Below, one piece after another: positions 1 to 64,000 of a DNA stretch of 64,000 bases (the stretch's first letter is position 1; every line of letters begins with the position of its first letter). The stretch covers positions 1 through 64,000 of the forward strand of contig JAETXT010000014.1 of NCBI GenBank assembly GCA_019188255.1, given 5' to 3'. The DNA is from Verticillium longisporum. Taxonomy: Eukaryota > Ascomycota > Sordariomycetes > Glomerellales > Plectosphaerellaceae. A program made the translations under genes and the position numbers. A model generated the notes under the pieces. The model worked only from the letters and a program-made list of their open reading frames with translations, had not been told where the DNA came from and searched no databases.

Positions 1-661
1 CAAAGGCAGTCGTCAGCAGGACAGTTGTATCGGAGAAGGACCACCGTATCGCCAACAATCTCTTCGCTGGCGTACTTGATGCCGATGTTGTTATCTAGAC
101 TCGTAATGTCGCTGTCGGTGTATTCTTCGTACCGCTTTAGAGGATCTTCTGTGAAAATAACAAAGGGGGCAGCGGTCTGTGAAAACCATGTTAGCTTCGA
201 ACTGCAACGTAACAGAGGGAAGAACTCACTCGGCAATGGGGGCAGTCTGTTGTCTTGTACAGAGCCCTCATACGAAGGCCGCAAATGTGGCAGGTCTTGT
301 GGTTGCAGGGTGCAATCGAGTGAAACTTGATGGGGTCGGCGCAAATGAAGCACACCTCGTCACCGTCTGACGTACTGGGGACACCCTCTGCCGCCTTGCC
401 ATCGCTTGTCGGAGGTGGAGCGTTCCCCTGGGTCGGCGGAGTGACATCTTGCGTCGATTGAGCTGTCGTACTGCTGGGTTTCAACTGATTTTCGCCGCGA
501 TTGTGGGTGCCGCCGCCGCGTCCTCGCGTTCGCTGACCTCGGCCTCGAGAAGTGTTGTTGCTACCTCTTGATGCGCCGCCTTCCGAACGTCCCCTGCCTC
601 GGTTTCGTTGTCCGCCTCGGGACGCCGTACTGTCAGCGGCCCCAGCTTCGGTCGAGGCCAT
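1..661 (-). CDS. HEL2/ZNF598-type RING E3 ubiquitin ligase, 5' part only
   Basis: N-terminal part of a gene that runs off the left window edge. Exon 1 is 661-230, a 53-nt GT-AG intron covers 229-177, and exon 2 is 176-1 and continues outside. Residues 1 to about 100 are low-complexity and RGG-rich, as expected for ribosome/RNA contact. They are followed by a C4-type RING that starts CFICADPIKFHSIAPCNHKT and includes an HICGLRMRALYK stretch and a CPHCR pair. After the intron the frame continues with PFVIFT and a KRYEEYTDSDITS stretch. This order is characteristic of the Hel2/ZNF598 family, which ubiquitinates 40S ribosomal proteins on collided ribosomes in ribosome-associated quality control. 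The family assignment rests on recognising the RING and the sequence after it; the C2H2 fingers would lie outside the window. The gene reads as intact in the visible part. Confidence 0.85.
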
Positions 662-1681
662 GGTATCGCGTTGCAGATATGGGATAAGCGTTTAGACTGT
701 CTCGTTTGATTTGAATTGAAGCTTCAAAGTCAAGACTTCAGGCTTGGTTTTGCTCTTTGTGATTTTGAATTCCTTCCTTAATACTTTTGCCTCTTGAGGT
801 TTCTGGGTCGTAGACACAAATTATCAGCGTGGGGTCGACGGACGAAGGTGTGGGTGGGGATTGGTGGATGGAGGGGTCACTCGCCGACCGAAGCTCTGGC
901 CGAGGATTAGCCGGTTCGACGTGATGACTGACTCTTGTCGGCAGGGAGTCATCAGAAAAAGGTAGTCGGTCTCCTCTAACGCTCTCCAGAACAAGGACCA
1001 TCATGGAGCCAGGAGCTTTTACACGCTCCAAGCCCATATACGCCGATCTTGGTCCCCTGTCGTTTCGCTAGGAATCAAAATTGCGTAGGGGGATAAAGGA
1101 TTGAGAGTGCTATGTGGTGCACATTTCCTTCCACCAGGTCCCTCAGCTCGGTAAACACTGTTGGTGATAGCCTCATGCAGGTGCTGCCTCAGGAATCGCC
1201 CTTGCCTTCGTTCAGTCGCATCGCAGGATCAGTTCGTGCTTGGTTTCATACTTGGATATGGATTACGGGATTGGCGACGAGATAAGGACATGGCAGAAGC
1301 AGTGTGTCGAGACAATGAAGCGCCTATCGCCACTGTGTGATGATGAGGACCTGATATTGATGAAGCAAGTTCCTAGCCCTTGGATTCGAGGTGCTTTCGA
1401 CGATCATGACGTTCCTGAGTAGACTCCACTCGGACAAGAGGCTTGCAATAAAATGTTCCTTATCCTATGGCCTATGGTGCGTGACAAATCAATGAGCAGT
1501 GTCTCGTGCTAAGACCGCGTCTCTAGCTTTGCTCATGAACTTAGAACTACGCGCCCCAGTTCATCCTCCGGCCAACTCATTTGGGCATGTACCATACATC
1601 GGGGCAGCCATATTCATGGCGAAAGGATTCGCTGTCACGCCCAATCAGTCTCGATGCGATCGCTCCTCGAATCAGCTTCTT
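662..1681. other. Intergenic, no supported gene
   Basis: This stretch lies between the HEL2-like start codon and the 3' end of the SWIB gene. Short open frames exist on both strands (for example about 740-1037 minus and 1240-1422 plus), but they show no domain, signal peptide or splice pattern I can support. The part next to 661 presumably holds the HEL2-like promoter. Confidence 0.5.
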
Positions 1682-2655
1682 TCAATGTTCCTCCTCCACC
1701 GGATATAGGTGGCTGCCGATCAGCTTGTTCATTTGAAACATGTCAACTTTAGGGAGCTTGAATACAGCCTCCATAGGTGCGTCGCATATAATCTGGCGCT
1801 TGTTGGACGGATCCTGCAGGTTGTTGCCTTTGATATGCTCCCACAGTTTTTCACAACCTGGGGACGCGACAACTGTTAAAAGTGTTAGCAGAGTCACCGC
1901 ATGGGGGCTGCTGTCGAATCGCACCTGAGGCTCCTTCAATAGCTCTGCAAGGGGATAGCTTAGGTTGAAGGGTTTCTGGAAACCGCCGCCGGGCTTGCGC
2001 TTGGGTGCCGCGCCATCGCTGCCATCAACATCACTGTCGTCGCCTGTTTTGACTTTGTTGCTGCTCTTCTTCTTGGGCGCTTTCCTCTTTTTCGGGACGC
2101 TAGCGCCGCGTGTCGCACGGCCGCGTGCCATGCTGTTCTCCTGCGCTTGAAGCTGAGCTGCTAGCTTCGCATCTGCATCCTCCGAGGAGGCTTCTCGCTT
2201 CTGCTTTTTCCTCGCCGGAGCGGGCTCTCCCTCCCCATCGCTGCCCGCCGCCTCGTCGTGGTAGCCGTACTGTGGGTCCGAGTCGTGCGGCGATACTTCC
2301 GTCTTCACTTGTGTATCGGCCTCTTCTGCTTGTTCCGAAGCTGTAAAGTGGTCAAAGCGTTGTTCGATCAGGGCCTTGATAGCGTCCTACAAGAGTCGTC
2401 AGTCAGTAGCTGCTTGGAGAGAAGCGAGGTGCGCATTGCACACCTTCTGATCACTGAGGTCCTTGCCGCCGAGCGCCCTTTCGAGACCAGCCCGTATCCT
2501 TTTGCGCGTGATGGTCGTAAGGTCGGCAGTCGCGAGAATGGTATCGATAATGGCGGTATACTGGACCTCGTCGCCCGGGGAGACTATGGATACCCAGTGA
2601 GTTACGGTTGCGAACAAAACAGAGAGTCGATGAAGTACAGACGTGGAGAAGCCAT
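1682..2655 (-). CDS. DEK_C + SWIB/MDM2 domain protein (TRI1/UAF30-like), one-base frameshift
   Basis: Proposed exons are 2655-2643, 2583-2444, 2386-1925 and 1872-1682; the first exon is the least certain because its donor is GTCTGT. Exons 2 and 3 encode a DEK_C helical domain (YTAIIDTILATADL, GLERALGGKDLS). A long acidic/basic nuclear-type linker with KKRKAPKKK follows, then a SWIB domain (FQKPFNLSYPLAELL, LWEHIKGNNLQDPSNKRQII, MFQMNKLIGSHLYPVE). The architecture matches yeast Tri1/Uaf30-type proteins, nuclear factors tied to chromatin and rRNA gene transcription. Removing the 52-nt intron 1924-1873 (branch site GCTAAC) leaves the frame one base short at the A run in VVKKLWEHIKG (T run 1847-1851 on the plus strand). 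The summed exons are 806 nt, so one missing A restores a 268-aa protein. I read this as a probable homopolymer sequence error. Confidence 0.8.
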
Positions 2656-3594
2656 TGCGAATACTTGTTGCTTGTGATATGCGACACGGCGCAACGTCGC
2701 GATATGGTCCTGGGCGCTTGGCTCAATACGAGACTTGCAGAAACGTGGGGTATGGGGCTACCAGTTCGCGATCAGAACATGGTGCTGTAGCAAGTTTTGT
2801 AGGATCACCGGCAGTCTTGCTTCAAGAGAAGAGCCGTGGGTTCTGGGTCCAGCCGGGAAAAATATAGATCTCGGGACAGCCGCGACGGACCGTTGCTGGG
2901 TGAAGCTGATCACGCCTTTCGTGGTCGTGAGAAGGTGCTCTTCGTTTCGTCAAGCGTAAGGAAGGACAGGGGCGGTGGCGTCGAGCAGCTGCATCGCATC
3001 AGTAAGAGCGTTGAATTGAATTGAGGTGGGCAAAGAGCATACCGAGACCTGTGCACGTGGCTGCTACCGCAAGACGGTAAACCGAGTCGTATGTTGGATG
3101 CAGCCATTCCAAGCTGAGCGGTGCAACCATCGCTGTCTCCGTCACCAGGGCGCTAAGCAGTCGCGTGTTGGCAACCAGGTCCCGCGAGCGGATTTACTCC
3201 GCTAATCGCCCGGACCAATCACGGATGGGAATTGAAAGATCGGATATCTGCCAAACATTAGCTCTGGAGGCGTTCAACACCGATAGCTACAAGTTCATGA
3301 AGGTCATTCTCTTAACCGAATCCAAGCTGTTCCTCATCTAGCCGACTCAATCATCGGGCCTCCGTTAGCACAACCAAGTCGAATTCAAACCGTTCCTTGT
3401 GCGAAGCGTTCCAGTAGGGTTCTATTTTGGTTTGCAAGAAACCCAGAAAGGTGATTGCACCGCTCACGCGAACGAACTCAACTGACTCTCGATCCAGAAG
3501 CTGTGTTGGTAAGATTTGATGGAATGATTCTTACTGTCGCCCCATGGCGAGAAGGCGATGATCAAGGCTATGAAGCATCAAGTGAACAACAAAC
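2656..3594. other. Intergenic, no supported gene
   Basis: This gap separates the start of the SWIB gene from the 3' end of the membrane protein gene. The scattered short frames have no recognisable motifs. The SWIB promoter should lie in its left part; otherwise I see nothing specific. Confidence 0.5.
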
Positions 3595-4705
3595 TCAGGT
3601 TCGGTCTTCTATGTGACGGACAACTATAGGAGGTGGATAACTCAAGTCACCATCATCTAAGAGCTCGATCTCCTTCGTTCTAGAAAGGGTATTGTTGACT
3701 TGGCTTGAATCAGATTGCAACTGACCCCCACTAAGCCACACCGCCTTATATGCCCCAGCCCTGTGGCGAAATTCGTGCTCGCAGCTCGTGCTGCCCATGA
3801 TGTTGAAGGGAAGAATCTGGGCTAGACGATGTTGACTCAGTCTGTCCAGAGACGCCTTGAAGTCGTCAAGAATGATACTGTCGGTGAAACATTTGAAAAT
3901 GAAAGCAAACTTCCAAAAAGGATTGATGACACCGATATTAATCACAGGTGTGACCGAAAGCAAATCTACAACAATGAAAATCAGGCTGAGAATCATGCAG
4001 AAAAGTAAGACCCCAAAACGTGGCGACACTCTGACAACTGTGGCAAAATCAAGTTCGTAACGGAATTTTATATTCCAGAAGAGATTCACAATGGTGAATA
4101 TCCACCATGGGTCTCTGGCGCCATCATGTCAGCTCACTACACTCGCCAACGCGGATAAGAAGAAAAGATGGGAAAGGGTGACGCCATTACCGAAAGACTG
4201 CTTCAAAAGGCCGAGTGGTAACGAAGAGACGACTATTGGGGGTATTGAAGAAGGCGAAGTTCGCATAGACTTCCAAGATCCAGTAGGGCTGAACTAGGAT
4301 GACGCTGCCGATGTAAATTAGGTTGCCTCGACGTCCCAGAAAAGGCTTGCTTTTCATCCAAGCGATAACATTGTGCAGAGTCCAAGACGCGAGCAACAGA
4401 ATGACTGTCGATGAAAGAAACCAGCCATAGACCGGTGGTTCGAAAAAGATAAAAAATCCGTTAGGGACGGCAAGTATGAGCTGCTTAAGTCTTAGTGAAC
4501 AATCCAAAGAGCGCACTGGGATGAACACGGCGACTACCTCTATAAAGATAAGCTTATGCAGGAGAACCCCCTTTCGCATATTCGCAAGCGTGATTCCAAG
4601 CATGATGATGAGGGCACCAATCATGAAACCCTGAGACCATGCTTCAAGGGTCAATTTGTCGTGAGCGGTCGGCTTCAACTGCTCGGGCGTGGGTAGGCCG
4701 GCCAT
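3595..4705 (-). CDS. Multi-pass integral membrane protein of unknown function
   Basis: Three exons, 4705-4538, 4480-4191 and 4114-3595, with introns of 57 and 76 nt, give 325 aa in one frame. The first intron is a multiple of three without a stop, so it is easily mistaken for coding sequence; splicing it out restores a smooth helix. The protein has several hydrophobic helices: FMIGALIIMLGITLANM near residue 30, a segment around YGWFLSSTVILLLASW, LIYIGSVILVQPYWILEVY, a FGVLLFCMILSLIFIVVDLL helix, and FWKFAFIFKC. The C-terminal tail of about 80 residues is hydrophilic. Conserved-looking sites include HNVIAWMKSKPFLGRRG and the DPWW created at the last splice junction. The layout is that of a fungus-specific membrane family sometimes annotated only as integral membrane protein; I do not know its function. 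No signal peptide is needed. Confidence 0.75.
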
Positions 4706-5211
4706 TGAGATGTGTTGAACGACTGTATAGCAATTGAAGTTCTCTATAAGCTCCCAGAAGGCGGGACTTGATTCTCATCATCTCAAAAATTCCTGGCCGG
4801 GGATGGTGGTTTTGTAGTCAAAACGCCCAAAAGCTTACCAGCTGGGACAACGGTCTGACTTGGTTGGGTGGCCACTCACACAGCATGTGGCTTCCTGCAG
4901 GCGATGCACCATGCAAAATGGTGGCCCCCTTGGCCCCCTTGTGACCCCGGACTCAATACCCCAGGCGACGATCCCTGCCCAGGCTTACCCCTCACTTCCC
5001 TGGAGCTTAGCACGGCACATGGAGGATGCTCGGTTAGTGAACTTAGATCAAACGTTGCTGAACGTTAGGTCACTGAAGAAAATCCCGCATTGTGAGGAGT
5101 AGTATGGGTATGAGCAGACTGTATGTACGTTGATTTATGCCTTAGCTAATGAAGATGTGTTCTTAAGCTATCATCCCAGGCATAGTCCCAATCTGTTGAT
5201 AATGACGGTTT
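4706..5211. other. Intergenic, no supported gene
   Basis: About 500 bases lie between the membrane protein start and the GH32 stop. They contain the presumed promoter of the membrane protein gene and the GH32 3' flank. I see no conserved frame. Confidence 0.5.
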
Positions 5212-7249
5212 TCAACACCAGCTCGAGCCGAGCGGCGTCACGGAGGCGGCCTCGAGAGCAACAACACCATCGTTAGCTACAATGCTAATGTCGGTCGACT
5301 CCTGGTAGCGAGGAAAAACATTGGCAGAAAACACGGTACCGTCCCCGATGAAAATCTCCAGGACTGAACGGTCAAGAAATATGTCCATGGCCAATTTGTT
5401 TTCCACAGGCACTGCAATTGAGGCTTCCCACAGCCCAGGCTGTCCGTAGCCTGCGCCCGTAGTGTCCAAGGTCAGAATGTGGCTTTTAGCGTCATAAGTG
5501 AGCAGGGTACATTCCTCACTCGACTGGAATAGAGCCAACGTGAAGGAAGAAGCTGTTGTGGTTCCCAAGTCAATGCTGAGCTTTACTCTGGCCGTGTTCG
5601 AGCTTCCGATGATGTGGGCTATATCGTCCACAAGTACAGGCCCCGATCGTTGAACCTTGCCCTGAGCAAGACTCTCCAACTCTGGAATGGGGCGGCTACC
5701 CAGACCTCCGTCATCGCGAAGGAATAGCTCTCTGGTGATAGACTGCTGGCCTGCCCAGCCGTTGGCGCGACTTGGCCACTTTGGAGTCGGCCAGTTGCCC
5801 ATCCAAGTAATGGCGAGATCACGCCCAGACTGATCCTTGTACCACTGCATTGCGTAGCTTGCGGGGCCAGCATCGAGGAGACCTCGCTTCTCACTGACGA
5901 ATACTGATCCGTTAAAGGAGCCGGTTTCGTACCACCCAAGGCCGTTTCCTCCATAAAAGAGAACCCATTTATCTTCGAGAGGGAAGAAATTGGGACATTC
6001 CCAAAGGGGCCCGGTGCTGCCATTTCCAGTGTACATTATGCCCACATGAGACCAGGAGAACGGGCCATCGATGGAACGGTACAGCTGCACCTGCCCGTCA
6101 ACGCTGTTTGTTGCACCAACGACCATCTTCCAAGAGTCGTCCGTCGGGTCATAGAACACCTTGGGATCACGGAAGAAAACAGGAGCTCCGTCTGGGGGCC
6201 AGGGATGACCGGATTGTGAGCGTAAGGCTTGAAGTTGATGCCGTCTTTGCTACTTGAGACATCGACGGTCTCTTGCACGGCATGCGGGTGGGCCCGTACA
6301 TCAACGTACTCCGTGAAGACGAGATGCAGTTCATTTTCGTGAATCATCGCACTTCCAGTGAACCGTCCTGACTCATCTCCGGGTATCTGAGTCTTCTTCG
6401 GCGAGAGCGCATCCGGCAGCGTGCGCCAGTGTACAGCATCGGTACTCTCTGCGTGAGCCCAGTGCATTGGCCCCCAGAAAGGAGAGTCGGGAAAGAATTG
6501 GCTGAAGAGATGGTGTTGTCCATTCCATTGGGAAAGTCCGGCAGGATCGTTGATCCACCCCTGGTACGGGGTGTAATGATACTGTGGACGGATTGGGTCC
6601 TCGGCATACAAGGAACATGCTGGCGAACTGTCACGCGGAGGTTGATTTGACTGTCCGATAACATGGAAGGTCCGACCTTGACCGTTGCCAAGAGCATGGC
6701 GTCCAATTCGTAGGTCGTCAAAGTTGATGTGGCCCCATGACTCCTTCGTGCTACTGTCGTGGACAATAATATGTACCTGTTCGCCGGCCCACTCGCTCGT
6801 GTCCCAGATGATCCGAATGAGGGCCTCGTCGTTGATGCCAGTCTGGCGCAGGAGAAGCTTGTTGTCTTGGTCCCTGACTAAACCGACGTACAGATGATCC
6901 GGGTCATACCCCCGCCAATCAGGAAGCTTAAGTTGGACGTGGCGCGGAAAGAGCTCGACTTCAAGTTACCAATGGCAGTTTCTCCAGCCTGGGCGGTGCC
7001 CAAGATGAAGTACTTCTGGTCTTGATGAAACGGTCCGTCCCAATATGTCACCGAATCTGTGACTGAGATGTTGCCAAACGCGTTACCGTCAACTACCTGC
7101 CAGCCTTCGAGGCTGCCAGTCTCGAAGCCAGGGTTGACGAGTCCATTGCAAGTTTGGACATGACGCTCTGGTTTAACAGGACCAGCAAGCACCCTTGAGG
7201 CAGTGCTCATGATCAAACAAAGCTTCAAAAAATTGGTTGAGTCGTTCAT
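5212..7249 (-). CDS. Secreted GH32 fructan hydrolase (invertase/inulinase type) with N-terminal binding domain; two frameshifts
   Basis: The protein begins with a signal peptide at 7249. A domain of about 170 residues of the kind seen before bacterial and fungal GH32 catalytic domains follows (NPGFETGSLEGW ... GHINFDDLRI); it may be CBM38-like and bind fructan. The GH32 beta-propeller shows WINDPAG (nucleophile Asp), FRDPKVFY (transition-state Asp) and WECPNFF (acid/base Glu). The C-terminal beta-sandwich ends at SSWC. Frames break twice, each needing one extra base in a run of five: C run 6909-6913 (plus-strand view) and G run 6194-6198. No intron is needed. All catalytic motifs are present, so sequence error is more likely than decay. 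Sucrose, inulin or levan are the plausible substrates; motifs alone do not separate them. The gene is divergent from the sugar transporter at 8856, which suggests a secretion-plus-uptake pair. Confidence 0.85.
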
Positions 7250-8855
7250 CTTGTGAGCTGAGTGAAAAGAGTACCCTCTTTGTCTATGATGGAAAAAAGG
7301 GATGTGGGTGAGTGCGAGGTATCCTGAGAACTAGATAAATTCTGAAGAAACGAGGGCCTATTTATATTCTTTAGAGATCTCTGTCTGGTTCAAGATGTGA
7401 TCGAACTTGTTCGAACAGTGATGAGCCAAAGGGCACAACGCTCTCGCTCCAGCCCTTGTCCGCCGCTACACAAGCGGAATTGAGTATTGTACAGTACATC
7501 GTCTTTCGCAGTCTGGCAACAATCTAGGCCACTGGTTATTTTGCTCCCCTGCACGAAACCTACCACGCCTACCGTTCTGTCTTCGCGAAGACACAGTCGT
7601 TCTCCGCTGCCAGCGATCTTCTAAGTGAGTTGCTACTTGTGGCTAGATTTCGGGGACGCCGCTTCTCCATGCCTACCTGTAGCCTCCATCCCCTCTTCAT
7701 CATGATCGACATGAGATATCTGAATGCTCTCACACAGTCCGCCTGACTCCACCAGTTATCGATGGCGCCTATCAGATGTTCGGTTGGAGTTAGCCATGGA
7801 GGAAGCATGAGGTAGCCCCTGGCACATTTGCGGGATATTTTGTTCGCGAAGCATGCGACAATACCGCTAGAAGGGCTCTAGAAAGGCGCTAGAAGGACCG
7901 CTCGGAGTCTTGGCTCTTTCGTGTCAGCCAGTAAGCCGATGGAAAACCCCCGTCCCCAATCCCCGCATTCGAATGGTGCCATCTTTCATGGGGCCGGGCG
8001 GGGGATGATCTACAATCAATCGTTGGACGATTCAACTGCAAGGCTGGTCAGTGCACAACTTGAAGGAAACAAACGGGCGTCCGCATGCATGGCTTCTATA
8101 GTTCGACTTAGCATGCCTTGGTGCGACAGCTAGAGCTGCTTGCTTGACGTTGTCAGTCCGGGCAGATAAGAGGTCACATAACCTCCAGATCCACCTTCGC
8201 TTGGATCTTTGCTTCCTCATTGGACGCTGTCAAGTAGTAAAAGGCGTCACTACAGCTACCGAGGCATCCGTGGGTAGGTTGAGGGTGCAGGACGATTATC
8301 ACGCATTCAGCTCATGGCCGATGGTTCATCCGCGATGGCCATGGTAGTACCAGGCCTCTCGGGTGGATGTCATTGCACTCTCCGTTAATTCAGCGAGAAA
8401 AGCTCCTTTTAAGCCTCCAGCGTCAACATTACCACCTGCTATTCGTGGTCAATCCCCCAGAGAGTGGATCGACGAAGCCTCACATCGGCGAGCAGGGGTA
8501 CGAACCAGCTTGATCCTCTCTGAGCCACAAGAACACTCCATCAACAATCAGCTGGTTATGGTTTTACGGTATCATGGAGGACATTGCAAGACTGAAGACA
8601 CAGCCATGTGACTTTCGGCGATGCCGAAGGGCTTGCGACAATGAGCTTCTCGAATACGTCCGCGCCTGGAAGTAAAATCATCCGAAGCATAAAAAGGGAC
8701 CAGCTCTGCACTCTGGCAGATGATGAGCATTGAGGTCTACACGGATCAACGGACTTTGATTGTTGATAATAACCTCTATGAGAACATCTGGCTCCTTTTC
8801 CTGAAAGCCCACTGCTTGTCAACGATTTATTTCAACTTGTTGAATTGCGTTTACA
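7250..8855. other. Divergent promoter region between GH32 and sugar transporter
   Basis: This 1.6-kb stretch separates two outward-pointing genes whose products fit together, so shared carbon-source control is plausible. I see no convincing gene in it; open frames such as 7569-7808 minus or 8363-8611 plus lack domains and splice signals. Confidence 0.5.
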
Positions 8856-10810
8856 ATGAGCCTCCTCAAAAATCTTTCTCTTTCCAGACCAGAGAATGAA
8901 GCCGGTAAAGCATGGCCTGCGATTGGTGTCGGCCTGTTCGTTGCGTTTGGTGGTGTGTTGTTCGGGTGAGTTGATTTCTCGAGGCCGGCGTCTACCCTCA
9001 TCGAAGACACACTATGCTGACTTTGAGCTTGCGAAAGTTATGACACAGGTACTATCAGTGGTATTTTGGCGATGCCATACTGGCAACAGCTTTTCAGCAC
9101 CGGGCATGTGGACGCGGAAGGCAACCCGAACATCACGACATCCCAGGAATCTGCCATTGTGTCCATTCTTTCTGCTGGCACGTTCTTCGGCGCCCTGTTT
9201 TCTCCCCTCCTCTCGGATTATATCGGCCGTCGCATGGGATTGATGATCTCAACTTGGGTTTTCAACCTAGGCGTTGTGCTTCACACTATTGCCACGTCTA
9301 TTCCGCTGTTCTTGGCCGGCCGCTTCTTCGCTGGTCTTGGTGTTGGTCTCATATCTGCCATGAGTAAGTCGGCTGCTTAATCGCTGTTTTCCTGAGCGAC
9401 GGTAGTCAATAAGGGTTACTAACATCAGATGCCACAGTTCCTCTTTACCAGTCCGAGACAGCCCCCAAATGGATTCGTGGATTTATCGTCGGAGCTTATC
9501 AATGGGCCATCACCATTGGCCTCCTGCTTGCGGCTGTTGTCAATAATGCCACGGCGCGCCGTGATGACTCTGGATCGTACCGTATCCCTATTGGCATTCA
9601 ATTGGCATGGTCTCTTATCCTTTTCTCTGGCTTGCTCATTCTTCCCGAAACACCACGATTCTTGATTAAGAAAGACAATGCCGAGCAAGCCGCGAAGTCG
9701 CTAAGTCGTCTGCGACGCCTGCCTACGGATCATCAAGCCATTGTGGCAGAACTGGCCGAAGTCCACGCGAACCACGAGTTTGAGATGCGCATGGGCCAAG
9801 GCTCATATCTTGACTGCTTCAAGCCCCCTATCCTCAAAAGGCAGCTCACCGGCATGGCCTTGCAAGCCTTGCAGCAACTGACTGGTATGTTCATCTCCCC
9901 AGATACCGAAGCTTTTGAGCCGCTATCGGGTTGCTATCACGCACAACGCTAACTCAGCGCAGGCATAAACTTTATCTTCTACTACGGCACCAAATACTTT
10001 GAGAACTCTGGAGTGTCGAGTGGGTTCACCGTCTCCATGATCACGTCCGCCATCAATGTTGCATCCACCATCCCCGGCATGTATGCGGTTGATAAATGGG
10101 GGCGAAGACCGCTTCTACTTTGGGGCGCTATCGGCATGTGCATCTCTCAGCTTATTGTTGCTGTTTCGGGCACAGTTTCGTCGGGCCAGCACGAAAACGG
10201 CGAAATCTTTGTGAAAAGCCTGGGAGGGCAGAGGGCTGCTGTGTCCTTCGTCTGCATTTACATCTTTTTCTTTGCATCGACTTGGGGACCCTTGGCCTGG
10301 GTAGTCACAGGCGAGATCTTTCCCCTCAAGACGCGCGCCAAGTCACTTAGCATCACCACAGCCACCAACTGGCTGCTGAACTGGGCCATTGCTTATTCTA
10401 CCCCATACCTCGTCAACTACGGAGAAGGTTACGCCAATCTGCAATCTAAGATCTTCTTCGTATGGTTCGGCGCCTGCTTTATCTGCATCATTTTTGTCTG
10501 GCTCATGATCTACGAGACAAAGGGACTCAGTCTGGAAGAAGTGGACCAGCTTTACGAGGAGGTTCGCGACGCCCGCAAGTCTTCTCAATGGAAGCCCACC
10601 CCGTCTTGGGACAATGACACCAAGAAACAAGGTAACGGCATTGCCTTGGGAGAAGTAGAGCATACTGCTGCTGAAGGCCCCCTCAACCTGACAGACACTA
10701 AGTTTCGGTCAAAACTTTGGAATCACGCGGCCGATCCTTCAGTTGACAAGTCTCTTTCGGCAACGTGCAATTCTCTTATCGCTCAACTTGCACTGGGATA
10801 TGGAACTTGA
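8856..10810 (+). CDS. MFS sugar (hexose) transporter
   Basis: Four exons, 8856-8965, 9038-9363, 9429-9884 and 9963-10810, with introns of 72, 65 and 78 nt, sum to 579 aa in one frame. The start ATG at 8856 gives a short cytosolic N-terminus before the first helix (GVGLFVAFGGVLFGYDTG). Sugar-porter signatures are present: GYDTGTISG, DYIGRRMG, PLYQSETAPKWIRG, LPETPRFLIKK, ALQQLTGINFIFYYG, DKWGRRPLL, WGPLAWVVTGEIFPL and YETKGLSLEEVDQLY. This is the 12-helix fungal hexose/H+ symporter family acting at the plasma membrane. The long hydrophilic C-tail is typical. No frameshift is visible. It is divergent from the GH32 gene and may import the monosaccharides that enzyme releases; substrate specificity is inference. 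Confidence 0.93.
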
Positions 10811-12164
10811 TTCAACGAAGATTTGAGACCACTTTGGTGGGTGATTGTGCTCTTGGTCATTCACCTAACAAGCGCCTTTCCGGAAGCTAGGCATAGCCAA
10901 GAAAGCCGTGGTCCGGGACGGTTACAGACAAGATGGGCTCCCAGGATTCTTACCCAGGTTAAAGTTTAGTGTTCTCCCGGGTACTTCTCAAGCCCCTCTC
11001 CAATCGACATCATGTTATTCCCTCACCCAGTGTTCTCAGTTCTAGTGATGTAAGCATCAGTGATATTGGCAAGATCCCGTCTAGGCGTTGAAGAGCAGCA
11101 TGGCGACCCGAGGACTTTTGCCACTGCAGGTAGCCCCATCCTTGGTTTGAGTTGACGCCAAAGAAGTTAGGCTTGTTCGCTTTGAAAATCTCCTCGTTAG
11201 TCCATTAGGTGGGAACTGAATTTGTTTGGCACCGCCAGTTCGGAGTCAGGCTGATGTCGCCGGATATAAGTCGCGCAACGACGCCAACATCCAAAGACAG
11301 TAATTTGTTACTGTCGATAAGGCACAGGACGGGATCCTTGAATTTCCAGTAGATTGATTGCCTGTAATGTGAGTGGTCGAGCGTGAGGGTCAGAGCTCTG
11401 CCGGGATTGCACGATCTAGCCAGTTCTCCCAGGCTATGACTACGTACATGGCATGGTAGTCGACGATCTGTACTAGAAATCAGTTCAAAGACCTGTGTCA
11501 TTTTTATCGTCGATGTCAATCACGATTTCCTACCCCGGCTGTCCAATTTGAATAACGGGGATTGGCTTCAATCAGCATTCGGGACCGCCAGTGCCCCGAA
11601 CATTTTGCTCCGTGACACTTAGCGCCTCGTATATCTTTGTCTGCATGTCACGCTGATCTCAGGCCAGGAGTCAGCTGCAATTGTCGGCCCTACGCCCACA
11701 GGTGATGGGCCATTATTGGAGCCACAGTCGATGTCCAGTCCATGAAATCATTCATCACAGCTTTCCAGCATTTTTAACGCGCCTACCCCATAATACCCAA
11801 GCCGCCTGACGCAGGGAAATCTGGGGCTCTAGGCCCCTGACATGACTAGTTCCTGACTGCGTGACGTAGAAGGGCAATACGAGGGACGATTCCTTCCAGA
11901 CAGGGTCCGAAGTTTCTCGTATTGTGCCTCTCGGCCCCATTAGTCTACCGTCGATCGGACTCGGCTCGCCAATGCCGGCATTACGAGAAGATCATCGTAG
12001 AGCCCACAAGACAACACATTCGGCCATTTCAGCGTGCACGTCTCTTGAGTATATAAGGAGGGAATTGCAACAAATCTATATAGCTGGCTACTCTATCTTA
12101 TACTAAATACTTTGGAATTCAATTAAATCCGGCCCAAGTTCACCAAAGATAACACCTTGCCACC
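10811..12164. other. Intergenic; outer visible limit of the inverted repeat lies here
   Basis: No gene is supported here. From 11,326 inward every base is mirrored in the right arm; base 11,326 pairs with the last base of the window, so the true outer end of the repeat cannot be seen. Confidence 0.6.
12050..12057 (+). promoter_or_regulatory. TATA box of the phiA-like gene
   Basis: TATATAAG lies 108 bases upstream of the ATG at 12165, a usual spacing for a strongly expressed fungal gene with a leader of about 80 nt. Confidence 0.55.
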
Positions 12165-12798
12165 ATGCACTTCCAAATCCTTGGTGCCGCCTCCTTCGCT
12201 GCTGCCGCCTCGGCTGCGGCACTCCCAGCTTCATCCGGGCCCCTCCTGCCGGCGCCAAGTTCAATTTGCTCGCCCTCCGGTCCGCCAGCCCCGTTCATTT
12301 CGCAGATGTCAGCGCTGCGCAGGGCAGCCTTTTCCTCAATCTTCCCAGCCAGAACGCCACTTGCGACGGCTCGTGCGGCAACAGCAGTGGCAGCGCCACA
12401 TTTTACCTGAATGATGACGGCGGTCTCTACCTCTACAGTACTTCGGCTACGCCTCAGCAGTTGTATGCCGATCGCTCAGGCATGGGTATGTGATGTTGTG
12501 CCCCTCTCCACACCGCATAGACGTACTGACCACAACACAGGTCAGGGCAACCTTGGCTACACCACGGGCGCCCAGCCTCCCCCGAAACGGCGAACGTACT
12601 GGCTGGGTTCTTGATGAGGTTGGCGACCTCACTCTCAACGGCGCTGGTTTCATCGCCTGCCCTAACAGCATCGACGGGGCATGGAGTCTCTGGGTGTCGG
12701 CTGGTGTCAATCAGCCAGGCGGTAACGAGGGTTGCCTCAGTATCTCGGCCCGTGCTACTGAGGTCAAGAACCCCGACAGCTGCGTGTACACTTCTTGA
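12165..12798 (+). CDS. phiA-like secreted cell-wall protein, left copy; two frame breaks
   Basis: The ATG at 12165 opens a clear signal peptide (MHFQILGAASFAAAASAAAL). The mature part resembles the Aspergillus PhiA/small wall protein family: LLALRSASPVHF near the start, YLNDDGGLYLY in the middle, then GAGFIACPN, WSLWVSAGV and a CLSIS motif near the C-terminus. One intron, 12487-12540, joins MG to QGNLGY. Two frame breaks occur in C-rich runs, about 12241 (one base short) and about 12578-12582 (net one base too many), so no single frame runs through. The same breaks occur in the right-arm copy. The family is tied to phialide and wall integrity; a role here is inference. Stop codons of this gene and the methyltransferase are convergent, 94 bases apart. 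Confidence 0.75.
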
Positions 12799-12892
12799 GA
12801 GTAAGGGCTGTATATAGATAAAGAGAAGAGAGTCGTAAATAGCAAAACGTAATGTAATTGTCGACAGCGCTGAATGGTCCTTTGTGTATGGA

Positions 12893-13519
12893 CTATAGAG
12901 CCTGGAGAACAAGCATACGAGCCTGCACGCCCGCGCCCCTTCGGTAGTCCTCGAGGTTGGCGCTTACAAAGGCTACCTTGCCGGCGGTGACTAGTTCCTT
13001 GACACGCTTCTCATAACCGCCGTTCTCCCAAATTGAGAAGAGAATGGTAGCAACAAGATAACCACCCTTCTTAAGTACCCTCACAAATTCAGCAATTGCA
13101 GCAGGGCCGACGTGACCCTCTGTCATTGTTCCTACGCACACAACCACGTCGTACGATGCATTGGCTCGCCCTAGAGGCTGTGACAGGTCAACTGCCTCCA
13201 GTGCACGATATACTCTGAGCTTCTGAGCTACCTTGAGCATACCGGGGCTCAGGTCGACACCATCGATGTGCTTGGCGCCCACCTTGGCAAGCTCCACGCC
13301 AACAAGACCTGTGCCGCAGCCAGCGTCAAGAATCTCAATGTGATCACCCAGTCGCTTAACATTCAAGCTCTTCAACACATGTGAGGTCGCAACGGCGGGT
13401 GCCACGTAATCCTGCTCGGCCTCGGCAAGCTCCTTATCGTATGATGTGGCCCAGTCGTCGTAGATGGCCTTCATCTCATCAACACTCGAGGCACCATAGC
13501 TGCGACCAATCTGCGACAT
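12893..13519 (-). CDS. Class I SAM-dependent methyltransferase (METTL27/Williams-Beuren-like), left copy
   Basis: A single uninterrupted exon of 208 aa starting at the ATG at 13519. The upstream in-frame stretch has only non-ATG starts. The N-terminal YDDWATSYDKEL helix precedes the Rossmann core. Motif I is ILDAGCGTGLVGVEL, motif II is DGVDLSPGML, a DVVVCVGTMTEGHV strand follows, and VLKKGGYLVATI is the post-core motif. These features match the fungal relatives of METTL27, small soluble methyltransferases with unknown substrates. There is no targeting signal. The gene is intact in both arms, one of the few duplicated genes without a break. Confidence 0.88.
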   Translation of the reverse strand: MSQIGRSYGASSVDEMKAIYDDWATSYDKELAEAEQDYVAPAVATSHVLKSLNVKRLGDHIEILDAGCGTGLVGVELAKVGAKHIDGVDLSPGMLKVAQKLRVYRALEAVDLSQPLGRANASYDVVVCVGTMTEGHVGPAAIAEFVRVLKKGGYLVATILFSIWENGGYEKRVKELVTAGKVAFVSANLEDYRRGAGVQARMLVLQAL

Positions 13520-15440
13520 GGCGGGAGAATGACTCAAATGATTTTTGACGATAGGAAATCTTCAGACGTCAGTAAAGTAGGTCCAAGATCAATCGCACAT
13601 ATCGCGTTTTTGGAGTAGGCTAACAAATTGAGACTCCTTCACAATCAAACGAGTTGAGCTCCTGTGTGCTGATGAAGGAAGCTAGACACAAACGTTTCCT
13701 AATGGTGTTGTTTGTATGAAAGGTGCTCTCGAAGCTGGTAGGAAGATCATCGGGCAGATGGGGATGCCTATTTGTACAAATTTGAGCGGACTCTTGAGCT
13801 TCAGCCTAGGTCAGGACATCACACCCTCTGTAGTGTTTCTAGGCGGATCTGAGTACGTCGGTGCCCTCTTTGATGTCACATCACACGTCATGGCGGCGCG
13901 TAGTGCAACGGTGCCAATCCTCTCATGTCGCTTTGGGAGGAAAACATCCTGCTATCCGCCTCAGTCGTGCCGCTCCTATGGCCACCCTCCGTGATGGTCG
14001 CTGAAAGCTCACGTCACTTTCTCGCTGGAGTTGAGCCCGTTGCGCGATATACCTACATCGTTGCATGAGCTACTGGCCAACTACATACGAAGTGCCTCGC
14101 CCCTCAGCAGCTGCATACGCTATGCAAAGCTAACGAGTACGATGCGGCTCAGAAGGGGGTTGATTGGCATACGAACTGGTCGAGGGTGCGGAGGTCGCTG
14201 CCTTGGGCACTCCGCGAATCTATTGCGTCTTGTGGGCCCAATCATCACCGACCGGACGCCCGCCCGCTTACCGGCCCATGGCTTGGGTGCTCCACAAAGC
14301 CGAGGCGCCGCGAGCCCAAGTTGACTGTGCATTTAAGGTATGCCGAGAACTTCATTGGTTAGAATCGTTTTTGCAACAGGGACCTGTACTTGTTTCCCTG
14401 CCACAGAATCCGGACGCGCAGGGGACCTCGCCTCCTGCTCAGCGCATCATATACGTAGTCGTCACATCTTTAGCGGGGTATGCGGCCTGACCTTGTTCAT
14501 GAGAGCGACATCCGACTAAAGTGGTTTGAGGTAACTGCGGTCCATGAGCATAAGGTGTGACGCCTTTGCTACAAGGAGCAGCTTTCCCTTCCTACGGTCT
14601 TATGATAGTCTCATCGTTTCTTGAGGCCCCAACCCCGCCAAAGGCCAAGCCATGAGCCCCGCCCCCGCCTCTGCCTAGGCAAGAAATATCCAGGGACGAA
14701 AGAGTGTGGAGGGGTAAGGCCGAAGAACTGAGGGGTTTGATTCTGTCGATCTTATCTAGTTCTAAGAGGTGCCTGCGGAAACCAAAGGCACCAACAAACC
14801 CTGCACGTCGAGGATACACCCAGTCAGCCTAACCAATGGCAATGAAAGATGGCGCAAGAAGTCGAAAGCCTGTGAAAACCCGTGCCTCGCTCTAAATCGA
14901 TCACTAGTTGAAATGTATAATATCTACCAGATGGGCGTGGGAGGCCAATCATCGACGTTGAAGCTCAACAGTGATGCTATCGAGGCCACATGCCATCTGA
15001 TGACCGACCGATGGGTATTTGCCACTTTCGCTGTTCTTTAGCAAGCTCGAGATCCTCTACGCGCAACAACTTATAAGGCATAAGATGTACAAACATGGTG
15101 GATTGCATTAACGCCTGACCTAAGATAGCTTGATGTAGAGAGTGGAAAGAAAATTCATCATTGGTTGCTCTAGCTTTGCTGAATGTCACAAAATTCATTG
15201 AAGACGATATGGTACTCAGTCTGCACTATCTAGGTACCGCATGCCGCTGGGGACTATAATGATGCTGAATACAAAATTCATGACGGATGAGTGTCGAAAC
15301 CGAAGGGTCTTGGTTTGATTCTGTTCTGTTGCTCAAGGCTTACATGTGTACATTAGGATAACGAGTGGTTGAAAATCACGAGAAAACAGACAAGCGTACA
15401 ATTGATTTGAATCTTAATTCTTGGAATAGCCAGGTTCCAC
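13520..15440. other. Intergenic, no supported gene
   Basis: Nearly 2 kb between the methyltransferase start and the GH131 stop. Short frames on both strands lack domains or splice logic. The sequence is identical in mirror image at 59886-61806. Confidence 0.5.
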
Positions 15441-16568
15441 TCAGAGACATTGAGCATACCACGGGTTAATTGTTGAGCATGTATAAGGGACAACACAAGC
15501 TGTCGGGCCGGTGTGGCCGTTTCCACCGCATTGTTGCCACTGACCTGCCCCAGCTACTGGCGGCGGAGGCGCAGCTGTCGTGACGGGTGTGGGAGCTGGT
15601 CTGGATGTTGTTGACGAAGTTCGGAGAGTAGTCGGAGCAGTTACAGGCGCTGTCGACCTTGTCGATGCAACCGAAGAGGTTGACGATCGTACCGAGCTAA
15701 CAGGGCTGACGGGGGCTCAGGGCCTTAACACCGTGTTAGGGAAGCTCGCAGACAACATCCACCCTGACTACTCACTAGAGGATCCGGGGCCAGCGACAGA
15801 TGTCGTGATTGTTCCGTCTTCGATGTAGACACCTGAAAAGTAAATATCTTCAGGCGCGTCCGGATAACCACTGCGCGGAAGCTCAAGAACACCGAGATGC
15901 CAATCGGCACCGTTGCTCGATGTTGAAGCCGCAATGGGCGCATTGACTCTGGTTAAAGGGCTGGCGCCAGTTGAGTGCCAGAAGCCGACAGTCCCAGCAC
16001 TGAAATCAATTTCATAGGCGACGTTGTGCCAAACATCGGCATCCCAGTTGACGCTCCAGTGTGTCTGTCCACCAACGCACCATCTCAAAAGCGGGTCGGA
16101 TGTTCCAGCGGCGCCGCTGAGCCAGCCTGCTTTGAGTTCGGTGAAGTGGCTTTCAAAGAAGGCTATTTGATGTTCCCGAGTCGTCGCTGGCGGATTGACG
16201 TCACTGCGTTTAATGCTGAAGTGGTAAAACACTTTTCCTTTGTTGATGGCTGCGCTCGTTTGCGGGATCAATTCGGTGCGCCGCATATTCTGGCCATTCC
16301 AGTACGCCGTGTCGGTGAGCGAGATCTTGACACCCTGTTTGGACCCAGAGTCGGCTGGGTTCTTGTAACTTGGCGACAAGTTTACATACTCAGTCACAGG
16401 CCCGCTCCCGTGAATGTAGTACTGGTAAGGGCCGACCTGCGTCGCCCAGCTCCATTTATTGAGATCGGTGGATGACGTCAGGTCATTGAAACGGCCGTCC
16501 CAAAGAATTGCAGAATAGCACTGCGAGACCAGCGAGAAAGCGGCGCTTGCGGTGGCGAGAAACTTCAT
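15441..16568 (-). CDS. Secreted GH131 beta-glucanase with C-terminal CBM1, left copy
   Basis: Exons 16568-15776 and 15715-15441 (60-nt intron) encode 355 aa in frame. The chosen ATG begins a signal peptide ([19 protein letters not shown]); the frame is open further upstream but adds only a serine/threonine stretch. The catalytic domain, residues about 20-260, carries GH131 signatures: [59 protein letters not shown] and WHLGVLELP. The region after the splice site is a Ser/Thr/Pro linker. The protein ends in a textbook CBM1 ([13 protein letters not shown], then CST and WYAQCL). GH131 enzymes act on beta-1,3/1,6- and beta-1,4-glucans, so plant or fungal wall glucan outside the cell is the target. 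No damage is visible. Confidence 0.93.
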
Positions 16569-17592
16569 TATGGAGGTAGAAGTCGTCGTGCTCATGGAAG
16601 TCATGTAATACTGGCTGTCATTGCTGCCTTTAAGAACCCGAACGCTACGGTTGATGAAACGGGCCAAGGAGCCGAAGCCTCCGTTTGCAATGTGCCCGGC
16701 AATCCGGCAATGCCGTCGATAGGGCCGGGCCGCAGCACATTCAGCCGGCAAATTGTAGGATGGCAAAGGTGCGACACTGGTGACGAGTCAGCCATCATTA
16801 TTTCACAAGCATGCCATTCTACCAGATTGCGGATCACACTATGTGGCGGGGCAACGTCGCGTATTGATTGATTAACTGCACGAGCAGACATTGTCTTACC
16901 ATTTGATACCTATCAAGTGCTGTCTTAATCCGCACACGGAGAAAATACAAGCTCTGCCTCCGTAAAGTATTCATAAGACGACCGCTTCCGTTTACTGTCC
17001 TTGGCCCGATTGTAGGGTGATCTACAATCGTACTGATCGTCCAATAATTACACACAATGAAGACTCACTTAGTCGGCGTTTGTAAGAGATGTACAACTGC
17101 ATCATTTATCATATCTTCGTTCCGCATCAAGTCATCTCCCACTGCTTCGTAGGTCATCTGGATTCAAGGTTCCAAATTATGTCCACATCGACTTACCCGC
17201 CAGCAACATTGGCCTATGAAAGAAGCCTGATTCCTTTTGAGTTAGCTTAGACGTGGACACTCGGTCAGGACCAGAAGTAGATCTCCAAAACGCCTGGGCC
17301 TAACTGGACTTCACCGATGTTGTACTAGGCAATGATGCCAGGAAAGCTCTCCCTTTCTCAAGTGCATACTTGTAGGGTGATCCTGAATGCCCTCACTGAG
17401 GAGGAAGGGAGTTGAGTTGTATATGTAGGTTATGAATGGTCCTGGGTATATGGTCAGCAGGGCGGCTACATAAAACTCTAGTAAAGGCATCCTGACAACA
17501 TTCAAATACAGACCTGCGCAGTTATGGGGCACACCCTCCAGCGCTCTTTATGCCAGCACCCCCACCTGGATGACAACTTCCATGCCTAGAAT
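16569..17592. other. Intergenic, no supported gene
   Basis: GH131 upstream region and flank of the decayed oxidoreductase. I see no gene; the stretch is mirrored in the right arm. Confidence 0.5.
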
Positions 17593-18660
17593 TCAAGTTA
17601 TGTTACCATCTAAGCAAAGGCGGTCAGGTAGAAAACTGGAGAGTATCAGATCGCTGTTATTGTGTAGTACCTGCCGCCTAAGGAACTGTCCGATAAGAGC
17701 AGTATTCTTGATACAGGAGTACATCACGGCAATAGTGACACCATCAAGATCAGTTGGACCAAGGAGATGATATCCATCCTCAGTATCAGGCCGGACGCCA
17801 AAGGTGAAGTTGCCGAAATCAATATCATTTCCATTTTTGGCTAACATTGAGCCTGGCGAACAACTCCCCTGCCGTTTTTCGAGGAGCCTCACCCACATTG
17901 CCACCTGAGAAGTAGTCCCCAGCCCGGATGCTACCATCATTCGTCTGACGCATGTGGAGCTTGTCGCCATTGCAGAGAGTTTGCAGCAACTTTCGGGTCA
18001 TGGGACGAGTGTTGATAAGTAAACCCGCTCGACCACTGAGAGGAAGCTTGCTGTTCTCTGCGGCGAGGAAGGGTACACTACCGGACCAGCGGCGAGTAAC
18101 ACGTGCTCGGCACGAATCTTTCCTCCAACCAATGACCGAAACCCAGTAACGCGACCACTCTGTTTGACGAAACCCAAGACCGTGGTCTCGAACACTTTTG
18201 CCCTCAAGGCCTTGGCCTGATCGATCAGCCGGGCGGCGGCTGCGTCAGCCTCGACTGCGCCTTCTTCCCTCGTGAGGAGACCCCATGCTGGTACAGTAGC
18301 ATCCTCGAGATTTGGTTCTATCTTGTTTATGCCACTGTAATTGACTCGGGAAATGCCATAACCCTACGCAGGCATCGCGCAAGGTCTTCGGGGCGTATAT
18401 GTCATTGGAGGGACCCGCGCCATGAGAGAGGCAGATCAGGCAGGTCTTTGCGAATCTCCTTCCATCGCTTGATAGAGCGACAGCATATATCATAGCGTAT
18501 ATCCTAACAGAATTTCGGATTCTCGAATGCAGCATTAATCCACGAAGAATGAATTGGGCGTTGCAACCCCCTTTTTGCTCTCGGCTATGATGGTGATATT
18601 GGTTCTTGGATAAGATGCCACCACCTACCACGACATCGTTGGAGCTGGAACTGTCGCCTA
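17593..18660 (-). pseudogene. Decayed FAD-dependent (D-amino-acid-oxidase-like) oxidoreductase, left copy
   Basis: Reading the minus strand across frames recovers the order of a DAO-type FAD oxidoreductase. There is a dinucleotide-fold remnant (VVVGGGI) near 18620, then RRWKEI and DLPLSWRGSLQ, a middle segment KVFETTVLGFVK-SGRVTGF near 18200, and a C-terminal block FGVRPDTEDGYHLLGPTDLDG near 17800. Continuity needs many frame changes and passes several in-frame stops. This is much heavier damage than the single homopolymer breaks elsewhere, and the start region is not recoverable. The right arm shares every lesion I compared, so decay preceded the duplication. I call it a true pseudogene. Confidence 0.75.
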
Positions 18661-19676
18661 TGGTAAAGTATAGGCGTAAACGTGTTACGAAGCTTTTGCT
18701 GTAAGCTTTGAAAGCCAGTGAAATGAGCTGCCGCAGGTTCACTGCCTCATTAAGGTTTTTAAGGATGGCCCTTCAAAACCAGGCAAATTTGTTGGGGCTG
18801 CGAAGTAAACCTTCGCCATTGAGACATGGATAATCGTGTGGATTGCGTGATGGAGGTTTCCTCACTTCTGTGAGTGAGTTAGGTAGTTCGTGATCATGGT
18901 TCCCCGTCATCGTTGATTGATCTCATTCAAACCTCGAGCGCTGTGCAGGGTCACTGCTGGGCGTTCCCCACAATAATCATTGTTGGGGGCGAGGAATTTT
19001 GCGGTGCTGAATGGCCTACAGGATTGGAAATGTGAGGCCGGCCGGTTCAAACTGCTACTTTGCAGACTGGAGTCACCAGTTGAAGTACGGGGAATTCCCC
19101 CTTGCTCCAGCACGGGCGCTGACCCCGCGTTGTTCGAGGATCTTCAATCTCCCAACCCGCGTCGTGGCGCCGACTCACCCAAGCATCTGGCAGGGGCATG
19201 TCAAGCTGCATCCTGCACTACAATCCAATGGACTCCCACCCCTGATGATCAAAGCCAGCCGGCTCGACCACATGCAAATCCTTCACCAGGCAGCATGCTC
19301 CCGATAACGCCTGTATAGACCTGGCGATATTACTTCACCCAGAGCTAGCTCTTTCTTCACGAGCCGAGACCAATCTGAGCCTGCGTCGACGCCAAGGATT
19401 ACGTTCCTTCTAAGACGCCTCGACTCCCCCGACCGCCATGCTTCAAGAACCGGCCACAGATGCCCATTTAGGACGCTGTTGTTGACCACAACCAATCTGC
19501 CGTGAAAGATTGGAGAACATTTCGTCCGAAATACTGCCCAGCCCCTCATCAAGCACCGCAGCGGGCCATGCATCGTGAGAGCTGTGTGGAAGCAAAATTA
19601 CTACATAAGATGGCGACTCGGTTCTGGTGAGGCACCAGATAATGCGCACTTCTTGTTGTGAGGTAGACATACAACC
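18661..19676. other. Intergenic, no supported gene
   Basis: Flank of the pseudogene and upstream region of the NLP-SGNH-FN3 gene. Overlapping short frames lack motifs. Confidence 0.5.
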
Positions 19677-22461
19677 ATGGCTCACGCTAGTTTCTCCCCA
19701 GGCCTTTGGCAGCCGGCTTTGCACAGGATCGTATTGCTCCTGGTCTTGTATCTCGCCCTTGTCCATCCATCGAACTGTTCTGTTATCCAGAGACGTGCTG
19801 CACCTCCACAAAAGCTGCCGAAAAGGGCCACAGAAAACGACCTACGTTACCAGCCGGCCTTAGGTAAGTACAGTTGAGATCGCTAGTTTCACAATTCTCT
19901 GACCTACTTAGATTTTGATACCGATTCCTGCTACAACGTACCCGCCATTGGCTGTGATGGAAAGATTGCAGAGGGACTTGAACCCGATGGTACTACGAAA
20001 GACTACCGTGACCTCGCCGACCTTGACAACACCAATGTCTAGTAAGCCACTCAAAGCCATGGTCATGTGCAACCACTCTAACGATTCGCTTAGTTCTCGT
20101 CAGCGATGCAACAGCGGCTTGTGTGCCTACATGTACGATTACTACTTCGAAAAGGACCACGCTGATATTGGTGCACACAAACACGACTGGGAGCACATCA
20201 TCGTATGGGTAACTGATGACCGAACGAAAAATAAAAAGTACGCGTGTGTGTCTCAGCATGGTGAATGGCTATGTCACCCAGAGGATAAGGTGCTCTGGAA
20301 AGACGAACACCCCAAGGTACCAATTATGGCCTGACAACCTAACGTATACGTTGCTTACCATCCTTGACCTAGATTGTTTACCACAAGGATTGGTTTCAAA
20401 CTCGTGCCTTTCGCTTTGCTAATGCGGAAGATGATAAATACCAGGAAAATGAGCGCCATGACTGGCAACTTGGCGATCTGGTTGGTTGGTTTGGATTTCC
20501 GACAACAGAGCTTCGGTCGGCCCTGGAAACCCATCATTTCGGCAGTGCGAGCTTTGCTCTTGGTGGCAGTTTCACGAACAATCTGAAGAACTCCCTGACT
20601 GCTTGGTGTGACGACAAATTCCCTCCTGACGGTGGAGACCTCGCAGTCTGTAAAATGCAGCATTTCCCTCATCCTTTCGATCCTGCGAGAGACGACAACG
20701 GCTCCCCGGGTCAGCCGCCAGAAGGTAACGGGTGCAACCCAACTAATCCTGGCACGCCTGGGCCTGCATTTGGCGTCATCAATGCCATGATTGTAGGAGA
20801 CTCGATTACGCAAGGGTTTGAGGGCGACTATACCTGGAGGTTCCGCCTCGCGGAGTGGTTCACGTCGGAGAGTATTACTCCGAACTTTGTTGGTCCTTGG
20901 ACCGGAACACATACCAATGCCGAGCCGAGCGACCCGAAACCTCCTCGTCTGATCGGGACTGGGGTATGTTCATCACCTTGGTATCTTGGTGGCAGTTTGC
21001 TAACGAAAGTCGCAGCCAGTACCGCCAGACGAGCGCCGAACAGGTGGAGCATACGCCAACGGTGTCTCCTTTGAAAGCAATCATTGGGCTTTGTGGGGCC
21101 GCCAAGCTGCTCAGGTTAAGAACGAGATTCGCAGTCAGGTCTCAACCCATTCGCCAGATTGGTTGCTTGTCATGCTTGGATTCAACGATCTTGGCTGGTG
21201 GGTGGGTGGGCCTGATGACACCTTGGCCAGTGTGAAGGCCATCGTTGATGAAGCGCGTGCCGCAAAGTCTAACGTCCGCATCTTGATTGCTAACGTCATC
21301 CATCGAACGTTCATCGAAGGCCGTAACGATCTTGTAACCAACACGAATATCTACAACGATAGGCAGCTGAGCAGTCGCCACGTGGGGAACAGCTATAGAC
21401 AGAGTTGACGTCAACGAGCTTGATAGGAGAGGATGATGTGCTCCAGCCCGGGATCGCATTCTTCAGCATATGATGGACTGCATCCGGGGCCAAAGGGAGA
21501 ATACCAGATCGCTCACGCCTCCAGCAAGACTCTCGTTGAGATGGGTGCGGGTAAATCAGCACTATCCGTTCCAGGCAGCTTCCCGGCATCCAAGGTCCCC
21601 ACGGTTCCTAACAATGTTCGAGTATCACAGGCTCCTTGGGGTCTAAAAATCACCTGGGACAAAGTGTGGGGTGCCAATGCATATGAGGTCCGCTCGCGTC
21701 AGAAGGGCATTAGCCAGTGGTCATACTGGCCATCCGGCATCGCCTGGCCCGTGAACCGCTGGGACAACAGCTGGGTCCTTGAAGGGCAAGAATGGGAATA
21801 CTCGGTACGGACGAATATGGGAACTGGCCGGACGTCTGAATGGTCAGGCACTGCTACTGCTGTTGCAAGGCCAACGAATCCCAAGGGACCCAACAATGTC
21901 TGGGTTGAACCTCGAGGAAACTCTATTTCTTTGCGATGGGGCGCTGTGCCTGGAGCTATCTCCTACGAGGTTATCACCTTTGATAACGATGCGACAGGGA
22001 CGACATTCCCCAACGGCCGCGGTGTCCAAGGAACCAGCGTAACCGTCAGCGATGGCTTAATAGTCGGTCACAGAAATGCCATTGCCATTGTCACATGGGC
22101 ATCCTCCGGCCCCGGATGGCCCACTATTGGCATGTCGGTGCGCGTCGGCGCAGGCCAGCCCGCGACGATTCAAGGCCTTCGCGTCAGCAACACTGACCCA
22201 ACTACGGTTCTCCTCAGCTGGCCTTACACTACAAACTTTGCCAGCTATCGTGTGTGGTTCCGTAATCACAAGACGAACGAGGCCCTCCGGACAGATGGGT
22301 ACTCCACTGCCACGGATAACTCGCATACCGTTGCCTTTTTGTTCCCTGGCACGTGGAATTATGAGTTCTATGTCGTGGCCATGAATGGAAATATTGAGGG
22401 CGGTCGTTCAAATACCGTTATACCGCCGGTATATCCGGGTTTCCAGGGGTCGGGCGGGTAA
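19677..22461 (+). CDS. NLP (necrosis-inducing) - SGNH hydrolase - FN3 fusion protein, left copy
   Basis: Five exons, 19677-19863, 19912-20041, 20094-20316, 20373-20963 and 21016-22461, with introns of 48-56 nt. A hydrophobic signal or anchor segment lies near residues 16-35. Residues about 64-265 form an NPP1/NLP domain: two Cys, a YMYDYYFEKD strand, a heptapeptide reading AHKHDWE instead of the usual GHRHDWE, and VGWFGFP. A Gly/Pro-rich linker follows. Residues about 315-535 form an SGNH/GDSL hydrolase: GDSITQG (Ser), GFNDLG (Asn) and DGLHPG (Asp-His). The C-terminal 290 residues hold fibronectin-III-like beta repeats. The splice joins keep one frame across the NLP and SGNH parts. Around 21380-21433 the frame shifts and returns (exon sum is a multiple of three), with stops in between. 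This is either paired indels or an unresolved intron, and both arms have it. Cytolysin activity is not implied by the altered heptapeptide. Confidence 0.8.
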
Positions 22462-24223
22462 GTGATGGTGACTCTATCGCTCACGATGCGCTGGACTCGG
22501 GTCACGCGAGAGCTCAACTATTACGTTGATTGGACGGATTGTCAACCTTTCACTCGCCCCTCTTCCAGGGCCAACAGCAGTCAAAGTCTTCGTTAGTCAC
22601 ATAGCTGTCGTTCCGGAAACGAACATGAAGAGTGATTTATGTTCGTTGAAAATAACCTATGGCTTGTTTCCGTGAACTCGAACCACTGTCGTTCTAGATC
22701 GATCCTTTGGTTTCTGCCAGGTCATCTTCGATGCTTGTACATGACTGTGACTTTAGCCACGTGGGTTCGTGTACCGATGCCTATCGCTCTGCTGATGAAA
22801 GCCGAAACCAAGGACTCCATGATTGCTATCAGTCGGCACTAGAAGTACCGGACGATGAAGGCCTTGAGACACAGTCGGCATGTGCGTATGATGCTATCCG
22901 TGCTCAGACGACGACGCTTTTTATGCTCGGCGCTACAACTGGCTAACTGCCTAGGTGGCATTTTCTTGGGCCCTCCTTTAAAGCCTCGGAACCAGTCAAG
23001 CTCTACTGGTTACGCCAACGACAGTATTGAATTCAACGATCGGATAATATTGCTTAAAGAAGACGAGAGCCTCCGCCAGCACGTCAACTGTACCACATCA
23101 TGGAAGGGCTTTTGAGGAGCACCCAATGGCTTGTTGAAGTATTCAAACACGCGGGACCATCATGGATTTGAATACCCCCAGGGTCCCCAAAGTGTTACGG
23201 TCGGCCCCAAAGGGGCTTCTCGACAAGCTTCACACAAACGTAAGTGCGTTACGGCACCTTTTCTTTGAGGTAAAAGTATAGCCGTTGAATCAGCTTCATT
23301 CATTCAACCTCGCTGTATTCAATGAGGTATGGGCCCTAGGCCTATACAAAGTTAGCGGGTCTAAAACATGACACAAAGTGACTCTGTAGTGCGTCAGTCA
23401 GACATTTGGCGTTCATTTCTACGACGAGACCACTGAAATTCGCAATAATTCCGGAATGGGAAGATGCATGAAGAAGCTTAACGGCTTCTGACAAGTGCCG
23501 CCGACATGTTTGCGCCAACGATCAGACGGCGGAACATGGATATCATAGATTATAGATCTAACTTGAAGCAATTGCTCGGTTAGGCTTCAAAGCCGTAAAT
23601 GACGGGTGGTGGTCACGTCAGTCGGATGCCATGGAGCAGAGCATTGAGGCACATGAGCTGATCTCTCATGGCTTCGCCGGTTGAATGGCTGTGAAGGACC
23701 ACGATGATTTTAGCTGAACTTGCCTGCTGAGGAACGAAGATCCAGGATGAGTGAGGAGAATACTGTGCAGGCACGGGGATGAGCGTTGGCCCCAAATCAC
23801 CTACGGATACCAATTTTTGGTCACATGTGGCTTGTGACCCGGTCGATTCGGTTGCCTTGAACTCTTGAGCAAATTGCCCGTCTCCGCTATCGGCCTTGCA
23901 GAGTCATGCAGCCAAGTTGTCTTTCTTAAAGGTGAGGGGCTTGCGGAGAAATATCCGTGAAAAATCATGTAATCCGTCTAAGATCTGCAACTTATGGGGT
24001 CGAGATACACGTCAGTGGTGGGGTTAGTCGGCACTTGAGATCGCGGGGTTGATGAGTATGCCGAGTTTTCATTGGCTAATTGAAACCTAATCAAAGTGAC
24101 GTGACCATGTATCGGACCAGAAAAAGTGAGGATATCTACATGTATGAAGCATACCCCGGAATAATCTCCTATGTCCCCTTAGCAGCTTTTCTGCATCCAA
24201 CACCGCTCAACCTAGATGCAACT
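22462..24223. other. Intergenic, no supported gene
   Basis: 1.76 kb between the fusion gene stop and the GH92 start. The frame that is open upstream of the GH92 signal peptide (24080-24223) is not needed. No other coding signal is seen. Confidence 0.5.
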
Positions 24224-26743
24224 ATGAGGATTCGGTTCGCCATCTCTGTCAGCTTGGCTGGAGCCATATCACCGTGTGAAGCTGCACGGGAAAGGGATTA
24301 TACTTCACACGTCAATCCTTTCCTCGGCACTGAAGGCCCAATACCTGGCTCCGCGTATCAAGGCGGCAATGTCTTTCCCGGAGCGACTCTGCCGTTCGGC
24401 GCCGTCAAGGTCGGAATCGACACAACTCGATGGGATACAAATTACCAAGCCAACGCTGGCTACACCCCTGAGGGCAACGTTACGGGCATTTCCATGCTGC
24501 ATGTTAGTGGCACAGGTGGTGCGCCAACGTACGGCTTGATACCACAGATGCCGCTCACCAGTCTTGAGGGGGTGAATTTGCTGGACAACTTAACATACAT
24601 GCAGCCAAGGACGGAGCACGATACAGCGACAGTGGGGTATTACAAGACCAGTCTTCAAAACGGTGTTGTGGCAGAGATGAGTGCCAGCATGCACAGCGGC
24701 ATCATGAAATACTCGTTCCCAAGCAGTGGTAACCAGCACATTATCGTCGATCTCAGCCACTACCTACCAACTCGTGGCAAAGAATCCCAATGGTACAGCA
24801 ACGGAAGAATTGAACTTAGTGACGACGGAAGCTGGTACACCGGTTACGGTGTGTACAGAGAAGGTTGGGCCCTCGGTGGAGACTTCAAAGTGTACTTCTG
24901 CGGACATTTTGATACAGCCCCAACCAATGTTGAGCTCTTCTCTGGGATGTACACCGACCCGTACTGGCCCAATGCGACTGACGTCCAACCTTCATTTGCC
25001 AACAATGGCAACGCCATCTGGGGCGGAACCGATGGCTACCAGTATGCGGACCGGGTCGGTGCTCTCTTCACCTTTTCAACGAACAGTTCCACAGTCACAT
25101 CCAAAGTGGGCATCTCCTGGATCTCATCAGACAAGGCCTGCCAGTTTCTGAATGACGAGATTCCTCATTGGGACCTTCATGTCACGGTCGCTGAGGCCAG
25201 AGATCATTGGAACAACGAAGTGCTGTCCAAGATTGACGCAAACACTCAAAACCAGACGCTATTGGAAATGTTTTACACTGGGCTTTATCATGCACATCTC
25301 ATGCCGTCAGATCGCACAGGGGAGAATCCCAACTGGGTTTCGGACGAGCCATACTATGATGACTATTACACTCTATGGGATACCTTCCGATGTACCCATG
25401 CCTTGATCTCTCTAATCCTTCCGAGACGGCAAATCGACATGAGTAAGTGCCCCCGTCGCCGAAACCAATCATTATGCTCACGCAACTCAGTCAGGTCCAT
25501 GATCGACATCTGGCGTCACGAAAGATTCATGCCCGAGGGTCGCAGCCACAATCACAATGGCCGCGTTCAGGGCGGCTCCAACTCAGACAACATTCTCGCC
25601 GATGCGTACGTCAAAAACCTGGACGCCCACCAGCTTATCAACTGGACGGATGGATACGCTGCCATGCGCACCAACGCCGAATTACAGCCTTACAACAACT
25701 TTGACTTCAACGATCCCACGGGGAGCACAAAAGAAGGACGAGGCGCTCTGGATGACTGGAAAAAATATGGATACGTATCAGTCAACTACGGGAGAAGCGT
25801 GAGTAAGACAGTCGAGTATTCGCTCAATGACTTCGCGGTCTCGCAAGTGGCGCTAGGCGAGGCCCCGGAGGAGGCCAAAACATACTTGAAACGTTCCGCG
25901 TGAGTAGGATATTTAGAAACTTGCGGGCAGAAAAAGTGAGCTAATAGTTCTAGTGGCTGGCAAAGGATTTGGAACTCGGAGGCAGAAGCGCATAATCACA
26001 CTGGCTTTCTCGCACCGCTGCAGCCTAACGGTACAGTCCTCGAACCGTATGATCCACTAGCATGCGGCGAATGTAATTGGCAAGCCATTTCTTATGAAGG
26101 TACTCCGTGGGAGTATAGCTTTGGCGCACCTCACGACATGAGCACACTCATCTCCCTCATGGGTGGCCCCGAAGTATTCGAAGACCGGCTGGATACAAGT
26201 TTCGTTCCTGACCTCGGAGCACAAGATCAAGGCAATAACGGAATTGGGTCCATGATATACAACCCAGGCAATGAACCTAGCTTCATGACACCGTTTCTAT
26301 ACAACTACATCCAAAAGAAACAGTGGAAGAGCGTCATGAGAAGTCGGGCCATCGTTGATGAATTTTACCATGCTGGATCGAGCGGGATTCCTGGCAACGA
26401 TGACGCTGGGAGCATGAGTAGCTGGCTCGTCTGGAACATGCTCGGGCTTTACCCTGTCGTAACACAACCTGTGTATTTGATTCTTGCACCACGATTTACA
26501 TCTTACAGCATGAAGGTTGGGGTAAATGGGACACTACGGGTCACGGCCAAGGGTATCGACGATGGTCCCTATATACAAAGCCTCAAGGTGAATGGAAAAG
26601 AATGGGATAAGAGTTGGGTAAGCCATGAGGATCTCCTTGGCGGAGATCAGAGGGGAGGCTTACTGGAGTTTGTTCTGGGCAAGAGGCCGGTCTCGTGGGA
26701 CTCTGGAACGGTGCCCCCAAGTCCAGGCGCTCTGAGCACATAG
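24224..26743 (+). CDS. Secreted GH92 alpha-mannosidase, left copy (intact)
   Basis: Exons 24224-25442, 25491-25899 and 25954-26743 give 805 aa. The 48-nt first intron is stop-free and in frame, so it looks like coding sequence; removing it gives the family-typical join before RSMIDIWRHERFMPEGRS. The ATG at 24224 starts a signal peptide ending near CEAARERD; the frame upstream lacks one. GH92 hallmarks in order: VNPFLGTEG, PGATLPFGAVKVG, HVSGTGG, LWDTFRC, NGRVQGGSNSDN, INWTDGYAAMRT, STKEGRGALDDWKKYGY, NPGNEPSF (putative acid Glu) and GIPGNDDAGSMSSWLVW (Asp base motif). GH92 enzymes are Ca-dependent exo-alpha-mannosidases acting on N-glycans or fungal mannan. The run GGGG at 26652-26655 keeps the C-terminal frame open here, unlike in the right copy. 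Confidence 0.93.
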
Positions 26744-27364
26744 CTAGATTTGTAAACATAATATGATCAAATTTGATTCCAGTTCTTGATATGCCAATAT
26801 CTCAATGTCGGCCCATCAGGCTGGCCTCTATAGTCGGGAGATCCTCTGCTGTATTTGTAGGCTATGGACTTGATATGTCGCCTACTAGATGAATTGGCCA
26901 GTGAGTCAATGCAAGTAAAAGTATGAAGCCCCTAAACGAAATCGTTGTTGATTTCCTTATATTAGTGAATCCTTCGCCATAATCATCAGTCACCATGGGC
27001 CTGGCTTTAGTCAAATCCATAGTCAAGGAACTGACTCTTTCGTCCCGTTGACCCAACCATGGATGCAACGGCTCTTGAAACGAACTTAGATCACGCTGCC
27101 GCGTTCTCAATGTCGGCTCGTCATTAGAATGATAGGTTCCCTGTCTGATCAGAAGCCTTGGTCCCACCAAATATTCAGCCATGCCGCTTAGCCAGTTGAC
27201 CAACGCCTCTAATCACTTTGACTCTCGCCATAACTTGCAGTCAATCATGAGCACACTTAAGAGTTGCGCCCGACAGCAGACACGAAAGCCAGTAATCGAT
27301 GATTACACGCTCTCAAACCGTCTCTCACCGTTGAATGATGTGTGCCGCGAGACAACGAGCAAGA
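26744..27364. other. Convergent 3' region, no supported gene
   Basis: Lies between the convergent stops of GH92 and the tail-anchored protein gene. A minus-strand open frame at 26862-27203 has no recognisable features. Confidence 0.5.
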
Positions 27365-28443
27365 TCACGAAAGAGCTACGCCCGCGATCACACTAATACC
27401 CCACGCGCCTAGGATGGTGCCGATGGCGGCCCATCGGTTGGGCATCAGCGGACGAGCAGCACTCTCTTCGTCGCCAACAGTACTACCTGGATTGTTTGTA
27501 GTCGCTTCCTCGTTGTTGTTGCCATTGCCGTTCCCTTGATCGGATCCATCGCCACTGTTAACAAGATAGATAGCCTGTACAACGGCAACGCCTGACTCCC
27601 ACAAGGCTCCTTGCCAAAGGCAGCCAATCCGCTGGCAGTTTCCTCGGGGAGACCGGACGAGTCAAATGGGATGACATAGGTCACGGCGTCGGAGGTGTCG
27701 CGCCACCCCGTTGTGAAGGGAAATTTCCCCAGTGTTGCGGTTGTGGTCACACCCGCGAAGTCAAACGTCTCGGTCCTTAGTTCGTTGCCATCTCCCAGGC
27801 CAGTGCCATTATATCTATACTGGCAAGCTGTTCTACCAGCCAGCTCAGAAAGGGGGAAGTTAGACCAGCAGCCTTGGTACGGGTTGACTGAGTAGCCGCT
27901 GTGGATGCGGTCCCAATTAGTTTGGAAAGGAGATAATATGCTTTTGGAGATAGAAAATGGCTCACCTTGGGCAGCAGGCCACGGCTGTCTGAGTGGGTTC
28001 CAGAATCGAAGTCAGCATGTTGGCTTGGAAGTTGGCGGCTGGGAAGTTCGTCGTTTCCCCAGGCGCTCCCTCGGTGAAGGCAGTCGGCTGGAAAATATCA
28101 GACACACTGGGGGGCCATTGTTCATGGCAGCGATGCCAACGGTAACCCATTTGTCAGGGCACTGGTTGCCGGGAGAGTAGTAGTGGGCGGTGGTCACTTC
28201 CACGGCGAGATCGACGTTCTCATATATTTCATTGACCTTGCCGCCGTTGGGACGACACTCGTCTGAAATGTTCCAGCCGTCGCACCCATCAACAATCAAG
28301 CGCGGAAACCAAGGTACTTGAGGGACTCCGAGGCCGCTGCGGGTGACTGGCTCGGTCGCACAAGATTGGGGAGAAGTCCATGTTGTGGTTAGGGGCCCAG
28401 CATTGTGCCACTCGAGATTTCCTCCGGTCTGGATGGAGGACAT
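27365..28443 (-). CDS. Fungal secreted-type protein with C-terminal hydrophobic tail, left copy; two frame breaks
   Basis: The likely ATG is at 28443 (MSSIQTGGNLEWHN). A 67-nt intron, 27965-27899, lies between a CCPS and the following GYSVNPYQGCWSNFPLSEL. The protein is Cys/Trp-rich with many N-glycosylation-type sites, then a Gly/Asn/Asp-rich low-complexity stretch and a final hydrophobic helix (WAAIGTILGAWGISVIAGVALS), suggesting a membrane or GPI anchor. I know similar fungal proteins only as uncharacterised. Two one-base shortages break the frame, at the G run near 28110-28115 (six bases, seven needed) and near 27607-27618. Both are shared with the right copy. No signal peptide follows the ATG, and the transposon sits 58 bases upstream, so an upstream secretion exon may have been cut off. 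Confidence 0.6.
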
Positions 28444-28501
28444 CTCGAGATTTAGGTTGGCGAGTGAATATTTGGCTGCAGGCTTTTGTGCTTGAAATCG
28501 G

Positions 28502-30364
28502 TAACGTAATCCACAAGCGAGTGGTTCACCCATGCGAGTGGTTCACTTCACCCCGACCCGACAAACATTCCGAGGAAAACCTCAACCCAAACGCCGTAAA
28601 TCAATTAAAATCACTCCTCCTCGTCTTTTGCAGACGATGAGATAGCTACCTGACAAGTTCTCGCGTTGTGGCCGGTCTTCCCGCATACGCTACAGCATCG
28701 TTTCTTCGGCTGGGACCACGACGCGGGACCCGGGTTCTGCAGCGTTTCCTCTTTTATCTGGATATCTACTTCCTTCTGAGCAATCTTGTCCTGTCCCTCG
28801 CCTACAGCCATGCTTCCTCCTTCCCGGAGACGTAGCTTTTGGCCCTCCGGCGTCGGCTTAGTGTAGCATTTTCCTCTCGAAGGATCATAACCTCTGACTT
28901 CAAAAGAGCGATCTGGTGCATAACACCCCGCGTCCCCTTCGCAAGATAGTCAACAGCATCTAAAATTGACGTTGGGGAGCTTCCCTGGTGGCGTGAGATT
29001 CGCCCTTTGATGAAGTCAGTCTGGGAACCTGCCTCGAGCAGGTTAGTGGGCGTCTTAGAGACCCAAGAATCACGCTCCCCGTGGGACGTCCCCGGAGGCG
29101 TCGTCGTCCTCAACCTCACATCCAGCTTTGACAGGACTGTTTCCGGGTTATGGGGGACAAGCCCCGCTCCTCGAAAGCCTCCCTGGATGTTTTTTCTGTC
29201 ATTGCTTGCTGAAATGCAGCCGAAAACGCCGGGAAGAAGTCCTCTTTGCTGATGTGCGTTGTACCCGCCCTCATCCTATCCTCGATTTGCCGACCGTATG
29301 CTTTCTTTAGTGGGCCAAAACACCCAACATCGAGAGGCTGGAGTAGATGTGACGAATGAGGAGGCATACAGAGTGTGATGATGTTGTTCTCCTTGCAGTA
29401 GAGTTCGAAGTCGACCGAGTGGTGACTTTCGTGGCCATCCAGGATCAGTAGGCGATAACCGCCCGAAGTACGGGACTTTGTATGCCTGTCAAAATGCCGA
29501 ATCCATTCCAGACCAATATCATTCGTCGTCCAGCCGTTTGGAGATGTTGCGATTCTCCAGTCGCGAGAAATCGCGTCGTCCTGGTACCAGCTCGAGAGGT
29601 GGTACTTGCCCGAAACCACGATGAACGGCGGGACGGAGAAACCCAACGCGCCAACGCCCTGGATCACCGTAACCCATTCCCGGTTGCCTGGCTGCCTCAT
29701 CTTCACATTGGACCGTCTTTCCGAACTGGTCACGACCATTCCGTTGGCGATAACGCCCATCTGGAAGCCGGTCTCGTCAAAGTTGTACATGTCAGCCTCT
29801 TGGATGCCGTACTTGGCGATCATGTTATGCACGAGGCGGAACCACGCGTTTATCGCGTCCGGATCTTCGCATTGGGCCCTCTTGTAGTCGTACTTGCGAA
29901 AGAAACGCGTCCGGAGCTCTGGTTGCCGTTTGACGAAGTTTGCGGCCCAGTTCTTCCCGACGCGTGGCGCGTCACGGTCGGCAAGCAGGCGATTCGCCAT
30001 GTCTCCGACCTCACCCAACCGGGGAGGGTAAGATCGCGCATCTAGGTCAAGGATATATTCGACAATAGTTTTCTCTTCTAGTACTGTTAATTTGGCAGAA
30101 TTGGGCGGGCTTTCGCGTCGGGAGGGTTTGCCCTTCTGGCGTCGGAGGAGCGTCGTTAAGGGGACGGTGTAGATCCTCGCAGCACTCCGGGCGCTTAGGT
30201 TCGGGTCATTGTCCATAGCTTGGATAGCAAGGAATAATTGACCTTCTTTTGAAAGAGTCTCCATCGCGGGCGGAGGTGGAATCTGTAGAATTCAGGTGTA
30301 GGTCGTGGGCCCGGGCGAAGTGAACCACTCGCTTGGGTGAACCACTCGCTTGTGGATTACGTTA
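28502..30364 (-). mobile_element. pogo/Fot1-like DNA transposon, left copy, with TA target duplication
   Basis: The element spans 28504-30362 (1859 bp), bounded by TA at 28502-28503 and 30363-30364. Its terminal inverted repeats are about 46 bp with a single mismatch. Both ends begin ACGTAATCCACAAG, and each contains a tandem pair of the motif GCGAGTGGTTCAC, a likely transposase-binding duplication. The element carries one transposase gene on the minus strand. It is the mirror partner of the copy at 44965-46823. Confidence 0.92.
28611..30264 (-). CDS. pogo-family DDE transposase, left copy, two frame breaks
   Basis: The main frame starts at 30264 and runs to 29116. An N-terminal psq/CENP-B-type helix-turn-helix (SARSAARIYTVPLTTLLRR) and a second HTH region (VGKNWAANFVKRQPELR) precede the catalytic core. 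The core has acidic motifs NFDETGF, LILDGHESHH and LLQPLDVGCFGPLK, the DDD arrangement of Fot1/pogo elements. Downstream, in other frames, lie the family-typical RISRHQGSSPTS region, a coiled stretch, and a CCHC zinc knuckle (CSVCGKTGHNARTC) ending at 28611. The frame breaks at a G run, 29152-29156 (five; six would restore the family frame), and at the TTTT run 28837-28840 (four; the right arm has five). A full product would be about 550 aa. Activity of this copy is doubtful unless the breaks are sequence errors. Confidence 0.88.
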
Positions 30365-30815
30365 TTCGTTGCTCCAAGCTAACAGTCACAAGGGAGGCCA
30401 GTGCATATTGTCATAGCTTTAATAGAAGCGCGTTTTGGGAGGCCTCATTATTAACTACTAGTGGCCTGGACCCTGTTCCAGGGCGCATCTATTGCGGCAC
30501 AGATATTTCGCCCACAAATGACGTGTTCCCGTGCCTTGCCATCACCGATTTCGGTAAGAGGTGGAACCAGGATGTTAAGCCATGGGAAGGGGTCATACTG
30601 ACAGCGGTACAGACAAATCAATCACCCACATTCCCGCCAGAATTTACAACTTTGATCACGGTAATAAGATGCCACCCTTTGAATAAATTGGTCAAGTTAA
30701 GCTAGCTCAATTGAAAAGCTTGTTTAAGATAAAGACTGGAGGAAGCTAGCGTGCAAGACTTGACGGCTGGAAGGGCCAACAGTCTTGGAACTACCTATAA
30801 CAGGCCGAGCAAAAC
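30365..30815. other. Spacer edge next to transposon, no supported gene
   Basis: Start of the unique spacer. Bases beyond 30365 have no counterpart next to the right-arm transposon. A plus-strand open frame enters from the transposon end, but it has no recognisable content. Confidence 0.5.
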
Positions 30816-31726
30816 CTACTGACGGAAAACACTCCAATGAACCTTGGCAAGCTCAATCCAGTTCCGGCGACCCATATCACCGCCTGCACCAATCCTTCCG
30901 TTCCTGTTGTATCTATTCATTGAATCTGTAGTGAGATCCCTGACATCCGTATCGCCCACGATTGCCCCAAAGAAGTTGTCCGTATAGACCCTAAAGCCAC
31001 ATTCTCCGCAGCCAACCAAATTGAACCAGCTGTAGAGAGGGCTTCACTGCTTATGTGAACCCCAATCCAGTGCTTTTGCTGTGCTTGCGAGCTCTGAATA
31101 GGTAGGGTATCTGATATAAGGCTTGTGATGGTTGATTCTTGATTGTCTCTATCTCTGAGTTACCGCTACTTACGTGAGTTAGATATACCCGTCTACTTCA
31201 CCGATCACGTAAGCCGTAGCTCACGTGCTCCTGAGAGCCGTGGATCCCAGATATCCCAGATATCACCATCCTAACCACAGGATTCCCTAATATTGGTTCA
31301 ACACCAGCCATTATTCTGCTTATCATCATTAGAGAAGAAACACCTTCCCCTAATATGATCCCTTGCGTAATCTCTTATGCAGATACAGTGGGCCGTGAGT
31401 GGCGAGCCACCTGAGGTCTCGTCTCGGAAGTTCGCCGCGCCGCAAGCGTCATAGCCATTGGGCAAATATTACCATGACCATCGACGGACAAGGCTGCCTG
31501 TATTGCCTGGTTCGTCGTCGGCGTCTTCTAGGTTTGCCCCTTTGGCAACCCAGACCGTATATGTCTTTCCGTCGGAGGCCGTAAAGTTGTGGGTATCGAC
31601 AGTATCCAGATCTACTGATGCTGGAAGGCCAACTATGTCTGCATCTGACGCGTGAGGCAGTACAGCCAAGGCTGCGGCCAGAGACGCCATTCTGAGAGAA
31701 AGGAGGAAAGTGGCGTCCGCAATCAT
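30816..31726 (-). pseudogene. Hce2/Ecp2-type secreted effector remnant
   Basis: The ATG at 31726 opens a signal peptide (LLSLRMASLAAALAVL). A frame follows that, after one in-frame TAA near 31469-31471, continues with NGYDACGAANFRDETSGGSP, the N-terminal signature of the Hce2 domain (homologues of Cladosporium Ecp2). The second half of the domain is recovered in 31019-30816: GECGFRVYTDN, GDTDVRDLTTDSMNRYNRNG, then GAGGDMG and VHWSVF. About 300 bases of unrelated sequence with further stops separate the halves. The TAA could come from CAA by a C-to-T change. Ecp2-type proteins are secreted apoplastic effectors, some of them cell-death inducers. This copy looks inactivated by a stop plus an insertion. 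A long, odd intron is the alternative for the middle part. Confidence 0.65.
31105..31287. mobile_element. Possible MITE-like insertion inside the Hce2 remnant
   Basis: 183 bases flanked by TA on both sides, with short near-inverted ends (GGGTATC and GATTCCC) and internal inverted motifs (ACTTACGTGAG near 31168, CTCACGTGC and TCACGTAAG near 31205-31227). It falls in the gap that splits the Hce2 domain. The terminal repeats are very short, so this is tentative. Confidence 0.3.
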
Positions 31727-33516
31727 TGCTGTGAAGGATGAAGTATTAGGATAATGAAAATGATGTTGCTGTGCGGGTGAATATCGGACGTGACCTTCAG
31801 AAATGGCAGAGGGTGAGGTACGATATATGAGGATGAATGTTGTCCATGTGGTTGATCATATCGCGATCTATGTAGCAGGAGCGGGCATTCTTATATTTCC
31901 ATGAGCGGCCGGTTGTTGCTTACTTCGTTTGCTAAACCTGACGGATGGCAAGAGCCTTTGCGTTCCTGACTGTCCGTTAATTTTCCCTTCACCAACAAGT
32001 TAACAACCTGCAATCTCTGACCTAGTTTGGTCCAATATCAAAAACCTTGCCGCACTCTAATTACCCTGCAATTAAACCTGCATTTACCCAGACTCCATAA
32101 GTGGAAGGTCTACTTGGAAAACATCTCTCAAAAATTAACCATCTATTATCAGGTGAATTAACAGTCAAAAGTCCGATTCGCGCCCTTGATTTGAGGAAAA
32201 GGATTGATCCCCGTCTATGCGCAGAACCCTGATGCTTCTTACTCTTAGAGGAGGGTGGGGACTAGCTAAAATCAATTGTCATGCCACCGAAACGCACGAA
32301 CACTATAAGAAGCACTCCTTCATGAGTAGGTGCTTTTGTAGCTGCGCCCGGATAACCCACAATCGAAATAAAGCCACCAATGTCTACGATTGAAAACGTT
32401 TGCATCACAGGTACTTTTGTAGCTGCGCAGGCTGTGCCACGATCGCGTCACCGCCATTGATGTCCGCAATAGAAGACCCTGGGGCCCAGCCATCGACAAG
32501 CAAAACAAAACATACAACACCAGGGATTCGCCGGTGGTCACCCACCCGACTACTGGTCTGGCCCTCACTGGTTTATCGATGGGAGAGCGGACGGGATCCC
32601 GAGCTTTCCAATAGGTATGGTCGTATGTGCTGAGCGGATCGTTGTCTGGTGTTTATGTAGACTAAGATACTCATGGTGATGTCGGGGTGCAGGTCGAAGG
32701 TTGATTTCAATTGTAACGACTTGCGAGCCCAGGTGTCTGGGTTTAGAGGCTGTATTTGATTCAGGGGACGGCTGTCTTCCCTAATGACCCCTAAGCCTTT
32801 TGCTGCGTGTGCTCCCTCTTCGATTGGATATGTCGACATTCGACTTTATGGGCTCACTCACTGTAACTGCATAACAAAGCTTAGAAAATGGAATGGCAAT
32901 TTTCCTTCCTTGCTTTTCATGGTAATGTCTCTCTGTTTCGTACTTGCTGGGTTGGGATGGGTTATTTTATCGGTTCGTTCATCGTCATGTGAATCCTCAA
33001 TAGCGTGGCAGTTTCCCCGTTACCTCCTACTGGGAGCTTCAACTAAAATGAACTGACTTGCCCATCCAGCGTGAGGGACAAAAGATAGTAACGACCGATA
33101 TTTGTTCTACGAGGGTTATCATCCGTTTTCGGGTCGACACGAGAATCGGGGCTCAGGGCTGGACGCAGTGACGTATATGATGATGACGGCAGTGCTTTGT
33201 TGAAGCGCCAGGCTGTTGGTCATGCCAGACGGAGGCAAGCCCGTCATCACAGCTGCCACGATGAAGAGACTTTCGAGAGGAGGACCACGCTCTTTCCAAT
33301 CCACGCAATGTGGCGGTGGGCATGCTGCGAGTACAACGCTGTTCATGTTGAATATTCTTAGGAATAGTCGTTTTAGATCCCAGAGCATATGGAGAGAAGA
33401 AGGGAAGATTGATTGACTAAATGAGGCCAAAGCAAAGAACGGGAGGTCAGGAGCCTGTGTAGGTTCATGACCAAGGAAGGTGGTCAGACCGGGACTAGAA
33501 CAGCTCAATATCAAGA
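31727..33516. other. Intergenic, no supported gene
   Basis: 1.8 kb. The only structure I see is a direct 15-base repeat, CTTTTGTAGCTGCGC, at about 32333 and 32413, inside frames without recognisable domains. The left part holds the upstream region of the Hce2 remnant. Confidence 0.45.
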
Positions 33517-34983
33517 TCACTCATCGACTTGAACCCTAATTGGGTCCTTTCCCGTCCAGGCTTCCGTCTCCCTCGCCATGTCCGAGGGCGCCTTCCACCG
33601 CACGTTCCTCTCAACTACAGCTCGCCATCTGCGGAACGCCGATCCTTCACCGTCGTCATCGTAAATTGGAAAGCGACTGTTTGGCTCGACGCATTGGAGG
33701 CAAATGGCTCGCCAATTACTGGACGAGAAATCCATATGAAGAGTAGCAGATTGCAGATTCGGCATCCGACGCACAGCGGCAGCCATGCTGATTGCCAGTG
33801 GGTTCATAGTCTCCGGGTCCGGTTCCATGCGCCACAAGTGCTGTGGCCATAGCCAGGCCGGGTCGTCCTCCGCGTCTGAGTCGTCGCTCTCCAGTCCTGA
33901 ATTCATGGCTCCAAAGTCTGTATCGAATTCCTCGTCTTCACGCCCTTGCTGCAAAGCTCCTTCCTTCGTTCGGTCCCCGGTATAATACCATTGTCCGCTG
34001 GGTAACACGATGCCACAGTCGATCTCGAGGCGCCTGAGAGAGGGCCAGACAGACTTGTCTTCGCCAACGGATGCGCAATGGCGATGATCCCAGAAGAGAT
34101 CAGATGAGATGCTAGGAATGTCCAGCTTGAGCTCCAGAAATCCAGTCATCTGAGAAAGCACCCGAATGGCCTCGCAAAGCTTATCGACCCCCTGCTTGTC
34201 TTGCAAATTCTTACACTGATAGCTGTGATTGTCAGGACTGTCTCCGCCCTCTTGCCGAAGCTTGAATCTTCTCAGCCCATGTAAGGACTTCGAAATCATA
34301 GTGATTCCGTCAGCGAGAGCATCGCGATGTTGCGAGCGGACTTGTGGGCGGCCGTGCCCAGGATCGAGGATTTCAAGATCAACCGTTTCAAGGAGCGGCA
34401 AGACACATGCCAGCCGACACAAGCTCGTCGGATGCAGGGCTAGACCTGGTGAGCAACCACCGACCTGTAAGTGCTTTATGCGCCGCAGCCTTGGGAGTTC
34501 GGCAACGTCCGCATCACTCATCGTGAGGTAGCGACCCTCGGCTGGGGAACTGTGAAGATGGGTCTCTCTATTGGGCCATTCGGATATGAGTATAAGTTCC
34601 AATGGCTCAAGAGCCTCGTTCGACATATTCTGCTCCCAGCGATGGATTTCGCGGAGCAGAGTCGAAACAGCCGTAGCCACGGTTTCCTCATTCTGGCAAT
34701 GCTCCTCGGCGGTGGCGGCATTGGTGGGCATTTTAAACGAGAGTATGACGGTTCGCAGGTACGATCGGCGATATGTTTGTGAGTAGATGCGAGAAAACCG
34801 AGCCATGCCGTCAGACGAACTCGGAACATCGATCAATCTCATCGTCTGAGGCTCAACGACAGCCTGCCACGCGCGCGAAATCGCTGCAAAATTTGCATAT
34901 TTTCTTTGTAGTCTTTCTGCCTGATGAAGCTGCCTGACCTCATCAAAGATCATGGAGATAATGTCGAAACCAAGTTTGTCCAT
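33517..34983 (-). CDS. F-box-like/leucine-rich fungal protein, 488 aa
   Basis: A single long exon with ATG at 34983. The N-terminus (DKLGFDIISMIFDEV, then AISRAWQAVVEPQTMRLI) has the helical pattern of fungal F-box-like proteins: a short hydrophobic F-box helix followed by a W-containing helix. The central 300 residues contain spaced leucine/isoleucine strands (LRRIKHLQVGGC, LLETVDLEIL, LRRFKLRQ, FLELKLDI, LRRLEIDCG, LQSATLHMDF) typical of irregular LRR repeats. There is an acidic insert (ESDDSDAEDDPAW). Such proteins are usually SCF ubiquitin-ligase substrate adaptors and expand in accessory regions; the target is unknown. No signal peptide and no breaks are seen. It lies in the unique spacer. 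Confidence 0.75.
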   Translation of the reverse strand: MDKLGFDIISMIFDEVRQLHQAERLQRKYANFAAISRAWQAVVEPQTMRLIDVPSSSDGMARFSRIYSQTYRRSYLRTVILSFKMPTNAATAEEHCQNEETVATAVSTLLREIHRWEQNMSNEALEPLELILISEWPNRETHLHSSPAEGRYLTMSDADVAELPRLRRIKHLQVGGCSPGLALHPTSLCRLACVLPLLETVDLEILDPGHGRPQVRSQHRDALADGITMISKSLHGLRRFKLRQEGGDSPDNHSYQCKNLQDKQGVDKLCEAIRVLSQMTGFLELKLDIPSISSDLFWDHRHCASVGEDKSVWPSLRRLEIDCGIVLPSGQWYYTGDRTKEGALQQGREDEEFDTDFGAMNSGLESDDSDAEDDPAWLWPQHLWRMEPDPETMNPLAISMAAAVRRMPNLQSATLHMDFSSSNWRAICLQCVEPNSRFPIYDDDGEGSAFRRWRAVVERNVRWKAPSDMARETEAWTGKDPIRVQVDE

Positions 34984-35647
34984 TTTGCCGATGTGCTGGG
35001 CGATTTGCGATACTAGAACCTATAACTAAAGGTCGGTTCTGTGATGGCCTAGACGAAATGGGGGTTTGACCTTGTATAAAACAAACGGAGATGACACTTG
35101 ATTTCTCTCGAGGCTGCAGGAACAGTGGATTTGTACCATCTCTGCACTTCAGGTCCAGGGGTTTACAGCGGGTATTAAAAGAAGTCCAAGCTGGCCCAAC
35201 TTCTTGTACGCAGGGTACAGTGTACGCCAAGCTCTTAATTTGCACCTCTTAGGTGACAGGAGTGGGGTTATGGGGTGTCGGCTGCGCCCGCCGCGCCACT
35301 GGGCGCTAACCAGCACATGTTATTAATAGCTGCCGCTTCGTCAGCTCGGTTCCTGCAGATGTCATGCTTTCCACGCTCAAAGTCCCCCTCTGTACCACGC
35401 TGGTATACTCTAGTACATATTGAAAATGCACTGACTACTTTCCAAAATTATCACCTGCAAGGTTCTGAGTGTCTGAATTTTGTCTGTCACAGGGGATGGA
35501 GTATTGTATCTGCATTAAAACATGGTCTTTTCTCCCCCGCCGACAACGTTCTTATTACTCCAATAACGAAATGAAACTCTTGCATTCCGATTCAACTTAG
35601 GGAACTAGCTTGTGAATCCGTGGTCTCCCTCTTGTCTGTCGGTCTTT
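34984..35647. other. Intergenic, no supported gene
   Basis: Upstream region of the F-box-like gene and 3' flank of the secreted protein gene at 35648. No coding signal. Confidence 0.5.
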
Positions 35648-37343
35648 CTAGAAGGGATTCTTGAATAAAGCTTTTGGCTTGTTGGGGCCTGTTGTCCGCT
35701 CGATCTCCTCCACTGTAGCCCTCAGCGTATCCAGTAGATCCTTGTCATCTTTCGGGAGCTCCTTCTTCTCCTTCTTCAGCTCTGCAGCCTTTTCATCTGC
35801 CTCTTTGATCAGCTCCTTAGCCCTCGGCAGATACTTGAGGAGAAAGTCTTCCAGCTTTTTGTTTGTTCTGTCCGTCCATTCTTTCATAAATTGCAGCCAT
35901 TTCCCGGACAGATCAAGCCGCTCATACTCCGTTTCCGAACCCTGCCAATTCACGACCAAAGCATCTTCGACTTCGTTGAGCTTAACCGCAACTCTCTGCG
36001 CTTGGGCCTTGTATATGGCGCTGATGCCATCGTTGTCCATGTATTTGCCGACCAGAATAGTCATTCTCAACGCAGTCGCTGCATGTTTTGCGTCGTGAAT
36101 GTCTTGCAAAGAACTTTTCATCTTCTTGTCAGATCTTAAGGATTTGGAACTATCGAATGCCTGTTTTTCTCAAGTCAGAGGTCAACCATCTGAACGTGTT
36201 ACCTTCCTCAAGAAAACGAGAAGGGAGGGATCGCCCCAGGCCGTAATCATATGTTTGAATACAGGGAAGAACATACCCTTTCCTTATAACCATTAAGCTC
36301 TGCCTCTAACCAGACAATGTCGTTGACATCGCTTGATGGCTTGTTAGTTCGTATTCAAGTGATATTCGTTCCTCTTTAAAGAAGCGAAGTAAGGAGACAC
36401 AGAAAGGGTTTCAAAATGCGAGGCGGGGTTCGGCGTCTTACCTCGAATGATCCTTATTTTCTCTGTGGGGCCACGCTCTGGCTACAGCATCCCAAGCCTT
36501 GTCCTTTTGGTCTCCAACCTGACTTAGTTTACCTTTGCCCTCCCAGAAGCGCTGGAGATAGTGGCAATGGCTTTTAATGGAATTCGCATCATAAGAAGGC
36601 ACGGGGCTTCCCTTTTGGTTCTTGAACTTCTGGTTGATAAAAATCTGGAGCATTTGCTTCTCCAAGATATGCTCCCGGATGTATGTTCGTAGGCCATTCC
36701 TGTTGTTAATCGTATTTTTCTTGTACACGATGTTGAAGTTTTTACAGTCACCCCAGTTTTCCAGATCGTAAAGGTCCGTGGTGCCTTCGTATCCCTGCAC
36801 TTTGCAGGATATCTTAGGAGTACACATGTCGTAAGTATGTGAACTCCCGGGGCCAGCGCTGTTGTCGGCAAAGACTTTATCGGGTTTGTTCGCGTCAAAC
36901 TTGTTATCGTTGTCACTATCGTCGCCGCTGTCCTCGTCGTCGGTTTGGCGTTTGTAGTACAAGTTCGCAACCTCCGATTTGTCGCCGACAACCTCGGGGT
37001 CTGAGAGCAACCTCAGGATCTTCGAATGAAGAGTTTTGTCGTCTGTTTCTATGGCGCTCTCTCTTCTTATCAACTCTGTGACATTGAATCCAGTCTTTTC
37101 GTCTACGTCGGAGAAGTCGACGTCCCTGAGACGTAGTCTTCTCGCTGGTGCATCCTCAAGGCTCAGATCTCCTAAGTCAAGGAGTTCCACTTCATCGACT
37201 CGTGGAGGATCTGCGCAGTCCCAATGCTTGAAAGCTTTGCATGAAGCGCCGTTGTCGGATGCATCTCCGCGGCCTTCTTGCGGTGCAGCGGTTGCCGCGG
37301 CTGTCAGCCATGCAAGCTGTACGTAAAGAATTGGGAATTTCAT
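35648..37343 (-). CDS. Large orphan secreted protein with KR processing site and EHILE motif
   Basis: Exons 37343-36442, 36331-36277 and 36160-35648 (introns 110 and 116 nt) give 489 aa in frame. The ATG at 37343 starts a signal peptide (MKFPILYVQLAWLTAAATAA); the frame upstream is open but adds only a basic stretch. About residues 25-170 are acidic and end in a dibasic YYKRQ, a likely Kex2 site. Then come an Asp-rich linker and a Cys-containing block (CTPKISCKVQGYEGTTDLYD ... CKNF) followed by LRTYIREHILEKQMLQIFI. The last 160 residues are highly charged and helical. The EHILE-Q stretch recalls the region after the catalytic domain in killer-toxin-like (class C) fungal chitinases. That link is inference from memory, and there is no GH18 domain here. 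Function unknown. It may work with the secreted protein at 40554. Confidence 0.6.
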
Positions 37344-38577
37344 GACGAGAAACTGTATGGATTTCGAACTGCAAATAAGAATAAGAGTGAAAGGATAAGT
37401 CAGAGAAAGGTAGATGACAATGAAGATGATGTTGCTCAGTCTCGGACTACTTGATTTGCTCAGTCTCGGACTACTTGATAGCACTGCTGCTCGATGAGAA
37501 CGATGACTCCAGACGAGCCGCTTCCTGGCGGAGAAGTACAACTATTTAATCATTTTAACAACCATTGTCATGTCGAATGATATAATTGATGCCACAACTG
37601 CAATTGGTCTCGAATTCCGTGCAGCCCCCAACGAACGCAATATGCGGCTGTTGGGGGCTTCGACGCACGCCCAAGTGGATTGCCAGAAGTCATCATGAGC
37701 TCGACTCTGGCCATGTAGGCTGTATTGACGAGGGAATATACTCGAAGGATCTTGGAACTCGGCGCATTTCATAACATGTCGCGTGGCCATGCACTCAGCG
37801 TGTGTCGTATACACTTCTGGGGGCCGTAAGAGCGGTTTCCAACGTCAAAATCTTGGAGTACCTATGTTAAGAAAGATCATTGTAACGTTGGTATGACTGC
37901 ATATGCGTGTGCAATTCTCAGAAGACTGCATTATTGTGCCGCAGGGCTGTATAGCTGGGCTGGGCAAGCAAAATTGTTTTCCCCATTCGTCAATCGGCAC
38001 CTAGTCTTGGCCGCACCTCGCCTCCATGGACCAATGGCCAGCGGTGCCAATGCTCTGGTGTTCACAAGCCACACTGTTTCTGCTTGGCCTCTTGGTATGT
38101 TTAGTGAATGCTGAACCAGTGCTGAGCACCGCATCTTGCCGCCCCCATGTCGCGGGTCTTGGCTCTTGAAGGCTAGCGGCTATTCCGGGCCCCCAGCCAA
38201 GACACGCAGGTTGGCGCGTGTAGGCCCCCAAATCAATATAGGCCGCCGCGTTTCAGCCGGCCGCGGGTACCATCTTGTACATGACATCGATCAATGAAGT
38301 ACTATTTACGACATCGCATGAGATTGAAAGTTTCAATCAGCTTTGGTGTATTTCTGGTCCTGTGTTATTTTGAAACGAGGATGGCTTGAGGTTATAAATT
38401 CTATGGGACACTCCACAGAATTGGTGAGGACACAACGTCACACCCAGCCTCTCATCACCCACCGTCCGGATCTCACGCAAAGTCTTCTCGTTTGACGATT
38501 ACGCACTTCACTATCACTACCATCAAGCAAGATATTTGATACAGCACCGCAAACTCTCTACACATTCTCCATTCACA
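37344..38577. other. Divergent upstream region of two secreted-protein genes
   Basis: 1.2 kb between the outward-facing genes at 37343 and 38578. It holds the 24-base tandem repeat at 37432-37479 and a TATAAATT element near 38394. No gene is supported. Confidence 0.5.
37432..37479. repeat. Two tandem 24-bp units upstream of the secreted protein gene
   Basis: TTGCTCAGTCTCGGACTACT followed by TGAT occurs twice, back to back, at 37432-37455 and 37456-37479, in the leader or promoter of the minus-strand gene starting at 37343. Confidence 0.9.
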
Positions 38578-38964
38578 ATGCACATCCCTGTCAGACTCCT
38601 GGCAACCGCCGTGGTGGCTGCATCAGTATCATCATGTTTCAAGCACAGACTTTCTTTCTACAATGGCAACTCGTGCAACAGTGCGGCGCTCGGCTCTGTA
38701 GAAGTCGAGGCCTCCCCAGACTGCCATACTGACCATGTTGGTGTGGCCCAATCGTTCACTGTCAAGGGCCTCGGCGATGGGGAAAACCCCGATTACGTGG
38801 TTATGTTCGCTTCGGACGACTGCAATCCCGAGACGATTATCGACAAGGCCGAGGCCGGCTGCTTGCGCACCGGAGATGGCCCGAATTACGGTTCTTTTCA
38901 GGTTTGGAATGTCATGAGCGGTACGATATCGAACCCACATCGGCCTCAAAGGACATTGCGCTAA
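38578..38964 (+). CDS. Small Cys-rich secreted protein
   Basis: The ATG at 38578 opens a signal peptide (MHIPVRLLATAVVAASVSSC). The mature part of about 105 residues has Cys at regular spacing (NSCNSAAL, ASPDCHTDHVG, ASDDCNPETI, AEAGCLRTGDG) and ends in YGSFQVWNVMSG. The last 15 codons may be read from an intron: a GTACGA donor follows ATGAGCG, and splicing to AG near 38977 would end the protein at once. A TATAAATT element lies about 180 bases upstream. The size and Cys pattern are those of fungal effector candidates; the family is unknown to me. Confidence 0.6.
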   Translation: MHIPVRLLATAVVAASVSSCFKHRLSFYNGNSCNSAALGSVEVEASPDCHTDHVGVAQSFTVKGLGDGENPDYVVMFASDDCNPETIIDKAEAGCLRTGDGPNYGSFQVWNVMSGTISNPHRPQRTLR

Positions 38965-40553
38965 TGTGTCTCGAAGATTAAAGCTCAAGGCCCAATGCCA
39001 GACTCACCAACGCTCCAGACTCACGTAGAGGCCAATTTCAAATCACTCACAGAAGGGCCGGTCTCGGGTTTCACTGTATACCTGGATGCTTACACTTTAC
39101 GTACTCGATGGCTAGCCAGGCTACGTGTGATGCGTTATGCATGGGCCATGCTTCGGACTTCTTTTTACTTAGCCTGGTTAGATTTAAATCAAATCAAACA
39201 ACTCAAATACCTCTGTACTGTGCAGGTCATGTCTTTGCAACTTTCAAATTCCATTCGCGAGGAAATGGTGTTACTAATTGATCAAACCCACGCGAGGCTG
39301 TTTGTTATGCATGAGTAGAAAGAAGACAGCGAATTTCGTATATTAACATATCATGACGCAAAGATACCTTGCTATTGTCTCATAAAGAAAGTGTCATAAG
39401 GCTATCTTTATGTTGCCACTCTCCTCATGCGCTTTTATGGAGGAAGACTCGCCCCTAGCCCCTCTTGAGCCTCCAAATTGCAAGGGATTAAAGCATCGAA
39501 TACAGCCCTGTCCAAATATATTCATGCATAGATTTGCAGAAGATACTTTGACGTTGACACCAAGGCACAGACATTAATTTCTGTGTTATCAGGCTCCTAG
39601 TCTTTCGTAGCCGGTCTATGTGTTTAGTCCGGGGGGCCCAAAATGAGCCCTCGTACTTAATATGGAACGTCGCCTTTATATCACTGACAGGAAATTTTGG
39701 CTCATGAAATAGATGCATGTAATTCTTGACTATCGAGAATCGCCAATCGATCATCTGTCAAGCTAACATGAAGAACTTCCCACTACGTCATATTAGTCTT
39801 GTCAAGTTCATGGGTTGCAATTGGCACAGAGTTTTAAAGATATAACACGACACGAGAATCAGCAAGTGCATTTTCATCAAAACACGTTGCTATTCTCAGA
39901 TATTCGTTTGAAAAAAATGGAAAGGGGGAGGGTGTCATGCATCATGTCTTTTGTCAAAAGCCCCCATCAACCCGATATCATGACCCCAATCATCGTGCTG
40001 GAGGACAACGCAGATGTACCAACAGGTATTTCCTATGTAGCTATATCATTGTGTATCTCATTGACTTGGAGGTGCACAAAGTATCGTGTTTTCGGCTTTG
40101 GGTCCATTTCTGGTCTGATGCCAAGTATGTAATTGAAGCGAGTGACACGGACGATAACGAATCGGCCCCGCCCCCGAACGCCGCGCAGTCGCCAAGGTCT
40201 AGGCAAGTTCAGGGTGTGTACACCTCTTGCTGCACATGCATGTTCCGCCTCGTATCCCCCTGAACCAGGAGAGAAACTGTGCCGTAGAGGATTCAGCCCC
40301 CGTACATGGACCCCGTCAATGAGCTGAAGGTGCCCTTAGGCTTACTGTTGGGTGCGACCTCCGGGTCTCACACGTCGTGAACCTAACACTACGTACATGT
40401 TTGATATCAATGTTTGAACTGTCTTTATTTTAGCACGTTTTTGTTGACAGACTTAAGAGCCGAAGGCCGTCTATAGCTTTTTTTTTTTTTTATCAATTCT
40501 TTCCCAATATTGATTCCATTCTTTCAGATACCTCTATCCAAGTATTTGTCATC
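38965..40553. other. Intergenic with 14-base T tract
   Basis: 1.6 kb without a supported gene. A run of T at 40478-40491 precedes the next gene. Open frames such as 38995-39318 plus lack motifs. Confidence 0.45.
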
Positions 40554-41655
40554 ATGCGCTTTTCTTCAGCCACCAAGGCCGTCTTCATAATGGTCAACCA
40601 CGTTATCGCTTCCCATTATCCTCCAGAGCTCCTCCATCCAGGTACGCTTTTTGGGCGCGACAAGTACGCTTCCGAACTACACACGCGTCAGAACCAAGGT
40701 GGAAACCAGGGCAACAATCAGGTCAAGTTCTGGGACTATAGAGAGGCGTGCAACAATTGCGTTGAGAACTGCCCAGCCGGAAAGATCATCAATCCGAATG
40801 ACTGCAGTAAATGCAAGGACTGTCCGAATGGTCAAAAGCCGGACGGAGAGCAGAAGAAATGTGTCGAAGACAAGAAGTCGAAGAAGTTCAATGAGGTCTA
40901 CAAAGACAAACGACAGACGTATAAGGAGAATCGCGGTTTCGAGAGGTGGAAGAAATCGCATCAACGCACCTATGACAGAGCACGCAACCGAGAAGACCGG
41001 ACCAAAGTTCGGCGCATGGTATGTAATCCCACGCTCAGCGGCAATCGCTTCTTGGGTCTTGTGTCACATTCGAACTCCAAGCGATAACCAACTATTGACA
41101 CCGCTGCTCCAGGCCCGTTGTCTTGCTCTCGTCCCCTTGGCCATGGGTGTGGCTGCTGTCGAAGAATACAGCGAAACCTTTGACGAGGACTGGACCGACA
41201 GCATGGAATTGCTTGAGTTTTGGCCCGAGGGGCTCGAAGTCGACGAGTGGGTCGACGACTCGTCAGACGAGCTCTTCGAAAACGACGACTATATCGACAA
41301 GTACGTCAATATCGGCGAGGGAAATCAACGGCGCGAGATCGCCCTTGTCCCCGCCGTCCGTGACCGTGACAACATACCCTCCAAGTTTTCCCGGAACGCG
41401 ATCCGCACGTCACCCAGGACGGATCTGGTACTCCGCGGCGATTTGACGAAGCGATGCCCAATTTGCCCGCTGATTGTTATCTTCCTGTCTGCTCTCTCGA
41501 CTGTCGCAAGAGTCGTTAAAATAGCTCGAACCGCGATTCAAATTGCCAAGGGCTTTAACAACGTAGCTAGACGGACGAAGAGGGCCAGCACGAGGAAAAT
41601 TAGTGAAAGCAAGAACTGGCGGAACTGCCTTGCTGGAAGAGACCCGCAGAAATGA
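40554..41655 (+). CDS. Orphan secreted Cys-rich/basic protein with C-terminal hydrophobic region
   Basis: Exons 40554-41018 and 41113-41655 (94-nt intron) join in frame to 335 aa. The signal peptide is MRFSSATKAVFIMVNHVIA. A Gly/Asn-rich stretch leads into a Cys cluster of C-x2-C spacing (ACNNCVENCPAG, DCSKCKDCPNG, KKCVED). A very basic helical segment follows (RQTYKENRGFERWKKSHQ, RNREDRTKVRR). After the splice site come a hydrophobic LALVPLAMGVAAVEE and an acidic patch (EFWPEGLEVDEWVDDSSDE). Near the end is a membrane-like helix (CPICPLIVIFLSALSTVARV) with a basic C-tail. I do not recognise the family. The combination of Cys-rich head, basic stalk and hydrophobic C-terminal helix recalls small partners encoded near killer-toxin-like chitinases, but this is only an impression. 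Confidence 0.6.
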
Positions 41656-42063
41656 ATTCTTGATCTCATGGAAGGCCAGATGGGAACTAAACCCCTGGGC
41701 TACAACGGGTGAAACAGGTCTAATTTCTGGGCGACGCAGGCAACGCAGACATAAGAGGCCAACGTTGGAAGAGGGCATATGAACCCTGATAGGATGGATT
41801 CGTGTGCTTACAGTTTGAACCTTTTGACAATGAAGCAACATTCTTCTTCCGCTATGAGATACCGATGTGTAATAACTGTTAGGCTTCCTGGAACGCCTAT
41901 TCAGGCAGCCGTAAAACGCTGCGACAAATTTAAGTTTCGATCAGTATCTCCTATGAAAGTCACATGAGGTATTGAAATACTTTGTTTTCGCTACAGAAAT
42001 TAAATCCATTCTACTTTGTATCTCTGGAGTGTAGGTGTATTGTGAAGTCGTTTGCCCTCGCTT
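41656..42063. other. Convergent 3' region, nothing seen
   Basis: 400 bases between the convergent stops of the secreted protein and the oxidoreductase genes; no feature recognised. Confidence 0.5.
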
Positions 42064-43053
42064 TTACATCTTAGGCCCTTCAGCCTGCAAGTCATGCGCA
42101 AGTCCCACCCCCGCGAAAGTCCCCATTTGCATCGCCTGCATGGCATTCTTCATCGGGGTCGCGCAATCTCCTGCCGCATAAACTCCCTTAACACTAGTGG
42201 CTCCAAATGGCGGTGTCACCTTGATATCTCCACCCGGCGACAACTCCACACCTAACTGCTCTGCAAACGGGCCGTTCAGCTTCGTAGCCGGCCTGTGCAC
42301 AAGAAACGCCTCCTGAACTGAGCTCCCGTCCGCAAACGTAATAGTAATTCCGCAACCTTCCGCACCAAGAGCAAGGGAGATAATCTCCCGATCGTCTGTT
42401 GTGATGTCGGTAGTGTTTTGGTCGAGGAGGTCTGTGATTGCAGTCTGCACCGCGGGATTGTTTGAGGAGTAGATCACAGCCTTGGAGGTTAACTGCTTGG
42501 TACTGCGAGCGAGAGCTATGGCTCCTGCTGGGACAGAGGTCTCGCCGACGGCAAGGACACCAGCTGAGGATTTTCCGGCCTCCTCATAACCATGGCAGAA
42601 GAGGCAGTGGTAGCTGCGGGAGTTAATGGTATGCACTATGGCCATTGGGGGGAAAACGCACATAGATCGACCCCAGCACTCATCATATCCCTTGATATCA
42701 AGCGGCAAATCTGTAACACCCGTAGCAAGTAAGACTCGCCTGCCTGTAAATGTTGTCCCATCTACAGCCGTCGCTGTGAAGTCGCCCGCATTAGTCTTCT
42801 CAACCTTGGCAACTTCGCGATCCTCAAATGAGATCGTGTTGTACCGATCCAAGATCTCCTTGCGCGTCGCGCTCCTAAAGGCAGAGGGGTCTTTGTGATC
42901 CCAAGTGGGGACGGTATGCATATGCGCTGAACGCGCGTTGCGGAAGAGTGAGCTGTTAAAGACAATGGCAGTGTGCAGCTGGCGGGCAAGGGCTAGGGCT
43001 GCAGACAGGCCGGCAGGACCTGCGCCGATGATGAGGGCATCAACGAGGGGCAT
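42064..43053 (-). CDS. Thioredoxin-reductase-like FAD/disulfide oxidoreductase (GliT-like)
   Basis: ATG at 43053. A 48-nt in-frame intron at 42661-42614 (donor GTGCGT, branch CATTAAC) has no stop and so is hidden in the open frame. Removing it gives 313 aa and a normal HCLFCHGYEEAG active site. The FAD fold is DALIIGAGPAGLSAALALAR. RRVLLATGVTDLP and the redox CLFC pair follow, then AVGETSVPAGAIALAR as the second nucleotide-binding region. GVYAAGDCATPMKNAMQAM is the C-terminal FAD site. The family includes thioredoxin reductases and the dithiol oxidases of fungal epidithiodiketopiperazine clusters (GliT, HlmI). The class II NADPH motif is not clear, which leans towards the oxidase branch. The gene is divergent from the Zn2Cys6 gene. 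No NRPS or other cluster genes are visible, so a pathway role is open. Confidence 0.85.
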   Translation of the reverse strand: MPLVDALIIGAGPAGLSAALALARQLHTAIVFNSSLFRNARSAHMHTVPTWDHKDPSAFRSATRKEILDRYNTISFEDREVAKVEKTNAGDFTATAVDGTTFTGRRVLLATGVTDLPLDIKGYDECWGRSMCVFPPMAIVHTINSRSYHCLFCHGYEEAGKSSAGVLAVGETSVPAGAIALARSTKQLTSKAVIYSSNNPAVQTAITDLLDQNTTDITTDDREIISLALGAEGCGITITFADGSSVQEAFLVHRPATKLNGPFAEQLGVELSPGGDIKVTPPFGATSVKGVYAAGDCATPMKNAMQAMQMGTFAGVGLAHDLQAEGPKM

Positions 43054-43518
43054 GTTTGCTATGTTGATTGTTCAGTATCTGGGTACGAGGTTTGTAGTGA
43101 AACAGGCGAGGAAAGAAATGGGATGAGAAGCAAAGATATAGGGGAGACAGAAAGAAAAGAACTATATGATTGAAGGCGAGAATGCTCGGCGACATCACAC
43201 TATCAGGCATAGTGCAAGGATCTAGGCTCGTTTGTTTTCAAACCCTCCATGGAGGCTTTAATTCTCCGCCCCACGCATGCCGTCTCGATACATAGTGGGG
43301 CGTATCCGCTTGGGAGAAGCGACTGATACCGTGGGCTCTAAGCCCGATTGGCTGATCTGAGTCATTTTAGGTTTGGATCCAGCCACCAGTGGTAGGCTGA
43401 GGATGTTGGGTCATGATGCCTGAAACCATCCATGGAGGAGGATTTTTCCTCCATCATCTAAAGCACCCCAGCCCGAGTTTGCACTCTGAACCATCCGTCC
43501 GCGATTTTTCTACGACCA
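43054..43518. promoter_or_regulatory. Shared divergent promoter of oxidoreductase and Zn2Cys6 regulator
   Basis: 465 bases between two outward-facing start codons. No gene. Such spacing is typical of a bidirectional promoter, and the regulator could control its neighbour. I did not find a clear CGG-triplet pair that would prove it. Confidence 0.4.
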
Positions 43519-44820
43519 ATGGCATCCCTTATCTCGTCTTTATCGGCTTCTGAAGGAAATCCACTGCACGACCACGATGAGCGTGGCTGCAAATCTGCGA
43601 TCCATCCGGCGCAGCAGAGGCTTTCGTGCGAGGGCTGCCGGGAGCACAAGGCGAAGTGCCAACGCATCAACGCTGACGACCTCAAATGCGGACGATGCTT
43701 GATGCACAATATAGATTGCAAAGTTGGCAGGCAGAGACGAATCGGAAGACCGCGGCGCCGGGCTGTCACGGAAGCCTCCCCTCAATCAAGGCTGAGGGGG
43801 GCAGACAACACACCGCGTGCTGAGCAGCACGTCTCGAGCCCCACCCACCACGCGTCGTCAAGCCTCATGGCGCCGATATCACGGAGTTCCGGTACATCTG
43901 ACGCCCCAGTGCTTCTTGATATTGACTTTTCATCATTCATCGATGCCACAGTATTCCCTGAGTCGCCTTTGAAGGTTTCTGTACCAACCCCCTCGACACT
44001 GATACCACACGCGCCACTATCCAGGCTGCGTATCGAACAACCTCCAAACCCATCATTCGCACCGCTCGCCACTCTCTGGCGGCAACCGAGTGTCGATCCG
44101 ATCTTGGACTCCGTGGCCACGCTGTCTCTGATCAATATTGACCTGCAAAAACGCTTGTATGCCGCCGAAACCTATAAGCACGTCTTAGATCTCGACCTTA
44201 TCATCTATCGGCGGGGCCCGCTCTTCATCAACAACCTTACACTGACCGAGTTTACGCTCAAGGTCTCCCGAGATTACCTTTCCGTCTTGGAAAACCTTCA
44301 CTCAGTCACCTCACATCAGGCGGCCCTCGCGTCGACCTCTCTCCGACACGATGGCTCATCCTTAGGGCCCCGAGCTCCCGCTGAACCGCTGACAACACCG
44401 GTGACGTTAGCAATCACGAGCATTTTTGCCCAGCTCCTCGACCTCTATGAGTTGAACATTGAATGTCTCCTCACGCGGCTGGAGAGACTAAATGTCGAGC
44501 CTATCGCATCAACGTCTCTGCCGGGCCTCGCATTCGAGGAGTCTAATCCAGACATCCGGTGCATGCAAGGCATGCTATTCGTCGAGGCCATTCACAACCT
44601 ACTACAGCGGATAGAGATATCGTTGGGTATCAGTTGGGGCTCTGAGCTTGGCGATGGCCTGTTGTCCCCCAGACAGATGTATACGTTGTGGAACGAGATA
44701 AGTACTGAGGCTGGGTCTAATATCACGAGACCGGACTCCATCAAAAGCTCCATGCAGCAGGTTATCTTCAGGATCAGACAGGTGCTTACTAATCGAGGTC
44801 TATATGGATTAGCAGCATGA
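43519..44820 (+). CDS. Zn2Cys6 transcription factor, AflR-like
   Basis: A single exon of 433 aa. Residues 36-66 form the binuclear zinc cluster CEGCREHKAKC ... CGRCLMHNIDC with the C-x2-C-x6-C pattern in both halves. A basic RQRRIGRPRRRA follows, typical of the linker after the cluster. Residues 90-190 are Ser/Pro-rich. The C-terminal 250 residues contain leucine-rich helices (LDSVATLSLINIDLQKRL, TSIFAQLLDLYELNIECLL, QGMLFVEAIHNLLQRIEISLG, MQQVIFRIRQVL), the layout of AflR-type regulators of secondary metabolism. It is nuclear. It ends 142 bases before the inner end of the right transposon and is divergent from the GliT-like oxidoreductase. Confidence 0.85.
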   Translation: MASLISSLSASEGNPLHDHDERGCKSAIHPAQQRLSCEGCREHKAKCQRINADDLKCGRCLMHNIDCKVGRQRRIGRPRRRAVTEASPQSRLRGADNTPRAEQHVSSPTHHASSSLMAPISRSSGTSDAPVLLDIDFSSFIDATVFPESPLKVSVPTPSTLIPHAPLSRLRIEQPPNPSFAPLATLWRQPSVDPILDSVATLSLINIDLQKRLYAAETYKHVLDLDLIIYRRGPLFINNLTLTEFTLKVSRDYLSVLENLHSVTSHQAALASTSLRHDGSSLGPRAPAEPLTTPVTLAITSIFAQLLDLYELNIECLLTRLERLNVEPIASTSLPGLAFEESNPDIRCMQGMLFVEAIHNLLQRIEISLGISWGSELGDGLLSPRQMYTLWNEISTEAGSNITRPDSIKSSMQQVIFRIRQVLTNRGLYGLAA

Positions 44821-44961
44821 TTAAAACCATAGGTCTAACTTTCTTTAGTTAGAGTAGCTTAACTATAATTATCTAGCTAGGTAATATATTAACCTAGTAT
44901 AGTTAATTAGGTAGGACTTGCAGGCAGTATTTATAGGCTCTTTTTCTAGGCGTAAGAAGCT
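44821..44961. other. AT-rich edge of spacer
   Basis: About 140 bases rich in TAG, CTAG and TTAA steps with a small palindrome (TAGCTAGGTAA ... TTAACCTAG). It forms the right edge of the unique spacer and shares nothing with the left edge at 30366. Confidence 0.5.
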
Positions 44962-44962
44962 A

Positions 44963-46825
44963 TAACGTAATCCACAAGCGAGTGGTTCACCCAAGCGAGT
45001 GGTTCACTTCGCCCGGGCCCACGACCTACACCTGAATTCTACAGATTCCACCTCCGCCCGCGATGGAGACTCTTTCAAAAGAAGGTCAATTATTCCTTGC
45101 TATCCAAGCTATGGACAATGACCCGAACCTAAGCGCCCGGAGTGCTGCGAGGATCTACACCGTCCCCTTAACGACGCTCCTCCGACGCCAGAAGGGCAAA
45201 CCCTCCCGACGCGAAAGCCCGCCCAATTCTGCCAAATTAACAGTACTAGAAGAGAAAACTATTGTCGAATATATCCTTGACCTAGATGCGCGATCTTACC
45301 CTCCCCGGTTGGGTGAGGTCGGAGACATGGCGAATCGCCTGCTTGCCGACCGTGACGCGCCACGCGTCGGGAAGAACTGGGCCGCAAACTTCGTCAAACG
45401 GCAACCAGAGCTCCGGACGCGTTTCTTTCGCAAGTACGACTACAAGAGGGCCCAATGCGAAGATCCGGACGCGATAAACGCGTGGTTCCGCCTCGTGCAT
45501 AACATGATCGCCAAGTACGGCATCCAAGAGGCTGACATGTACAACTTTGACGAGACCGGCTTCCAGATGGGCGTTATCGCCAACGGAATGGTCGTGACCA
45601 GTTCGGAAAGACGGTCCAATGTGAAGATGAGGCAGCCAGGCAACCGGGAATGGGTTACGGTGATCCAGGGCGTTGGCGCGTTGGGTTTCTCCGTCCCGCC
45701 GTTCATCGTGGTTTCGGGCAAGTACCACCTCTCGAGCTGGTACCAGGACGACGCGATTTCTCGCGACTGGAGAATCGCAACATCTCCAAACGGCTGGACG
45801 ACGAATGATATTGGTCTGGAATGGATTCGGCATTTTGACAGGCATACAAAGTCCCGTACTTCGGGCGGTTATCGCCTACTGATCCTGGATGGCCACGAAA
45901 GTCACCACTCGGTCGACTTCGAACTCTACTGCAAGGAGAACAACATCATCACACTCTGTATGCCTCCTCATTCGTCACATCTACTCCAGCCTCTCGATGT
46001 TGGGTGTTTTGGCCCACTAAAGAAAGCATACGGTCGGCAAATCGAGGATAGGATGAGGGCGGGTACAACGCACATCAGCAAAGAGGACTTCTTCCCGGCG
46101 TTTTCGGCTGCATTTCAGCAAGCAATGACAGAAAAAACATCCAGGGAGGCTTTCGAGGAGCGGGGCTTGTCCCCATAACCCGGAAACAGTCCTGTCAAAG
46201 CTGGATGTGAGGTTGAGGACGACGACGCCTCCGGGGACGTCCCACGGGGAGCGTGATTCTTGGGTCTCTAAGACGCCCACTAACCTGCTCGAGGCAGGTT
46301 CCCAGACTGACTTCATCAAAGGGCGAATCTCACGCCACCAGGGAAGCTCCCCAACGTCAATTTTAGATGCTGTTGACTATCTTGCGAAGGGGACGCGGGG
46401 TGTTATGCACCAGATCGCTCTTTTGAAGTCAGAGGTTATGATCCTTCGAGAGGAAAATGCTACACTAAGCCGACGCCGGAGGGCCAAAAAGCTACGTCTC
46501 CGGGAAGGAGGAAGCATGGCTGTAGGCGAGGGACAGGACAAGATTGCTCAGAAGGAAGTAGATATCCAGATAAAAGAGGAAACGCTGCAGAACCCGGGTC
46601 CCGCGTCGTGGTCCCAGCCGAAGAAACGATGCTGTAGCGTATGCGGGAAGACCGGCCACAACGCGAGAACTTGTCAGGTAGCTATCTCATCGTCTGCAAA
46701 AGACGAGGAGGAGTGATTTTAATTGATTTACGGCGTTTGGGTTGAGGTTTTCCTCGGAATGTTTGTCGGGTCGGGGTGAAGTGAACCACTCGCATGGGTG
46801 AACCACTCGCTTGTGGATTACGTTA
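44963..46825 (+). mobile_element. pogo/Fot1-like DNA transposon, right copy, with TA target duplication
   Basis: The element is 44965-46823 (1859 bp) with TA at 44963-44964 and 46824-46825. It has the same imperfect inverted ends and doubled GCGAGTGGTTCAC motif as the left copy, in the opposite orientation. Its inner edge coincides with the end of arm homology. Confidence 0.92.
45063..46716 (+). CDS. pogo-family DDE transposase, right copy, frameshifted
   Basis: Same protein as the left copy. The main frame, 45063-46178, has the two HTH regions and the DDD core, then ends early because the C run 46171-46174 has four bases (left five; six would keep the frame). The second frame, 46207-46716, carries the C-terminal region uninterrupted through the zinc knuckle because the A run 46486-46490 has five bases here. 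Each arm therefore has one better and one worse run, which is hard to explain by selection and easy by random indel error. Confidence 0.88.
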
Positions 46826-46883
46826 CCGATTTCAAGCACAAAAGCCTGCAGCCAAATATTCACTCGCCAACCTAAATCTCGAG

Positions 46884-47962
46884 ATGTCCTCCATCCAGAC
46901 CGGAGGAAATCTCGAGTGGCACAATGCTGGGCCCCTAACCACAACATGGACTTCTCCCCAATCTTGTGCGACCGAGCCAGTCACCCGCAGCGGCCTCGGA
47001 GTCCCTCAAGTACCTTGGTTTCCGCGCTTGATTGTTGATGGGTGCGACGGCTGGAACATTTCAGACGAGTGTCGTCCCAACGGCGGCAAGGTCAATGAAA
47101 TATATGAGAACGTCGATCTCGCCGTGGAAGTGACCACCGCCCACTACTACTCTCCCGGCAACCAGTGCCCTGACAAATGGGTTACCGTTGGCATCGCTGC
47201 CATGAACAATGGCCCCCCAGTGTGTCTGATATTTTCCAGCCGACTGCCTTCACCGAGGGAGCGCCTGGGGAAACGACGAACTTCCCAGCCGCCAACTTCC
47301 AAGCCAACATGCTGACTTCGATTCTGGAACCCACTCAGACAGCCGTGGCCTGCTGCCCAAGGTGAGCCATTTTCTATCTCCAAAAGCATATTATCTCCTT
47401 TCCAAACTAATTGGGACCGCATCCACAGCGGCTACTCAGTCAACCCGTACCAAGGCTGCTGGTCTAACTTCCCCCTTTCTGAGCTGGCTGGTAGAACAGC
47501 TTGCCAGTATAGATATAATGGCACTGGCCTGGGAGATGGCAACGAACTAAGGACCGAGACGTTTGACTTCGCGGGTGTGACCACAACCGCAACACTGGGG
47601 AAATTTCCCTTCACAACGGGGTGGCGCGACACCTCCGACGCCGTGACCTATGTCATCCCATTTGACTCGTCCGGTCTCCCCGAGGAAACTGCCAGCGGAT
47701 TGGCTGCCTTTGGCAAGGAGCCTTGTGGGAGTCAGGCGTTGCCGTTGTACAGGCTATCTATCTTGTTAACAGTGGCGATGGATCCGATCAAGGGAACGGC
47801 AATGGCAACAACAACGAGGAAGCGACTACAAACAATCCAGGTAGTACTGTTGGCGACGAAGAGAGTGCTGCTCGTCCGCTGATGCCCAACCGATGGGCCG
47901 CCATCGGCACCATCCTAGGCGCGTGGGGTATTAGTGTGATCGCGGGCGTAGCTCTTTCGTGA
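46884..47962 (+). CDS. Fungal secreted-type protein with C-terminal hydrophobic tail, right copy; two frame breaks
   Basis: Mirror copy of 27365-28443. The proposed ATG at 46884 lies 58 bases past the transposon's TA duplication. The intron is 47362-47428. The frame breaks at the C run around 47212-47217 and near 47709-47720, as in the left copy. The reading frame is open upstream into the transposon end, so the true 5' exon may be missing. Confidence 0.6.
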
Positions 47963-48583
47963 TCTTGCTCGTTGTCTCGCGGCACACATCATTCAACGGT
48001 GAGAGACGGTTTGAGAGCGTGTAATCATCGATTACTGGCTTTCGTGTCTGCTGTCGGGCGCAACTCTTAAGTGTGCTCATGATTGACTGCAAGTTATGGC
48101 GAGAGTCAAAGTGATTAGAGGCGTTGGTCAACTGGCTAAGCGGCATGGCTGAATATTTGGTGGGACCAAGGCTTCTGATCAGACAGGGAACCTATCATTC
48201 TAATGACGAGCCGACATTGAGAACGCGGCAGCGTGATCTAAGTTCGTTTCAAGAGCCGTTGCATCCATGGTTGGGTCAACGGGACGAAAGAGTCAGTTCC
48301 TTGACTATGGATTTGACTAAAGCCAGGCCCATGGTGACTGATGATTATGGCGAAGGATTCACTAATATAAGGAAATCAACAACGATTTCGTTTAGGGGCT
48401 TCATACTTTTACTTGCATTGACTCACTGGCCAATTCATCTAGTAGGCGACATATCAAGTCCATAGCCTACAAATACAGCAGAGGATCTCCCGACTATAGA
48501 GGCCAGCCTGATGGGCCGACATTGAGATATTGGCATATCAAGAACTGGAATCAAATTTGATCATATTATGTTTACAAATCTAG
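47963..48583. other. Convergent 3' region, mirror of 26744-27364
   Basis: Nothing beyond what the left arm shows. Confidence 0.5.
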
Positions 48584-51102
48584 CTATGTGCTCAGAGCGC
48601 CTGGACTTGGGGGCACCGTTCCAGAGTCCCACGAGACCGGCCTCTTGCCCAGAACAAACTCCAGTAAGCCTCCCTCTGATCTCCGCCAAGGAGATCCTCA
48701 TGGCTTACCCAACTCTTATCCCATTCTTTTCCATTCACCTTGAGGCTTTGTATATAGGGACCATCGTCGATACCCTTGGCCGTGACCCGTAGTGTCCCAT
48801 TTACCCCAACCTTCATGCTGTAAGATGTAAATCGTGGTGCAAGAATCAAATACACAGGTTGTGTTACGACAGGGTAAAGCCCGAGCATGTTCCAGACGAG
48901 CCAGCTACTCATGCTCCCAGCGTCATCGTTGCCAGGAATCCCGCTCGATCCAGCATGGTAAAATTCATCAACGATGGCCCGACTTCTCATGACGCTCTTC
49001 CACTGTTTCTTTTGGATGTAGTTGTATAGAAACGGTGTCATGAAGCTAGGTTCATTGCCTGGGTTGTATATCATGGACCCAATTCCGTTATTGCCTTGAT
49101 CTTGTGCTCCGAGGTCAGGAACGAAACTTGTATCCAGCCGGTCTTCGAATACTTCGGGGCCACCCATGAGGGAGATGAGTGTGCTCATGTCGTGAGGTGC
49201 GCCAAAGCTATACTCCCACGGAGTACCTTCATAAGAAATGGCTTGCCAATTACATTCGCCGCATGCTAGTGGATCATACGGTTCGAGGACTGTACCGTTA
49301 GGCTGCAGCGGTGCGAGAAAGCCAGTGTGATTATGCGCTTCTGCCTCCGAGTTCCAAATCCTTTGCCAGCCACTAGAACTATTAGCTCACTTTTTCTGCC
49401 CGCAAGTTTCTAAATATCCTACTCACGCGGAACGTTTCAAGTATGTTTTGGCCTCCTCCGGGGCCTCGCCTAGCGCCACTTGCGAGACCGCGAAGTCATT
49501 GAGCGAATACTCGACTGTCTTACTCACGCTTCTCCCGTAGTTGACTGATACGTATCCATATTTTTTCCAGTCATCCAGAGCGCCTCGTCCTTCTTTTGTG
49601 CTCCCCGTGGGATCGTTGAAGTCAAAGTTGTTGTAAGGCTGTAATTCGGCGTTGGTGCGCATGGCAGCGTATCCATCCGTCCAGTTGATAAGCTGGTGGG
49701 CGTCCAGGTTTTTGACGTACGCATCGGCGAGAATGTTGTCTGAGTTGGAGCCGCCCTGAACGCGGCCATTGTGATTGTGGCTGCGACCCTCGGGCATGAA
49801 TCTTTCGTGACGCCAGATGTCGATCATGGACCTGACTGAGTTGCGTGAGCATAATGATTGGTTTCGGCGACGGGGGCACTTACTCATGTCGATTTGCCGT
49901 CTCGGAAGGATTAGAGAGATCAAGGCATGGGTACATCGGAAGGTATCCCATAGAGTGTAATAGTCATCATAGTATGGCTCGTCCGAAACCCAGTTGGGAT
50001 TCTCCCCTGTGCGATCTGACGGCATGAGATGTGCATGATAAAGCCCAGTGTAAAACATTTCCAATAGCGTCTGGTTTTGAGTGTTTGCGTCAATCTTGGA
50101 CAGCACTTCGTTGTTCCAATGATCTCTGGCCTCAGCGACCGTGACATGAAGGTCCCAATGAGGAATCTCGTCATTCAGAAACTGGCAGGCCTTGTCTGAT
50201 GAGATCCAGGAGATGCCCACTTTGGATGTGACTGTGGAACTGTTCGTTGAAAAGGTGAAGAGAGCACCGACCCGGTCCGCATACTGGTAGCCATCGGTTC
50301 CGCCCCAGATGGCGTTGCCATTGTTGGCAAATGAAGGTTGGACGTCAGTCGCATTGGGCCAGTACGGGTCGGTGTACATCCCAGAGAAGAGCTCAACATT
50401 GGTTGGGGCTGTATCAAAATGTCCGCAGAAGTACACTTTGAAGTCTCCACCGAGGGCCCAACCTTCTCTGTACACACCGTAACCGGTGTACCAGCTTCCG
50501 TCGTCACTAAGTTCAATTCTTCCGTTGCTGTACCATTGGGATTCTTTGCCACGAGTTGGTAGGTAGTGGCTGAGATCGACGATAATGTGCTGGTTACCAC
50601 TGCTTGGGAACGAGTATTTCATGATGCCGCTGTGCATGCTGGCACTCATCTCTGCCACAACACCGTTTTGAAGACTGGTCTTGTAATACCCCACTGTCGC
50701 TGTATCGTGCTCCGTCCTTGGCTGCATGTATGTTAAGTTGTCCAGCAAATTCACCCCCTCAAGACTGGTGAGCGGCATCTGTGGTATCAAGCCGTACGTT
50801 GGCGCACCACCTGTGCCACTAACATGCAGCATGGAAATGCCCGTAACGTTGCCCTCAGGGGTGTAGCCAGCGTTGGCTTGGTAATTTGTATCCCATCGAG
50901 TTGTGTCGATTCCGACCTTGACGGCGCCGAACGGCAGAGTCGCTCCGGGAAAGACATTGCCGCCTTGATACGCGGAGCCAGGTATTGGGCCTTCAGTGCC
51001 GAGGAAAGGATTGACGTGTGAAGTATAATCCCTTTCCCGTGCAGCTTCACACGGTGATATGGCTCCAGCCAAGCTGACAGAGATGGCGAACCGAATCCTC
51101 AT
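48584..51102 (-). CDS. Secreted GH92 alpha-mannosidase, right copy; C-terminal frameshift
   Basis: Mirror copy of the intact left gene: ATG at 51102, introns 49883-49836 and 49426-49373, and all GH92 motifs including GIPGNDDAGSMSSW present. The run CCC at 48672-48674 has one base fewer than in the left arm. The last residues after GGDQR are therefore read in another frame, with a stop at 48592 instead of the homologous 48584. The catalytic part is untouched, so even if the change is real the enzyme may work. Confidence 0.9.
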
Positions 51103-52864
51103 AGTTGCATCTAGGTTGAGCGGTGTTGGATGCAGAAAAGCTGCTAAGGGGACATAGGAGATTATTCCGGGGTATGCTTCATACATGTAGATATCCTCAC
51201 TTTTTCTGGTCCGATACATGGTCACGTCACTTTGATTAGGTTTCAATTAGCCAATGAAAACTCGGCATACTCATCAACCCCGCGATCTCAAGTGCCGACT
51301 AACCCCACCACTGACGTGTATCTCGACCCCATAAGTTGCAGATCTTAGACGGATTACATGATTTTTCACGGATATTTCTCCGCAAGCCCCTCACCTTTAA
51401 GAAAGACAACTTGGCTGCATGACTCTGCAAGGCCGATAGCGGAGACGGGCAATTTGCTCAAGAGTTCAAGGCAACCGAATCGACCGGGTCACAAGCCACA
51501 TGTGACCAAAAATTGGTATCCGTAGGTGATTTGGGGCCAACGCTCATCCCCGTGCCTGCACAGTATTCTCCTCACTCATCCTGGATCTTCGTTCCTCAGC
51601 AGGCAAGTTCAGCTAAAATCATCGTGGTCCTTCACAGCCATTCAACCGGCGAAGCCATGAGAGATCAGCTCATGTGCCTCAATGCTCTGCTCCATGGCAT
51701 CCGACTGACGTGACCACCACCCGTCATTTACGGCTTTGAAGCCTAACCGAGCAATTGCTTCAAGTTAGATCTATAATCTATGATATCCATGTTCCGCCGT
51801 CTGATCGTTGGCGCAAACATGTCGGCGGCACTTGTCAGAAGCCGTTAAGCTTCTTCATGCATCTTCCCATTCCGGAATTATTGCGAATTTCAGTGGTCTC
51901 GTCGTAGAAATGAACGCCAAATGTCTGACTGACGCACTACAGAGTCACTTTGTGTCATGTTTTAGACCCGCTAACTTTGTATAGGCCTAGGGCCCATACC
52001 TCATTGAATACAGCGAGGTTGAATGAATGAAGCTGATTCAACGGCTATACTTTTACCTCAAAGAAAAGGTGCCGTAACGCACTTACGTTTGTGTGAAGCT
52101 TGTCGAGAAGCCCCTTTGGGGCCGACCGTAACACTTTGGGGACCCTGGGGGTATTCAAATCCATGATGGTCCCGCGTGTTTGAATACTTCAACAAGCCAT
52201 TGGGTGCTCCTCAAAAGCCCTTCCATGATGTGGTACAGTTGACGTGCTGGCGGAGGCTCTCGTCTTCTTTAAGCAATATTATCCGATCGTTGAATTCAAT
52301 ACTGTCGTTGGCGTAACCAGTAGAGCTTGACTGGTTCCGAGGCTTTAAAGGAGGGCCCAAGAAAATGCCACCTAGGCAGTTAGCCAGTTGTAGCGCCGAG
52401 CATAAAAAGCGTCGTCGTCTGAGCACGGATAGCATCATACGCACATGCCGACTGTGTCTCAAGGCCTTCATCGTCCGGTACTTCTAGTGCCGACTGATAG
52501 CAATCATGGAGTCCTTGGTTTCGGCTTTCATCAGCAGAGCGATAGGCATCGGTACACGAACCCACGTGGCTAAAGTCACAGTCATGTACAAGCATCGAAG
52601 ATGACCTGGCAGAAACCAAAGGATCGATCTAGAACGACAGTGGTTCGAGTTCACGGAAACAAGCCATAGGTTATTTTCAACGAACATAAATCACTCTTCA
52701 TGTTCGTTTCCGGAACGACAGCTATGTGACTAACGAAGACTTTGACTGCTGTTGGCCCTGGAAGAGGGGCGAGTGAAAGGTTGACAATCCGTCCAATCAA
52801 CGTAATAGTTGAGCTCTCGCGTGACCCGAGTCCAGCGCATCGTGAGCGATAGAGTCACCATCAC
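51103..52864. other. Intergenic, mirror of 22462-24223
   Basis: No gene seen. Confidence 0.5.
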
Positions 52865-55649
52865 TTACCCGCCCGACCCCTGGAAACCCGGATATACCGG
52901 CGGTATAACGGTATTTGAACGACCGCCCTCAATATTTCCATTCATGGCCACGACATAGAACTCATAATTCCACGTGCCAGGGAACAAAAAGGCAACGGTA
53001 TGCGAGTTATCCGTGGCAGTGGAGTACCCATCTGTCCGGAGGGCCTCGTTCGTCTTGTGATTACGGAACCACACACGATAGCTGGCAAAGTTTGTAGTGT
53101 AAGGCCAGCTGAGGAGAACCGTAGTTGGGTCAGTGTTGCTGACGCGAAGGCCTTGAATCGTCGCGGGCTGGCCTGCGCCGACGCGCACCGACATGCCAAT
53201 AGTGGGCCATCCGGGGCCGGAGGATGCCCATGTGACAATGGCAATGGCATTTCTGTGACCGACTATTAAGCCATCGCTGACGGTTACGCTGGTTCCTTGG
53301 ACACCGCGGCCGTTGGGGAATGTCGTCCCTGTCGCATCGTTATCAAAGGTGATAACCTCGTAGGAGATAGCTCCAGGCACAGCGCCCCATCGCAAAGAAA
53401 TAGAGTTTCCTCGAGGTTCAACCCAGACATTGTTGGGTCCCTTGGGATTCGTTGGCCTTGCAACAGCAGTAGCAGTGCCTGACCATTCAGACGTCCGGCC
53501 AGTTCCCATATTCGTCCGTACCGAGTATTCCCATTCTTGCCCTTCAAGGACCCAGCTGTTGTCCCAGCGGTTCACGGGCCAGGCGATGCCGGATGGCCAG
53601 TATGACCACTGGCTAATGCCCTTCTGACGCGAGCGGACCTCATATGCATTGGCACCCCACACTTTGTCCCAGGTGATTTTTAGACCCCAAGGAGCCTGTG
53701 ATACTCGAACATTGTTAGGAACCGTGGGGACCTTGGATGCCGGGAAGCTGCCTGGAACGGATAGTGCTGATTTACCCGCACCCATCTCAACGAGAGTCTT
53801 GCTGGAGGCGTGAGCGATCTGGTATTCTCCCTTTGGCCCCGGATGCAGTCCATCATATGCTGAAGAATGCGATCCCGGGCTGGAGCACATCATCCTCTCC
53901 TATCAAGCTCGTTGACGTCAACTCTGTCTATAGCTGTTCCCCACGTGGCGACTGCTCAGCTGCCTATCGTTGTAGATATTCGTGTTGGTTACAAGATCGT
54001 TACGGCCTTCGATGAACGTTCGATGGATGACGTTAGCAATCAAGATGCGGACGTTAGACTTTGCGGCACGCGCTTCATCAACGATGGCCTTCACACTGGC
54101 CAAGGTGTCATCAGGCCCACCCACCCACCAGCCAAGATCGTTGAATCCAAGCATGACAAGCAACCAATCTGGCGAATGGGTTGAGACCTGACTGCGAATC
54201 TCGTTCTTAACCTGAGCAGCTTGGCGGCCCCACAAAGCCCAATGATTGCTTTCAAAGGAGACACCGTTGGCGTATGCTCCACCTGTTCGGCGCTCGTCTG
54301 GCGGTACTGGCTGCGACTTTCGTTAGCAAACTGCCACCAAGATACCAAGGTGATGAACATACCCCAGTCCCGATCAGACGAGGAGGTTTCGGGTCGCTCG
54401 GCTCGGCATTGGTATGTGTTCCGGTCCAAGGACCAACAAAGTTCGGAGTAATACTCTCCGACGTGAACCACTCCGCGAGGCGGAACCTCCAGGTATAGTC
54501 GCCCTCAAACCCTTGCGTAATCGAGTCTCCTACAATCATGGCATTGATGACGCCAAATGCAGGCCCAGGCGTGCCAGGATTAGTTGGGTTGCACCCGTTA
54601 CCTTCTGGCGGCTGACCCGGGGAGCCGTTGTCGTCTCTCGCAGGATCGAAAGGATGAGGGAAATGCTGCATTTTACAGACTGCGAGGTCTCCACCGTCAG
54701 GAGGGAATTTGTCGTCACACCAAGCAGTCAGGGAGTTCTTCAGATTGTTCGTGAAACTGCCACCAAGAGCAAAGCTCGCACTGCCGAAATGATGGGTTTC
54801 CAGGGCCGACCGAAGCTCTGTTGTCGGAAATCCAAACCAACCAACCAGATCGCCAAGTTGCCAGTCATGGCGCTCATTTTCCTGGTATTTATCATCTTCC
54901 GCATTAGCAAAGCGAAAGGCACGAGTTTGAAACCAATCCTTGTGGTAAACAATCTAGGTCAAGGATGGTAAGCAACGTATACGTTAGGTTGTCAGGCCAT
55001 AATTGGTACCTTGGGGTGTTCGTCTTTCCAGAGCACCTTATCCTCTGGGTGACATAGCCATTCACCATGCTGAGACACACACGCGTACTTTTTATTTTTC
55101 GTTCGGTCATCAGTTACCCATACGATGATGTGCTCCCAGTCGTGTTTGTGTGCACCAATATCAGCGTGGTCCTTTTCGAAGTAGTAATCGTACATGTAGG
55201 CACACAAGCCGCTGTTGCATCGCTGACGAGAACTAAGCGAATCGTTAGAGTGGTTGCACATGACCATGGCTTTGAGTGGCTTACTAGACATTGGTGTTGT
55301 CAAGGTCGGCGAGGTCACGGTAGTCTTTCGTAGTACCATCGGGTTCAAGTCCCTCTGCAATCTTTCCATCACAGCCAATGGCGGGTACGTTGTAGCAGGA
55401 ATCGGTATCAAAATCTAAGTAGGTCAGAGAATTGTGAAACTAGCGATCTCAACTGTACTTACCTAAGGCCGGCTGGTAACGTAGGTCGTTTTCTGTGGCC
55501 CTTTTCGGCAGCTTTTGTGGAGGTGCAGCACGTCTCTGGATAACAGAACAGTTCGATGGATGGACAAGGGCGAGATACAAGACCAGGAGCAATACGATCC
55601 TGTGCAAAGCCGGCTGCCAAAGGCCTGGGGAGAAACTAGCGTGAGCCAT
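52865..55649 (-). CDS. NLP - SGNH hydrolase - FN3 fusion protein, right copy
   Basis: Identical mirror copy of 19677-22461, with the start at 55649. Introns are 55462-55415, 55284-55233, 55009-54954 and 54362-54311. It has the same altered heptapeptide (AHKHDWE) and SGNH motifs and the same frame disturbance at about 53893-53946. Because it matches base for base, it gives no independent evidence on whether the disturbance is real. Confidence 0.8.
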
Positions 55650-56665
55650 GGTTGTATGTCTACCTCACAACAAGAAGTGCGCATTATCTGGTGCCTCACC
55701 AGAACCGAGTCGCCATCTTATGTAGTAATTTTGCTTCCACACAGCTCTCACGATGCATGGCCCGCTGCGGTGCTTGATGAGGGGCTGGGCAGTATTTCGG
55801 ACGAAATGTTCTCCAATCTTTCACGGCAGATTGGTTGTGGTCAACAACAGCGTCCTAAATGGGCATCTGTGGCCGGTTCTTGAAGCATGGCGGTCGGGGG
55901 AGTCGAGGCGTCTTAGAAGGAACGTAATCCTTGGCGTCGACGCAGGCTCAGATTGGTCTCGGCTCGTGAAGAAAGAGCTAGCTCTGGGTGAAGTAATATC
56001 GCCAGGTCTATACAGGCGTTATCGGGAGCATGCTGCCTGGTGAAGGATTTGCATGTGGTCGAGCCGGCTGGCTTTGATCATCAGGGGTGGGAGTCCATTG
56101 GATTGTAGTGCAGGATGCAGCTTGACATGCCCCTGCCAGATGCTTGGGTGAGTCGGCGCCACGACGCGGGTTGGGAGATTGAAGATCCTCGAACAACGCG
56201 GGGTCAGCGCCCGTGCTGGAGCAAGGGGGAATTCCCCGTACTTCAACTGGTGACTCCAGTCTGCAAAGTAGCAGTTTGAACCGGCCGGCCTCACATTTCC
56301 AATCCTGTAGGCCATTCAGCACCGCAAAATTCCTCGCCCCCAACAATGATTATTGTGGGGAACGCCCAGCAGTGACCCTGCACAGCGCTCGAGGTTTGAA
56401 TGAGATCAATCAACGATGACGGGGAACCATGATCACGAACTACCTAACTCACTCACAGAAGTGAGGAAACCTCCATCACGCAATCCACACGATTATCCAT
56501 GTCTCAATGGCGAAGGTTTACTTCGCAGCCCCAACAAATTTGCCTGGTTTTGAAGGGCCATCCTTAAAAACCTTAATGAGGCAGTGAACCTGCGGCAGCT
56601 CATTTCACTGGCTTTCAAAGCTTACAGCAAAAGCTTCGTAACACGTTTACGCCTATACTTTACCA
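55650..56665. other. Intergenic, mirror of 18661-19676
   Basis: No gene seen. Confidence 0.5.
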
Positions 56666-57733
56666 TAGGCGACAGTTCCAGCTCCAACGATGTCGTGGTA
56701 GGTGGTGGCATCTTATCCAAGAACCAATATCACCATCATAGCCGAGAGCAAAAGGGGGGTTGCAACGCCCAATTCATTCTTCGTGGATTAATGCTGCATT
56801 CGAGAATCCGAAATTCTGTTAGGATATACGCTATGATATATGCTGTCGCTCTATCAAGCGATGGAAGGAGATTCGCAAAGACCTGCCTGATCTGCCTCTC
56901 TCATGGCGCGGGTCCCTCCAATGACATATACGCCCCGAAGACCTTGCGCGATGCCTGCGTAGGGTTATGGCATTTCCCGAGTCAATTACAGTGGCATAAA
57001 CAAGATAGAACCAAATCTCGAGGATGCTACTGTACCAGCATGGGGTCTCCTCACGAGGGAAGAAGGCGCAGTCGAGGCTGACGCAGCCGCCGCCCGGCTG
57101 ATCGATCAGGCCAAGGCCTTGAGGGCAAAAGTGTTCGAGACCACGGTCTTGGGTTTCGTCAAACAGAGTGGTCGCGTTACTGGGTTTCGGTCATTGGTTG
57201 GAGGAAAGATTCGTGCCGAGCACGTGTTACTCGCCGCTGGTCCGGTAGTGTACCCTTCCTCGCCGCAGAGAACAGCAAGCTTCCTCTCAGTGGTCGAGCG
57301 GGTTTACTTATCAACACTCGTCCCATGACCCGAAAGTTGCTGCAAACTCTCTGCAATGGCGACAAGCTCCACATGCGTCAGACGAATGATGGTAGCATCC
57401 GGGCTGGGGACTACTTCTCAGGTGGCAATGTGGGTGAGGCTCCTCGAAAAACGGCAGGGGAGTTGTTCGCCAGGCTCAATGTTAGCCAAAAATGGAAATG
57501 ATATTGATTTCGGCAACTTCACCTTTGGCGTCCGGCCTGATACTGAGGATGGATATCATCTCCTTGGTCCAACTGATCTTGATGGTGTCACTATTGCCGT
57601 GATGTACTCCTGTATCAAGAATACTGCTCTTATCGGACAGTTCCTTAGGCGGCAGGTACTACACAATAACAGCGATCTGATACTCTCCAGTTTTCTACCT
57701 GACCGCCTTTGCTTAGATGGTAACATAACTTGA
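56666..57733 (+). pseudogene. Decayed FAD-dependent oxidoreductase, right copy
   Basis: Mirror of 17593-18660 with the same stops and frame changes. The best-preserved block is near 57530-57620 (FGVRPDTEDGYHLLGPTDLDG). Confidence 0.75.
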
Positions 57734-58757
57734 ATTCTAGGCATGGAAGTTGTCATCCAGGTGGGGGTGCTGGCATAAAGAGCGCTGGAGGGTGTGCCCC
57801 ATAACTGCGCAGGTCTGTATTTGAATGTTGTCAGGATGCCTTTACTAGAGTTTTATGTAGCCGCCCTGCTGACCATATACCCAGGACCATTCATAACCTA
57901 CATATACAACTCAACTCCCTTCCTCCTCAGTGAGGGCATTCAGGATCACCCTACAAGTATGCACTTGAGAAAGGGAGAGCTTTCCTGGCATCATTGCCTA
58001 GTACAACATCGGTGAAGTCCAGTTAGGCCCAGGCGTTTTGGAGATCTACTTCTGGTCCTGACCGAGTGTCCACGTCTAAGCTAACTCAAAAGGAATCAGG
58101 CTTCTTTCATAGGCCAATGTTGCTGGCGGGTAAGTCGATGTGGACATAATTTGGAACCTTGAATCCAGATGACCTACGAAGCAGTGGGAGATGACTTGAT
58201 GCGGAACGAAGATATGATAAATGATGCAGTTGTACATCTCTTACAAACGCCGACTAAGTGAGTCTTCATTGTGTGTAATTATTGGACGATCAGTACGATT
58301 GTAGATCACCCTACAATCGGGCCAAGGACAGTAAACGGAAGCGGTCGTCTTATGAATACTTTACGGAGGCAGAGCTTGTATTTTCTCCGTGTGCGGATTA
58401 AGACAGCACTTGATAGGTATCAAATGGTAAGACAATGTCTGCTCGTGCAGTTAATCAATCAATACGCGACGTTGCCCCGCCACATAGTGTGATCCGCAAT
58501 CTGGTAGAATGGCATGCTTGTGAAATAATGATGGCTGACTCGTCACCAGTGTCGCACCTTTGCCATCCTACAATTTGCCGGCTGAATGTGCTGCGGCCCG
58601 GCCCTATCGACGGCATTGCCGGATTGCCGGGCACATTGCAAACGGAGGCTTCGGCTCCTTGGCCCGTTTCATCAACCGTAGCGTTCGGGTTCTTAAAGGC
58701 AGCAATGACAGCCAGTATTACATGACTTCCATGAGCACGACGACTTCTACCTCCATA
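57734..58757. other. Intergenic, mirror of 16569-17592
   Basis: No gene seen. Confidence 0.5.
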
Positions 58758-59885
58758 ATGAAGTTTCTCGCCACCGCAAGCGCCGCTTTCTCGCTGGTCT
58801 CGCAGTGCTATTCTGCAATTCTTTGGGACGGCCGTTTCAATGACCTGACGTCATCCACCGATCTCAATAAATGGAGCTGGGCGACGCAGGTCGGCCCTTA
58901 CCAGTACTACATTCACGGGAGCGGGCCTGTGACTGAGTATGTAAACTTGTCGCCAAGTTACAAGAACCCAGCCGACTCTGGGTCCAAACAGGGTGTCAAG
59001 ATCTCGCTCACCGACACGGCGTACTGGAATGGCCAGAATATGCGGCGCACCGAATTGATCCCGCAAACGAGCGCAGCCATCAACAAAGGAAAAGTGTTTT
59101 ACCACTTCAGCATTAAACGCAGTGACGTCAATCCGCCAGCGACGACTCGGGAACATCAAATAGCCTTCTTTGAAAGCCACTTCACCGAACTCAAAGCAGG
59201 CTGGCTCAGCGGCGCCGCTGGAACATCCGACCCGCTTTTGAGATGGTGCGTTGGTGGACAGACACACTGGAGCGTCAACTGGGATGCCGATGTTTGGCAC
59301 AACGTCGCCTATGAAATTGATTTCAGTGCTGGGACTGTCGGCTTCTGGCACTCAACTGGCGCCAGCCCTTTAACCAGAGTCAATGCGCCCATTGCGGCTT
59401 CAACATCGAGCAACGGTGCCGATTGGCATCTCGGTGTTCTTGAGCTTCCGCGCAGTGGTTATCCGGACGCGCCTGAAGATATTTACTTTTCAGGTGTCTA
59501 CATCGAAGACGGAACAATCACGACATCTGTCGCTGGCCCCGGATCCTCTAGTGAGTAGTCAGGGTGGATGTTGTCTGCGAGCTTCCCTAACACGGTGTTA
59601 AGGCCCTGAGCCCCCGTCAGCCCTGTTAGCTCGGTACGATCGTCAACCTCTTCGGTTGCATCGACAAGGTCGACAGCGCCTGTAACTGCTCCGACTACTC
59701 TCCGAACTTCGTCAACAACATCCAGACCAGCTCCCACACCCGTCACGACAGCTGCGCCTCCGCCGCCAGTAGCTGGGGCAGGTCAGTGGCAACAATGCGG
59801 TGGAAACGGCCACACCGGCCCGACAGCTTGTGTTGTCCCTTATACATGCTCAACAATTAACCCGTGGTATGCTCAATGTCTCTGA
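58758..59885 (+). CDS. Secreted GH131 beta-glucanase with C-terminal CBM1, right copy
   Basis: Identical mirror copy of 15441-16568: ATG at 58758, intron 59551-59610, CBM1 at the C-terminus. Intact. If both arms are real, the genome carries two identical expressed-looking copies. Confidence 0.93.
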
Positions 59886-61806
59886 GTGGAACCTGGCTAT
59901 TCCAAGAATTAAGATTCAAATCAATTGTACGCTTGTCTGTTTTCTCGTGATTTTCAACCACTCGTTATCCTAATGTACACATGTAAGCCTTGAGCAACAG
60001 AACAGAATCAAACCAAGACCCTTCGGTTTCGACACTCATCCGTCATGAATTTTGTATTCAGCATCATTATAGTCCCCAGCGGCATGCGGTACCTAGATAG
60101 TGCAGACTGAGTACCATATCGTCTTCAATGAATTTTGTGACATTCAGCAAAGCTAGAGCAACCAATGATGAATTTTCTTTCCACTCTCTACATCAAGCTA
60201 TCTTAGGTCAGGCGTTAATGCAATCCACCATGTTTGTACATCTTATGCCTTATAAGTTGTTGCGCGTAGAGGATCTCGAGCTTGCTAAAGAACAGCGAAA
60301 GTGGCAAATACCCATCGGTCGGTCATCAGATGGCATGTGGCCTCGATAGCATCACTGTTGAGCTTCAACGTCGATGATTGGCCTCCCACGCCCATCTGGT
60401 AGATATTATACATTTCAACTAGTGATCGATTTAGAGCGAGGCACGGGTTTTCACAGGCTTTCGACTTCTTGCGCCATCTTTCATTGCCATTGGTTAGGCT
60501 GACTGGGTGTATCCTCGACGTGCAGGGTTTGTTGGTGCCTTTGGTTTCCGCAGGCACCTCTTAGAACTAGATAAGATCGACAGAATCAAACCCCTCAGTT
60601 CTTCGGCCTTACCCCTCCACACTCTTTCGTCCCTGGATATTTCTTGCCTAGGCAGAGGCGGGGGCGGGGCTCATGGCTTGGCCTTTGGCGGGGTTGGGGC
60701 CTCAAGAAACGATGAGACTATCATAAGACCGTAGGAAGGGAAAGCTGCTCCTTGTAGCAAAGGCGTCACACCTTATGCTCATGGACCGCAGTTACCTCAA
60801 ACCACTTTAGTCGGATGTCGCTCTCATGAACAAGGTCAGGCCGCATACCCCGCTAAAGATGTGACGACTACGTATATGATGCGCTGAGCAGGAGGCGAGG
60901 TCCCCTGCGCGTCCGGATTCTGTGGCAGGGAAACAAGTACAGGTCCCTGTTGCAAAAACGATTCTAACCAATGAAGTTCTCGGCATACCTTAAATGCACA
61001 GTCAACTTGGGCTCGCGGCGCCTCGGCTTTGTGGAGCACCCAAGCCATGGGCCGGTAAGCGGGCGGGCGTCCGGTCGGTGATGATTGGGCCCACAAGACG
61101 CAATAGATTCGCGGAGTGCCCAAGGCAGCGACCTCCGCACCCTCGACCAGTTCGTATGCCAATCAACCCCCTTCTGAGCCGCATCGTACTCGTTAGCTTT
61201 GCATAGCGTATGCAGCTGCTGAGGGGCGAGGCACTTCGTATGTAGTTGGCCAGTAGCTCATGCAACGATGTAGGTATATCGCGCAACGGGCTCAACTCCA
61301 GCGAGAAAGTGACGTGAGCTTTCAGCGACCATCACGGAGGGTGGCCATAGGAGCGGCACGACTGAGGCGGATAGCAGGATGTTTTCCTCCCAAAGCGACA
61401 TGAGAGGATTGGCACCGTTGCACTACGCGCCGCCATGACGTGTGATGTGACATCAAAGAGGGCACCGACGTACTCAGATCCGCCTAGAAACACTACAGAG
61501 GGTGTGATGTCCTGACCTAGGCTGAAGCTCAAGAGTCCGCTCAAATTTGTACAAATAGGCATCCCCATCTGCCCGATGATCTTCCTACCAGCTTCGAGAG
61601 CACCTTTCATACAAACAACACCATTAGGAAACGTTTGTGTCTAGCTTCCTTCATCAGCACACAGGAGCTCAACTCGTTTGATTGTGAAGGAGTCTCAATT
61701 TGTTAGCCTACTCCAAAAACGCGATATGTGCGATTGATCTTGGACCTACTTTACTGACGTCTGAAGATTTCCTATCGTCAAAAATCATTTGAGTCATTCT
61801 CCCGCC
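59886..61806. other. Intergenic, mirror of 13520-15440
   Basis: No gene seen. Confidence 0.5.
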
Positions 61807-62433
61807 ATGTCGCAGATTGGTCGCAGCTATGGTGCCTCGAGTGTTGATGAGATGAAGGCCATCTACGACGACTGGGCCACATCATACGATAAGGAGCTTG
61901 CCGAGGCCGAGCAGGATTACGTGGCACCCGCCGTTGCGACCTCACATGTGTTGAAGAGCTTGAATGTTAAGCGACTGGGTGATCACATTGAGATTCTTGA
62001 CGCTGGCTGCGGCACAGGTCTTGTTGGCGTGGAGCTTGCCAAGGTGGGCGCCAAGCACATCGATGGTGTCGACCTGAGCCCCGGTATGCTCAAGGTAGCT
62101 CAGAAGCTCAGAGTATATCGTGCACTGGAGGCAGTTGACCTGTCACAGCCTCTAGGGCGAGCCAATGCATCGTACGACGTGGTTGTGTGCGTAGGAACAA
62201 TGACAGAGGGTCACGTCGGCCCTGCTGCAATTGCTGAATTTGTGAGGGTACTTAAGAAGGGTGGTTATCTTGTTGCTACCATTCTCTTCTCAATTTGGGA
62301 GAACGGCGGTTATGAGAAGCGTGTCAAGGAACTAGTCACCGCCGGCAAGGTAGCCTTTGTAAGCGCCAACCTCGAGGACTACCGAAGGGGCGCGGGCGTG
62401 CAGGCTCGTATGCTTGTTCTCCAGGCTCTATAG
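61807..62433 (+). CDS. Class I SAM-dependent methyltransferase, right copy
   Basis: Identical mirror copy of 12893-13519; 208 aa with motif I LDAGCGTGLVG; intact. Confidence 0.88.
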   Translation: MSQIGRSYGASSVDEMKAIYDDWATSYDKELAEAEQDYVAPAVATSHVLKSLNVKRLGDHIEILDAGCGTGLVGVELAKVGAKHIDGVDLSPGMLKVAQKLRVYRALEAVDLSQPLGRANASYDVVVCVGTMTEGHVGPAAIAEFVRVLKKGGYLVATILFSIWENGGYEKRVKELVTAGKVAFVSANLEDYRRGAGVQARMLVLQAL

Positions 62434-62527
62434 TCCATACACAAAGGACCATTCAGCGCTGTCGACAATTACATTACGTTTTGCTATTTACGACTCTCTT
62501 CTCTTTATCTATATACAGCCCTTACTC

Positions 62528-63161
62528 TCAAGAAGTGTACACGCAGCTGTCGGGGTTCTTGACCTCAGTAGCACGGGCCGAGATACTGAGGCAACCCTCG
62601 TTACCGCCTGGCTGATTGACACCAGCCGACACCCAGAGACTCCATGCCCCGTCGATGCTGTTAGGGCAGGCGATGAAACCAGCGCCGTTGAGAGTGAGGT
62701 CGCCAACCTCATCAAGAACCCAGCCAGTACGTTCGCCGTTTCGGGGGAGGCTGGGCGCCCGTGGTGTAGCCAAGGTTGCCCTGACCTGTGTTGTGGTCAG
62801 TACGTCTATGCGGTGTGGAGAGGGGCACAACATCACATACCCATGCCTGAGCGATCGGCATACAACTGCTGAGGCGTAGCCGAAGTACTGTAGAGGTAGA
62901 GACCGCCGTCATCATTCAGGTAAAATGTGGCGCTGCCACTGCTGTTGCCGCACGAGCCGTCGCAAGTGGCGTTCTGGCTGGGAAGATTGAGGAAAAGGCT
63001 GCCCTGCGCAGCGCTGACATCTGCGAAATGAACGGGGCTGGCGGACCGGAGGGCGAGCAAATTGAACTTGGCGCCGGCAGGAGGGGCCCGGATGAAGCTG
63101 GGAGTGCCGCAGCCGAGGCGGCAGCAGCGAAGGAGGCGGCACCAAGGATTTGGAAGTGCAT
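62528..63161 (-). CDS. phiA-like secreted cell-wall protein, right copy; two frame breaks
   Basis: Identical mirror copy of 12165-12798, with the intron at 62839-62786 and the same two breaks in C-rich runs. Confidence 0.75.
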
Positions 63162-64000
63162 GGTGGCAAGGTGTTATCTTTGGTGAACTTGGGCCGGATT
63201 TAATTGAATTCCAAAGTATTTAGTATAAGATAGAGTAGCCAGCTATATAGATTTGTTGCAATTCCCTCCTTATATACTCAAGAGACGTGCACGCTGAAAT
63301 GGCCGAATGTGTTGTCTTGTGGGCTCTACGATGATCTTCTCGTAATGCCGGCATTGGCGAGCCGAGTCCGATCGACGGTAGACTAATGGGGCCGAGAGGC
63401 ACAATACGAGAAACTTCGGACCCTGTCTGGAAGGAATCGTCCCTCGTATTGCCCTTCTACGTCACGCAGTCAGGAACTAGTCATGTCAGGGGCCTAGAGC
63501 CCCAGATTTCCCTGCGTCAGGCGGCTTGGGTATTATGGGGTAGGCGCGTTAAAAATGCTGGAAAGCTGTGATGAATGATTTCATGGACTGGACATCGACT
63601 GTGGCTCCAATAATGGCCCATCACCTGTGGGCGTAGGGCCGACAATTGCAGCTGACTCCTGGCCTGAGATCAGCGTGACATGCAGACAAAGATATACGAG
63701 GCGCTAAGTGTCACGGAGCAAAATGTTCGGGGCACTGGCGGTCCCGAATGCTGATTGAAGCCAATCCCCGTTATTCAAATTGGACAGCCGGGGTAGGAAA
63801 TCGTGATTGACATCGACGATAAAAATGACACAGGTCTTTGAACTGATTTCTAGTACAGATCGTCGACTACCATGCCATGTACGTAGTCATAGCCTGGGAG
63901 AACTGGCTAGATCGTGCAATCCCGGCAGAGCTCTGACCCTCACGCTCGACCACTCACATTACAGGCAATCAATCTACTGGAAATTCAAGGATCCCGTCCT
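63162..64000. other. Upstream region of phiA-like gene, mirror of 11326-12164
   Basis: Holds the mirrored TATATAAG at 63269-63276. No gene. The inverted repeat still continues at the last base. Confidence 0.6.

Follow-up and report, generated by a model that had tools for sequence, protein, structure and literature searches.

The left end of scaffold C6 of Verticillium longisporum is organised as two mirrored arms that flank a 14.6-kb spacer and stop at two inverted copies of a pogo/Fot1-like transposon. Our preferred reading, to which we give a little under even confidence, is that the duplication is real: a fold-back inverted duplication, nucleated by the transposon pair, at a chromosome end that had lost its cap, with the spacer as its loop. 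The window analysed (64,000 nucleotides) is C6:1-64000 of a chromosome-sized scaffold, and the assembly searched contains 72,013,526 bases in 16 contigs. Judged by size and scaffold number, it is probably the V. longisporum PD589 genome described in the available text of PMC8406199 (72.0 Mb, 16 pseudochromosomes; assemblies in BioProject PRJNA473305), which was assembled with Canu 1.8 from about 7 Gb of ONT R9.4.1 data in 924,740 reads, contigs of 100 kb or less being discarded. The genome looks like a hybrid, that of a young hybrid plant pathogen. The analysis covers the assembled sequence, and coordinates are C6 scaffold positions unless another scaffold is named.

Mirrored arms and spacer at the left end of C6

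Self-BLAST of the window yields one long inverted match, 11326-30365 against 64000-44962 (19,041 columns, 99.979% identity), which is only about 19 kb long because the window edge cuts it. With C6:64001-144000 added, the match lengthens to 2-30365 against 75327-44962 (30,369 columns, 99.967%), far beyond chance for a near-identical inverted match of 30 kb. The first-pass annotation had described arms of more than 19 kb mirrored around a 14.6-kb spacer; the mirroring holds, and the arm length becomes at least 30.36 kb. The left, scaffold-terminal arm (2-28501, plus strand) is an inverted copy of C6:46826-75327 and reaches base 2 of C6, a scaffold end without a telomere. The right arm occupies 46826-64000 (plus strand) of the window and continues past its edge as far as C6:75327, beyond which lies the body of C6.

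Over 30.4 kb we observe 8 differences between the arms, each of a homopolymer or short-repeat type: homopolymer lengths, two at homopolymer boundaries, and one 2-base difference in a short repeat. There are no clear base substitutions. Consensus errors occur in both arms, with two judged sites in the right and one in the left. The outer part of the left arm (2-6154, plus strand) is 87.5-93.5% similar, in three pieces, to the right subtelomere of C15, and this similarity stops at the start of the C15 telomere repeats. It puts the left side of C6 close to the end of a chromosome. The assembled scaffold stops inside the mirrored arm, so the distal arm end and any healing junction lie outside the assembly.

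The spacer (30366-44961, no strand assigned) was searched against the assembly. Its greater part, 32750-44961, is single copy, and no second copy of it was found in the assembly; 30366-32749 contains dispersed repeats. A query with the whole spacer returned dispersed repeats only and missed the window itself, which makes that query unreliable. The spacer carries a 5S rRNA gene on the minus strand (32509-32628; Rfam RF00001, 84.6 bits), and in a protein search with one spacer ORF the sole match listed was the window's own protein.

The element pair at the arm boundaries

Both arms end at a 1.86-kb element that carries terminal inverted repeats and is flanked by TA dinucleotides; it was recognised from these features and from copies elsewhere. 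The left copy, TE-L, spans 28502-30364 (plus strand) including its TA dinucleotides at 28502-28503 and 30363-30364, the element proper being 28504-30362. The right copy, TE-R, is the same element in inverted orientation (44963-46825 with its TAs, minus strand), delimited by its terminal repeats and by copy comparison. The terminal repeats are 58 bases long at 93% identity counting the TA, with 29 perfect bases inside it. A transposase frame of 382 aa lies in TE-L (29116-30264, minus strand) and one of 371 aa in TE-R (45063-46178, plus strand). Each frame contains DDE_1, HTH_Tnp_Tc5 and HTH_psq domains (Pfam values in TE-L 3e-31, 2.3e-06 and 1.5e-04) and stops there, and neither element holds a full-length uninterrupted transposase. 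We take the element to resemble the fungal Pot2/Fot1-type DNA transposons, a likeness judged by general features. These are a length of about 1.86 kb, TA as the target, a direct repeat within the terminal inverted repeats, and DDE_1 with a Tc5-type DNA-binding domain; the interrupted frames of TE-L and TE-R are unlike that type. Across the genome, the element family has 487-488 candidate places.

The boundaries fall at the element ends, as the first-pass annotation had proposed. Homology stops at 30365 and 44962, one base past the inner TA: on the left, the TA at 30363-30364 is followed by one more common T and then by divergence, the left flank reading TCGTTGCTCC and the mirrored right flank AGCTTCTTAC. 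The outer 60-base flanks of TE-L and TE-R are identical. The annotation's view that the duplication ends at or in the transposon is supported, and two inverted copies of that transposon form its boundary. The annotation also names a tail-anchored gene beside the outer flanks, a putative label; the nearest ORF (28012-28533) has no Pfam match.

TE-L and TE-R differ by two indels, and each state recurs in other copies. That TE-L is simply TE-R read twice is therefore disfavoured. Nine copies were compared letter by letter, and bit scores served to infer the state of the remaining listed copies; the poor quality of a tenth aligned copy (C12:2396-4130) led to its omission from the column comparison. 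Both indel sites are homopolymers, so the differences may be polishing noise, and the 10 of 40 copies that are one base shorter may carry a third indel combination. Additionally, a G at 30001 is common to TE-L, TE-R and the copies at C6:479522 and C6:489987, which span both states, and is missing from the five other compared copies. The copies at C6:479522 and C6:489987 were considered as a source and rejected, as their flanks are unrelated to those in the window.

Other scaffold ends of the assembly

C8-left, also without a telomere, duplicates C15:270538-326334 over 55.8 kb, and the duplicated stretch stops exactly at another copy of the pogo/Fot1-like element seen at C6. This identity was established by a 3-kb search and sampled probes, with C15:1-270537 outside the comparison; in the probes it starts at the element end and runs toward the C15 chromosome end. 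The element is absent from the partner site (C15:326221-326400), the 73 bases past the C8 element do not match C15, and C8 probes at 60, 80 and 120 kb found no C15 match at element-adjusted offsets. Ty1-mediated gross chromosomal rearrangements, in the available text of PMC3102749, resemble C8/C15 in that they duplicate sequence toward a telomere and have a transposon at one boundary, with dicentrics formed when the element faces the other way; however, Ty1 is a retrotransposon whose target normally carries an element, whereas the C15 site is element-free. Rearrangement breakpoints in Verticillium dahliae likewise lie at near-identical elements, and at two of them the element is present in one strain and not in the other; these are, unlike the C6 duplication, translocations and inversions between strains, and the word 'inverted' does not occur in the available text (PMC4971763).

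C14-right, without a telomere, repeats in inverted orientation a locus that lies 0.33 Mb farther in on the same scaffold. C4-left, likewise without one, sits in a multi-copy repeat, and C4 has a 500-N gap directly before telomere repeats where the scaffold join is doubtful. At C12-left the element is present in a poor copy (91%, with 55 gap openings). In 10-kb self-comparisons of 15 left ends, C6-right and C15-right, which see only fold-backs with short spacers, the sole near-identical fold-back was an inverted element pair at C12-left.

Proposed fold-back, its alternatives and their meaning

The mirrored arms at an inverted repeat pair, with a loop found unique over 32750-44961, suggest the following course. 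Two almost identical pogo/Fot1-like elements would have stood inverted, 14.6 kb apart, near a chromosome end at which telomere loss was followed by resection. The exposed strand with TE-L would then anneal in cis to TE-R, its distal tail would be trimmed at the TE-L edge, and synthesis primed by TE-L would copy the arm beyond TE-R, making the spacer the loop, the elements the stem and the arms the mirror image. Initially this would yield a dicentric inverted dimer, later to be broken and healed at some point 30.4 kb or farther out, where the assembler was unable to keep the arms apart; the molecules are presumably present at normal copy number. The first-pass annotation had proposed a break at one of two inverted elements and outward copying from the other. 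The inverted pair at the boundary, a TE-L that does not look like TE-R read twice, and the likewise bounded C8 end support that proposal in part; for the copying step we prefer fold-back annealing of the pair, in which no exchange within the element is required and the variants of TE-L are preserved. Outward copying from TE-R runs away from the scaffold end and toward the C6 body, so that a second break and the capture of a telomere are needed before the product is stable, a requirement that the earlier model leaves unaddressed. The annotation also expected arm depth at twice the spacer, which applies only on a collapsed reference; this assembly contains both arms, so the arms should be covered as deeply as the spacer if the duplication is real, and about half as deeply if it is an artefact.

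A comparable system is known in budding yeast, where inverted repeats 30 kb apart act via fold-back in long single-stranded DNA, according to the available text of PMC10164571. Common to both are a widely spaced inverted pair of mobile elements, the loop, stem and mirrored arm, and an inverted duplication of tens of kb; a terminal deletion would be common too if the C6 tip, which is unassembled, was lost. The yeast work used engineered Alu pairs in cdc13-707fs mutants and observed dimers and healed ends, whereas here the pogo/Fot1-like pair is natural, the duplication is a candidate, and its distal end is unassembled. Our searches, with subscription journals mostly outside their scope, found no papers on inverted duplication in V. 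longisporum and, by keyword, none combining Tc1, Pot2 and transposable elements in Verticillium.

A real duplication, an inversion isoform and a misjoin all predict a mirrored arm that runs to the last base of a telomere-less end. Template-complement nanopore reads also give inverted repeats, and such a palindromic artefact at the contig end would be in keeping with the platform; we reject it as very improbable because it mirrors about the read end, and here a 14.6-kb unique spacer separates arms that both stop at a transposon end. Alternatively, there may be no duplication: recombination between the inverted elements could turn the 14.6-kb spacer around in some of the cultured cells, the assembler passing from the standard to the flipped form, creating a false mirror arm and losing the true tip. 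We consider this unlikely, although it is the equal of fold-back in accounting for the inverted pair, the nearby partner and the identity of the arms, and a short tip could have gone with the contigs discarded in PMC8406199, if that is the same assembly. It requires both forms to have been frequent in the culture that was sequenced, the assembly has neither a tip contig nor a second copy of 32750-44961, and C8 with its element-free C15 partner site is left unaccounted for.

A misjoin, in which the C6 contig end was extended through the 1.86-kb element with right-arm reads and the mirror arm does not exist, we regard as doubtful to the same degree. Random choice among 487-488 candidate places would seldom pick the inverted copy 14.6 kb away, abundant as the near-identical element is, and the reads reported in PMC8406199 easily span 1.86 kb, albeit from ONT R9.4.1 and Canu 1.8 if the assembly is the same. 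The left arm matches the right in quality, at 99.967% identity with errors in both, which is not what a tail built from one unpolished read would show; those errors could also arise if depth were halved over both arms, and the absence of clear substitutions is expected if one locus was assembled twice. Scaffold ends are where assembly errors gather: besides C6, whose arm reaches the last base without a telomere, the telomere-less C8-left, C14-right and C4-left enter second copies, C12-left has its poor element copy and C4 its doubtful join. At C8, with no element at the C15 site to overlap, a join via a second assembled element was unavailable. TE-L differs from TE-R at two sites though the flank beyond is identical, which fits the trimming at the TE-L edge that fold-back invokes. 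Against fold-back stand the dicentric primary product, the G at 30001 in four C6 copies of both states, the homopolymer nature of the indel sites, and the 10 of 40 shorter copies.

A broader reading, less probable again, is that one recently active pogo/Fot1-like family drives chromosome-end turnover by two routes, inverted-pair fold-back at C6 and, for C8 onto C15, the attachment of an element end to an unoccupied TA site elsewhere with copying toward that chromosome's end. If so, C8/C15 would have arisen by end capture coupled to transposition, not by two resident elements recombining, and some telomere-less scaffold ends would be real duplicated ends. If the duplication is not real, the second copies at the telomere-less ends of C6, C8 and C14 are false, and gene counts would be inflated and depth analyses disturbed by them. 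If it is real, the event would be very recent, since the arms show no clear substitution: at the 6.03e-10 mutations per site per division given in the available text of PMC8406199, zero substitutions in about 28.5 kb per arm set a 95% upper bound near 87,000 divisions, by our own arithmetic, which on the scaling used in that paper corresponds to some 16 years of uninterrupted growth. The left end of C6 would then be a natural case of the inverted-repeat fold-back already known from yeast, arising from a pair of DNA transposons 14.6 kb apart.

Mirrored arms at the left end of scaffold C6

The window was compared with the whole assembly (72,013,526 bases in 16 contigs). It is C6:1-64000, so the left arm of the structure stops where the scaffold stops. 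Self-comparison of the window recovers the inverted repeat. Once the following 80 kb of scaffold is included, the match grows to 30,369 columns at 99.967%, between window 2-30365 and, in mirror image, C6:44962-75327; the giant inverted repeat described in the first-pass annotation is thus borne out by the sequence and is longer than the window shows. Telomere repeats are absent within 300 bases at 9 of the 32 scaffold ends, the left end of C6 included, and present at its right end. The outer arm (window 2-6154) resembles the right subtelomere of scaffold C15 (C15:4218352-4226513) at 87.5-93.5%, a likeness that ends at the start of the C15 telomere; C6 runs ~69 kb further.

The arms differ at eight places, two inside the transposon at the arm boundary and six outside it, all of them homopolymer or short-repeat changes. 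The V. longisporum PD589 assembly, which we infer to be the source, is described as a Canu 1.8 assembly of ONT R9.4.1 reads, with short-read polishing and Hi-C scaffolding (PMC8406199), and given such a build, consensus error is the best reading of the differences. With the C15 relative and a GH92 domain as yardsticks, two sites deviate in the right arm (the run length at 70878, and the GH92 frame with 192.6 vs 194.9 bits) and one in the left (1846); the site at 4930 is ambiguous, and the judged set leaves out 8000 and 18572. Errors therefore fall in both arms and not in the tail alone.

Transposon copies at the arm boundaries

The arms are bounded by two inverted pogo/Fot1-like copies, TE-L (28502-30364) and TE-R (44963-46825), each of 1,863 bases counted with the TA dinucleotides. 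At its ends the element carries terminal repeats of 58 bases, 93% alike, with 29 perfect bases inside the TA; internally there is a 17-bp direct repeat, and the transposase is of the DDE_1/Tc5 type. Past each copy one more base is common to both sides, for which the chance expectation is one in four; beyond it the inner flanks differ and the outer flanks are the same, in agreement with the first-pass annotation. Within the spacer, the first 2.4 kb contains dispersed repeats, a 5S gene lies at 32509-32628, and 32750-42099 and 42100-44961 each occur once in the assembly.

A first look gave 487 candidate genomic places with TE-L as query and 488 with TE-R; the 40 copies scored per query all match the whole query at about 100%. 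Both differences between TE-L and TE-R are found again in other copies. With TE-L as query, 38 of the 40 fall a single step short of the exact-match score (3356 vs 3360 bits); with TE-R this holds for 15 of 40, 13 score 3351, and 10, which are one base shorter, score 3348. Base-by-base comparison of nine copies puts the step at 30001, where an A stands instead of the G; the G is confined to the C6 copies at 28502 (TE-L), 44963 (TE-R), 479522, and 489987 and absent from the five others. Since these four include both indel states, the history is not simple: local transposition, gene conversion, or polishing noise could each account for the shared G. The one-base-shorter copies may represent a third combination of states, in which case linkage between the two indels would perhaps be loose; polishing noise could likewise be the source of both indels. 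At the AT-rich, telomere-less left end of scaffold C12, an inverted copy (C12:2396-4130) at 91% with 55 gap openings is probably unpolished read sequence.

Second copies at other telomere-less ends

At the telomere-less left end of scaffold C8, the first 3 kb match C15:270538-273540 at about 100%, and probes at 9.4, 20, 30, 45, 48, 51, and 54 kb are identical to C15 letter for letter. An element copy starts at C8:55815; the C15 counterpart continues without it, the 77 bases up to and including TA being the same as in C8. Beyond the element, from C8:57678 onward, no C15 match was found, nor did three probes whose offsets allow for the element give one. As sampled by probes rather than read through, we take C8:1-57677 to be the element plus 55.8 kb of sequence that duplicates an interior stretch of C15 (C15:270538-326334). 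The copy is bounded by the element and directed towards the left end of C15.

The second-copy search covered seven of the nine telomere-less ends, leaving out C12-left and C13-right, and found near-identical copies for C6-left, C8-left, and C14-right. The last 300 bases of C14-right match C14:5098150-5098451 at 99%, inverted on the same scaffold, and one place in C15 at 96%; a probe 8.2 kb inside matches the inner copy at 50 of 50 bases, and one 20 kb inside has no match within the fetched slice. By two probes, C14:5423001-5431292 is an inverted near-identical copy, at least 8 kb long, of C14:5098150-5106540, 0.33 Mb inside the scaffold. C4-left sits in a ~10.2 kb repeat with further near-identical copies; its unit, as inferred from the matches of its two end pieces, lies at C4:1-10218, 373709-383926, and 764448-774664. 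Inside the same scaffold, C4:383927-384494 holds a 500-N gap followed directly by telomere repeats in left-end orientation, a doubtful scaffold join. C7-left has only a 94% relative; for C15-left the hits are a 310-base repeat of the dispersed kind and, on C16, a relative at 91%; the search with C13-left returned only itself. The second copies at 88-94% for C6-left, C7-left, and C15-left fit a hybrid with two subgenomes. In PD589, median depth is reported as 110x for chromosome 13 and 58-70x for the others, from which a recent partial duplication was inferred (PMC8406199); alphabetical contig order would, as a guess, make C5 chromosome 13, C6 chromosome 14, C8 chromosome 16, and C15 chromosome 8.

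Origin of the mirrored structure

An inverted pair of elements at a resected end could fold back to give arm, element, loop, element, and mirrored arm; the distal tip would be lost and the annealed element would keep its own sequence. At the level of sequence, the anatomy expected from such a fold-back is the anatomy observed. In a yeast study, repeats 30 kb apart fold back in long single-stranded DNA, inverted dimers were detected with 1.5- and 5-kb spacers, and 12 of 12 sequenced clones carried a terminal deletion with an inverted duplication, ~24 kb in eight clones and ~100 kb in four, along with a translocation and not telomere addition (PMC10164571). For Ty1, duplications bounded by transposon and telomere are reported as the commonest class (PMC3102749), and in V. 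dahliae two breakpoints carry an element in one strain and none in the other (PMC4971763).

The same contig would result from an isoform in which the spacer is inverted or from a misjoin in assembly, and the structure sits at a telomere-less scaffold end. A random misjoin would have had several hundred candidate places to choose from, and the local partner counts against it; this locality does not count against spacer inversion. We regard each of the two as less likely than the fold-back, both to the same degree, but as a serious rival to it. With both arms in the reference, a real structure would give arms equal in depth to the spacer and an artefact half of it, so the earlier rule, which expected twice the spacer depth over real arms, should be restated. 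The first-pass observation is sound and now extended, and its reading as a break at one element repaired by copying outward from the other is partly supported. Tentatively, this end of C6 is a plausible example in nature of a rearrangement type already described, the fold-back of an inverted pair.
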